Assembly (NCBI GenBank): GCA_023078555.1
Contig: CM041198.1
Span: forward strand, 1,080,856-1,144,855
Reading direction: 5' to 3'
Length of the DNA: 64,000 bases
Origin: Ulva prolifera
Lineage: Eukaryota; Chlorophyta; Ulvophyceae; Ulvales; Ulvaceae
Made by a program: the position numbers and the translations under genes
Notes under the pieces: model-generated
Told to the model about the DNA's origin: nothing
The model's input: the letters and a program-made list of their open reading frames with translations, nothing else
Database searches by the model: none
Part shown: positions 1 to 64,000 of the stretch, piece after piece
How positions within the stretch are numbered: position 1 is the first letter of the stretch
Layout of the letters: the number at the start of each line of letters is the position of its first letter

Positions 1-919
1 GCCCTACCCCCATCGTAATCTATCTGGAAATTAAGAGCGTCGTACTGCTTTTCTGAGCTTTAATTATTGTTACTGTAGCAATAAAGGGGCAGCACAAAAG
101 GAGCAGCCCACTTTTCGAAAAGCCACAACCAGCCGCAAGTCTTGCAAACAAAGGCTGAGGACCCCGTAAATCCGAGTTGTGCGTCCTGTGTCGTACACCA
201 ACCTTTTCGTTGGGGGTATGCGTCGCTAGCGTCTGAAAGCAAAGCATCAGCGAAGCGATGTCCCTCAGCCATGCCGACAACGCCGTTCATGGCATGAGCG
301 ATGCTCGCCGATCACACGCACCCAGTCACACGAGCGACGATGATCGTTACGAGCACAAAGTTTCCGACGCATGCTTACGAGCGCAGGTGAGCCCGCCGCC
401 TACGTCAGATCGTGCTGCTCGTGTTCGGCTGCAGCCTTAGTGCCACCAGACCCTGATTTCGCGTGATGCAAAGCGCATTGGCTCTGCGACCACCTGCCGG
501 CCTAGTGCGTGTAACATCGACTTTGAAAGGCATGTCGTCGGTAGCAGAACACGGTCACAACGTTTCAACAACAAATGCTCACCGTGTCGCATACGTAACT
601 GTGCAAGCGCTGGTTGCACTGATCCAAACTCTCTCGGTAGCGACTGTGTAACTGATCTTGTAAAGGCGAGCAGTGACACAATCATCACACACTGAGTATC
701 TGCTGAGGCGGCGGCCATCACAAGCGTTCGAAGCCATCGAACTTGCAGTTGTAGCAACAGGCCAGCCTGCGTGATTCTTAACGATATGAAGTGCCGGTAG
801 GCGTAGTGCATACACCATGGTTGTCATGACTGCGACGTCCGGGTGGCACTGTTGTCTTAGATCGTTCTCACGATGCAGGCCTCAGGAAGCAATCGCACGG
901 TGCTCGTGCTGTCAAGTCA
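1..919. other. Intergenic, no gene recognised
   Basis: I see no conserved protein in this stretch on either strand. It probably contains the promoter and 5' UTR of the glyoxalase gene. The frame upstream of its ATG stays open for about 30 codons but has no other ATG. Confidence 0.5.
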
Positions 920-1735
920 ATGGCTACAAACGATGGCTCTCTGGAGGCACTGCAGTCTGTGCCCGGCGTGGCTCCGAGCAAGGCTCCGGAGACAAAGGGA
1001 TACAAATTTCAGCAGACGATGCTGAGGATCAAAGACCCTAAACGTTCACTTGATTTCTACACGCGAGTGCTGGGGATGAACCTGATCACCAAGCTTGACT
1101 TCCCCACCATGAAGTTTTCATTGTACTTCCTGGCTTTCATGGACTCCATGGCTGAGGTCCCTGATGACCCCAAAGATCGAACGGAGATGTGCTTTGGCAG
1201 GTGATGCCCTACTGCTGTGCCCAACACATCCATTCAAGCGGCAGTTTTGTCTATGCTGACATCAGTGATCGATGCTCGAAGATGATGTTGATGCACAGAT
1301 ACCTTGGTAGAAATCTCGTGCTCATGACTTTACCCTTTTCAAAGTTGTACCTGATGGATGCTCATGATCCGTTTTGGCAGCGTGTACTGCAGTCATTGTG
1401 ACCGGTGCCATCGTTTCTGTAGTGGTAGCCAGTAGCGAGTGTGCAGGGAGGCGACTTTGGAGCTGACCCACAACTGGGGCTCTGAGGAAGGTGACTGGGA
1501 GGCTCACAGTGGCAACTCAGAGCCCAAGGGATTTGGCCACATTGGCATCCAGGTCCCGGATGTGTATGCAGCCTGCAAACGCTTCGAGGATCTCGGCGTG
1601 CCCTTCCAAAAGTCTCCAGATGGAGGCTCAATGAAGGGCTTGGCATTCATCCGTGACCCCGACGGCTACTGGATTGAGGTCTTGAATGCAAAGGGCATGC
1701 GGGAGTACTATGACTGGCAGCCTCCCTCAGAGTAG
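920..1735 (+). CDS. GLO1: Lactoylglutathione lyase (glyoxalase I)
   Basis: Exons 920..1200 and 1447..1735 give 189 residues. Glyoxalase I converts the hemithioacetal of methylglyoxal and glutathione to S-lactoylglutathione, normally in the cytosol. The protein matches the eukaryotic single-domain form of about 185 residues along its whole length. The four metal ligands are visible: Gln32 (FQQTMLRI), Glu99 (ATLELTHN), His125 (GFGHIGIQV) and Glu171 (YWIEVLN). The 246-bp intron has GT/AG borders and splits the Arg codon of CFGREATLEL, so joining restores the family motif. The ATG at 920 is the first in frame. The leading 26 residues are poorly conserved and not clearly a transit peptide. Confidence 0.97.
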
Positions 1736-1774
1736 ATTGCATTGCAAATCATTTAGATAACAAAGCCAGTCACC

Positions 1775-1852
1775 TGTGAGTGTCAATGTGTGCTCCGATA
1801 TGGAGTTTGCGTACAGTGTGAGTGTCTATGTGCGCTCCGATATGGAGTTTGC
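1775..1852 (+). repeat. 42-bp tandem duplication in the GLO1 3' region
   Basis: Two head-to-tail copies, 1775..1816 and 1817..1852, share GTGAGTGTC and CTCCGATATGGAGTTTGC with few differences. The repeat lies 40 bp after the GLO1 stop codon, probably in its 3' UTR. Confidence 0.9.
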
Positions 1853-1875
1853 TGATCAGCACCTGTGCTGCATCA

Positions 1876-1880
1876 TGTAA
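1876..1880 (+). promoter_or_regulatory. Putative TGTAA polyadenylation signal of GLO1
   Basis: TGTAA lies 141 bp after the GLO1 stop codon. TGTAA is the usual polyadenylation signal in chlorophyte algae. A five-base motif also occurs by chance, so the call rests on position. Confidence 0.4.
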
Positions 1881-2928
1881 TCTACTGCTCCGAAGCATTG
1901 TTGTGGATGCACGGTTCACGTGTTCTACGCGATTGAGAATTCAGGGCACGAGTCTCTTGGCGCAAGGCAGAGGCTCCAACGCTTGATGAAGTCTGCTGCG
2001 ATCGTTTCCTTGCTCAAAGATCTGAACAGATCTGAATTACCGTGACCAAGTGGGCACAGTGCAATGTGTACTTCATTTGAGCAGCCGTCTACGAGAATCA
2101 CCTGTTGCAGGAGGCCAGAGCTGGCACTGGATAATGCAGATGGTGATACTGTCGACCAGCACTCGAATGGCTGTTTTCACTGCCCACAAAAGCAGCAGTA
2201 CGCTGCCCAATCAAGGTCGCATGGCAATGGGCTGCACTTTCATATGAACCAGACGCCTTTCCGAGGGGGCTCCCTGCGACAGCATTGACGCCGGTGTAGC
2301 TTATCAGGAGCGGAGCTGTTTATGAGAACAGGCTGCATGGATTCCTGCATGTGCCTCGGGAAACACTGGCAGCTCTTCCTTGCGTGTGCATTGTATATGA
2401 TGCTGTAGAACTACACACTTGTGCTTCCGTCCGGCATGGTTGATTGCTTGTCAGAAGCAGTGGCTACATTGCAAAGCTATGGCACACTCTTACACCACAG
2501 GATAAAGTTCTAGGTATGCATGCCAAGTGAGGATTGTGTCGCCCACGATGTGTTCGTGATCGACCATGAACAAACTGACGTGTAGCGATGCTGTGTTCTG
2601 TGGCCAAGTCAAAGGCCAATTCATTACCAAAACCTGAACTTGCATCAACAGACATAGCCCATTGCGTTGCATGTCGTTCTACTCAGACGCAGCTACAAAC
2701 AATGCTTGTGCCTTTTGACTGCCTCAAGGCAGCGTGCTTCCCCTCATCATTGCTCCCATTTGCAGGTGGACGCACAGCAGAAATGCGTGCATCAGCACCG
2801 TCACAACGCCCTTCGCTCCGCAGAGCTAGTGCACTTTGCCACACCCTCCCTTGCGCATATGATGCCAAGTTTCGAGTGGCAAGCACCCATGCAGCAGGCA
2901 TCTCTAGGAGGCGTCTACACAATCAGAT
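1881..2928. other. Intergenic, no gene recognised
   Basis: The stretch lies between the 3' ends of GLO1 (+) and RRP45 (-), which converge. I see no conserved protein. A TGTAA on the minus strand at 2493..2489 could serve RRP45. Confidence 0.5.
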
Positions 2929-4764
2929 TCATTGACTGCGCTTCTTGCCCTTTCCCGCAGCACGTGCCTTCTTCCGCGGCGTCCGCACACTCGCCGCGAG
3001 AGTCGGCGCCCCCTCGTCTTCGCCCCCAGGGTTCCCAATGCGCCCGGCCAGCTCCTCAAACCCATCAGCACCAACCCCCGGGCTACACCGCTTCACCCCC
3101 AACGCCCGCCCCTTCTTCCGCACTGACCCTCGACCCCCAGAAGCAGGCGGTCCGGCCTCGCCTTCACTGCCTGCCCCGCCTGAGTCGGCTTGTTGCGGGG
3201 GCGCCCGCACCCCCAGCCCTGAATGCTCACCACCATCATCAGCGTCAACCTCGGCGGGTCCCAGCTGCTGTGCCGCATCGCCACGTCCCCCCCCGGCCTG
3301 CTGCCGGGGATGCCCTGCATCTGCACTGCGCACAGATTGCTGCGCAGGTACTACGCCTCCAGAGGGCTGGCTGGCCGTGGCAGCAGGCTTTTGGGCCACG
3401 TCAAGGCCCTCCAGCGCCGGCAGCTCTCCTGACGGCAGCGCAGCCAAGACCACGACCTCCTGCCGGGGCTGCGCGGCGGACCCTCGCGCTGCCGGCGCCG
3501 CACGCTCCCGCGCCGCACGCACCTCCTCGGCGGCCGCAGCAGTGCTCCCTGCCGCCGCGGCACCGTCGCCGCCGACGCGCCGCACCCGGCTGTGCACACG
3601 GGAGATGTCATGCACTCGCAGCGCCTCGCGGAGGGTCTTCGCCACGTCTGGGATGCCAGAGATGCAGAGGCGGACGCAGCGCTGGATGACATCCGGCGAC
3701 ATCGCGCAGCCCTCGACTTTGTGAACGCCGCAGAGCTCGCCGTGCTCTGTCGCGATGACGGTGATGCTACCTTCCGCCGCTGCAGTCTCCTCACGTGTCG
3801 GGTCGAGGATTGTGACTTCTCCACCTGAGAATAGCGCGAATGAGGAAGAGAGGGGCACGTGCTGCACTGTGAGGGGCAGAGGCTCACGCTCCTCCGGCGT
3901 GAAGACAACGACGGCACCGGCGGATGAGATTTCGGTCTGTGGGAGGCGGAAGGCGCAGAGGCAGGCGACCGTGGCCAGGAGGGCGCAGTCAACGAGGTTG
4001 CCTGAGTGGGAGAGGACGTGGATGTCGAGGCGGAGGACCCATGACCAGCGGCCACGCTGCACCGTCAAGGCCTCCAAGTCGACGGCTGCAGCGTCTGCGA
4101 CGACACGTTGTAGCAGCTGTGCGATTCCTGTGGCTTGTCTGTCCATTCGATTGCTCTGCAACAGGATCAGGAGACGATTGGTCGAACGATCTGCTGGCCA
4201 CATCTATTGCATGTTACAGCACTGGATGCGCCAGATACTGTAGTACTGGATCATGCAAATAATACGCAGCTGTGTTGCAGTTGTGTTGCTTTTGTGGCCT
4301 GTGCTGTGCCATGGCCGCTACAGTGCCAATCTCATACGCAGATTGCCTGAAGGACCCAGATCTAGACATGGAACGAGAACAGGAGGCTTACGTTGGAAAA
4401 GGCTGTGGAAGCCATGGGACTGAACTTGACGTCGATCGCAAGGCGGCCGTCGGCGTTGCCTCGGGGCTTCTCAAGCTCAGCTCTGATGGTGGAGTGCATG
4501 CGCGTGTTACCCAAGGAAACTGTCGCTCCTGAATCATCTGGCAGTATTTCTATCTTCACAGGCCTGATCTCATACAGAGTTCTTTGGTCTGTCCGGCATT
4601 CATTTTCGATGCCCCCCTGCAAACATAATGTGTCGCAATGGTATCCAATTGACTGGGAAGACGAAGGTGCAAGCTGGCACAGCGGGATAGCTACTGCATG
4701 CACTTTTCACCTTTACAAATTTGATGTTGTTGCTGGGGAAATTGATATCTGCGTCTCGCTCCAT
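2929..4764 (-). CDS. RRP45: Exosome complex RNase PH-like subunit RRP45 (EXOSC9)
   Basis: In transcript order the exons are 4764..4711, 4616..4392 and 4155..2929, giving 501 residues. RRP45 is one of six RNase PH-fold subunits of the eukaryotic exosome ring, which processes and degrades RNA in nucleus and cytoplasm. Residues 1-93 align with the plant RRP45 N-terminus: IKFVKGGIENECRTDQR matches its KKF...RVDGR region, followed by LAIDVKFSPMAS. Residues 94-270 carry LRLDIHVLSHSGNLVDCALL and FTPEEREPLPLT, also typical. All introns are in phase 0. The last 230 residues are low-complexity (Ala, Gly, Pro, Arg) and end in basic PRKKARAAGKGKKRSQ, a likely nuclear localisation signal. The first exon is only 54 bp and was placed by alignment. 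Confidence 0.92.
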
Positions 4765-6139
4765 GCTGTACTAACAAGAGCGGCAGAGCAAAACTCCTGG
4801 ACAAGCTCCTGGGGCTAAATGTCAATGCCAGAAGCCAGAAATGAAGAGACAGATCAATACATCGCCGAGTGTTTGGTTTTTCGAGCCAGCACTGCGCAGC
4901 GTAGAACCAGCGTCTCTGGCCCAGTGCCGACGGGTGTGCTGTGCCGAAGCGCCGCTCAGGAGACAGACAAACGTGAAGCGCCTTCTTCGGAGTGGCTGAT
5001 TGCGGAAGAGCAACAGTCTCAGGCAGTGGTCGTGATCATGCCATGGCTACCTTTCCCTGCAGGCTTATCTGCCCAAATGAAGAGGTGGCATGCATGGCGA
5101 TCGGGGAACTGCTCACACAGTCGCCCAGCGTCAGGATGTTGACAAGGCCTTCCCGACAGGCAACTCAGCCAACTTCTGCTGTCACAATAGGCTTCTGAAG
5201 CCAAACTGCGGCCCATCATCTTGTCGAAGCGATGCTGAGCTGGCTGTAGGAGAGGGGTGTGGGCAAATTGCAGGACTGTTCTGGTATGTTTTCGAATCTG
5301 CATTCACGCTGGCCGTAACATCAGTCCGCCATAGGCAAATCAGTCTCGATGGTTGGTAAGAGTGCGTTTTCAGCAAGTACTCTGCGCCATCGATAGCTTG
5401 AATACCTCCTCCTCTCGTCATTCAGTGGTGTGCTCTCCAGGCTACGAATGCAGCTGTGGCTTCCAGTCCATGCGAGCTACAGATATGTTGACGCACCTGA
5501 GAGAGGAAGGCAGGTCGGGAACGGGGATGCACCGAATGCTCGTGTCCAACTCGGTGTGTGTCGACAACAAATTCCCCTTCCCAAGATCGCATGTTCTGCC
5601 GCGATGATAAACTACCTGTCAATTCAGGAGTCTCATAACTTCGCGTGGACATGTCGACGCCCGGACCGGACACGGCGTTGTTACCGTTGTAGCGAGATGT
5701 CTTCTTTGTACGTCGAATGCACGCACACACACCGCATCACCTCAACACGCTGCCTGCGCCACCCAACAATTTGTATAAGCCTGCTCAGTGCTCTTGTCGG
5801 AATTGCCTCGAGTCGGACGGATCAGTGCCCATGACTCAACGTGGCGATCTCTGCAGGAGCCCCGCGAAGTAAGCAATGACCTCAGCAATGACTATGACCG
5901 TTCTATCAATCCGCTCTGGTCACCGAGCCCGCAGCGTAAAGGCACTGTTGACAACAAATATGACTCTGACAGCCCTGTGGTCAGTGACACTCATCTGCCT
6001 GATCTGTGCTGATTTTATGTGGTAAATCAAAGATGTCACCTGCTGCATGTACAGCGTGGTGCCGAGACAATCAAACTTGAGTGACCCTCGGACAGGGTTC
6101 CGTACTATTTGATAAAATGAGAGGTGAAGTCCTCTATGA
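4765..6139. other. Intergenic between divergent RRP45 and reticulon genes
   Basis: No open frame here resembles a known family. The stretch should hold the two divergent promoters. Short overlapping frames on both strands lack coding character. Confidence 0.5.
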
Positions 6140-8337
6140 ATGCAGACAATTCCACCAGAACCGTTGTTCCGACAAGGTAGGCAGGGTGCACAGCCTTCCA
6201 GTGGCGTTCCAGGACGATCAGATGACCTGAGCTTACTCCAGCAGCCCATTCACGATGACATGGCCAATGATCCGACACAAACAGCCTATGTTGCAGACAC
6301 CAGCATGTCAAAGCCACGTTCTCCAGAGCACTTTCACCGATATGCAACACGGCAGCAGTCCACAATCCAGTCTGCATCTGATGGCACGGGTGCCATCAGC
6401 AACAAGCATGGCCGGACAAAGTCGCACGCTGAAAGTCGACCAGCCAGCAAGCGTCGCATAACAGGCGCACTCGATGATGCCTCGCCAGTGCACCAGCACG
6501 ACAGCATCGGCTCACTACGTGAGCACCCAGCAGGCCCACATCGTTTCGGGAGCGAAACGTCCCGGGATATGCCGCAAAGGGATTGCACAGGTGATGGGAA
6601 TTCACTCCCTGGTCCTGCTGCCCAACAGCTCTCTGAAACCCCGTCGGCGGCATTCGCAGATGCATCTGCAGACACCATCCGCCACCGCCACACCAGACAG
6701 CGGGCGCTACATTCAACTGGGTCTCCCCGGGCCAGCATGGCCAGCAGCCCCGATCGGGATCAGCCGGCGAAAGCATCTCCGCCCGGTCCTGTGGCTTTGC
6801 CAGCAGGGCTGCCTCTCTCGCAGCCTGCGACAGGGGCCACCGCTGTGCGCCATGCACGGGACCGGGCCCTGGGTGCTGTTGCATGCCGACCTCCAGGTCA
6901 GCCCACACAGCTGCTGAAGGGCGTGGACCAGGCCCCCGCGTCGCACCCACTGCACGACTTCTGGCCAGGTACATATGACTCAGCGAGTCTCATCTCGTGG
7001 GTAGAAGGGCTGCTCAGCTGGCAGAACCCATACCATTCCGGCCATGCGCTGCTGCTGGCGCTGTACGTGATGTACGTCATGAAGCGGCTGATGCAGCAGG
7101 TGTCGTTTGCTCCAATGTCGGTTGTGTCCGGGGTGGCTTTGGCGGCGGTCGTGCGGCATGGAGTGGCGATGACATTGCCAACGATTCGAGCACGGGCCCG
7201 CACCTTTCAGCAGCAAGCACAGGTGTGGTGTTGTCTGCAATGACAACAGGATTCCTGAACATGCATGATGCAGCCTCCCTTTGCAATTCCCAGCTGGTGC
7301 TGGATTGTTGTGCCGCGGGGTACTTGATGTGATCATGCTGGTGCCCGTACCCGACGGTTCAATGACTTGGTCCACAGTGATCTACTTGCTCAGACACCCC
7401 TCACGCAAAACATGTTCTCATTGGGTGCCGTTGCCGGTGGAGTGAGGAATGCTGCAGTAGTGTTCACTGTTTCCGCTCAAACTTCCGGCAGCACCTGCTG
7501 GGTCGTTGCCGCCACTTCGATTCACTGTCATCGTCACGTCGACAACCTGTCTCAGGTATGTGTCAAAGCTTCCTAGTCAGTCAGGCCAAACGCATCCCGA
7601 TTCACAGATGCCATCGCTCACAGCTGATGCAGCATCATGGTTGAAGTGCATGCCAGATCTGCTCATCCCATGCCCAAATTGGTGTCAAGGTGCCCAGGCT
7701 TGTCGTGCAGAGATACAAAGATGAAGAGGAGAACAGCCCAACTGGCATGCTGGGGGTATGCTTGCAGGCTGCTGCAGCGATCGCATGCCAGGCATACGAT
7801 GCTGTGGGAGCACAGCAGGCATATAGGCCTGCTGCCATTGGCTGGGGTGGGGCACCACGTGGCGCATCCAGCGCATCAGAGGCCGGGCCAGGCATGCGTG
7901 TCGAAGCCAGCGAGGTGGCAAAGGCTGCTTTGGTGCTGCTTCACCGTGCCACTGCATGTGAAACTCCCTCAGGGTCGTGTATAACAGCAGCAGCACTTTG
8001 GGGGTTGCTGCTGCTGTCTGAGGTGAGTGTGGTGTCCCAGTGGACTGTGGCCATGGTCGCATGTGGGACTTGCTTTTCCGCGATGCCCCTTCTGGCTGCG
8101 TTTGGTGATGTCCTGGATGAGTTTGCGGTGACAGTGCTCCAGGCACTGCCGCTGCTGTGGCTTCCGGGATTGCGGCGAAAGTGGTTGATTGCGTCGTGTA
8201 TCGGGTTGGGCGCGATGTGGTGCACGTCCGGGGCATCAGTCCTGCGTTCCACTGCCGGGATGATTGGCTTCATGTCATCTTTGCTGTGGCAGATGCAAGG
8301 ATCCCCTTCCACATCAGCGAGACGTCACCAGGACTAG
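6140..8337 (+). CDS. Reticulon-like ER membrane-shaping protein
   Basis: Exons 6140..7222 and 7711..8337 give 569 residues, joined in phase 0. Residues 1-270 are polar and low-complexity, with a basic SKRR patch. From about 273 a reticulon-homology-like region follows. LLSWQNPYHSGHALLLALYV corresponds to the Trp-x-x-Pro-x-x-Ser start of the first reticulon hairpin. A polar loop leads to a second long hydrophobic hairpin at about 450-540, opening ALWGLLLLSEVSVVSQWTV. Reticulons insert hairpins into the outer leaflet and curve ER tubules. Two wedge-like hairpins, a roughly 100-residue loop and no signal peptide all fit. The start could lie further upstream, since CAG precedes 6146. A related hairpin protein such as ARL6IP1 is the main alternative. 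Confidence 0.72.
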
Positions 8338-8415
8338 ATGCTATGCGAGTTTAGCCGGGCAATCCTGAGCACTGATCATGTTTCTGATCATGCATGTCAC
8401 AGTGGCTTTCGAGCT

Positions 8416-8420
8416 TGTAA
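8416..8420 (+). promoter_or_regulatory. Putative TGTAA polyadenylation signal of the reticulon gene
   Basis: TGTAA lies 79 bp after the stop codon at 8337, a typical 3' UTR position. Chance occurrence cannot be excluded. Confidence 0.4.
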
Positions 8421-9309
8421 TTTACGTCGAGAACGACGGTAACCATGGTGCACATCGGGCTGCATGCTGGCTTTGAAATGGACATATGATACTATGCCGC
8501 AGGCAGATACACCGAAAACAGGGGGCCGCTGCATTGTCCAGACATTCGAGTTCACATACGACATGCTGCACTGGGTGCCGGGACAGGCTGGGCGACCATG
8601 CAGCCGGCCTGACAATTTCGGGCGCCTGCATGGAGAACGGGCCGCTATGATCCAAATCTGCACGCAAGTTCATGATGTAGCTGCATCTCAGTCAACGCGG
8701 ACGTGTGTTCATCTACGATTCCGTCCTGCGATTGAGTGCAAGGGTAGGCGAGCAAGGATGTTGTGGTCAGGTGTGATGCAGGACACGGCACTATTCGTGC
8801 ACCACAACACGGACCACTGCTTGCGGACCGGTGCGTCAGGGATTTGTCATAACTAGCATTTATAATCCTGCCAGGTGCATTTTCGTCGCAACTGGAGCAG
8901 TGTGCTACTCCAGCAGCTGACATGACCGTTTTCGACCGGGGCTCGTGACCCGGGGTGCACGCTCTGCGTGCGTAGCACTCGAAGGTTCTCTCGCGTAGGG
9001 CCGCGCTCACTGTGCATGGCGATACTTCGCGATCGCACAATTCCTGTACCTCCACCGATTCGCATACGACAGGTATGCAAGTTACAGCTACTCAATGAAC
9101 GATATCTGTATTTTCCAGGGAGGCTGCGTCGCCAGCTGTATCCAAGTACCTATTGCACTCGGAGTGTTGTGCGGACGCTGCCAGACGTGCCTACACTTGA
9201 GGGGTGTCTGAGCTTGATCACTGCGCCTGTGAGTGTTGCCCAGTTGCCTGTATCCATTCCTCGCTGGGCTGCGCCAACAGCGCTATCTTGATAGTGCCGA
9301 TCACAAGTC
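8421..9309. other. Intergenic, no gene recognised
   Basis: The stretch lies between two plus-strand genes. No conserved protein is visible. It should include the promoter of the MYND gene. Confidence 0.5.
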
Positions 9310-12300
9310 ATGCCGTGCGCAAAATGCGGCAAGGAGGACGCTGACAAGAAGTGTGGCCGATGCTTCGTGACTGTATATTGCAGTCGTGAATGCCAGCGTG
9401 ATCACTGGAAGACTCACAAGAAAATATGCTCCCAGCTCGCCAATGAGAATCGGAACAATGATGGCGGAAACGGTGTGCCCACACTGCATGACGCCCTCTG
9501 ACAACAGAATATCAGCTGTCATTGTAGAAAGGACAAACAACTGCTCAGCGCGCTCCGCTCCTGTCGGCCTGCCCGGCAGGATCATCATCAGTACGCCATG
9601 TTCCCCTCCTGGCTCCATTCTGGGTGAAAAGAAAGCTGGATCCGATCACTTGTTACACTCCTGATAGAAGCTGCGTATCGCAGGCAAAGGGGCGGCAGCC
9701 GTGCCCCAGGCGACTTCTCAGCCCCAGACCGCAGCGCCAGGTGAACTCACATCAGCAGCTGCACAGATAGCAGAGGCCGTTCCGAACACTAGTAATGCTA
9801 CCGAAGTGCCTGCTGAGCCTGTCATGGCAGCAGCGGCCACACCGGACGTCAGCGCAACAGCGCCTGCACCAGCTAGCGGTGCCCCGAACGGGATGCAAAA
9901 GATCACCATTCCATCTCGACCTTACACGCCCCCGTCAAATCTCTCAGCAAAAGGCAGAGCTGCGTATGAGAAAGTGAAACCTGTCCTCGACAACACCATC
10001 GATCAACTGCACAAGACGATAGTGGACACTGAATTCTGCGAAGCCACAGATGAAAACACTCGCAAGATTGATATCCGCATATTAGGAACATTGTTCGATC
10101 TTCTTGGGGAGACCATGCGAGCTGATCCAAATTCAGCCGCAGAAGTCTTCAAGCGCTTCCTATCCATAAAAAACATGACCAAGCGCCCAGATGATCCAGC
10201 TGTTGCGAGTACGTGCTGCAGTTGTTTCCAATGTATGTCTGTGAAGTCAGGCTGCAGGGTGATGTGACGTTACGCATTCTTGCAGGCTGGGCGTCTCTGC
10301 TCGGTCAGCAAGGGCTGATACGTGCCCAAGAGATCAAGATGGAGGCAATCAGGAAGGCACCAAAGCCTGCTCCTGGACAGCAAACCATCCAACTGGGCCA
10401 AGAAGTTGCTCAACAGATGCACGTCTGCCGTATGGATGCTCTGGTTTTCCTGCTGATGTCCAATCAGTTCTTTGAATCAGCTCTGAATGGCAAGCCGGAA
10501 ACGCTTGGCAAAATGGAAGAAGCCACGGCATATAGGCTCTACAACCTGGCACGGGTTGCTCTCGGATTTGCCTTCCGACACACGTGCGTAGCAGCACTGC
10601 CTCAATGCTGTACTGTGCTTGCCCAACCCCCAAGGCCCAACGTGCTGCCACTTCCCTGCTGCATATGTTGCGCGATCCTTGCACACCACCTCCACTTGCA
10701 GGCAGGACAACAACAACCAAAGGACGAAGTTTTGGACTGCGGTCGCGAACGATGAGACCCCATATCAAGCTGATGCCCTCCTGAAGGGGCTGTGCACATA
10801 TGGCCTCGCGTTTGATGCCTGCAAGGCAGAGAACACCAGTGAGTTTGAGCGCCTGCTCAAGCGCTCCCGGCAACACTGGTCCGTCCTGCAGGAAAAGGCG
10901 ATGGTCGGGTTCATCTCCCGTAACCTGGAGCGCGGCGTGTGTCCACAGTGCGTGCAAGAGATGACCGGAATCATGGACGGCTGTGAGATGCGGTTCAAGC
11001 AGTTCATCGATACACACATAGCGATGCAGGAGAAGCTCGCAAACGCGGCAGCATCGGCGGCTGCAAATGGAGGGAAAGCTGCAGCTGGTGGCGGCAGCAG
11101 TAGCAAGGGGGCGCGGCTGATTCCTGGGGGGAGCCCTGACAGTGAGGACAAGCCGGCAGGCAAGTCGGATTCGGGGCTGCGTGTCGCGAGCAACATGCAG
11201 CAGGCACAGGCAGGAATTCAAGGGCTCCGAGATGACATGAAGAAGGGGTACCAGCTCTATGACGACCAACAGTATGCCCCCATTCACGATGTCCTGCGAT
11301 TGCGTGCAGTGGCCCATGTAATGCAGTGCCTGGACTGCTCATCGATGCCTGCGTTTCTGCTGGGCCCACCAGTCCTGGCAATATACACACGCCTGAGACA
11401 GCATGCACAGGTTCATGAGGCTCAGGCCGTGAGCATTGCGCCCGACCCACTCTTCGCTGCCTGTTGTGTTGGAGTCAGTGGTAAAATCCGTGGTGGACAA
11501 TGCAAGACAGCACACCTCCAGCGTGGTGTCCCAGCGGCTGCTGCTGGCACACCTACTCACGCGCCTGCACAGCTCCGTCGCTGCGGCACTGTTCTGCCGA
11601 TGCCTGGCCCACATCACCAGCTGTTGGCTAAGTGCTGCCGCGCCGGTGCAGGATGGACGCCGGGGTCGAGCACTTTGGGCGGCTGTTAAAGCGCGCGTTT
11701 GAGCTGCCGCTGAGCGGCATGAGCATCTCGCTGATGTTCTCGCTCAGCCACGCGCACATCGAGGGCGCAGCGCAGCTGCGGCGGTGGGGCAAGGCAGAGG
11801 ACACCATCGGGAAGCTCAAGGAGATCGCAGAGTTTGCTTCAAAGAACAAGATCCCGAACGCCATCGAGTCGATCGCGGACCGCTTGCACCTGTGGTGGCG
11901 GGAGAAGCGCGCAAACATCTACAGCCGGCAGGTGTGTCCTGCGCCGCATGCGCTGCTCCTCACATGCGGCAGCGCCATACATTGTCCACTTTGAACTCGG
12001 CGACGGTCATGCGTTGTTGAGAGTACAGCGCCGCGATCTGTGGTGCGGCGGTCGATTCGAGATGCTGCAGAGAAGCCTTAGGTATAGTGGCTGTTTGTAT
12101 GGGTCTGATGCACGTGATGCGCTCTAGCGGCTCTAGCGAGTGCGTTACGCTGCGTGTCTGTGAGTGCTGTGACTGAATTGCCGCTAGGAGTCGATTGTGT
12201 GTTACGCACGCAGAGGGCCGGGCGTCAGCAAGCACTGCTACAGCAGCCCTGTGCATTCTTACCTCTGCATGTGTACGTGAGCTTGCAGTGGTGCCCGGGG

Positions 12301-13012
12301 TGGTGGACCGGACGGGTGGCAAGCTGCGTGTGCGCGCCAGTGGCCGTGCGAGCGCTGGGCGCATTACTGACCGGCAGTGGCGTGCGTGCAGCGGAAGTTT
12401 GACAAGGCCGTCAAGACGCTCGAGGGCGCCGTGGAGCACGCAGAGGCGCTCTCCCTGCGCTCTGAAGCCGGCATCATGATCCTGCTTGCGAGCGCGCACG
12501 TAGAGTGCTTTCTGTCAGGGTCCCCGCAGGCCGACCTTGGCGCGCTACAGGGTTTCCTCGATCGCGGCATCGCCGCGCTGCGCGCCGACCCGCCGCCGGT
12601 CGGCGGCGCAAAGGGGTCAAACGGGCAGACGCCGGCGCAGCAATGGGCCGGCGACACGAAGCTCGAGACGTGGGTCAAGCTCGTGCCGATGTTGCGGGCG
12701 CTGGAGGGTGAGGGGCTGGACATCGAGGCGGCAGAGGCGACGCTCCTGCCGCTGGCGGACAAGTTCGACCTGCAGGTCGGGCAGACGGTGTTCAATGCGG
12801 AGCAGTACGTGCAGACGGCGATGCGGGAGGACCGGAAGCTGCTCGGGGGCCGCAGCATCAGCGGCACGACCGTGCTCTTCGGCATCGCCGTGCTGCTGCC
12901 CGTGCTGCTCATGCTGTGGCTGACGTACTACGCACTGACAGCGCCAGACGACGTGGAGGACGTGGATGTCGAGTACCCGGGGGACGCGGAAGGGCCTGGC
13001 CCAGATCTGTGA
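9310..13012 (+). CDS. MYND zinc-finger protein with C-terminal membrane anchor
   Basis: Exons 9310..9472, 9684..10208, 10286..10583, 10702..11271, 11652..11931 and 12392..13012 join in phase to 818 residues. Residues 3-40 are a complete MYND finger: Cys3, Cys6, Cys15, Cys18, Cys24, Cys28, His36, Cys40. A low-complexity linker follows (about 55-115). The rest looks helical, with repeat-like stretches such as AFDACKAENTSEFERLLKR and RKFDKAVKTLEGAVEHAEAL that could be TPR-like; I cannot name the family. Residues 771-794 form one hydrophobic segment followed by a 24-residue acidic tail, as in tail-anchored proteins. MYND fingers bind proline-rich peptides, so an anchored adaptor is possible. The MYND exon could be a separate 63-residue gene, but its phase matches the next exon exactly. 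Confidence 0.8.
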
Positions 13013-14250
13013 GCTGTGTTCGGCTCGGCCGTCCGTGGCAGTGCCAGTCCTGGTGCTGGCGGTATTTGTAGAGCTGACTGTGTTATGCGGCTGGGGGCTG
13101 CGTAGATGCTGAGTGTTCAGATGTAGGTGGTTCGGGGTAGTGAGAAGCGCTTGGGGATGTTTGTCTCTGGTTCAATATGGTGGCATTTGCTTGAGGGCTG
13201 GTTGCAACTGTACTGACATGAGCTTGTACATTGGCCAGTCGACTCTAGACGAGAGGACTGCCGAGCCCCACACCCTGGTATGATGTGATGCCGATAGATG
13301 TTGTCAGCAGATACACATATGACATGTTTCCTACCGAAAATCAAATGGAAGGCAGGTAAGCGAATTGAGTGTGTGTGGCCATTGCTGTGGGTGCAAGCGA
13401 GTGTGTGAAGGGGCTGACTAATGGGCCGCTCTAATTCTGCATTACTAATTGCATGGTACGTGGCCCTCATGCGGGCTGCAGTAGCGTCGAGGTGGGGACA
13501 TGAGGAGGAGTCGCCGAACATGGCTACTCGAAACAGTCTTCCCATCCTGTTTCCAGGTTAACGGTAGAAGCGCCTGCACGAGGAATTGTATGCAGTTCCA
13601 AACAGTAATGTTATGCTTCGCAGACCACATGCGTGGTGTGGCGGCATATCACGGAAGCTGTGAGGATGCCAGTTTGGGGCAAGATCTCGCTGCGTACATA
13701 GTTCATGCACTTGTGCACCATAGCTATGCATAGGGACTTTCTTCTTTACATCACGTAAGCAATGCATGTGCAGCGGTCTGCCACGTCGCTGAGGTTCCTT
13801 CAAACTTGCCAGGGCGAGCGTATTCCCGTTCGGCCTCGTCGACGCGTGCGAGCTATCGAGTGACCTGTCGATGCACGACGCATCTGTGGCCATGAGACAT
13901 ATCAAATGCGGACGCACTGTATCGAACGAACGAACACCTGAGCATGTGTTGTCTCGGAGAGGCTTCGTGAAACGGCGCGCAGCGGTGATCTGCGACCCCA
14001 GCTCTGACGTACATCCACCACACCTACCTAGCGCAGTGAATCTAGCTCTCCTGTTACGCCTGGGCAAGAGGACGAAGTGATCCCCGCTGATACGTATACA
14101 TGCTGTAACTCAAAAGCTATGTCGTGATGCTCGCGTTTCGGAAGAGTTCCACTGGTAGCCTGGCAGCTTTTTAGTTCTCCGACGCCCCGGCAAGTACGCG
14201 GGCGCGGCGCATAAGGCGCCCTCTACACATCGTTTCAGCAGTGTATCGAT
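13013..14250. other. Intergenic, no gene recognised
   Basis: Frames on both strands are short and resemble nothing known. The last few hundred bases should contain the promoter of the first BCCT gene. Confidence 0.5.
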
Positions 14251-17200
14251 ATGTCTAACAGAATAGATCTGCGCCACGCCGAGGGGCTAGATTCCGGCCT
14301 GCATGGGCAATCGGCGACAGGCAGCACTCGATCCAGACAGTGGGTCGATGGTGCCCCAGCTGAGCAGGAAAGTGCCGGAAAGGGGAAGTCATCAGAAATC
14401 ACTGATTTAGAAACTTATTTCTTCGAGAAGCACGAGCGGAAGAACTGGAATCTCGCGTTTTCCGACAGACCGGTGCGGCTGCACTTACAGCTTGAATGCA
14501 CATGACGTGGGCCCTACTAGCAGCAGACAACGCAGGCACATATCATCGATTCAAGCCTACTTGCGCATGCAGGGAGGTTGGAGCATACGCGTCAATCCTG
14601 TGTCATTTGGCGCATCCGTTGTCCTTATTTGGGGCTTTGCGGTGCGTAGCGCTCCACACTAGCCCAAAACCCCACAGCGACGCTTCAGCGCATGCCTCGA
14701 CTGCTGTCCTGGCCAGGTGCTATTGTCAGCATGAACGCAGCAGTTCTGATCCGGCCCTGCATTCTGGAGCCTACGTACATGCATGAGCTCGAGGCCAGGC
14801 CGTCATCACAATCCAACATGTGGTGGCCAACAGAAGCTGACCCACATCACAGACAACTTGTTGCAAGGCGCCACATCAGGCTGCACACCTGCTCCTAGCC
14901 CGTCTGAGGATCATGCGGCCAACTGTCCATGCCTCACGGACACATGTGGCAATGGAAGTGTCTGTGCCTGCTGCCTCAACTATGGCCACCACTGCAAAGC
15001 GACATCAAAACTTGCACCTGTTTCGTTTTTAAAGGCTCTCCTAAGAATGCAGATCTGTGCCGTGCAGATCTGGTGCATGATTGTCCCCGGTTCGGCCAAT
15101 GAGAGGCTGTCTGATGTGAAGCGGTGGATCACTTTCACCTTCACATGGGCGTACATGCTCACCCAGGCATGCCTCTCTTGACATCTATCAGCTACATCTC
15201 TCTCCTCGCAGTGGCCAGAGCCTCCCAGGCCTCTATCTCCTTGCAGCTGGGCACTAGTACACGAGCTTGGTAAAGCTGTGCCCGGAGGCTGCCAGCGCGC
15301 TCCGGACATTGCGGCTACCGGCCGGCTCGTACGTAGATATCTGCACCCGTCTCCTCACACTGAGGGGCCCGAGGTATCTGAGGCCAATGCCCTGGCGGGC
15401 ACCATGCATTTGAATCCACATGCACTCATTCCCGTTTGTATCCTTCTCAGCCCAGACTGCACCTCCACCCGACGTGCCGGAACTCACTGCTGGTCCCCCC
15501 GCACTCTGCGTCCCTCGAGTGAGAGAGATCATATGACCATGCATGCAGCGCATGCAATTTGTTGACTTTGTCCTGGAGAGGGTATGACATGCGTGCATGT
15601 GTGCAGCAAGGCTGGGTGGTCTTCCTGCTGGTGCTGTACTTCTCGCGCCTAGGCAGCCTGAAGCTCGGACGCCCCCACGACCAGCCCGAGTTCCCCACAG
15701 CCTCCTGGTTCATGATGGTGCGCACATCCCCCCCCACTCAACCACAGCCTCCGCATGCCTGACGCACCATCCAACGTGACGGCATTTGACGATACATGTC
15801 TGCGTGCGACGGCGTCTGCTGTTCAACACAGGCCTGCCTTCACGGAGCACAGCCCTTGGGGGTTCGAACCGACGTCGCCGTGGAACGTCGGGAAGACGCA
15901 GCGCATGCATGCAGATGTTCTCGGCAGGGATCGGCATCGGCCTCTTTTTCTTCGGCGTCGCCGAGCCGGTGTTCCACTACGAGCCGTGTGGGGCAGAGCC
16001 GCAGGCGGGCCCTGGCTCGGAGTGCTACGGCAACCGCTACGCGCAGCTCCACGCCGACGAGCGCGCGCAGTGGGCGATGAACCTCGCGTTCTTCCACTGG
16101 GGCATTCACGGCTGGGTCGCGTATTGCATCGTCGGCCTCATCCTCGCGACGGTGGTGTACCGCCGGTGCGCCGCGCCCTCTGCCCATGCATTCTGATGCC
16201 CCCAACACCACTACGGATGCCGTCGTCCGTGACGGTGCGCTGCAGGAGCAGCAGCCGCCCGCCCCTTAACCACCTTGGCCACTGCCCTCACGGCTCCGCG
16301 GGGCAGCACCCCGGCCCTTGCATCCAGCACCCCCGGCATTCGCAGCACGCATCACGCAGCACGCAGCACGTGCCATGCAGCACGTAGCACGCAGCAGGTA
16401 GCACACAGCATGCAAGCTACATGCTGATCGTGATGTTGCGCCCGTCCGCAGGGACCTGCCGATGACCCTGAAGTCGGCGTTCCACCCGATCATCGGCGAC
16501 AAGATCTTTGGCTGGATGGGCGACACGCTGGACATCATCTCCGTCGCGACGACCCTCTTTGGCGTCTGCACGTCCCTTGGCCTTGGCGCGAAACAGCTCA
16601 ACGCCGGCTTCGCGCGCCTCAACCCCGCCATCGGCGTCACGACGACCGTGCAGAGCGTCATCATCTGGGCGGTGACGGCCCTCGCGACGGCGTCCGTCGT
16701 TTCGGGCATCCGCGTCGGCATCCGCCGCATCTCGGAAGTGAACTTCATCATCGGCCAGTTCCTGTTGCTGGTGGTGTTTTTCCAGGAGGACAGCTGGTAC
16801 CTGCTCAACAACTTCACGCAGTCGGTCGCGTTCTACGTCCAGGTGCGCCGGCTCCATGCATGTGACACGACGGGAATGTGTTGCAGAGGGGGCCGCCACG
16901 CATGCGTGCACCTGCTGCATACACCACCTCTGCAGACTTGTACATGCATGTAGCTGCAGAAACCAGATCAGTCTTGCTGGCCCACCACATGCACGCGCCA
17001 TCCCTGCAACAAGGCGGTAGCAGCCAAAGGCTTGGTCGGACCCTTAAGGTGGCTCTGCATGTTTGCAGTACTTTGCACAGCTCGGATCCCACAGCGATAC
17101 CTTCCAGATGGCCCCCGCCGGTGCGTCGCCCCATCACCATGAATGCATGCTGCTGCGCCACACGACACATGCCGTTTCTCTCTCCCCGGATCTCCAATGC

Positions 17201-19442
17201 TGACAGCCCGCAGCTCCAGCACGCCGCATTCACAGAGCAACCCAGCGCATCGCACTCCCACGCTCCCGCCGCTGCCCGCAAACCTCGCACCGCCGCGTGC
17301 AGAAACTCTCAGCAACGCAGACGGTGACCCCGTGCACGTCACGGCTCTCGCACCGAATGGCACTGCCGCCGACCGCAACTGGATGGACAGCAACACGCTC
17401 TTCTACTTCTCCTGGTGGATCGCGTGGTCCCCCTTTGTCGGCATGTTCATCGCCAAGATCTCGCGCGGCCGCACCGTGCGCGAAGTCATCAACGGGGCCC
17501 TCACCGCGCCCGTCATCTACTGTTTCATCTGGTTCACGGTGTTTGGCGGCGTCGGGCTGCGCATCGAAAGGCAGGCGGCCAACCTCGGCATCACCTGCGC
17601 CACAGATGACAACGGCTCGGCCATTTTCCAGCAGATGGTCGGAGAGGAGCGTGCGCGGCCCCTGCCGTACCCTATGATCGAGCTCGAGGGGCGGGAGTTC
17701 TGGCGCCTCGCGTGCCGCAGCCCGACGGAGCAGTGGTTTGACATGTTTGCGAACTTCCCAATGACCAAGTGCGAGCCTCCGCCGCTGTAGGCGTGTCCCA
17801 GCGTTCCATATGCTGCGTAGCCTGGCAGATGACGCAGCCCCGAGACGGGCAGCGGTACGGGCAGGGGGCCCGTGTCTGGGCGCTGGGGCCTGCTCTATCA
17901 GTTGCATTGGCCACGCCGGTGCCGGGCATACCCTGCTTGTTGCGGACGCGCCAGCTCAGTGGGCGGCCGGTTCAGCGCGGTATCACCGCGGATTGCTGGC
18001 CCTCAGGTGGTGAAGCTGTCATCTGGTTAGATGCCAACATAGATATCATTGTGGCATCTAAGGTTATGCTTATTCTGTACCATCATTTTGGGACAACGCC
18101 TGTAGAGTTGCCCCAGTCAGCCCAGTCACTGCGGGGCCCCGGCACCCAGGCGCGTCGCATCAATACCTATATGTCCAGGTAAAGCTGCGAATCTCCCAGT
18201 GCATACGGACCGCCGCCGCTGCTGCAGGTTCTACTGGGGCCTATCTCTTGCGTCCCTGATGCTCTACTTCGTCACCTCCTCCGACTCCGGCTCGCTCGTC
18301 ATCGACTGCCTCACCGCCAACGGCAACCCCCACCCGCCCGTGCTCCAGCGCATCTTCTGGTCCGTCACCGAGGGCGCCGTTGCGATGGCGCTGCTCAAGG
18401 CCGGCGGCACCGACGGCCTCCAGGCCCTCCAGGCGGTGTCAATCATCGCCGGCCTGCCCTACACCGTCGTCGTCTGCTTCATGTGTAAAGCGCTATGGGA
18501 AGTCCTCAGCGAGGAGTACGATAGCGTGCATAGCCTGAACCGCCACGTGTTTGAGGACTGGGCGACCGGGCTGCTCGACGCTCTGGACTACCCGACGTTC
18601 TCGTCGCAGCAGGCGATCAAAACTGCGGCCGCGGTGGCGGCGCCGTTCTACTACGCCGCCCGCGGCGCCGCGTGGGCGGACGGGGTCAGTGTGGAGTACT
18701 ACGTCGGCGTGTACGGCCTGCTCTTCGGGGCGTGGGTGCTGCTGCTGGTGCTCAACGTCGCAGCGCCCGGCCTGTGGGCGGTCGCGTGGACACTCTTCCT
18801 CGCGTTCACGTTGCACATGGCGCACGAGCGGCACAACATGCGCAACATCCGGGTGCGCACCGAGCTGTGCATGCTACATGCTGTGTATAATTCGTACTGC
18901 GTGCTGGGCATGATGCATGGGCGGTGTGTTGCGGATGCCAGATGTCGCGCATGTTTGCCATGCATGTGTGCACGCGGCGGCGCAGGGGGTAATTAAGCAT
19001 TTGTCGTGGCGGGCTTCAGCGCTGCAGGCCACAATGTGCTGTGCTGTGCTGCGTTGTAGTGCTGCCCCCTCCAGGTAGATCACATAGAACTGCTCAAGCC
19101 GGCAGGTACAGCTATCAAGCAACGGTCCCCCCTCCCCAGAAACAAGCTTGCTTACTGACCAAACAGGGTACTCCTGTGCAGAATATCAAGGGCAACGTCA
19201 TCAACGATGTGATGCTGTCCGTCATACTGTACCCGCTCGTCGCGGTGCAAATGCATGACGAGGCCCTTGCGGCTCAGAACGAGCGCCCGAACCAGGCACA
19301 GGTCGTGACGGCGCCGCCGCCAGCCGCCGCCGCAGTCGCAGCAGCCCGGCCCTCCCGCGAGGATGAGTTCTCATTCCCAGGCCCACCTGGGGCACGCAAT
19401 TTCTCGGCCGTCTACGTGCAACGCCCGGCGGGGCCTCGGTGA
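14251..19442 (+). CDS. BCCT-family transporter A (betaine/choline/carnitine type)
   Basis: Ten exons give 848 residues: 14251..14472, 14573..14641, 15068..15166, 15607..15717, 15915..16165, 16452..16842, 17069..17120, 17303..17768, 18228..18852, 19182..19442. BCCT carriers have twelve membrane helices in the LeuT fold and import quaternary ammonium compounds at the plasma membrane, usually with Na+ or H+. TM1 is split over exons 2 and 3. The third-helix motif is SAGIGIGLFFFGVAEP (170-185). Trp229, Trp234 and Tyr237 in HWGIHGWVAY match the aromatic cage of BetP. WWIAWSPFVGMFIAKISRG (436-454) is the family signature, and FVTSSDSGSLVID matches the BetP sodium-site helix. A 74-residue polar N-terminus precedes TM1. 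Intron 3 needs a GC donor. Substrate is not readable from sequence; betaine, choline, carnitine or DMSP are candidates. Confidence 0.95.
15167..15606 (+). other. GC-AG intron in BCCT gene A
   Basis: Exon 3 ends ACCCAG and the next bases are GCATGC, where genes B and C have CAG followed by GTGCGA. Reading on meets a stop within five codons and no GT comes first, so a GC donor is the simplest reading. The acceptor is TGTGTGCAG. Confidence 0.75.
16341..16411 (+). repeat. CAGCACG-type microsatellite in a BCCT A intron
   Basis: An imperfect array of about seven-base units (GCAGCAC and variants ATCACGC, GTAGCAC) fills the middle of the intron between exons 5 and 6. Confidence 0.8.
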
Positions 19443-21335
19443 CCCGAACCGTGCCATTTCCGGCTTGCACCAGTTCCGGCGCCATCCTGCCGTGTCGGCT
19501 ACGGTTGTTCCTGAGCGGTCTTTTGGTATTTCAAGCTGGTGCCACCCGCCTGAGCTGATTGTTTCCCCCCCGTACAAATAGGGTGAGAGCCGGCGACTTT
19601 CCACGGCACAGCTGAGTGGCTTTGAATTCGCTCCCATCGGCGGATGGTTAAGCATTGGACCGAGCAGCTTTGTGCTCAATGCGTGGTCCACCTCCAAGAC
19701 CTTTGTCTGCTGGAGACGAGCCTGATGTGCAATGATGCTTGTGTTCAGAAGTGTGGCCAATTGCGGCTTTATGTTTGATGCCCAACGAGAGCTCTGCCGG
19801 TTGGCTGATGGCAAACTGCAGCCGCTGTATGCATGTGTAGCTCAGGGCACCCGGAGGGTGTGCATGCATCACGCGTGCCCAGAGCGCAGCGGATGGCACC
19901 CCCCTGCGACTGCGAGGCTGGGAATGGAGATGGTGGGATGCAGGATGTGCTTGCCAAAACATATGATGGTCAAGAGGACCCAGGACCTGATCGGTCGTGG
20001 GTGAGCATATGCAATGCAGATGTGGCCCTCCTGTGAGGTTGACAGAAGCCGTGAGCTGCACATGACAAGGCTATGGCCTGGAGAAACCCATGGCCCATAG
20101 CTGCGTTTTCTCGTCCGCTGAGGATCAAATCAATTCCTCGAGGTTGAGCTTCAATGTAATTCAGTGTACCCCGGGAAGTTGTCGTGCAAGAGCTGAGCTC
20201 AGGAATAGGCTCAATTTGTCAGCCCTGCTCGTCCATCTGCTGCTGGCAGAATGGTGCCTTGGCCACAGTGTGTACGTATCAATACATGCATGCATGTTTT
20301 CGCACAGGCACAGGCGCAGTTTGCGATGTCAACTCAAAATATTGACATCAAGATGTCATCAAACCACACACCGTTTGCAGATGAAGGAGAACAAGGCGGT
20401 GAGGACAGACATGTTGACCCAAGCCATTGAACATGCCCAAGACAACAGCAGCGGACTTGTTGCAACGCCAAAAAAACACAGTCCAGAGCAACGTACACGT
20501 GTCACTGAAATCCATGCAGTCGACACCTAAACTATGGCAGCAGTCTAAGGCATCACTGCCTTCACATCATGCCTACACTCTCACGGTAGCAATGTACGCG
20601 CACTGCAGCATTCACACAGCTACACGCCCACCATGCAAATCGATGGCCGAAACTCTGCGCAACAACCACAGCCGCGACTGGCAGCCACAGCATCACGGTG
20701 GAAACATGCCATCACATCCTGGCAAACCACAGAGGGCAAGACGGAGCCAAACCGGCCACTCTGCAAGAGCCTCCCACACAAATTGGAAAGCCACAGGCGG
20801 CACTGCTCCATCAATCTCAACATTCATAATCACAAGGATATAACCAGCGTCTTTGGTGCCTCAAGGGCAAAAAGATGCCATCACCTGCTGTCAGGAGCAT
20901 CCCTCTCCAGGACCCCACGACTTTGGCAAACCCATCGTTCTGTCTCTCTGAGAGAGAGTTCACTCGCGCTCACGGACACCGTGCCATGCCGTTCTCACCC
21001 TGGGCGCCCGTGCCACCTTGCTGAGCTACTGCAAATGCATGCCCTGATCCACGATGCGCGTTGCAGCAGTGTACTGCTTGCTCCGGCACGCGCAGCGCAC
21101 TGCTGCAATGGAAGCTGCGATCCTGCAGCTGGCTTCCTTCAGCCTGCTCATACCGCACCAGATTTCCGCCCAATTGGAGCGCCACAACTCAATCAATCCA
21201 TGCATGATCACGCAAAAGCCAGGCCACGCATCGCCTCAACAGCGCAGCCAATGAATCAGCGTATATCGTCCCGAGTTTTCCGGATACGTTTGTTCCAGCC
21301 AGAGCTAGGGCTGGAATGGAACCCAGCATGGTCGC
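19443..21335. other. Intergenic between convergent BCCT genes A and B
   Basis: The 1.9 kb holds the 3' ends of the two facing transporter genes. No conserved protein is visible. A TGTAA occurs near 20155 on the plus strand, far from the stop of gene A. Confidence 0.5.
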
Positions 21336-24300
21336 CTATGGCCCACTTCCTTGGCCGGGATGATAGTACTGCCCATATACCGGCGCTTGAGTGGTCCCCG
21401 GTTGCGCCGTGCCCTGCGTGCCAGCCCCCTGGGGCGCTGGTGCCGGCGCGGCTGCCACAAAGTGCTGCGCCGGTAACGGCTGCAAGAACGCCGCAGCGTG
21501 CCGGGCGTGCTGCGCATGCTGGGCGGGCACCGCGTGCTGTGCATGTAGAGCATGCGGCCAGGGCACGGGCTGACCGTGCTGCGGGTGCCGCTGCGCGTGC
21601 TGTGCATGCTGCGGGTACCACCGGGGCTGCTGCGGCGCCTGTGGCTGCGGCGGCTGCGGAGCGGGCACCTTTGGGACGTCCGGGGAGCCGCGGGCGTCCT
21701 CGGTGCGGTGGAGGGCGGCCTGGGCAGCATCAGCGGCGAGGGTAGGCGCGTGTATGTTGCTGGTGCCCTCCTTCAGGGCCGCAACAGCCTCGTCATGCAG
21801 CTGCACTGCGGTGAAGGGGCACAGCAGCACCGACAGCAAGACGTCGCTCACCATCGTGCCATCGATATTCTGCACACGAGCCGGCCCGTACTTTACCCAG
21901 GAAACTGGCACGGCTGCCAGTGTCAGTTCATCCATGCTGAACGAAGTGAATGCGCGCGCCACAGGCAGAGCAGGCTGATCCAGACAGCGTACACGTCTGC
22001 TCGCGGGCATGCACAGCAGACGATAATGCCGGCAGCGCTCCATGCGTGGACGGTTGCTCCCAGCAGGGAAAAGACAGCAACCACGTCGTCCACAACACGC
22101 AGCATGCGGAGCGCACCCTGAGCTGCCGCATGTTGCTGCGCTCGTACGCCAGGTGCAGCGAAAAGGCGATGTACAGCAGCCACGCGACCACCCAGAGCCC
22201 CGGCGCGACCGCGTTGAGCACCAGCAGCCCGACCCACGAGCCAAACAGCATGCCGTACACGAGCACGTACTGCAGCTCCCGCACGCCGTCCGCCCACGCG
22301 GCGCCCTTCGCCGCGTAGAGGAATGGCAGCACAAACGCGGCCGCCGTCTTGCGTGCCTGTTTGGCCGAAAACGTCGGGTAGTCCAGCACGTCGATGATGC
22401 CGGTGACCCAGAGGTTGAACGCCGGGCGCTCGATGTTGTGCACCTGGTCGTATTCCTTGCTGAGGATGTCCCACAGCGCCCAGCACATGAACGAGATGAC
22501 GAGGGCATAGGGCAGGCCGGCGATGATGGAAACCGCCTGGAGGGCTTGGAGGCCGTCGCTGCCGGCAGCTTTGAGCAGCGCCATCGCAACAGCGCCCTCG
22601 GTGGCGGACCAGAAGACGCGTTGCAGGACGGGCGGGTGGGGGTTGCCGTTGGCGGTGAGGCAGTCGATGACGAGCGAGCCGGAGTCGGAGGAGGTGACGA
22701 AGTAGAGGATGAGAGACACGAGTGACAGGCCCCAGTAGAACCTGCGGCAGCGGCGGCGGTGTTAAATTGAGACCGGAGCAGACGGGGGCGTTGCCGGGCG
22801 TTGCAGAGGCGGCATGTATCGGTGGCTTGCTGGTGCGGGGGCAAGTGAATGTGCGGGATAACATCGTCACACATTTGCCTCGCGGTAGCCGCTGCCAGAG
22901 TGAAGTGACGTGAAATTGACATTGACTAGCCACATCCCTGCTGGACCTTGACACCTCGGGGTGATTAGGAGCACATGCCGCAGGGGGAACCGCCGAGTTG
23001 ACTCCGCACAACGGCGGCTCGAACCTGACAGGGAATCTGTTGCCAGTGTTGAGTGCGGTGCTCGTGCACGGCTGCCTCAATATCCCAAAGCACACCCAGC
23101 ATCGAGGCCATGACTTTCAGAAGCAAGGGGTATACTATAGCTTTGCTACCGTCCTCAACCGATCGGACATCGAAGATCGAACGCTCGCAAGACGATGCCA
23201 CCGAGATGCTGGCAGCATCCTGGCTGCGCTGAGAGCCACAGCACACAGCATGCGGCGACCCCACAGGGAACAAAGTCAAACTCTGGCTGTGGACGAACGC
23301 AGGGAAATCGCACTTGGTCATTGGGAAGTTCGCAAACATGTCAAACCACATGTCCGTCTCGTTTCGGCACGAAAGGCGCCAGAACTCCCGCCCGTCCAGC
23401 TCAACCACCGGGTACGGCAGCGATAGCGTCTCACCGTCCACCATCTGCTCAAAGGTCTGCACGCCATCGTCGTCTGTGGCGCAGGTGATGCCGAGGTTCG
23501 CCGCCTGCCTCTCGATGCGCAGCCCGACGCCGCCAAACACCGCAAACCAGATGAAGCAGTAGAGCGCGGGGCCCATGAGGGCCCCGTTGATGACCTGGCG
23601 CACGGTGCGGCCGCGGGATATCTTGGCGATGAACATGCCGACGAAGGGGGACCACGCGATCCACCAGGAGAAGTAGAAGAGCGTGTTGCCCTGGAACCAG
23701 GAGCGCAGTGACGCCTTCTGGTCCGGCGCGACCGCCGTGACGTGCACGCCGTCATCAATGGTCTCTGCATGCAGCACACACAGCGTGAACCCGCTGCCGA
23801 AGGGGAGGGGGGGGGGGGGGGGGGGGGGGGAGGCTGATTCGCTGCTGATCGGTCAGCACTTGTGGTCCTGACCGCAGAGCTCTGGGGATCACATGCATGT
23901 GACCCATGCATGTCGGGCTGTCGCACATCGCGGGAAAAGCCTGCCGTGCAAACGTGCCGCCTCTGTGCATGTGGACCAGAGCATGGGATTTATGTGTTGG
24001 GCTCTGATGTAGCTCCGGCCTGTGCGGCTGTGGCAGGGGCCGCGTGTGGCGAAGGGGGGGGGGGGGGGAGCACCTGCGGGTGCCATCTGGAAAGTGTTGC
24101 AGTGAGAGCCGAGCTGGATAAAGTGCTGCATGCATGCACAGCTCCTGTCAGCCCACCAGAGACACCCCACCATCGCGCGACACGTGTACAGCGGCACCAG
24201 GCACGCCCGCTATACCTCACACCATCACCACACCCCGACACACGCTCTCTCTATGCCATATCCCCTGCACACGCACTCCTCATCCCCACACAACAGCCCC

Positions 24301-27300
24301 GCGCATCCCTAGAGGCGCGCACGAGCACTCGCACCTGCACGTAAAAGCCGATCGACTGCGTGAAGTTGTTGAGCAGGTACCACGTGTCGTCCTGCAGCAG
24401 CACGACCATCATGAGGAACTGGCCCATCACGAAGTTGACCTCCGAGAGGCGGCGGATACCGACGCGCACGCCGGTGATCACGGACAGCGTCGAGATCGCG
24501 GTGATCGTCCAGATGATCGCGCTCTGCACGCGCTCGCTGACGGCGACGTCCGGGTGCAGCCGCTGCAGGCCCTGGTTGATCTGCTGCACCCCGAGACCGA
24601 GGGAGGTGCAGATGCCGAAGAGGGTGGTCGCGACGGACACGACGTCGACCGTGTCGCCCATCCAGCCGTAGATCTTGTCCTTGAGGATCGGGTAGAATGC
24701 GGACTTCATCGTCATCGAGAAGCCCCTGCATGGTTGAGCTTGGATCAAGTGGCTGAGCGACGACCCTGCCTGACCTCGCGTGAGCATCGGCTGCTCTTGC
24801 AACGCACACATCAGACGGTCGATTGCAGATCTTGTCTGGCTACATGTGACAGCGATATCATGCACGAACAGGCAGCGCAGGTGCTCACGGTGTGAACCCC
24901 CCGAGCATGGGCATGGGGGCGTGCCTCACCGGAGGGGTCTGGGCAGACAGCGCACTGCCGCCACGGCTGCTGCTGCTGCATGCGCTTGTGTGCATTGACT
25001 CACCATGGCCTGCCAGCCTGTCTAGTACTCCGTACGGCCGCGCCCCGAATAACATACCCCATAGGCACAACACGAGAGCACGACAGCCACGACTCAGTCA
25101 GCGTACCGCTCAAATCGAGCACCGCAAAACACCTCACCCAGCAACTGCTTGTGTATGGTTTACTGGCAACACATTGTGACCAGGGCGCTCATGCAGTCGA
25201 TAAGACACGCGGCCAGCCGCCGCTGCCTCATCACGTGGCCAGAGGGGGCGCACTTGCGGTACACCATGATGCCGAGCAGCAGCCCGACGATGCAGTACGA
25301 AGCCCAGGCGTGGATGCCCCAGTGGAAGAACGACATGTTGATCGCCCACTGCGCGCGCTCATCGTCCTGCAGCTGGGCGTAGCGGTTGCCGTAGCACTGC
25401 GAGCCCTGGCCCGCAGGGGGGTTCGCGCCACAGGGCTCGTAATGGCTCACCGGCTCGGCGACACCAAAGAAGAACAGGCCGATGCCGATCCCCGCCGAGA
25501 ACATCTGTATGCATGGGGCACGGGGGTGTTGCATCGGCTTGTGTCATCGCCAGTGGACAGTACGCTGGTCGGTGCGTCGAACACGCAGCAATTAGCGTGC
25601 ACAGCCGAGTGCGAGCTGTTCCAATGCGATGGCAAAGGAATCTGCTTTGAGGGCAAACAGAGGGGATCAGTGCAGTTGTAGGTCTTGCATTTGGGGTGCC
25701 GGGCGGTGGAGGGATACGACAGCGGCCGGTGAGGCACGGCACCAGAATCGCTCTCGAGATGGCCCCATAGGCAAAGCCTACGCGTGGTGCTGGAGAGTGC
25801 GGTGGTGCGCAGGGGCAGCTGCGGTGGTGAGACTGGCACAGCCAGGCCAGGAGGCTGTGCCTGTGCTTGAATGCGGCTGTGCACAGCAGGCTGCTGTGCC
25901 TGCTGTGCCTGCTGAGCGGCTGTGACAGGGCACAGAAGACATGAGAAGCAGCCGAGGAGGCGTCGCACCATCATGAACCATGACGCGGTCGGGAAGTCAG
26001 GCTCTGAATCGGGCTGGCCAAGCTTCAGGTCGCCTAGGCGGGAGAAGTACAGGACGGTGAGGAAGACCACCCAGCCTTGCTGCACACACCCACACTCTCA
26101 CACAACCTCAATCACGACTCGGCGTTGGTCTGCCATGGAAAGCAGTGCCTGATCGGTGTGTGGTTGCCAGAGGACCGGCTTGCAGCCGGGTCCACAGCAG
26201 TGCGTGCTGTCTAAGCACGGTCACTGTCACCTGATAACTGTCATTCAGAGCTGCACTTGAGCACAGACGACGCCGGCCAATGTCACATGAGGCTACGAGC
26301 TGCATCATATGGGGTTTGTTGCTGACCAGCGCCAGAACGAATCCACTCACAAGCAGCAGAGGCTGCTGAGCCGGACAACAGAGGGGTGACAAGGGGTGAC
26401 ACGGGCGCAACTGGGCATTCAAAGGGCCATGCTGCCAAGTCACCCTGATGGCTGGCTACAAGGCGCAGTTCCACAAGGCACAGTTCCACAATCGGATCCG
26501 AGACACAGCATGGCTCACAAGCACGGGGCAGTCGCACCTGTGCCAGCATGTAGACCCACGAGAAGGTGAAGCTGAGCCAAAGCTGCACGCTTCCAAGCTT
26601 CGCCTTGGCTCCTTCGGGCGACACCATGCACCATATCTGTACGCAGCAGCCACGTTTGCTCCCAAAGTGCCATGAATCTGATTATGTGCCTACCAAAGCG
26701 GTTGGCCAGTGCCTGATCTGAGGGAACATGTGCCACTGCCTGCTAAGGCCCTTCCTGTATTGAGAGCAGCTGCTGCATCGCTGCTGTGCAAAACTGTGGC
26801 AGCTTAGGAATTTGGGTTGCGCCCACGCATGAGAAGCGGATCTTCCTGTATTGAGAACAGCTGCCAGTGTAAGGCAGGTGAATGACAAAGAGGAAGGGCC
26901 GGCCAGTCCAGGCCATGGGGAGTGCAGTACATGCGCTGCCACACAAGGCAGGCACTCTGGAGGTGCCCAGGCGGGCCCAACAGGCCTAAATCATGGTGAC
27001 ACAATCAGGTTGGACTTCAACCCAGGTATCGAGGTGTCATGGACAGAGCCACCGTCATGATTCAGGCATGTGGAGCGGGTACTGCAGATCTGGCAGGGCA
27101 TCAACATCACCACGAATCTGCTGCAGTCGAGCCCTGCGGAGTATTCAGGAGAAACATTTGGAGACATGCTGTTGAAGAGGTCAATGAAGCGGCTGGATCA
27201 TACCGCAAATCCCCAGGTCAAGAGGACTGATGCTCCAAACGATACTGGGTTGACTCGGATTCCCCACTCACGTCCCTGCAAGATCTACCTGCTCTGTGTT

Positions 27301-28593
27301 GGCTGTGTTTTGATTCTCGAGTTGTCAACATGACGGATCCAGGACACTGCAAACGTACAGCAGATGGACGAGCTCCTGTCTACCTGGTGAAGTTTGTCAT
27401 AGGGAAAGAGATGCGTCAGCGGTCACTGCCGTGGCACAGAAGCATGACGAGTTTGACTCAGCTATTGCATTGCTCAAAGCCTTACCACTGCTGCATTCAG
27501 GCACGAGACGACAATATCCAACCAGCTGGCTGACTAGAGGGGTTTAAGAGCTGACGCCAGCCAGATGCACAGCGTGCAACAGAGATTGAATTCCATGGAT
27601 GTCACAAGGCGTGTGTCCTGAGTGTAGCGACGTGGGCAGGCAGATGATTTGTGCAGTCACCTGCACAATCGCACACAACATCATGCAGCTGCATAGCGCT
27701 GGTTTGTCTTCGAGCAGAAGTTTTAGCAGCCACACGCGGTCCTGACACTGCAAATGTGTGTGCAGATGCGTGAGGCACTGCGATGCCGTTGTCGCCTCGG
27801 TAGACTTGGGAACATTAGGCATACTCAGCTCGATAGCTTTGTCCGATTCAGTTTGAGTGACTCGCCTCCTACCGCATACTTGTGATTCAGCAGGTGTTGC
27901 AAGCGCATTTTCGTGTCGACAAGAGCATACCAGTGTGCTGCATGGTGTGCATCATATTGGCATCACATTGGCATCAGCTGGCATGTGATGCACCGGATCG
28001 CCATGAAGTCACGAAGCATTTCTGAAATAACAAGAATTAGGCTTGCATTGCTTTTTAGGTTGACCATGCAGTCTCAGGTGGCCTTCTTCGCCCTGCCAGG
28101 ACCCACTTGACCCTCATACACGTGTCCCCCCACACGTTGAGCGATCTAAAAGTTGGCTTTAAGCAGAAAAACTACTGTACTAAGCCACTGCATATCAACA
28201 TGCATCACATTATCACAGTGATCATCAGTAATTTGTTGTTTCTGTGCAGTAGCGTTCATGAGCGAATTCGGCACGGCAAGCGTTCAGGCACGTCTACTTG
28301 AGGAAACTCACCCATCCCTTGACGGTGTACTGCATATGCCAGTTCAGCTTCTCGTACTGCTCAAAGCAAGCACGCTCGAGGTCTGGTCCCACCGTCGCGC
28401 TGCATTTCAGCACGTCGCTGTAAGCTTCGGCTGCGACATCCCCCGCAGTGCGAGAGTTACAGGCTGCCACGCTGTCAGACGGAAGAGATGCCGGTACAGA
28501 TGAGCGCGCAGCTGCCTCTGATTGGACATGCGATTCATTGAAGGCCCTCATAGAGTTGCCTTGGGGAGTCAAGGCTGGTCTTGCATCATGCAT
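21336..28593 (-). CDS. BCCT-family transporter B, with His/Ala/Gln-rich tail
   Basis: In transcript order the exons are 28593..28312, 27275..27204, 26636..26538, 26079..25969, 25504..25254, 24725..24335, 24125..24074, 23764..23314, 22741..22117 and 21869..21336, giving 955 residues. It is a close paralogue of gene A with every intron at the same place and phase. The cage residues are Trp250, Trp255 and Tyr258 (HWGIHAWASY), and WWIAWSPFVGMFIAKISRG starts at 453. Exon 1 was recognised from ACFEQYEKLNWHMQYTVKGW, the counterpart of YFFEKHERKNWNLAF in A. The C-terminal cytoplasmic tail is long, with His/Ala/Gln repeats (QHAQHAQRHPQHGQ and similar) at about 864-904. In bacterial BCCT carriers the C-terminus senses osmotic stress; whether this tail does is unknown. 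Confidence 0.95.
23807..23830 (+). repeat. 24-base poly-G tract in a BCCT B intron
   Basis: An uninterrupted run of 24 G (poly-C on the coding strand) lies upstream of the acceptor of exon 8, in the intron 24073..23765. Confidence 0.95.
24054..24068 (+). repeat. 15-base poly-G tract beside a BCCT B splice donor
   Basis: On the coding strand this is 15 C starting five bases after the exon 7 boundary, directly behind GTGCT. The same intron has the 24-base tract near its other end. Confidence 0.9.
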
Positions 28594-31295
28594 CTCGCGC
28601 GCTGTGCGCCTGCTTCGGCCTTGCCAACTCCAGGCACTCGCCCTCCGTTCTCAGTGCCGCGATCCTGAAACATTGAACGAAGGTGGCCAATTTATCGTGG
28701 GCTCTTGTCTCTGCGGGCGAGAACTTCGGCTGCAGGCGCAGCCTTTCGTACATCAGAGTGGGATAGCGTGCATCACACCGTCAAGTGCCTGCCAACGGTA
28801 ATGGCCGCAGATACGAACAGGAAACGAGACACAGCCCAATTACGCTGAGCTTAAGAAATGCGAACGGAGCTCAGCTTACGAAGCGTAGCAATGCGGCAAC
28901 AGAACATGCACCCAGCGAGCAGATATGATGGTTCGCATGGAATTTCCTTGGTTCGGTGCTGGGGCGATGGAAGTTGTTCAGTAGCATTTGTGCATCTCAA
29001 GGATGCATGAATGCCTTAGTTCGCGAAGCCAGTCTGCCGTCCCAAAGAGGAATCACCAGCGCGCCGCGTGCGAATCGCATTTCGCGGACACACGGCTTTC
29101 GGACGACTTCACACTGGCTGCGCTGTGTCAGCATTTTCACCAAGTTGGTGGCACCAACGACCTGACTGGGCAGTTGAGGCACTCATCTCCAATTTGCATC
29201 GCACAGGAATAGATCTGCGACAGCGCAGGCAGTGGGAGATCCTACCTAGGCCGTTTGCTGCTGGCATTCTACAGACCTGCGCATGCTCCGCCAGACTGGC
29301 GAAGCTAGGGCATTGCCATGAGCATCACGGCCTTCTCGCACGCCGGGAGTCGGTGTCGTACCGGCGGTGAAGACGCACGCAGATCCTGATTGCGCATGTT
29401 CATGCGGCACCATACGCCATTGCTATCTCTGAAGTATACCGGTAGCTACCGGGGCTATAGGCAGGCTCGACCGGTGCCGACACAGCGCTATCGCGCGCTG
29501 CATGGCCATGCGGAGCGCTGCAGATCGCGAAGACCGCACATGTTACCTAATTGCAATGTCTGCGAAGAGCCGTTGGCGTGGCGCGGGAGCCTGTGCCTCG
29601 CGAGCGTGTCTACGCTCCGGCGGTCAGTGGATCGTGATAACATTGACGGACACCGGAGCCAGAGATGTACACAGGCCCGCAAAAACAAGCTTTCTTCTCG
29701 GTACGCGCTTTTAGTGATCTCGTGCACGTGGCCACACAGGGGCCTTCACCAGGAACTGCGCACGGAGGAAATGGCCGTGGGGGTGGTCTGATTCACGTTC
29801 GGGGTAGACGCGAGCAACTCATCTCTGCCGAAGGCTGGGCGTTCATAGATTCAAAACTGATTGCCACTGTAAGGTGTCTGGAAAATTTTGGGATAGCTAT
29901 AGGCCGTCTGGACCAAAGAGCGATGTTGCCCAGCGTATCACCGTCGTCCTCAGTGAGCTCAGAACATCCCAGAGACACCACAATATGTATCTCTATTCAT
30001 TTACCTGCCTACTGGTCTCGTGTGATTGTTTCCGATGTGTCTGCGACTTTCCGCAACACAGCAGCCAACGCGCTGGGAAAGACGGGCCTGATACCACTGT
30101 TCCGGTTCCGATCATGAATCTAAGAGACTGCAATGTATATGTTTCATCAGCATGAGGAGGTCAACACGCACGTCCTTGCTGCGAGCTTGGCTGTAACACT
30201 GCCGAAAGCAATTCAGCTCTGACCAGCGCGACAGTGTGTCGCTTCACAATCAGTGTGTGAGCAGTGAGCCCTCAAAATTCACTCGATATCAGCGGGCGCA
30301 TTCGAGCAGCCCCCAGAGTCACTCGACAAAACCACTGTGGCTGATCGTCCCTTGATCTTCTGTGCAGTGCAGAAGGCCATGATGGTGAAACAAAAGATAT
30401 GTCGATTCGCCTCGCGTACTGTACAGCGGCAACTGTTCTTCATATTCCCAAGTGTCACCTGATGCAGTGGACTTGTGTCTTGTTTGCCACTCCACCACTT
30501 AGTCAGCGTAACCCCTCCCATGCAGAATGTACATCTGGTATCGCATGCAACATCATATGGCCGCAGACATATGAGCCAGACTTGAGGTCACCTACATGTT
30601 GGACAGGACTGGCGCAGCCATCAGCCCAGGAGCATCCTATGGCATCGACAAATTGACCTCCACATGCGATGAACTCTTCAAACAGCACCATTCTGACTGA
30701 AACAGCAATCAGCACCAAAATCACCCACATGCAATTCTTCGATGCACACGCTGTTATGTTTATGTGGGCGTGCTGAGCTGAGCGTGCGCGGGGCACGGTC
30801 TGTTTTGCATGGTGGCGCTGTTTGGCAGTTGCTTGTGTCAAAGGAGAAGCCGGCTGTGGCTTCAAAGTCCTGCGTTGGTGAATCTGGTCGTGTGCTGCTC
30901 ACTTTTACGGCAATGCTCTGTGGATCTTCGCCTTTGTCCTCACAGGAAACACGCGCCCAAACGCCCCCATAGTCCGGCAATAGCAGATCCTCGTGCCCTG
31001 CGTTGGGATGCAAACCTTGCCCACATGAGTTGACAAGGCCAACTTGCAATGCAATTCAGCGGCAGCCCCCTGCAGCGACACTGACAGCGATCGCATCGCC
31101 CCCTGCACGAACACACCCCTTGGGACAAGGTCGCTCGCAGCGGCCAACTGGAACATCCCTGTCAGCTGCCGACACACCGCACAGCGGCCTTGCCGATGTA
31201 CCTGCACAACTCCACTGCAAAAGGAAAGTAACCAGAAGGCAGCATGGTCTGGCACGATTAGGGCGCGGCCGGCCGTCATGTGTATGGTGTGCATC
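28594..31295. other. Intergenic, no gene recognised
   Basis: The 5' flank of BCCT B is followed by sequence with scattered short frames. The longest, 29665..30117 (+, 150 codons), resembles no family I know and has no supporting splice structure. Confidence 0.4.
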
Positions 31296-31763
31296 GGGTG
31301 GGGAGGGGGGGGTGGGGGGGGTGGGATGGGGGGGGAATGCGACTGCTGCGCTGTGGCTGTGCGGGAAGGGTGGGGTTTGGGGCAGGGCCCCCGCGTGGTT
31401 GGGTGGCCCGGCCGGGCATCCTCTGGCGTTGCTGTGTCGCGGACTGAGGCTTGTGGGGTGGGAAGGGTGTGTGCGTATTTATGTGGGTTGGCATGTGTGT
31501 GTTTTGGGGGGGGGGGGGAGGGGCGCTTGGGGTGTGTGTTACAAGGACAAACCCAGGCAGGTAGGTAGCACCGTAGCATCTGCGCGAATGAAACGAGCAA
31601 GAGCACCACACACGCAGCTATGCATGCACACATGAAATCGCCCACCCACACCCGCTCGCATCCACCCCGCTCCGTGGCACCATCGCCCCAGGGCGCACGC
31701 GGCTTGCGCATCATGGCGCCACCACCGACAATGGGGGGGAGGGGGGGGGGGGGGGGGGGGGGG
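31296..31763 (+). repeat. G-rich low-complexity region with three poly-G blocks
   Basis: G-dominated blocks lie at about 31296..31335, 31505..31523 and 31733..31763; the last includes 23 consecutive G (31741..31763). Long frames on the opposite strand here are proline-rich artefacts of these tracts. Confidence 0.9.
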
Positions 31764-32700
31764 CAGCCCCCTGCCCCCGGCCACCGGCCCCTGACCCCTA
31801 GCCCCCAGTCCCTAACCCACACCTCCTTACCCGCCCCGGCGCAGGGCTGCCCCCCGGCGGCACGCATCACACCCTCTCACACCACTCAGCCGCCCCCGGG
31901 CGGCAGGCCACATGCCCACGCTCGTCCAGCTGGACGCCGTCCGGCCGGCGCCAATGCCGCGGCGTGCCGGGCCAGCGGCAGGCCGCACCGGCTAGGGGCG
32001 CAGCGAGCAGCCGCACCGCCGCCACACAGACACGGGGTGTGTGGGGAGGTTTTTGTGTTTGTGTACGTTGTTGTGGGCGCTTCCCAAAGCTGCTTTGGGA
32101 CCTGCTTGCGGTGGTTGCGTCTGTGGCGTGGGTGCGCTGGCCACGTGGTATGTCGATGGTAACCGTGCGCTGGCCACGGTGCACCGTCAGCGCTGCCGCA
32201 CAGCGGCTGGTTCGGACTATGCCAAATGGCCACACAGACAGCCGTTTGACTTGCAATAAAATGCTTTGTAACATCAGCATCACATGTGTGGGCGTAGGAG
32301 AGGTGCAGCGGCGATCTGTTGCTTTGTGCCTTTTGCCGCATTTACCTACCGCGGCCAAGCGTGGTGTGTCGATGGTAACCGGGCAACTGAGCTAAAGGCC
32401 ATCGTATGAGCCAGCACAGCCCCGTAACTCCGGCTCCGAGGTGCCGGGCACAACACAGTGCTGCCAGCAATGCCACTTTACCACCGTGCTACCTCCAGTC
32501 TGCTCATTTGTCGAAGCTGTCTGTGGGTTCTGTTCTTACGATGCTGTTTTCGCGGTGCTTCCCGCCTCGCTGCCTTGCCCTTGTAACACACAGCTGCGGT
32601 CGAGCATTCGTGAGCCTCATGGCGACCGGTGGCGGCGGCTAGTCGTGGCGGCAGGCCATGGCGTCAGTGCTCAGACGCGACGCGCACATATTACATATTA
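31764..32700. other. Upstream region of the BTB-LRR gene
   Basis: No gene is recognised. The stretch contains a short duplicated segment, TGTCGATGGTAACCG, near 32152 and 32368. Confidence 0.4.
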
Positions 32701-32724
32701 CGTTCGGGGCATATGCCCCGAACG
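32701..32724. repeat. Perfect 24-bp palindrome upstream of the BTB-LRR gene
   Basis: The half-site CGTTCGGGGCAT is followed by its exact reverse complement. It ends 79 bp before the proposed ATG at 32804, so it is in the likely promoter or 5' UTR. It could be a dimeric regulator site or an RNA hairpin; its function is unknown. Confidence 0.9.
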
Positions 32725-32803
32725 CGGCCCATCTTGGATCCTGACGAGACCGCACAAACTGCAGTGCGTGGCACTCTTGAAATCGGACTGCATCGCTCTC
32801 ACC

Positions 32804-35189
32804 ATGGAGTTTGACTGCTGGATCGGAATCGGCGCCGCGAAATTACTCGGGTCCGATCAGCCACAGCAAGTCCCGGAAGACGGTGAGCAGAACAAATGGC
32901 AGACTTCAGTGGCCCTGTGTGCTTGGCGCGCTCGCCACCCGCCGATGTATACGCAGGGCATCTATTGTTCTACGATATTATACCTCCCAGCGCTGTGTCT
33001 CGGTCCAGCGTCTTGTCGTCGATCGTTGACTCGAGTGGTGACGCAACACTGCCTGAAATCGTGACACTGTCCGGCTTCAAGGTCTGGGCCAACTCAACAA
33101 CAGGCGCCATAGATCAGTCGCAAGCCACTGAAATGGCGCACGCCTGCACCGTGCTAAAGGTGGGGGCCTACCCATCATGCTCCACACATGCTCACCACAT
33201 GCAGAGCACCACCGCTAGGCCAAACCGGGCTGATCTAACGAACGAGGCCAATCCCTGGCTGCTTGGATGTACCAACATCCCGAGCAGACGGGATACATCA
33301 CTGCAGCGGTGCGAGAGGGAGTCTGTTCGCAGGTTGCAGATGCTCTGGATGACCGGTGCTGCCAGGCCTGGCTCACAGTGGCAGCAGGAATCCTGCACCG
33401 CGCTGCCCTCGCTCACAGCACTTCCGGCAAGCGTGGGCCCCAGCATACCTCACATCCCTTGGAGACGCTGCCACACCATCTGCAGGCCCGCGTCATCGAA
33501 GCAGCTGCACACGCCGCTGGCGACAGCTGCCTTGCAGTCCTGCTGAACTACCTGCCCAGCCACCTGCATGCTGCAGTGCTTGCAGCAAACATCACTCCCA
33601 ACAAGGCGCTCAAGACGCCCCGCAACACCAACTTGCTCTCAGTTACAGAAGCCCTCGTGCTGCTTCCTGCATCGCTCCATTCGCTGCACCTGGAAAGCGA
33701 GATGCCATCCACCACCACCCCAGGGCCAAAGCAGCATGCTGCAGCAGCTACAGCCGCAGCGCTGCGCCACCACACCAGCCTCACCAGCCTCTGCATCCCC
33801 TCCTTCTACGGCGAATTGTCCATCGCTGAAGCAGTCGCCTCCCTCGTGTCCCTGCAAGCTCTCCAGCTGGGCAGCCACAGACACGCTCTCGACACCGTGC
33901 CCCTGCTCGAGGCCACACTTCCCTCTCTACCCCGCCTGCAAGACCTCAAGCTCTCGCTTTCTGAGCCTGCAGACAGGCATCTCTCACAGCAGCACGGGCG
34001 CAGCCATGACGGATCCCATCGGGAGGTCCCAAGTGAGGCGCCGCAGCGATGCCTGGCAAGCCTGATCTCTCTTGCCACAGCCCTGACGTCCCTTGACATA
34101 GATGAGCCTAGGGGGCCCATGCGTTTAGTCGCCACTGCTCCACTCAGCCTGCCGTGTCTCAGGCAGCTGAGCGTCACCAGCCACGCCCACAACACCGCCT
34201 ACGCGCTCATCTGCCAGCTCTCTGCGCCTCTCGCCACCCTCCGCATCAACAACCGGTCCACATCACAGTGGCAGCTGCCCCAGGTGCATCGTGCCACGCA
34301 GCTGTTGGACAGCCTGACACGCTTCGTGCAGCTCAAGAGCCTGACGATCGATCTCGACGTCAAATGGGCCACAGATGAGGCCCGGCGGGCGTGTGCCTCC
34401 ACGGTGCCACCTGCTATCGCAGCCCTCACCCGGATGCAGGAGCTGAGCATCACCGCCGGCCTGCCGCTGACGCTCCGTACGGCGCAGCACCTGGCCGCTC
34501 GCGCAGCGGCAGTGCAGCGCCTGCGGTTCCGCAGTGACCCGCCGGACGTCGACGTCAGCATGCCGGGGGAGTCGGTGGCGGCGTGGAGCCTGATCATCAC
34601 GCACCTGAGCCGCCTGAGGCTGCGTCATCTTGACATCCAGACCAGGTGGTCCCCCCTGGAGGTCCACCCGCCGGGTATCTCGATGTTGCAGCCGCTGACG
34701 CAGCTCACCGCCCTGCACCTCCGTGGCTGGAGGAGCTGCCTGGAGCGCGTGGAGGACTGTGCGGCGCTGGCGGGCATGCAGGAGCTCCGTAGCGTCTTCT
34801 TTGAGGGGTTCGTGGTGCCTGCGGGAGCTGGCGCTGCGTATGTGGCCACACTCGGGGCGCTACCGAACCTTGCGCAGCTCGCGCTCGCCCCTGATCGCGA
34901 CGTCCGCGCGCCTCTGACTGAGTTTGTGGAGCATGCGGCGGCGGCGGCGTGGCCGGCGCTGCAGTGGCTGGGGCTGGCGGGCTGCTCAGAGAGTGCGGAA
35001 GCAGTCGTGCGGGCCGTGCATGCATTTTCTGCCCTGCGGCACCTCACGATGTGCGATGCTCACCGGGGACGGCTTGGGGGAGAAGAGCCAGATCGCACCC
35101 AAGTCATCGGCCTTGCATCAGACGCTGGCATCGCTCTAGCCTTTGGGCGTGACTGGGAACGCTTCGCGTGGAGAAGTTCCTGGAGGTGA
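32804..35189 (+). CDS. BTB-like / leucine-rich-repeat protein
   Basis: Exons 32804..32882, 32957..33159 and 33333..35189 join in phase to 712 residues. Residues 1-110 resemble a divergent BTB/POZ domain: a short N-terminal part, VSRSSVLSSIVD, LPEIVTLSGFKVW, then HACTVLKVADALDD across the second splice, as in the usual L-x-VADFL helix. Residues 200-690 contain degenerate leucine-rich repeats (SLTSLCIP, SLQALQLG, RLQDLKLS, SLTIDLDV, RLRHLDIQ, QLTALHLRG). BTB-LRR proteins often act as substrate adaptors for CUL3 ubiquitin ligases, but the BTB call rests on weak similarity. Exon 1 (ACCATGG) was chosen because its donor supplies exactly the one base needed. A broken copy of exon 2 lies 3.5 kb downstream. 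Confidence 0.72.
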
Positions 35190-36489
35190 GCCACAGCTGT
35201 CAAGCGCAGGTGCGAAGCCATGCCTTGGCATGATCTCTGGAGTGCCCCGTGCATCTGTATGTTGCTCATGTGTGCATACCGTGACTCCTGCTGCTGCTGC
35301 ATATGTGTGGAGAATAGGACACACATTTACGAGGTAGGAATGCATCCTCGCAAGATGTCGAAGTAGTACCAGGCTTTCCAGGCTTTTGCCGCTCGTAGCA
35401 GCTCTGAGACGGGCCGTAGCAAGCTGCTCGTCAAGTCGCCTTGCACTGTCAGGGTCGAGCTACATGCATGAAGTGGAAGCACTCCACTCGACACGTGCAA
35501 TTTGCTGGTGTAGCTCTGGAAACATGGAGTGCACTTGGACACCGCCCCGCGCAGGGATCATCCCGAAGCCGCTGGCCCTCACAATCGAATACTGTGTGAT
35601 GCAGAAATGCTGGGTGGTAGTGCGGGGGCGGGGGAAGTCTTTCAACATGAGAGACATATCGCATGCGAGCCTGTTGGGTGACACAGTTGCGCTGCTGTGC
35701 AGGTGAACTTGCTGCTGTAATTGTTTCTCTTTGCTGGAAGCCCTCGCGATGGCATGCCCCTCTCACCAACTTTTGCACGCCGGCTGTCCATTGTGGGCTG
35801 CGGCAGGAGCCTCGGTCTCTACCTTTGCAAACACAATTCAGCCGCAAACCCAACTTCAGTGAAATGATATTTCTGCCAGCAGGTGGAAGCAGCTGTACGC
35901 CACTGCTGCGAGATGTCTTTCGTGAGGTGTCCGTGTGGCTGCACGTCCGTGCGTCGTGGCCCCCACCGTGGCGACGACTCGTGGGTGGCAGAGGTGATCC
36001 AACCGGACACCGCCGTGCCTAGCGCAGTCAGTGCTTCAGTTGCTGTGGTTGACCCCCCGCAGAGCCCCCTACATGGCACAGTCTGCACCAGGGCGCGGGG
36101 CAACCCTCTGATAGTATGGAGAGATCCCGGTGTCCATGCGAGCTGCTACTTTCATGCATGCACACAGATCTACTTGATTTCACGCTTCATGAGACGGCAG
36201 CATCGGCATTGCATATCGAGACAGCCATTTGCGTATATTGAGTACGCTCAGCTGCGTAGAGCTTCTGCTTTACGTCGTGGCGACCAGTGCTCAGGTCAAC
36301 TGCTATGAGCGGGTGTGGAGCCTCGTTGCTCTACACCTCCTGATCGCTCTCACGCAGGTACGATGTGGCAGAGTTGAAAATCGAGAATAGATGAACTGTA
36401 TCGTGCATCAGCTAACAAACTAGCTAGCAACTCGCACATTATGCCGGGCATCGACTTGACGCATTCATCACCCGATCACTCTTACGCAG
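35190..36489. other. Intergenic, no gene recognised
   Basis: The 3' flank of the BTB-LRR gene. Short frames on both strands are not assignable. A TGTAA near 35715 is a possible distal polyadenylation signal. Confidence 0.4.
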
Positions 36490-36694
36490 GACAGCTTTCA
36501 GTTTAAATGATGTTGTTCCTGCAAGCGTCGTGTCGCGCTCTGGCGTCCTGTCGTCGATTGCGGAAGTACGGGGTGACGCAAAACTTCCTGACATGCTGAC
36601 ACTGTCAGATTTTAAGTCATGGTCCAAAGAAGTAGCAGGTGGTAATGATCAGCCTCAATGTACTGACATGGTGCATGTGTGCACCGTGCTGAAG
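36490..36694 (+). pseudogene. Isolated BTB-like exon, copy of BTB-LRR exon 2
   Basis: This 205-bp open segment is flanked by an acceptor (CTTACGCAG) and a donor (AAG then GTGAGT). It encodes SRSGVLSSIAEVRGDAKLP and HVCTVLK, clearly similar to exon 2 of the BTB-LRR gene at 32957..33159. No counterpart of exon 1 or of the LRR exon is visible within reach. It is most likely a remnant of a duplicated gene, although an unrecognised novel gene could still use it. Confidence 0.65.
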
Positions 36695-37503
36695 GTGAGT
36701 CCATGCCGCGCTGACACGGCTCACGTTGCAGACTCGGGGAGTCAATGTCTTCAACAGTGGCGCCCAGCACCGTGTACTTACACAGGGCAGAGGCCTGGCA
36801 TGCTACCGGTTCTCACAGCCATGTATGCATGCACTCCACATTGTGATTGGCCCTGGCTTCCGCGATTTGCAGAGGGCGGCTTGCATGAGCCTGCAAAATT
36901 GGTGGCACTCTCCTCCTTTCACATGGCACATGCAGTGTACAGATGTGAAGCTGCAGGCCTCGGTTTGCAATAGCACCATGGGCAGTGAACTTGGACTTGT
37001 GCCTGGACGCACATGGCGGAGCGTACCTGACAATGAGGCTCTGGCATGCCTGACTGCAAGCCTGTGCAAATGTCGTCCACATGCTTTTATTTTAATTAAC
37101 CATGCAGCTAGTGGTGTTGTAGCCTGAGCTGTGGCTGCAGGAGCAACTTTCTACCATCTGACCGAGTGCTTTGTCACTTCTCTGCAGTCTTGTTTGACCT
37201 GCATTCCAGCAACATGCCTTGAAATGAATGGCCCCGTGTCGCATGTGCTGAGGCCGATCGATCAATCCAGCTCTGTCAGACAGCAGCAATGCGCTCTTTA
37301 CCTGGCATGTCTGCCTGTCTTGACAACACCGTGACAGAGTGCAGCAGCAGCAGCTATGAGCAGCAGCGCTGACACAATTGTGCAAGGATGTGAATAGTTA
37401 CTGCATCCCAGCCTTGTCCACACGGCCACAAACATGGAAAGCCAGTACCAGCTATAGGTCGGCACAGATGCACTCTAGAAGTCAGCTACAGGCACCACCA
37501 GTC
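36695..37503. other. Intergenic, no gene recognised
   Basis: The stretch sits between the broken BTB exon (+) and the stop codon of the USP gene (-). A frame at 36726..37127 (+) is open for 133 codons but matches nothing and lacks the expected LRR continuation. Confidence 0.4.
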
Positions 37504-40500
37504 TCACTGCGAGGAAGCTCGTCGTCGGTAGAACAGGATGTATGCTGAGGCGCTGACAACATCATCTGGCTCCATTGGCGTCACTGTCCGGTCATTGTAT
37601 TTGTACCAGCCATGAACATGGCCAAATGGAGTATCTGCCGTCAACATGCTATCATGCCGGCAGTATGCTGTATAATGCCCGCTTGCATGATTGTCTCCGA
37701 TGTGATTTGAGACAGCGAAGCAGTCAAACAGGTCTGGCTGATTGCGTTCGTTTCGGAATGCCCCCATGTCCAGCCCCTGAACAGCAGCTCTCCATCCTGA
37801 TCATTGTCTGTGCAGCTTCATGCATGGAAGAGTGCAGCAGAACAGGAAAAGGCAACGGGAGCATGGCCGGGGATTTGATAGAAACTGAGTCACTTATCAC
37901 ACCTCCAAAGGGAAGGTGACCAGGTGTTTGATTTTCCTAGTGCCAGATGGCAATGCACGTCCGCCAGGAGGGGGAGGCTTCTTCACTTTTGCAATGTAAA
38001 TGAACCGCTGGAGGTAGATGATGAGTACATTCGGTACACGTCGAATGTCATGACTTTCCCGTGCTGTGCTGTTGCATTTCTCCTGCTTCAGTCTACCATT
38101 GCCTGCAACCTGGTCATCTTTGCAGCCCGAGCATGTGTAGTCTGAAACAATGAGTTCCGACAGCGTTGCCTGCACAGACTGGGAAGATGACGAGCAGCAC
38201 GACAGGCTTGCTGCCCGCTACAACATGCTGTACACGTGTTGCTTCGTGCGCAATGAACCAAAGTGCTGCACAAGCAGCTGGAAGGCGCCATGCCGGGCAG
38301 ATCTGCGGGTCCAGTATGTCGGCTTGCGCAGCACCTGGGATCTGATGACCTTTCAGTGCCTGTGCCTGCAGGCATGCATGATGGCATACAGTTTTGACTG
38401 GCCCAGGACTATTTCAATTGCCTCAGAGAGCAGGTCTGCACCCAGATGTAGTCTTCCAGCTTGACAGGGTCCCGCTCTCCATCAGAGACAAGCTTGTAGA
38501 CCATCGCTTTGGAAAAAGGCGCCGCATGTTGCATTGAAGTTATGTCTTCAAGCATGAGTAGCAGGGATGGTCTTGTCTGGGCGTCGTCAGGCGGTGTTGT
38601 CACGGGCGTGCCATCTGCCATCACCGCGACCAGCCTGAAGCCCGCTGCTGTCTCGTCCTGCTGTCCTGCAAATCGTGACAACATGACCACGGTCAGGCCT
38701 TGCAAGCCACTGAAAGGGCTCAAGGTGACATGACATGTGTGGCAGCTCCGTTCACTCCGATGCCGCGTCCCCCGGCAGCTGCAGCAGCTTTGCGGTTGCT
38801 GGGGCAGCTTGTCCCGCACGTGCTGGTGTATGCTACGTCGTGTGTTGCTGGTACAGGTTCATTGCAGGTTCACGCTGGCTGTGCGTAAATTTGCACTCAT
38901 TTTTGCCGGATCGGGGGCCTTTGCCTCTTGTGTGGCCAAGATATGGGGGCCTTTGAGACCCACAGGATACTGCCTCTCTTCAACAGCCCGTCGAAGTCAT
39001 TTGGGCACAGCCTTGAGCTGAATGACACATCCGAACCTGCATCGCCTGCAATGAATTGCCACTGCGCATCTAGCTGCACATCTTCCAGACATCTGCTGCA
39101 AGCGTCGCTGTCCTTGGCGTTCCGCAAAGCTGTCGAAGGGACCATGGCTGGAAGTGCAAAGGGTGTGCAAACAACAACGAACCTGGCCACATGCGCTCTT
39201 TTACGCGACGAAAGACATCGCAATCCTGACTCAGAACTAGTTTCTCGCCACAGGCGTGAGGGTCGTGGTCTGCCGCGCATTTTGCGGACGGGCCAGTAGC
39301 CCACTTGATTTCCGACGTTCTTACGCGCAGTAAGAGTGGCAACCAGTCGTCCGTGCGAGGCATGATCGTTACATGCATGCTGCATGCTTCTTCTTGACCA
39401 TGATCTCGCAGGTGTTGGTAAACCAGCACCTGATCTTTGTGCCTGCAAAACAGTGGTCACGTCCGAGGCCTGTGGCCCTGCCACACTGGAGGAAGTTGCT
39501 TTCTTATGTTCAGGCACGAGCAAACATGCAATGTCTGGACTCATGGATCTGGATGGTGCCAGGAACACAGGACGCACCAGCTGCGTGCCACTGCTGTGTT
39601 GTCCTCAAGAACTTGTAGCTTGCGGAATGCACAACCGTCAGCATTCTGCAGTGCTGCGGCTGTCAACGTGTGATGTGCGACATCGGGTGACGCGTCAATC
39701 ACCCTGGCCACGGAGTTCAGCAGTGAGCCCACTGTCGCACAGGGAGACACGCTGACACAGTATTCCTTCAGCTGCAAAGCGCTGGTCATCGGCACCAGGA
39801 TGACCCGCCAAGACACTGGCTCGGGCATGGTGACGAATAGGTTCCAGGATTTTGCGTCCGTCTGTAATTTATGTGTGCACCTGGCGCACTGCCTTGTTGA
39901 CCGGACCCATACCTGGCACTGATCTTCAATCGTTGAATGGTACGTCCTGCATGATTGGCTTACATTTGCGTACCCCAAATCTCACGTAGGATGTGCTGCC
40001 GGAGTGCGTGGACAGCATCGACATCACGGCCAATGTCGGAGCGATTTGCTGCACACTCCACATGACAGTGATCAAGAACAGAGCATGTCTAACAGCAACT
40101 GTTCAGATTGCATGCAGGCAAAGCAAGCCGGCAAGAGTTGATCAATACAAAAAAAATGCGTCGATTGGAACGAAACATAGATCCCCATGGCATGTGCACA
40201 CATCGAATCCACCAGAGAGCAAAGTCCGCAGTTGACGCACAGTCCAAGTAGGCTAGAGTGGCGCTGAAGACAAAAATAGATATGCGGAATCATGCCTGAT
40301 GCTTCTCTCTGTCGCTGCCTGGGCCGACCGCACTTCATCTGCCGAACAGGCAGTTTGCGAGATGCCTTCATCTTCATCAAGATCTGTGTCAGTGCAGTGT
40401 CTGCTCTCACGCCACTGCATTGCTTCATGCAGCAATTGCAGTAGTGCTGTAAGGAATTCATTGGCATCATGCTGCTGGCCTCCTTCGAAGTCCTTGACAA

Positions 40501-43500
40501 GACTGACAAATTTGCTTTTGAAGTCGTGAGGTGATATGTACCCCAGGCCATCACTGAGCTGCATTTTCTGTGCCAGCTCACTGAGAGCCGACGCAATCTC
40601 CCTTTTCTGCGTCAGCAATCCGTCCGCATCTCCTGGGTCCCCTTGCCCCAGATCATCCTGCCTGTCTGTCTGGAGGAGCACCCACAGCTGTGGCACACAG
40701 TGGATCAGGCACTGCAGCACGCTGTTCATGTAGCACGTGTTCCCGAGGTTCGTCAAGCCCTTGCGCGGTGCGGCCTGGACCACAGCACTGCTACCTCCTG
40801 GCACAGCTGGCCGCTGGCTGATGTTGGGGCGGTGGATGCCCACATTTGCACCTGCACGCATCCATTCACTAGCTGCCCAAATGAGACCCGAAGCACGGGT
40901 TCCCGTTGCACAGGCAGCTTCCGCACCCGAACGCTGAGGTTCATATGCATGCTGGTCACCTCCTGGTCGACCCGTGGGCGCTGCATCTTGAGGCGGAGAT
41001 TGCGACTGATCCTCGCCGTTTGTGCGGGGGCTCTTCCCACTGTGGCCATGGACTTCATATGCATGCTGGTCACCTCCTGGACGACCAGTGGGCTCCACGT
41101 CGCACTCATCATCTCGAGGCGGAGATTGCTGCTGATCCTCGCCGTTTGTGCGGGGGCTCTTCCCACTCTGGCCATGGACCTCATGGGTGCCGTGCAAGAC
41201 AAACCACTGCAAAGCAGCCTCCTGCACGGGCTGCAGCTGCTGCAGCAGAGACGTCAGCGTCTGCAGCATATCCTCTGCTGTCTCTTCAGGGCCCCGGGAT
41301 GGCATACGCGTCTCCTGCGTCTCGCGAGGCCACACATGGTACTTCCACAGGTGGACTGCGTAAGCATCCATGGAATCATGACCAGGGTAGATACGGGACA
41401 GAGCCATTGCCCAGAGGTACGCAATCCAGGCCATCAGGCCACACGCAACCCTGAAGACAACCTGATCTTCTGTGTCATACACAGTGCCAGGGTATACTGC
41501 CAGTCCGCCCGCAAAAAATGCAAAGATGGATGTCAGGAGCGTCGCAAACAGCAGCGCGCACGCAAACGCGTACTGCACCCACATCCCGCCGGCAGCGACG
41601 AGCGGGGCCACAGGCTGGTTGGCGGGGATCCCCGTCACCATGACAAAGAGGATCGTGGTCATGGAAAGGACGAAGGCCACCTGCTGGGCGCGGTAGAACA
41701 CTTGCAGCCATCTGACCGAGTGGGAGGTCAAACTCACATCTGAAGCTTCAGCATCGTCCTCGGCGGGACTGAAATCTTCGACTGTGGAGGGTGAGAAGTC
41801 AAACGAAACGAGGGAGGCAGTCGCGAGCAGGGCTGCAATGACTGAGAGCTTCTCCAGGGCCGAGCGGCGCCCAGCGCTGTCCCTCAGCAGCCGCTCCAGC
41901 GCCCGCTGCTCCCGTCGTTTAGCCACAGCAGCCATCAAATCGCCGAGCCGCCAGTTCGAGATGCCGTTGTCGTACGCATCGTCTTCTGTGTTCTGGGGCA
42001 GGTGGCTGTCAGACGTGACAACAGTGCATGTGGTGGGCACTCGGCTCCTTCTTGAATAAGTCAATATGCGTATGCAGATTTCGACGAAAGCGACCACCGC
42101 CCCAACTGCGGCCACGCCTCCTGCCCACAGGCCAATGCCACCACGCTGCTGGCTGTCGGTCAGCCCATGTGTCAATACCCAGGCCAGAAGGCCGATGATG
42201 GCCCCGGTGATGGCTGAAGTCCAGAGGTACGTGACGAGGCGTATATATGGTCTGTCTTTGTCAGGGTCGAGAGCTGACACATTTCGCATAGCGGTCAGCG
42301 CAATGCGAGTAGTCGACCATATCGTAGGCTTAGGCACTGCATATGGCATGATTTTGGCCGCAAGTCCGACTGGGATTGACCGCACACTGCTGCTGCCTCC
42401 TTGATTGCGAGCTTCTGGTGCGGCTGCCTCGGCTTGCGTTGCTGAAATCCGTGCCTGCTGAGGCGCCTGTGCGGTGGCCGCCGTGCCCCTTGAAAATAGA
42501 TTGCACCCCTCCCATATCGCCTTCAGGATCACCAGTTTGTCCTTGTCGTAGCCAACCATTCTCTGTGCCCCTATAACAGCTTCCTGACCACGATCTTGCA
42601 CCCATGCACAAATATCGTGTGGGAGGGAGTCAATACTTGAACCTGCCAGGATCAGGCTTGTGAGCGCAGCAAGGCGGCTCACAGAGGGAGGGAGGTATGT
42701 CATGCTGCTGCAGCCGTACAGGTTCAGCCGCTCAAGATTGCTGAGCTTCACAATGCCATCAGGTAGCGACTCCAGGCTGCTGCACGCCTCTAGGTCAAGG
42801 CTGGTCAAGCTGTGCGGCCCGGTGACATCAGAGTGGAGATGTGTGACGCGCCTGCAGTGGCGCACGGACAGCTCGCGCAGATCTGCCAGGTTTGTGACTC
42901 CTCGAGGCACCACCTCCAGCTTGGAGCAGTGGGCGATATCGAGAGCCTTCAGGGCTGGCAGCTTGCTCAAGACATACTCCGGAATCGTCTTCGGCCGCAC
43001 AGGCTTAGCAACATTGCTTTGCATGTCATGTAGGATCAGCCGAGTTAATGCACACTCGTAGCCACCCTCTGGCAAGTTGCTTCCTGGAGGTTCAAAGTGC
43101 TTGGGGGCTATCTGCAAAAAAAATTGACATGTCTTGACGCATTATGTACATGTGCATGTAGCTCTGTTGTTCTCACATATGTACTGCCAATGTGAACACA
43201 CCACCTACGTGTACACATGTACACACTGTTACTGGCAGTAGCCATCCACAGCTGTACAGGCACAGCGTTGAGGCGGCCCCCTCATCAATCCATGTGCAGC
43301 AGACACAGACCTGAGACTTTCACGCTGAGGGGGCACTGTCAGCGTGAAAGTCTCAGGTCTATGTCTATTGCAAATGGATTGCTGACAGTGCAAAAGCTCC
43401 TTTTTATTTGGAGGTCGCATGACAGTATGGGTTTCCTTCTGCATGCGCTTTGGAGTATCAGTTCACAGGAGGAGGCCCTGTGAATTGCGTGCGGTTGTCT

Positions 43501-45210
43501 GAAGGGCGGTTTCAGATGGTTTTGTGCTCCCAAGTATCTGGAGTTGTCAAATGTCCGGTATACGCAACAGATATGGTGAAGTAAGTCCAGATTTACCTTA
43601 CTCGAGTTGATGTATCTGCGTTCCTCTATGTCCCAGCAGGGACTCAATCGGAGATGCACTAGCCACTATCATAATGCTGATGCAGCAAACTCGGGCTAGA
43701 TACGCATGCAGTGTACGTTATCAAAGACGCAGGTAGCACCACAGCATCCGCGCAGGATGATGCAGTGTGTGCTGCACACCTGCATGCTGCAGGCATCATA
43801 GCAACCACAGACTAGTCCTAGACATACTCCAGAGAAGCCCACCTGCTCAAAGTTCAGAGACGCTCGCAGGTCCTCCAACTTGGTCATGTCAGCCAGCACC
43901 TCAGACACAAACTTCACCTGATCCAGCGCCGCGCAGCCGATGATATCGAGCTGTTGCAGCAGACCAAGCTGATTTGGCGATTCTGGCAGCTGAGATATCA
44001 GCAGAGGCCTGTGCTTGTGGTAGCTGAGCCCTATCAGCTTCTGCGTTTCCTCCTGCGCTGGTCCACCTGCCGCACTATTTTCGCCGGGCGGCCGTACGGC
44101 TCGGAACTGGAGCTTCGGGCATGGGCTGTTGCTGTGCTCATAGCCAAACTTCTGCAAGGACACGGGCAGGACAAGGCCGATATCCCCGCCACTGCCGCCT
44201 GTTGGCATACCCGCGGATGGATCATGAGACACCATTTGCCTCAAGGCTGACACTGAGCCCACCACCAGCTGCCGCAGCGCTGTGTGCCGCGCATCAATGC
44301 TGACCGAAAGCGCACTGCAGTTGCGCACCACGCAGAGCTCAAGCTTCGGGAGGGCGACCTGCGACAGCTCCAGGTCTACCGATAGTTTCGGGCAGGACCG
44401 CAGGATCAGGCACTGTAGGCTCTCGCTCCTCAGTGAGCCTTCTTGTGAGAAGCTGTGGAACTTTCGGCAGTCATCGAACACAAGCGTGCGAAGGGATGAG
44501 CATCCGGAGAGGTTGCCTGGCCACTCCCGCAGCTGGTCGCAGCTCCCGAAGACCAGCCGCACAAGTCCCGCAAGCATGCTGCCCGGCGCGATTGCTGTGT
44601 AGAGCTTTAGGAACACCTCTGGAGGCGGACACGACACGACCGCGATCTGCTTCACGCCCAGGTGGCTCTCATGTAAAGCATCAGCTGCGTTGCGGTCCGT
44701 GAACAGCAGGCAGCCTGCGAAGCGGCCAGGGTCGTTGACGCTGTCGTCGATGTCTGCTGTTGCGGCGGGACCGAACGTGCACTGGGGGTGATATACGTGC
44801 TCATGGTGCAGAAAGTCTGGGGCATGCTGAATGTGCGCCCTCAGGTTGCAGACAACACAGATCTCCTCTTCGTCGCTGGAGAACGGCATCTGTGAAGTAC
44901 AGTGAAGTGGATCTGATTCTACTGAGCCGTATCCTAAAGACGACATTGACAACGGCATCTGTGTGCTCTGACCATGTCCCGAGAGGTCCTGTGGGGCGGG
45001 CGCAGCTGCTTCAGGCGCCTCTGGGTCGGGTTCTTCCGGATCGGGCTCCGGTTGGGTTTCATCTGTCGGCGGGTCCGCCCGCCCGCTGCTGCTTCTGCGG
45101 CAACAGTGACACCAGCTAAGCGCGGCGCCATTGCTGTCACCTGGATTCCCCGCACCACCAAGCTCTAGATCAGGCCCTTCATCTGGATGCACTGGCTTCA
45201 TCTGGCACAT
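37504..45210 (-). CDS. LRR-transmembrane-USP fusion deubiquitinase
   Basis: In transcript order the supported exons are 45210..43843 and 43111 to about 40470-40255, then segments near 39.96-39.64, 39.58-39.44 and 38.7 kb (ending 38442), then 38169..37903 and 37776..37504; middle borders are unresolved. Exon 1 holds leucine-rich repeats (residues 180-456). Exon 2 continues the LRRs (to about 610), then about six membrane segments (746-1030), a repeated linker, and the USP Cys box GLTNLGNTCYMNSVLQCL with catalytic Cys1249 (codon 40735..40733) and QQHDANEF. Later segments give zinc-type CARC and CSGC pairs, NVLIIYLQRF, and the His box SGHYTAYC (His codon 37677..37675) with WYKYNDRTVTP. USP enzymes remove ubiquitin, and all catalytic boxes are present. 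A membrane-bound LRR deubiquitinase is the reading. Exons upstream of 45210 are possible. Confidence 0.88.
40941..41177 (-). repeat. Tandem duplication in the USP gene linker
   Basis: Two in-frame units of about 114-126 bp encode HGxSGKSPRTNGEDQ, then a short variable stretch, then PTGRPGGDQHAYE. One unit carries four extra codons (CDVE). The duplication sits between the membrane domain and the USP domain (residues about 1101-1180). Confidence 0.9.
43282..43385 (-). repeat. Inverted repeat / hairpin in a USP gene intron
   Basis: Two 47-base arms, 43282..43328 and 43339..43385, flank a 10-base loop. The inner 22 bases pair perfectly and about five of the outer 25 differ. On the minus strand, which is the sense of the host intron (43842..43112), two of those differences become G-U wobbles. 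The fold suggests an intronic small-RNA precursor or a small foldback transposon. Confidence 0.85.
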
Positions 45211-46572
45211 GCATCACTTCAGCATCTGCATGGCCACAGCAGGAGATCAGCTGGACCAGTGCTCCTCCGGGAAAGAACTGGGGTGAACGAGACGATTGAT
45301 GCTCAGCGCAGGCAGAGGCTGCTGGTCTGAGCAATCCTGTAGAAGGTGTCACAGATCATGCATACATACAGTCAGGTAGCATGCCCGGCCTCTGTCCGTA
45401 TTAACTACATACAGGTAGGGCTGTGGTGCGAGCTCGTGCCCGGCGTAAGGCCATCAATGCGTAAGTAGGTTTGGGAATGGACTCCGTGACCGGTGGCATG
45501 CCCGGCCTCTGTCCTCTGTAACTACATGCATGCATGTACGTCTGCATGCGTGCTTCCCGCTGCGATGAGGGTGAGCCAAGTGAGGGCGGGCTGCACGGGG
45601 GGAGGCGCGAAGACACGGTGTGCCAGGCAGTGCACACTTTCGCCGATGCAGCAAGCCAACCACGAGATCTGACGAGGCTAGGTTGACCCAGCCCAGTGCG
45701 AGGAAACATCTCTGTCTGCATACATGCTTGCAGCCGGGCCAATCGATGTTGTCAATGCCATGGTTCGGCAGCGTGGTGGGTGGGCTCTGCTCAAACCACA
45801 GTGTGCGATGCGCGTGCGCAGCAGTGTTCATCGGGCCCGAACACATAGAACAACTCCGAACATTCACATCTAATTTCGGGGTGACAGCCCTGGAAATGCT
45901 GCAAAGCGACCCAACACTGGTGCGCAGCCCGCTTCAGAATTGGGCATGCCCAAATCAGCATACCCAACTCAATGTTTGTAATTGTGCGTGTGGAAGGATC
46001 ATGGTCCTCATCGTCTGTCTGTGTTTTGGGGGGCATGTGTCATCACGCTTGAGTATGACCACATCCAGACCCCACGAATAGAACAGGCCTTCCAATCGGG
46101 CATAAATCTATGCACCAGCTCGGCTACACACGTTTGAGGGGCACCGTAGGGGCAACAGCATAAGCTACCCACGGCGTAGACACATCTTCAACATGGCTCC
46201 TATCTATCTTTCTCCTACCCCCTTCATCAAGGAGCATGACACCTGGGCAGCGACAGCATCCTGAGCCGAAGTGTACACGCCGCCAAGAAGCAACTCCCCA
46301 CACCACAGCTGCTAGCCTGCCATGATCCTTGCCAGGATCAAGTTACGACATGTTACACCATGGCGCCTAGGCTGGCAGCTGCTGCTGCCACCACGCTGCA
46401 GCACCTGCTGCTGCATGCCCACCCCTCAATTGCTGCCATAAGCAAGCATCGACTTTGGTGACAATGGTGTGGAATGAGGTTACCGGCACTACATTTTGGG
46501 CGCCAGAGCAGTGCTTTCGATCGATGTACGTATCAAGAATGTCATTTTATGAACTGAAAGCAGCAGACTCTG
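45211..46572. other. 5' flank of the USP gene, no further gene recognised
   Basis: The stretch contains the duplicated segment 45375..45538 and a 153-codon frame at 45620..46081 (+) without recognisable similarity. The USP promoter should lie here. Confidence 0.4.
45375..45538 (+). repeat. Direct repeat, two copies of about 45 bp
   Basis: Copies at 45375..45417 and 45492..45538 share GCATGCCCGGCCTCTGTCC followed by a TAACTACAT segment. Confidence 0.85.
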
Positions 46573-46613
46573 TCACTTGCTAGCGCCAACGTTGGCCATG
46601 GCCTCCTGGAACA

Positions 46614-46814
46614 GGGGGGTCTGCACTCGGGCCATGCACACGTCCACCGGGAACGCGAGCCACTCAGACCTCGCCCAGGGCCCTAGGCGGTGTGTATAGA
46701 ATCACAATAACACACTGAATACACACAGGCGGTCCCTGGGCGAAACGTAGAAAGGTGCCCAGGGAAAGGCCTGTTTTCGCCCCAAATGCCGATTTCAGCG
46801 CACGCCCAGTGAGC
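46614..46814 (-). repeat. Dispersed repeat, copy 1
   Basis: The reverse complement of this stretch matches 48231..48477 in segments: CTCACTGGGCGTGC, CCGCCTGTGTG, GTTATTGTGA, the GCCCAGGGCCC palindrome region, and GCGTTCCCGGTGGACGTG. On the minus strand, a frame leaving the element reads LAFPVDVCMARVQTPLF and ends at a stop codon at 46575..46573, so the repeat may have picked up or contributed a terminal exon. The repeat family is unknown. Confidence 0.8.
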
Positions 46815-48230
46815 ACAGTGGGTTGAAAACACCCTAAAAACACTATAACATGTCTCATGGATGTTCAGTGATCTATCAATCTGTGTCGTGCGGGTATGTC
46901 CGACGTGTCTGTGATGCAGTCATGGAGAGCGGACACCACGCCGACCTAGACCGGCTTAGCTACCACAGACTCAGCGACTGAGTGAAGTTAAGTGACTAGC
47001 ATTGCTGTTGGTTTCTGCCGGAACTTGCGGGCAATTTCTGCACCTCGTGAGTTTGCAAAGACGCAAAACAGCCGTGTCAGCAAAGACGCAACATATCATT
47101 CCAATCGACCACAGCATATACGTACACATACCAAAAATCATCGGCCCCAGATGACTCAGGATCTCTAATCTCGGTGGGGAAGGCAGCATTGCTCTTCCGT
47201 CACAGTGATTGAAAGGACGCTGCCGTACACCGGCTCATCAAAGCCACGGCAAGAATGATCCCTGCGCGATCTACAAATCGCAGTCATAATTTTCGCCTGT
47301 GTACATCAGCTCCTTCTTCGTTTTGGAGGGCACGGAGGCGCTGCGAATCTGGCTGTGACGGTCGCGACAGCATGTTCACGATAATTTTCACACACATGTG
47401 TTCAGCACTACGCAATAAATTGTCGCTATTCAACCAGCACCGATCCACGTGAGTGATTCGTGGTCTATCATGATGTCATCAGTGGGCGTAATGTGGCAGG
47501 TCACAGATGCAAGCACACAAAGAGGCTGTGTGTAAGGCATTCTTGCTTTCCTACACCTGTGATGCAGTTCAGAATCCCATGACAGCGATGCAGAGCTCAT
47601 GCTGAGTTCTTCTCGCGTAAATATTCTTTTGCATTCTTTTCCACAGCAGTATACGGTCAACTGCATCGGTTTTCTGCCTGTTGCAAAAGGCTACCATGCA
47701 ATCAGCATATAACCTGACTGGCATCCTTCAGATGTGAAATCGCATGCAATACAATCTAGATGCAACTAAATGATACCGTCATTTATGACAAACATGCCAG
47801 ATGTATCAACCAGGCCAGTTGCATCCACGTGGTGTCAATACAATGACCTTCATCATGTGGACAGCCGCTTGATCAGCCTTGATCACAGCTGTCGATATCG
47901 TTGAACGTATCCCGATTGTACCATAATTTAAGCACGCACGCCTATTGAAGCCTATTGTTGTATACTCATGCCATGTACGGGACACGCCAGAACGAAATGG
48001 GGTCAGAGCCGCTGAAGCAATCAGCCGCACAGCGACAAAGCAACCCATTCCCAAGGGTGAAAAACACTTGTATTGATTCTTTATCGCGCTCCAATCGCGC
48101 TGAGCAGCTGCCTACATGTGGCAGCACATGACCCCACAAGTCACAACGGCTAGGACGCCTTCCACAGCAATCGATAAATACAAAGATAACGTCCCACTAT
48201 GGAATATAAGCATAATAAGGGTTTCCTGGG
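46815..48230. other. Spacer between inverted repeat copies, no gene recognised
   Basis: The 1.4 kb between the two oppositely oriented repeats contains only short frames on both strands and nothing resembling a transposase. Confidence 0.45.
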
Positions 48231-48477
48231 CTCACTGGGCGTGCTCTGGGCACGCGCTGGGCGCTGTAGGCGCTCCCTGGGCGAAATGGGTCATTCTGCC
48301 CAGGCATGCACACGCTTTTCGACGAAAAGACTGCTTTCGCCCAGCGACGTGAGACGACCGCCTGTGTGCATTCAGTATGTTATTGTGAGTCCATAGACAC
48401 CGCCCAGGGCCCTGGGCGATGTCTGAGTGGCTAGCGTTCCCGGTGGACGTGTGCATGTCCCGAGTGCAGACCCCCCT
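48231..48477 (+). repeat. Dispersed repeat, copy 2 (inverted relative to copy 1)
   Basis: Homologous to copy 1 in opposite orientation. It holds several CCCTGGGC/GCCCAGGG motifs and a perfect 18-bp palindrome at 48401..48418 (CGCCCAGGG and its complement), which has one change in copy 1. The extra length compared with copy 1 is in the middle. Confidence 0.8.
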
Positions 48478-51400
48478 AGCTGTGTACAGTTTCAAGGAAC
48501 ATCATACTATACTAGTAGTGAATTGGACGGGGATATGCACACACATCGATATCACATGTACAAGAATTGACTCCAAGGCATGCATCGAAGAAGAGCTCGC
48601 GGGTGCAGAATCTGCACTGCAGATCTAGGCAAACATAGCACAAGGATCTGTTCCGATCAGCATTCACACATGTACTCACAGCCACACTGCAGCAGCCTCA
48701 AGGCCTGTGACGTCGAGGCTATGAAAGCACACCTGTTTTTGCAAAAGAGTGCACGGGAGAAAACAAATACTGAAACCGAATCTCATCCGCATGAAAGCAC
48801 ACCTGTAACCTTACGTCCATGACTCGGGCCCGGGGCAGGTGTGCCGGTTCGCGTTGACGCCCCCACAATCTCGTGAGCTGAAGGCCTGCGGATGCCAGCG
48901 GGCCAGCACCCACGTCAGTGCTGTAAGCCTGCGCACGGCCAGGCGCATGGAGCTGTCAGCAGCCGGGAGGTAGTTACCAGGATAAAGGTGGCGAGGCGGT
49001 CAGCACCGCGAAAGCAGCAAGCAGGCCAAGGACACAACCAGCAATGGTTAACCTGGTCCAACGCACCCGCGCTAGGAGCCGCGTGTGTGAGGTTCTGACT
49101 CACAGCTGCAGTGCCTCTCCTGCCACAGTGAGCTCCGTATTCAAGAGCAGTCCACGCTTAAATGACACTTTACCGCTACAAGCTGAAGACCTAGCACCTG
49201 CCGGCCAGCTAGATCTACGCGTCGACGTCTCCTGGAGTCTTGGTGTGACCCGCACTGTAGACGACACGCAGGGGATGCAAAGCCGCTGCTGGATGACCTT
49301 GTCATGAAACAGTGTCAGTCCTGTCGAGTCTGCGTGCGGAACGTAGTGCACCCGGCCATGGACGTGATCTTTCGAAATTTTCAGGGAGCTCGATACCAAG
49401 GTCATCAACTGCTCCTCCAGGCGACCGTGCAGTCCGCAAACATCATCAACGTGACTCGAAGCCTGTCTCAAATGTCTGCCGTCCACGCGGGGCGAGCTGG
49501 TGCGCCATGCCAGCCAGTCTCTTGCCGGTTGGTCAGCGCCAGCCGCACGCCACCGTTGCCCATACCGGTACCATGTGTGCGTCGCGAGCGATCGCGAAGA
49601 TTTCCCTCTCAACGCGGCGACGGGCACGTCACACACACCCCACTCAGTAAGCATACTTGGGGCCGATGCACATCACATGCCGCGCGCCGCATGACATTGA
49701 AGTTCAATTACTGAACATTGCAGAACAGTCACGTGCACATCTCACTAGCGTGCATGCTGCCAGCGATTGGCAGCGCACATGTCGCGAGCGGCTGCGGACC
49801 TGCGCAGACACTCGCATAAGGCTCATGCATTGGCACAAGGTGAAGACCCGCCACGCATGGCCATTGGCCAAAAAGGGCTAGCGTGCAGGCACGGCCGGAG
49901 CTGCCTGGAGGTCGCTGTTGACTGCGGGAGGACGCAGAGTGTGTGACCGGTGCAGGTTGTGTTACAAGGACAAACTTGGAGTGGCTGGTAGCACCGCAAG
50001 GGCAACAAACAAGCATGGCAACGCCCCAATGCATACACCCACGGCGATCCCGAACACTGCACCCAATCGCAGCATGATATATGCGCTGAACACGCACCCG
50101 CACAAGCACGCACCTCAGCCGCGCACCCGCCCACTCACCAGCCCCAAACACCCGTAGCCCCAGACTCTCACGAAAAACCGACCCCGCCGCCTGCGTGGCC
50201 GCGATGGCCCACGCTGACAGCCCGGCCGTCGCCGGCACGACGCTCAAGTCGCCGTGGTCCCCCCCTCTCCCCAAGCGCCTAAACCCCAACCCGTGATAGC
50301 GACATTTGAGCAGGCTGATGATGATTCCAGCAGCCTGCCGGATTCATGCATATCCTTATATTACCTATCAATCGGCGCGAACTTGACACCTCCCCACTGC
50401 CCTGGCACTGGAAGCGTTTCCTGGCCGGGAACTTCAAGCAACGCAGGTGCTCATCGACGTTGGATTCGCAGTGTAAGCAGTGTTACGTAAGCAGTATCGC
50501 GTATTCCAATTTCTCCACCAGCCCAGCATCTGCACATACCATCGACCCCAAGCAATAACAAGCCTTGCCTTGTACAGTGCTTCGTATTCTTGACCTTGTA
50601 CATTTTCCCAGCTTTCACAATGTGTCAAGCATGTCAAAAGCCATGCATTGGATCGCATGATCATTTAGGACCTGCGTACTCGTGCCGGAAATGAACAGGG
50701 TGGTAGTGTGGTGTTTTATTTCAGGATCTGTCCGTTTTGCACCACACCATCTGCTGCTGAAAGCCTGAGCAGGTGCATCGTCAGTATGTGGCACAATTCA
50801 TCCGTCAAACCAATGTGCACGGAATTCAATGAAGATTCATGGCAACTTGGACACGCTCAATGTGCGATGTGTCTGGAAATGGTAGGTTACCAAAAGGTGG
50901 AAGTGTTGAACATTGTTGAGAGTATACCTGCTTCACCATTCACCCAGCAGCAATAAGATCGGCACCCACAACCATGAGTGGATGCCAACACATGTTTACA
51001 TGAACAGCAGTACATGTTCACCGTGCCACAATCATGCAGGAAATGTGGATTAATTCTGGCAACAGCATTGCATAAATGAAAACACACGCCAGTTGCTATA
51101 TATGCACCTTGGTGTTACACAACATCCTGCTCATGTAGGCAACATTCGGATCTAGTCTACCTGCTCGACATTGACCTGTCCCTCATCAATACACAATCCC
51201 ATTCCATTCCAATTCACTTTCACCGCACCCACGACTTGATATGATGATCGAACCTTGCTCTAGTCACCCATGAGTGACTGAAAACGAAGCACACACCATC
51301 ACAAATCTCCAGTCTAGGATCATAAGACAGCCGCACGCCTCAATCGCAAAGCACATTCTGTAACTCACGACCTGAGCATGTAGGATTTGACCACAATCCA

Positions 51401-51716
51401 GACACATCCACAAGGGAAGCTCAGCGCCAGTAGCGGTTGATACCTTAAGTATCTGTGGAAAGTCAGGATGGGTCAATACACCCAGGCACAGACATACATC
51501 AACAAAAAAAACTCACACAGACAGGGAACACAGCCAGCATGCGACACATCAACTGGCAGGCAACCAGGTTGTTTCTAACATTAAGAAATCGTGACATCAC
51601 AGACACAGCAGCAGTGGTTGGCACTGGGTGCTGCCTGGCACCTAGACGGATGCGGCCACACCCAGCAGCAATGCAGAAGCTACGCCCAGACTCACTCCGA
51701 TGGTTGGATGCAGGGA
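48478..51716. other. Intergenic, no gene recognised
   Basis: The best open frame is 49100..49654 (-, 184 codons), with no family resemblance and no splice support. A segment at 49959..49996 resembles 31535..31573. The end is the 3' flank of BCCT gene C. Confidence 0.35.
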
Positions 51717-54700
51717 TTAGACGATCGCTGGCACCTTGCCTGGCCCATTCCCGTTGAGCGGGCCTTCGTCCACATTCCGCATCTCACTGTCCTCAGCAGC
51801 AGCCTCTGCCTCATCGTGAATTTGCACGACAGCGAGAGGGTACCCGACGATGCCAGCGAGGATGTCGATCAGCATGTTGCCCTCGATGTTCTGCATACCA
51901 AACCAGTCATCCAGTATGATCGTCTACCAACAGCATAAATACAGTCTGATAACTCCTGCCTTGCATCTCACTATAACTTAATTTGGTCCATATCTGTGTC
52001 ACCAGAGGGCTGCATTCTGTTTTTTAAGTAGACTCACGCAGCAATGTAACCAGCTGCACATCTACTTGCCTCGCAGCAATTAGGAAGGATACTCACGCAG
52101 CAATCATCGTCTGCGTAAGCAATGCTAGCGAATGACGTTGAGTGTCAACTATGATACTGCAGCATAACAAGGAGGCATGAAACCGCAAGCAGAGAAGGGA
52201 GCACACCCTCAGCTCGCGGACATGGCTGCGAGTTGCCCCGACCCAGCCCGTGTATCCCAGGTACAGCAGCCACCCGATCACATAGAGCCCAGGCTGCACC
52301 ATGTTGAGGATCAACATCAGGGCCCATCCGTAGAACATGACTGCCCCTACCACCATGAACACCACCTGGTTGCCTTTACTTGCCCATGCCTGAGCCTTGG
52401 AGCTGTACAGGAAAGGAGCAAAGATGGCTAACACGGTCTTGATGACCTGCTTCATGGAGGACGTTGGATGGTCCAGCACATCGAGCAGTCCGACCGCCCA
52501 GCTGTTCTTCACCTCCCGAGCTATACCATGATATTTGTCATGCTCTTCACTGAGTGTCACCCAGATCGAGTAGCACATACATGCGACAACAATGTTGTAC
52601 GGGAGACCCGCGATGATTGACACAGCTTGGAGGGCTTGGAGGCCACTCTGGCCACCGGCCTTGAGCAGAGCGTTTGCAACAGCGCCCTCAGTGACTGACC
52701 AGAAGACACGCTGGATGATGGGTGGGTGGGGGTTGCCATTGGCAGTGAGGCAGTCGATGACGAGCGAGCCGGAATCGGAGGAGGTGACAAAGTAAAGGAC
52801 GAGAGAAGCCATCGAGACGCCCCAGTAGAACCTGCAAGGTGCTGACACTGTGGCCATGTGGCTGCGCAGGGGGATGTATTAGTCAGGCAGTTCCCTCTTT
52901 TATTTTTTGACACCGAAGCATGCAAATATGACAACACGGATCACCGGCCTTCGCATTGCCTCAGGAGCAATGCCATGTGTGCATGTGCTCAACGCAGCCT
53001 GTTCCAACCATGTGAAGCATTACAGGAACAGATCGGCACCTTCAGTGCAACGAGCAAGACACACAAATGACCAATCCAGAGTGATATGAGAGCTGAGTGA
53101 GCACATGCGCTACACCAGTCACCAGGCATGGGCGAGGCTCGGGCTCCGCACTTATGCATCGGGTAGTTCGAGAACAGGTCGAACCACTGGTCCGTGGAGC
53201 CCCGGCACGACAGGCGCCACCACTGCCGCCCCGCCACCTCGACCATCATGTTGTCCTCCTCGCATGTAAGGCCGAAGTTCGCTGCCTGGCGCTCCATCCG
53301 CAGGCCAGCACTGCCGAACATCGCGAACCAGACGAAGGTGTAGAGGGCGGGGCCGAGCAGGGAGCCGAGGATGACCTGGCGCACGGTGCGGCCGCGAGAG
53401 ATCTTGGCGATGAACATGCCGACGAAGGGGGACCACGCGATCCACCAGGCGTAGTAGAAGAGGGTCCATCCAGAGTACCAGGCGCGGTCGGCGGAGGTTC
53501 CATCCGGGGCGACGGAGGTGAAGTGGATGGAGTTGCCGTCCTCAGACACAGTTTCTGTAGTGGCAGGTGAGGAATGAGTCAAGACCAGAGCAACAGAGAA
53601 CCGGAACAAGAAGACAGCACGCAATTGTGAGATGTTTTAACCCACACCGTTTCTCGATGGAGATGTCCACGAGACACAGGCATTGATATGTGTGGTAGAC
53701 AAGTGTCCACACACGCAGTGTTGCTGTGTGTGCTGAAGTCAAGGAAAAGGTATCCAGTATTACAACCTGATATGCACGCAGGTGCCCTGAACCAATCAGC
53801 TGGACTCGGATTCACCAACGGATCATTGATGCAGGAGGAAGGTGGCGCACCAGCAGGGCCCATCTCAAAGGCGTCCGTGTGTGTCCCGAGCCCGATGAAG
53901 TTCTGCAGAAACAGTGGCCACGGCATCAGTTAGTAGCACACACGGCAGACACAGCAGCAATGCGATGGCGGAGCACGGGCACCCACCCCACATTGCTGAG
54001 ATGGTTCGTCAGAGGGGTGCCCTGGAACCAACGCCACACAACCAATGTCCTGATGAAAAAACAGGACACGTCCACATCTATTTGACTTAGAGACACACAA
54101 GAACAGCGTCGTAACAGCTATGGATGTCCTACACACTAGGGAACAGGAGAGTACCTGCATTCTCAACAGGACAAGACCAGCAAGGTAACAAATACGGAGA
54201 TCCTACAAACAGGAAGGAGAGTACCTGCAGGTAGAAGCCGATGGACTGGACGGTGCTGTTGAGCAGGTACCACGTGTCCTCCTGGAACATCATCACCAGC
54301 ATGAGGATCTGGCCGAGGGTAAAGTTGACCTCCGAGATGCGGCGGATGCCCATCTTGACACCAGAGACCACGGAGATCGTCGCCATGAGGGTGATGCACC
54401 AGATGATGACCGTCTGCGTGGTGTCACTGACTGGGATGTCGGGGTTGAGGCGGTTCAGGCCGGCATTGAGCTGCGTGACACCGAGCCCAAGGGATGTGCA
54501 GACGCCGAACAGGGTCGTTGCGACGGAGAGGACATCGATCATGTCGCCGATCCAGCTGTAGATCTTCTCCTTGATGATGGGGTAGAAGGCGGATTTCATC
54601 GTCATTGAGAAGCCTCTGCATGCAGCGGCTTGTGAGTGGGAGCTTGTTTGGTTGAGGCTCAGTGAGGTGGATGACCAGGCTCCCTGGGACGAGGCAGCTG

Positions 54701-57540
54701 CTCGAGACAGTGTAGCACTGTGCAGCCATGATATGTCGCTGAACTTGCACACGAGGGCAGCACTGACTCACACACGGGAGGTGCACTGGGATCATATTCC
54801 TGCTCAGAGGCATCCGAGGCTGTGACAGTCCAGTAACCTGCGACATGCAAGGGTCCAATGGTACAGCAGCCATACTGCTGGATTGCCACAGAGGCATCAA
54901 CACCGGGGGAGACATCACTATGAAAAGTCACTGCAGAAAAGTCACTGCAGAACGTCGTGAATCGCCAACGAGATGTCCCTTCATACAGCGCACTCTGAAT
55001 GCAAGTTTTCACTCGTACTCCAGGCTACACATTCTGGCACCGCAACAGACGGACACTTCCGCCGTCACTTTGCGGACGGCTTCCGCCTGCATAGGATGTG
55101 AATGTAGCGAGACGGACGGCGCACTTGCGGTACACCATCACGCCGAGGCAGATGCCGACGATGCTGTAGCAGCCCCAGGCATGCAGGCCCCAGTGGAAGA
55201 ACGTGGTGTTGATCGCCCACTGGGCACGGTTGTTGTCCGTTAGCTGTGCATATCGGTTGCCAAAGCACTCCGAGCCAGCTCCCGCAAACGGATCTCCATA
55301 GCAAGGCTCATAATGGAAGATGGGCTCAGCAACACCAAAGAAGAAGAGGCCAATTCCGATTCCGGCTGAGAACATCTGCAGGCAAGCCCACAGCACTCGC
55401 AGTTCTGCAGAAAATTGTATGGTGCCCAGATGCATCGACAGGTCGGTACTCTGCTGTACTCTGCTACACGGTGCATGTTGACATGCAACTGGAGCACGTG
55501 CAGATTGCCGTTGCTCTGCAACCTTGTAGTTGGTGCCTGTAGCTGTGCACAGTGATAGCTGTAAACAGACATAGCTGCAAAAGGCCTGCCCTGTGCGCTG
55601 TGATCGCAGCATGCGGTAGAAGATGGTGCAGATGAGATGGAGCGGGTGCACACCATCATGAACCATGAGGCAGTCGGGAAGTCGGGGACATCGTCCGGGT
55701 GGCCAAGCTTGAGGGCACCAAGCTTCGAGCACCCCAGGATGACCAAAAAGAGGACAAAGAGGTTCTGCACACACGGTAACTCAGTCAGGGCATTAGACAA
55801 CATGTGGCCTATGGATTCATGTTAGTAATCGCAGCAAGCTGCACTCACAGGCCTGTTCCTGGCCAGTTCATTTGATTCTGCAAATGAATGCAGCGTAGCA
55901 AATGAGACAGGCACGAGGCAGACCGATCGCACCTGAAGACCCATGATGAACCATGAGAAGGTGAATGTGATCCACAGTTGAACATCCCCAAGCTCTTCGT
56001 TGGCTTTGTCTGGCTGGGCCATGCACCATGACTGCAGCACAGGCACGAACTCAGTCAAGCTGGAGCTGAGGCTGGCCACTAACTTCACTCCACAGTCAGC
56101 TCAATGAACAACATTGATGAGACAGGCATGTTGACTACTGAAAATTACAGCAAGTTGTGAACCCGGAGAGTGTGCATGCCTGAACTACATGGACCAGGCC
56201 TGTTGAAAGTTACAGTGGAATTGGCTTGTCAACAATTATGCTTTAAAATTGATTGCACTACCACAGCTGCAGCACAGAGAACAGCCTGTCGAGAGGGAGA
56301 GCGCACCGCAAAGCCCCAGATGAGGACGACAGAAAACACAAACGACACTGGATTCAGTCGAATGCTCCATCGGCCCTGCATGCCAGAACAGGGCAAGGTG
56401 ACATGTGAGCTTCTCGTGCATGTGAACAAAATTCAGATGAACAAAACTCAAATGATCACACAATGCTGCTCAGATCAATACACAAGCCCCGAAGTCAGAC
56501 CCACTGTACAGTCTATTGATTGCAATTATTTGCTATCGGAGGAGAGCCACGATGCAGTCTACTTTTGATGGGCAGACATCAGCGAATGCTTCAGTTAGCG
56601 GGGCCCGTGATGCGTTGCACTGACCCCAGGAAGGCCGGGCTGGTGGACGACTCAGTCTGGTTGATGGTCCTGACAAAGTTGTGCATCGCAATTCAGATCG
56701 CCACTGCAGTACAATGTCGATTGTTGACCGACACGGTTGTACAACGCTGCAGCGCGCTTGGCCCAGCGCGCTGCAGCGTTCCGATACGTGTCACCCTCTG
56801 ACGCATGCGCGCCACGTGGACAAGCGTGCACAGAAGCGGCACCAAACTCGACGGATCGGGAAGCTTCCGAAAGGCAAGCAAAATGTGTGCACTAGTCGCG
56901 TAAACCTCAATGACAGAGACACTGACCCAGCTCCTTACAAACACAGAACACAGTCATGGGAGACATAGAATTCGGAGCATACATGTCACGGAAATAGAAT
57001 CAGTTGCGCAAGGGATCTGGGGTCAGCGTAGACCACGCAAATTGCAGCCGATGTGTGGCCGATAACGTTGTGACGGACCGTCCCACCTGACCAGTGAATC
57101 GTGATACGCGGGGTTTCGGCAGCGACTGTAATCTCGCAGCTAGCTGCAGAGACGATTCTACCAAGCACAGAACAACGTACCGCAGTGGGGAACAGATGAA
57201 TTGACCAATTCTGAGCCTCGTGACGCTCGAAGAAAACGTACTCCAGATCGGCTCCGACAAGCCCGTCAGTATCGACGTCACTCTTGGACTTGCCATTGGG
57301 AGCTGCACAATGTTTCGTCTCAGGGGAGCACTTCACGCTAACGGCCCAAGCTCCATCAAGTGGATGCAATAATGCATTGCGAAAGGGTACCCTGGCGAAG
57401 CCGAGAGGCACGCACCCTGCTTCAAGTCCCCGTGACCGGAACTCATGCCGACGTCGGCGTGTTCGCCGTGACGATGGACCTGCAACTGCGGACTCGTGAC
57501 AGCGTGGCCGCCGCAGAAGCACTTTCACGTACCACAGCAT
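51717..57540 (-). CDS. BCCT-family transporter C
   Basis: In transcript order the exons are 57540..57181, 56375..56307, 56031..55933, 55764..55654, 55375..55125, 54615..54225, 53902..53851, 53554..53152, 52831..52207 and 51890..51717, giving 844 residues. Intron positions and phases equal those of A and B. The cage is Trp275, Trp280 and Tyr283 (HWGLHAWGCY), and WWIAWSPFVGMFIAKISRG starts at 481. It is the most diverged of the three: the loop after TM8 lacks about 16-21 residues, the helix before TM12 differs, and the C-terminal tail is short (about 57 residues, acidic). The Arg-rich first 70 residues are unlike those of A and B, so the true start could be on another exon. The conserved part of exon 1 is YVFFERHEAQNWSIHLFPTA. 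Confidence 0.93.
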
Positions 57541-59720
57541 TGCAACAGAACTGTTCTAGGGCACTGCTGCGTGTCTGGTTCAGGACGGGGCTCGCCCGCA
57601 GGTGCACACGACACCATCCACATGTACAGTACACGTGCCGGCGTCGACACGACAGCACTGCGCAAGGCACACACCGTTGAACTCGTCCCCGTGGGACGTC
57701 CGCAAACGTCAGAGAAGTGAAGTTTGTGCTGTTGACGTTTCCTTTGGCTTGCACGTGCTGTCAAGCTGGATTAGGCAGCACCTGCCGGGCAACAACAGAG
57801 GCAGTGATTCAGTTACTGCAGGAACTTGTCCGCTTGCAAACGCCGCGTCTGCGTAGCAGTAGAGGGTGCATTTAGACAATTTGGTTTCATCGGCTATCGT
57901 GTTAAGCGGATCTGTGCTCGACATGTGAACATTTACATGCTCAAGCTTCAACTAGTGTGGGGGTTTCCCTCGATTTCTCGTGATTGCACAATCATGTGTG
58001 ATAGAGAGCTCATGACGAACGCGGCGCGCGCGCCGACCTCCACCCTTAGACGCTTCGACTCGCGAGCTCGCGGGCCGATCGCGCAAACCCCATGACGTGC
58101 CGTTCCGTTGCAGCTGCGATGCCTTGCTCACGTTAGATTGCAGCTTGAGAAGCATTCTGAGGCTTTACGATGTGACCTATCGAGTCACTTCGTCGTCGCA
58201 GCGCTGACGCGAGCATCAACGCAGCTACCAGGCGCCCACGCGGCCGCACGCGCGCGCGCGGCCTCATAGTCGCCGCGCGCGCAGTCGTGTACAAACGTCA
58301 CGCGCGCTATACGTGACGCGTCAAACCCGTCATATCCTGGGCCCTGGGCTGGGGATCCGCTCCGTGCTGAATCACTGATGACACAGATACCTTGGTCGCC
58401 GCACGTTGCGCAACCGTGTCCAGGGGGTCCATATGCTGCGTAGGCTACGGCTGACGCTCCGTTTGGCCGTCGTCGATGAAGTTCTTCGCGGTGCCTCTGG
58501 CGCTGTCGGTCTGGCGAGGTGCCGAGACAGCGCGTGCCGGGCGCTTGCATGGTCATGGCCATCGAGTATGAGTGGTACAATTCATACTGGTTGCACAACC
58601 AACACGGGCAGACACGACGTGTTTGGGCCTTGCCAAAGGGCCTCATCAGGTATGCATGTGAGCCAAGCAAACAGCATGACTAAAGCGCTGAGCAGGCGTC
58701 GATGTACGTGGATCGTGCCAAGCCAGTGGCAGTCTGGCGGTTTTCTCAGCATGGTCACCCGATTGCCACGATGCGGCACCTCGAACCAAACTGTCTCAAG
58801 ATACAATTATCCAGATATTTGTTGAAATCGACTGCTGACGGAGATCTGTATGTGTTGCCGCGGGAGCCGCCTCGAGGCGTCTTGTTCGATACTGACATCA
58901 ATCACCTGTGAGTTGTGTGCAGGGCGTGCACGATGGCGCCACTATCGAAAACACTACAGGGCAGTCGTCTCAGAGTCAGTGCACCGAATTCGGAGAGCTT
59001 GCTGCTGCAGCAGCAATCCTGCTGCTTCGGCCCTGAACCAGTCCCCGAGGGAGATCTGGTATCGAAGGGTAAGCGTAATAAATCACATATTTCCTCCCTC
59101 ATCCTCCGCCCCCGATACGATTGGGCATGCCCCCACACCCGAACGGACATATCGAGATATTGGCCTTAGCCGACCTCATGTGCCATGTTTGACATTTGTA
59201 GCCACCACAGCACGTGCGATGGTCTTACGCAGCACTCCTAGGGGCCTTGTCTTGCTGGAAGACAGCTTGACCACGCTGCCATGATGGGGGAGCATTGCCC
59301 CGATGCTGCGCAGGCAGGGGCTGGGCCGCTGCGGCCCACATGGAGCCTCACATAGACTAGTGTGTACCCTGAGTGGGTGTGCGGTCTCCGAGATGCTGTC
59401 GCAAAATGCGTGTTTGTGCCTTAGCTGTGCGTCGTTTGCCGGCCCACCTTCGTTCCAACATAGCAGCCTCACCATAGCTGGGCATGCATCACGAGGGTCC
59501 ATGGGCGTTTTGCTAGAGACTCAACCAGGCCCCATGAGGCAATTTCATTGCATAGGTCTGGCGATCACAGCTGAAACCTGAAAGATCTAATGACTCGCCG
59601 CAAACAAAAAAAACTGCATGCCATCACGAGGGTGAACTGCCAGTCATGGTGCCCGGGGTGGCTGGACCGGACCAGGTAATACAAGGTCACATAGGAGCAC
59701 GCACAGCAACAGTGCACATG
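57541..59720. other. Intergenic, no gene recognised
   Basis: The stretch contains a CpG-rich segment at 58018..58300 (GCGCGCGCGCC and similar), possibly a promoter. Frames at 58185..58670 (-) and 58406..58825 (+) overlap each other and match nothing. A DNA segment at 58560..58640 (+) is open but has no recognisable partner exon. Confidence 0.35.
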
Positions 59721-59881
59721 GCACACCAAACCAGCAGTGCCACCCAGGCTCCAATTTGGCTTGTGGGAGCGTGTGCCATGTGCACACCACACCAGCAGTG
59801 CCACCCGGACTGCAATTCGGCTTGTGGGCTGCCACACCACACCAGCAGTGCCATCTGGACTGCAATTCGGCTTGTGGGCTG
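59721..59881 (+). repeat. Minisatellite, three units of about 50-61 bp
   Basis: Units begin near 59721, 59782 and 59831 and share ACCAGCAGTGCCA, then CTGCAATTCGGCTTGTGGG. The first unit is more diverged, and a decayed fourth unit may follow at 59882. Confidence 0.9.
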
Positions 59882-61778
59882 CCCAGCTACATCAGCACTT
59901 GTCACCATGCTATTGCAACATGGAGCTACAAATGTCCTGGGGGCTGGCGGTGCCATTTGTGCCCAAACGATTGAGTTCCTGCTTAAACGTCCGAGGTTGG
60001 CTCATGGCATAGTATCGCACCCAGCCAAGGAAGAAATCAACGGCATGCTCGCCAGAGTATGTATACCAGCATGTAGCATCTGAGAGGCCAGTGAAATGCT
60101 GTGGTGGCAGGATGCATGCAGAGGTGACACACTACCACTGCATGTACCTGGTCCCAGGCCACCTCTCTTGCAGGTCCCACTTGTGCACAGGTCTGGCTGC
60201 TGAGATTGCAGAGTGTGCAGACTGTGTAGAGTGTGCACAGGCTCTTGCAGCATCCAATTGTGTGCAGCTGTGCACCGCGGCCACTGGAGGCAGGATATTT
60301 TGTCACTGAAAAGTCCTCAGTGATCATAGGAGCTCACCTACCTTGGGTGAGTGCCAGTGACTTCACGATGCACCAGGAAGCTTGGGCTTTTCCTCGGCAT
60401 GGATCGAAAATCCAATCTGTCAGAGTGGCAGGCCGGGCTGGCAGGTGCCTGGCAGCAAGAGGCTGCCTGTGAGGTGGCCCAAAGCGTGATCATGTTTGGA
60501 AAAGGCAGAAGGCACACTATTGCAAATCTACTGCATGGAGCCTCGATGCACAGCAGATGGGAGATTCACGAAGGAGCTGCTAGCTGATGTGCCCATAGCC
60601 TGGCCTGTTGCAGTGCTATGGCCTGATGCCTTCGCCCAATCGGTCTGAAGGCCGGCATTCTTAGCGATACATACTCCCTGCTGATAGGTACTCGCTCATT
60701 CGAGAATGATATCTGTATGCTTGCAAAGGCCATGCAGCTGTACGCAACAGGCTCCGGGTGGACGAGGACCACCTGGCCATGTCCCGCTGCTGTCCAGCCA
60801 GCAGCATATGATCCATGTCCTGCCAGCAGCGCTGATGAACGAAGCGCGGAATGAACCCACAGTGCTTCGATCTGGCTCACACTTGTAAGACATGTACCTT
60901 GGTCCTGATCCCAGGTACATTGCCAAATCGCTGTCCCCCTTACACTACGTTAGCCAGACATGTCCAGCCTTACCACAACCTGATGTTCATGCGAGCGCAG
61001 GCTTGTGTGGCTAGCGAGCAGGCCAACTGCTGCGCGATCGGCCGGTAGCAAAATGTCAGTGATGCCACCTAGGTTGCTTTCCATTGTTGGACCAGCAGCA
61101 GCACATACATCACATGTTCGCGTTGACCTGGGTGGTGACAGTATTCAGAAGTGGGCGCTGGTGAAGCAGGCCGAGAACACGCAATGCCCCCGCCTGGCAG
61201 ACAGCATAATATTTCAAGCTAGTCCGTCGCAACACATATCACCTCATGGCAACGAATGCGAGAACGTGAGTGTGTCGTACGCACAGCTCACGCGCGCAGA
61301 CTGACGGTCACTTCCATCGTGGAAGCAGCCGGAGAGTCCAGAAGGCTGTTTCAGCATTCGCGCTAGAGCATCTGTCTGCTTTGGTGTTGAGGGCGCATCG
61401 TATGGTCGTTTAGACGATTTCCTTGCTAAGTTGTCGCGTCGCTGGGGCTTCCAGCGGTGGCCCCCGGTGGCCTCACACGATTTGCCGGGACTGTGCGGTA
61501 TGTGATGCTTAAGCACACGCTTGCACAAGAACAAGTGTTTGTGACCTGAGTGATGCTCATCATGTTGCATGCTGGCTTTGTGTAGGCGTGATCTTTTGTG
61601 ATAGCTGGGAACGCATCCCTGTCGCAGTACCGGCCATCGCTTCTTGGACGGACGTACCACGGGCAGCTAGTCAAAACATAAACTTCTGATATAAACACGT
61701 GTCATAGCAAATCATCATGCCTGTACGTGTTTGAGTCGTGGTACTGGGAACCTGGTACACCACTAGCCAAGTGTGGCA
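59882..61778. other. Intergenic or unrecognised exons
   Basis: A segment at 59898..60056 (+) is open and ends at a good donor (AGA then GTATGT), reading QHGATNVLGAGGAICAQ and AHGIVSHPAKEE. This vaguely recalls dienelactone hydrolases, but the nucleophile motif G-x-C-x-G-G is absent and no flanking exon fits. A frame at 61005..61304 (+) is also unassigned. Confidence 0.3.
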
Positions 61779-63622
61779 ATGCTTGCTGCCGTCGCACGCA
61801 AGAGCCGCTCGGCATGGTCTAGCCTGGTCAGTCCAACAGGTAAGGTCCCCGAGACTTCTAACAGTGGCACCCGAATCTGTGGCGGCGTTCGTGTATGTTG
61901 TAGTGCTGAGAAGTGCGTGGACGAGTCGACGCAATACTCCCATCTGACTGTAGCACCACCTTGTGCAAACATGCGGGCTGACTGATGCCGGCATCACCTT
62001 ACACGCTTAATCAGTGCTACTGAAATTTTTTGCAGGGGAATGCTTGGAGCAGCTGATACCATGCGTTGTGAGAGATGGCCGCAGGCAATTCTCAGCTGCT
62101 TCCTCCAGGAGAGCATTTGGTGCAGCAAGCGGGCTGCACACCAGGTATGTCCAGCCCGACGGAACTCTGCCCGCGATGTATTCATGTATCTCTCTGCCAA
62201 CTCCAGCGATCCCCAAGCACGCTGCAGGCACATGCTACCCACCCCAGCCAGCCCGCAAGGCTGTCTCCAGGTCCGCCATTTTTCCTGGGCATTCTGGCGG
62301 ACCAGCACACCTTCAACGCCGGAACCGCTTGCGCCAGAGGCTCCAGAGATCGACCTAGCAGCAGTCGACACTATCGTCGACATGGCCGGCCCCGCAACCA
62401 TGGATGCAGCGACTTGGGGCATGATCCATAGCACCGCCTGGCCTCACACATACGCAGCAGAGATGGCCCTGGCCACATTCCACGACACATTCGGGCTGTC
62501 CTGGATGGTCGCCATTCCGGTGACAGTCGCGGTGATGCGAACCAGCCTCGCCCCGTTCCTGATCATGTCCCAGGCCACAGCCCACAAGATGTCCAAGGCA
62601 TCTCCAAAGATTCAGGATGCACAACGAGACATGATGATGGCGATGGAACGTGGCGTCCCGATCAAAGAGGCGCAGGTGCCGCCTCATCTCCCTCCCCCCA
62701 AGGTCTCTGCTGCACTCATGCAGACATCAAATGCCTCCCCAGCCATAGCAGTGCTCAATGCCGGGCTTGCCTGGATGCCTAGACCAGCTCTCAGTCCCAG
62801 CCCGCCTGCCCCTGACCAATCGTGCAAGCCCGTACATCTGCGCCGGGGGGCGGCCACTGCCATGAGCGGCGTAGATGCTGAGCGCGTATCTCAGCCGGCA
62901 GACGCCGCATTACTTAGCATGCGTGCATTTTTCACTCGCTCCAAGGCCCCAGAGTCTGCACTGTGGGCCCGGCTGGCCTGGCATCAGGCGGTCCCAATGT
63001 GCTATGGCCACAGCCCCCCGTCGTCCCGACCCTGCGTCACACCACGGCCCGCGCACACCCGGCACGCACCCCTCGCTGCGTTGGCCCGGCCGCAACGTTG
63101 TTTCGCTTGCTGGCCCACGCCACTCTACGGTCTCGAACGTTTGGACCTTTGCTGCCATGCCCGCCCTGACACCGTCACCCTGACATCGCGATCGCATGCA
63201 CCACCAACCATGACCACATACGCGCCGTGCCAGGCCACGCTCGCTCCACTTGCACCCTGGGACAGCCACGGAATACCCTCACTGCGGCACCCCATGCCAT
63301 AACCCGGCATCTCAAATACACGTCTCAGTGTCTGATGTGTAGGGCGCAGCCGGTGTACACCACCCCCGCATGCATGCAGGAGCAGTACAAGAATACGACG
63401 CAGCAGATCATGGCGCACCACAAGACGGGCCCCCTCCACATGCTGTACCCCATCCTCTTCCAGCTGCCGGTCTTCACGGGCTACTACTTTGCGCTGTCTG
63501 CGATGTGCAACGCGCACCTGCCCAGCATGGTCGTCGACGCCGCGCCGTACGGGTTTGACCTCACAACGGTCGACCCCTACCACGCCCTCAATGTCTCCGT
63601 GCCGCTGTCCCTCATGGCTGTG
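61779..63622 (+). CDS. OXA1: Mitochondrial inner-membrane insertase OXA1, 5' part
   Basis: Exons 61779..61839, 62036..62144, 62252..62675 and 63380..63622 join in phase to 279 residues; the rest lies beyond the window or is not recognised. OXA1/YidC/Alb3 insertases put proteins into the inner mitochondrial, bacterial or thylakoid membrane. The N-terminus (MLAAVARKSRSAW and later RRQFSAASSRRAFGAASG) is rich in Arg, Ser and Ala with no acids, as in mitochondrial presequences, which points to OXA1 rather than plastid ALB3. From about 137, GLSWMVAIPVTVAVMRTSLA is the first conserved helix. Then come KIQDAQRDMM, LYPILFQLPVFTGYYFAL and GFDLTTVDPY, typical of the family. The acceptor of exon 3 was chosen by phase and is less certain. 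Confidence 0.9.
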
Positions 63623-64000
63623 GTGCGCAACACCCCCCCCCTTCCATACCCACCTGATCCCAATGTTTACATTGCGGGGTGGACCTGTTTGTTGGCCGGG
63701 CCACGTGGCTGTGCAGCCGGGTTGTGTTCAGGGTGGAATGGTGTGCCGGCTCTGCGGCGCCGCAGTGTGTGCTGCTAGGAGCTGTGTATGGAAGCAGCAT
63801 CACGTGTTACGCTGGCGCGCGCCGTGGTGGCCAGGGGGGTCAATGCTGTGCAGCCAGCTTGGCACCCGCCCGCACCCAACCACACCCAGCTAGGGGTCAG
63901 TCGAGGGTCTTGCGTGATCGGCGCATGCCCGCAGCCGCTCGCGTGCCGCCCAATCAAGCAATCTGCGTGCACCCTACCCACCCGCACTCCCAGCTGTTGC
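63623..64000 (+). other. OXA1 intron, cut by the window edge
   Basis: The stretch begins with the donor GTGCGC after exon 4 of OXA1. I see no exon continuing the insertase before the window ends. Confidence 0.6.

What the first reader, a model, noticed from the sequence alone, without database searches (positions are those of the whole stretch)
14251..57540. Three intron-rich eukaryotic BCCT transporter paralogues with one shared ten-exon structure
Genes A, B and C use nine introns at the same positions and phases. Exons 3, 4, 5, 6, 7 and 9 are exactly 99, 111, 251, 391, 52 and 625 bp in all three, and exon 2 is 69, 72 and 69 bp. The BCCT family is known mainly from bacteria and archaea. A shared, elaborate intron pattern implies the gene entered or existed in this lineage long before the duplications, so it is neither contamination nor recent transfer. 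A local expansion suggests specialised import of betaine-like osmolytes or DMSP.
Basis: partly seen in the sequence, partly recalled or inferred. Interest (0 to 1): 0.85.

Follow-up and report, generated by a model that had tools for sequence, protein, structure and literature searches.

The report
Seaweed betaine-type transporters with PLAC8-like tail
A sea-lettuce-like green alga carries three old, intron-split genes for bacterial-type osmolyte importers, and these belong to a eukaryotic branch that has an extra membrane module resembling the PLAC8 family, not seen in the bacterial relatives examined, whose role is untested.

Summary
All nine introns lie at the same positions and phases in A, B and C, and the quoted exon lengths are exact. 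Gene C probably starts at 57446, not 57540, with one more leader intron. BCCT matches in this 88.9 Mb genome occur only here. The alga is close to Ulva: A and C have U. mutabilis orthologues at 79% and 81% identity.

These are not recent bacterial imports: they fall with eukaryotic BCCTs, split from bacterial ones with full support. Its profile finds 163 of 165 listed homologues, from green algae to invertebrates, and none of 80 prokaryotic loci. PLAC8's cysteines are lost and scores stay under Pfam's cut-off, but the R-R-D-P-Q-E spacing matches a PLAC8 gene of the same genome. Betaine-box and Na2 residues are kept, so Na+-coupled import of betaine- or DMSP-like solutes is likely. Substrate and tail function are untested. 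Two searches found no description of the fusion, only a table naming a coral 'Plac8' marker a betaine transporter.

The parts
14251..19442 (+). Gene A, 10 exons, 848 aa. Exons 14251-14472, 14573-14641, 15068-15166, 15607-15717, 15915-16165, 16452-16842, 17069-17120, 17303-17768, 18228-18852, 19182-19442
   Evidence: start supported by the U. mutabilis orthologue P0001 (MSNR...)
21336..28551 (-). Gene B, 10 exons, 941 aa. Exons 28551-28312, 27275-27204, 26636-26538, 26079-25969, 25504-25254, 24725-24335, 24125-24074, 23764-23314, 22741-22117, 21869-21336; His/Gln/Pro-rich C-terminus
   Evidence: no orthologue to check the start
51717..57446 (-). Exons 57446-57416, 57302-57181, 56375-56307, 56031-55933, 55764-55654, 55375-55125, 54615-54225, 53902-53851, 53554-53152, 52831-52207, 51890-51717
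57303..57415 (-). Proposed extra leader intron of gene C (113 bp, phase 1)
   Evidence: GTGCGT..TGTGCAG; the joined product resembles the N-terminus of U. mutabilis P0002
15167..15606 (+). A intron 3, the only GC-AG intron of the set
18559..18852 (+). PLAC8-like domain of A, part in exon 9 (residues 665 onward; continues at 19182-19262)
   Evidence: PF04749, residues 665-789 against profile 1-101 of 101, E 2.8e-5; coordinates worked out by hand from the exon table
19182..19262 (+). PLAC8-like domain of A, part in exon 10 (end of the R-R-G-D-P-Q motif)
22117..22410 (-). PLAC8-like domain of B, part in exon 9 (continues at 21869-21789)
   Evidence: 3 of 3 members match PF04749 at E <= 10, no separate ranges shown; coordinates carried over from A by the equal length of exon 9
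52207..52500 (-). PLAC8-like domain of C, part in exon 9 (continues at 51890-51810)
   Evidence: 3 of 3 members match PF04749 at E <= 10, no separate ranges shown; coordinates carried over from A by the equal length of exon 9

Best explanation
Genes A, B and C are functional nuclear paralogues in an Ulva-like green alga. They encode members of a eukaryotic BCCT lineage: a BCCT/LeuT-fold transporter followed by a C-terminal PLAC8-like membrane module. The transporter part most likely works like BetP or DddT, as a Na+-driven importer of betaine- or DMSP-type zwitterions through its aromatic box. The PLAC8-like module stands where bacterial family members have their C-terminal tail, which in BetP is the osmosensing part (recalled), and most likely regulates or anchors the transporter at the membrane. 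Shown by computation: gene structures, orthology, clade, domain, conserved residues. Inferred: transport, substrate, coupling, regulatory role.
Against: A scores 25.4 bits against PLAC8, the best E of the three, below Pfam's gathering score of 34.4; so do all 7 algal, protist or unnamed relatives (E 2e-6 to 0.036). The cysteines are gone. The reverse profile test against the genome's own PLAC8 proteins was weak (10.3 bits, E 30) and hhalign of two small alignments gave 16% probability. The PLAC8 stretches were spliced with the help of the motif itself: the first was picked among 109 donor-acceptor combinations by D17/P26/Q31, though its last exon is matched by PLAC8 profile positions 79-101 independently; the second (10.6 bits) by a looser pattern. 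Five of 50 rows (DUR3, CHT1) reach model residues 778-797, so extra helices of other LeuT-fold transporters may resemble part of the tail. BetP's Na1 residue T250 is Val or Ile here. No expression, localisation or transport data.
Confidence: 0.75

Rival explanations
1. The tail is a eukaryote-specific extra helical region of BCCT that only resembles PLAC8 by convergence; there was no domain fusion.
For: Sub-threshold Pfam scores, loss of the cysteine signature, weak reverse and hhalign tests, alignments of CHT1 and DUR3 reaching into the tail (5 of 50 rows).
Against: Alignment to PF04749 runs over the whole profile (1-101 of 101) in A and P0001; best homologue E 2e-14; identical R1-R5-D17-P26-Q31-E35 spacing with a same-genome PLAC8 gene, not reached by shuffles or background.
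Confidence: 0.12
2. The BCCT genes entered the Ulva lineage by transfer from another eukaryote, and not by descent from an early eukaryotic ancestor.
For: Patchy distribution among the listed named taxa; the Ulva genes do not group with those of Ostreobium, another ulvophyte (AU p 1.5e-39).
Against: With bacteria as outgroup the Ulva clade is the deepest eukaryotic branch and nests in no other named group (82/82 only; unresolved). Differential loss of old paralogues explains the same pattern.
Confidence: 0.35
3. Recent transfer from bacteria, or bacterial contamination in the assembly.
For: BCCT is chiefly a prokaryotic family (general knowledge).
Against: 27 introns with shared positions, orthologues in U. 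mutabilis, a tail not found in 80 prokaryotic loci, one eukaryotic clade.
Confidence: 0.01
4. The substrate is not a betaine-like osmolyte but choline, trimethylamine or another small amine, taken up as nutrient.
For: The closest solved structure is TmaT, a trimethylamine transporter. The position of BetP W371, Trp in 162 of 168 sequences, is Phe in A and B and Tyr in C.
Against: The BetP betaine box (W189, W194, Y197, W374) is complete. Overall fold similarity does not fix the substrate.
Confidence: 0.25

Closest known systems
BetP / DddT / TmaT / BetT (bacterial BCCT transporters)
   Same: PF02028, BCCT/LeuT-type core, aromatic substrate box and Na2 ligands compared with BetP
   Different: C-terminal PLAC8-like membrane module after the core; Na1 residue T250 replaced; structure-based identity 38% to TmaT, 32% to BetP (for the orthologue P0001)
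Eukaryotic BCCTs of corals, copepods, dinoflagellates, cryptophytes and a pelagophyte (PMC12069450, PMC9133084: passages read)
   Same: Same clade and architecture for the cnidarian and copepod members listed here; dinoflagellate, cryptophyte and pelagophyte members were not identified by name
   Different: The Ulva genes form their own branch with F or Y at the W371 position. The passages read do not mention PLAC8
PLAC8 / FW2.2-CNR proteins
   Same: W..GL.D start, hydrophobic segments, R-x3-R ... D ... P-x4-Q-x3-E spacing
   Different: Cysteine-rich signature lost; fused to a transporter; under Pfam's cut-off
MCA1/MCA2 mechanosensitive channels (PMC8049495, PMC8526687: passages read)
   Same: Another plant membrane transport protein that carries a PLAC8 domain
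   Different: Different channel domain. PMC8526687 says that PLAC8 does not appear necessary for channel activity and may modulate it, so it gives no support to PLAC8 as the sensor itself

Membership tests
BCCT (PF02028) | Match over the curated cut-off | tested here: met
   Best E 5.4e-155; A 509.6 bits against 27
BCCT (PF02028) | BCCT/LeuT fold | tested here: met
BCCT (PF02028) | Aromatic box (BetP W189, W194, Y197, W374; recalled) | tested here: met
   All kept in A, B and C
BCCT (PF02028) | Transport of quaternary ammonium or sulfonium solutes | not testable with these tools
   Needs an uptake assay
Na+-coupled BCCT (BetP type) | Na2 ligands T467, S468 (recalled) | tested here: met
   T and S in A, B and C; 165 of 168 sequences each
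Na+-coupled BCCT (BetP type) | Na1 residues T246 and T250 | tested here: not met
   T246 kept; T250 is V, I, V in A, B, C. DddT also lacks this site yet is Na+-coupled (PMC13270143, passages)
PLAC8 (PF04749), canonical | Score over Pfam's gathering cut-off | tested here: not met
   25.4 bits against 34.4 for A, the best of the three; many homologues carry a precomputed PF04749
PLAC8 (PF04749), canonical | Cysteine-rich signature | tested here: not met
   Cysteine positions of the same-genome PLAC8 gene hold hydrophobic residues in A
PLAC8-like (homologous domain) | End-to-end profile match and conserved motif spacing | tested here: met
   Profile 1-101 of 101 in A; 0 of 200,000 shuffles (the splice was chosen with the motif's help)
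Eukaryotic BCCT clade | Groups apart from bacterial BCCTs | tested here: met
   100, 100/100; bacteria were drawn from the 80 best hits only, and rows without a named organism were labelled eukaryotic by similarity

The most novel reading that the evidence does not exclude
A single early fusion of a BCCT osmolyte transporter with a PLAC8 module founded most or all BCCTs of eukaryotes. The module replaced the osmosensory tail of bacterial BCCTs and couples solute import to membrane state. The family was kept in scattered, mostly marine lineages from green seaweeds to corals and copepods, with an old triplet in an Ulva-like alga.
Probability: 0.3. Interest if true: 0.78.

Novelty: new variant of a known kind. 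Interest (0 to 1): 0.6.

Why it matters
How marine eukaryotes take up betaine and DMSP is poorly known at gene level (general knowledge). This gives three concrete, testable genes in a seaweed group with predicted DMSP lyases (PMC10349084, passages), and a domain marker that may help to tell eukaryotic BCCTs from bacterial ones in metagenomes. It also widens the range: animals in the lists include ctenophores, a chiton and a nemertean, which does not fit the remark, quoted in PMC12069450 from Ngugi et al. [quoted passage not shown] If the PLAC8-like module regulates transport, it gives this widespread eukaryotic domain a setting where its effect could be measured directly.

Tried and rejected
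Recent bacterial transfer and contamination: rejected. Viral carriage: 26 stretches of viral contigs matched a pattern, none encodes a relative. More copies elsewhere in the genome: none found. A shared intron position between BCCT intron 9 and the genome's PLAC8 genes: looked at and not found; in the PLAC8 gene the intron lies about eight residues further on, so introns do not trace the fusion. Tail against solved structures by sequence: 0 hits at E <= 10, which does not show a new fold; the tail was barely tested. Exact R1-D17-P26-Q31 spacing was found in 1 of 4 same-genome PLAC8 genes; a looser pattern added a second, which has Ala at position 26; two gave none. hhalign of small alignments was inconclusive. 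The second of the two structure jobs, and a fold of the tail alone, were not run.

Limits: only 120 homologues are listed per search, out of 7,880, 7,723 and 7,838 that passed; together 165 distinct ones. Eukaryotic BCCTs without the tail may exist unseen. Two of the 165 lack the tail and look truncated. For one search, 35 of the 120 homologues then listed were used; ORFs outside 480-760 aa (6 of 80) were dropped and the first 40 of the other 74 used. For one search, 30 homologues and 15 of 80 prokaryotic ORFs were picked by hand; 13 of the 30 have no named organism. Tail columns were probably left out of the first tree and probably present in the second (by the fill limits; not checked). Two of the 80 prokaryotic loci are archaeal by title. 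Ngugi et al. 2020 and the Ulva mutabilis genome paper were not seen (known through citing papers).
Full report
What is in the sequence. Three genes were rebuilt from the raw DNA by searching for exons of the stated length with AG before and a donor after and an open frame with BCCT motifs, taking the candidate homologous in all three genes where several fitted, then placing exons 1, 8 and 10 by homology. Gene A runs 14251-19442 on the + strand, B 28551-21336 and C 57540-51717 on the - strand. 26 of 27 introns are GT-AG and one is GC-AG. Protein identity is 65% (A-B) and 59% (A-C, B-C). dS is 0.72 (A-B), 1.04 (A-C) and 1.00 (B-C); dN is 0.25-0.34; 1 of 27 homologous intron pairs shows any match, short and in A/B intron 5. 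These are old, constrained duplicates.

A correction. The U. mutabilis orthologue of C begins MSSGRPDTGPAG. In C, an ATG at 57446 in another frame gives MSSGHGDLKQ and, after removal of a 113-base intron with standard sites, continues APNGKSKSDVDTDGLVGADLE.

Where it comes from. The window lies in an 88.9 Mb genome of 44 contigs, and all BCCT matches found in it fall in this window. The best relatives are three proteins of Ulva mutabilis named UM033_0146, 0150 and 0151. A matches 0146 at 79%; C matches 0151 at 81% and 0150 at 74%; B has no closer U. mutabilis match than 68%. In the tree B is sister to A plus 0146 (98/97), and C is sister to the pair 0150/0151 (node 100/99). So A/B and C separated before the two species, C was doubled in U. 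mutabilis, and B was lost or not listed there. That the alga is close to Ulva is inferred from these orthologues; no organism marker was tested.

The C-terminal domain. After the core comes a confident helical region (residues 681-800, block pLDDT 87-97; helices 684-695, 697-709, 713-733, 740-766, 772-781, 783-800). Pfam's PLAC8 model aligns end to end with residues 665-789 of A (E 2.8e-5, 25.4 bits) and matches all three proteins, under its gathering score of 34.4. Among 53 homologues 45 match PLAC8 at E <= 0.01, best 2e-14; seven algal, protist or unnamed relatives give E 2e-6 to 0.036, all under the cut-off. A profile made from 53 tails finds 163 of 165 listed homologues, 110 of 112 not used in making it, and nothing in six-frame translations of 80 prokaryotic BCCT loci. 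In 74 prokaryotic BCCT ORFs PF04749 is not among the 25 of 27 families shown; the two not shown should have E of about 0.44 or worse. R759, R763, G770, D775, P784 and Q789 of P0001 are kept in 157-165 of 168 sequences; the rest are gaps or, chiefly at P784, other residues.

Is it really PLAC8? A PLAC8 gene of the same genome, spliced at standard sites, reads [36 protein letters not shown]. Without gaps this puts R, R, D, P, Q and E at positions 1, 5, 17, 26, 31 and 35, the same as in RHNMRNIRNIKGNVINDVMLSVILYPLVAVQMHDEAL of A. Its score against the BCCT tail profile is 23.2 bits; none of 200,000 shuffles and none of 790,402 background 37-mers reach it. A caution: the splice was picked among 109 donor-acceptor combinations by the D17/P26/Q31 spacing itself, though its last exon is matched by PLAC8 profile positions 79-101 on its own. 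Against the reading stand also the sub-threshold Pfam scores, a weak reverse search (10.3 bits), an inconclusive hhalign and the CHT1/DUR3 rows above. I call the domain PLAC8-like and do not file it as canonical PLAC8, because the cysteine signature and the gathering score are not met.

Phylogeny. In a quick tree of 38 eukaryote-labelled and 40 bacterial rows the two groups are separated by one branch (100% SH-aLRT). A careful tree of 33 and 15 rows gives 100/100. Named members with the tail include Ulva, Ostreobium (Ulvophyceae) and Mantoniella (Mamiellophyceae; PLAC8 E 1.9e-4), the chromerid Vitrella, cnidarians, ctenophores, the chiton Liolophura, the nemertean Tubulanus and the copepods Tigriopus and Lepeophtheirus (group names recalled except where a call is given). 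Ulva and Ostreobium do not form a clade (AU p 1.5e-39). That means either old paralogues with losses or transfer between eukaryotes; these data do not decide.

What is known. Eukaryotic BCCTs are in print: passages of PMC12069450 describe copepod BCCTs downregulated in low salinity and cite Ngugi et al. 2020 for corals, dinoflagellates and cryptophytes; PMC9133084 has a pelagophyte BCCT raised at high salinity; PMC2945787 lists a diatom transcript. A search for BCCT with PLAC8 found 0 papers; PLAC8 with 'betaine transporter' found one, a coral cell-line paper whose table lists the epidermis marker Plac8 as a gene annotated 'Glycine betaine transporter OpuD' (PMC8270879, passages). The fusion seems to have been met there without being noted in the passages shown. 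Ulva with BCCT gave 4 papers; I read passages of two, which do not describe an Ulva BCCT gene; the other two I saw only in listings. DMSP lyase homologues are predicted in Ulva (PMC10349084, passages), so DMSP is a reasonable candidate solute.

How it most likely works. Na+-driven import of betaine-like or DMSP-like zwitterions through a BetP-like core, with the PLAC8-like module regulating or anchoring the transporter. The core mechanism is inferred from conserved residues; the role of the tail is a hypothesis. PMC8526687 (passages) says that PLAC8 does not appear necessary for MCA channel activity and may modulate it, which favours a modulatory role over direct sensing.

Noticed in passing
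window 40256-43141 (-): One open frame of 962 aa combines leucine-rich repeats near its start with a partial ubiquitin carboxyl-terminal hydrolase match (UCH, E 4.8e-23, residues 795-910) near its end; hydrophobic stretches between them look like membrane helices by eye.
   Followed up: partly
window 33237-35186 (+) and 43699-45213 (-): Two more long open frames with weak LRR matches, under Pfam's cut-offs, lie between genes B and C.
   Followed up: no
window 830-1204 (+) and 2929-4200 (-): Glyoxalase match and RNase PH-type exoribonuclease matches, ordinary neighbours.
   Followed up: no
window 21336-21700 (-), gene B C-terminus: His/Gln/Pro-rich repetitive extension (QHAQHAQ...) absent from A and C.
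   Followed up: no
A, B and C, position of BetP W371: Trp in 162 of 168 sequences, Phe in A and B, Tyr in C; the other departures are the U. mutabilis proteins (sequences). Could bear on substrate choice.
   Followed up: partly
PMC8270879, gene aten_s0207.g28.t1: The cnidarian epidermis marker 'plac8' is listed there under a betaine transporter annotation; published 'plac8' markers in cnidarians may be BCCT::PLAC8-like transporters.
   Followed up: no
L094 (C1:6493897) and L095 (C25:10469): Two PLAC8 loci on different contigs have the same score and frame length, perhaps a duplicated or haplotype-split region of the assembly.
   Followed up: no
P0003 (U. mutabilis UM033_0150): Second copy of the C type in U. 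mutabilis, 74% to C and 81% to P0002, on a longer branch than P0002 (0.14 against 0.063).
   Followed up: no
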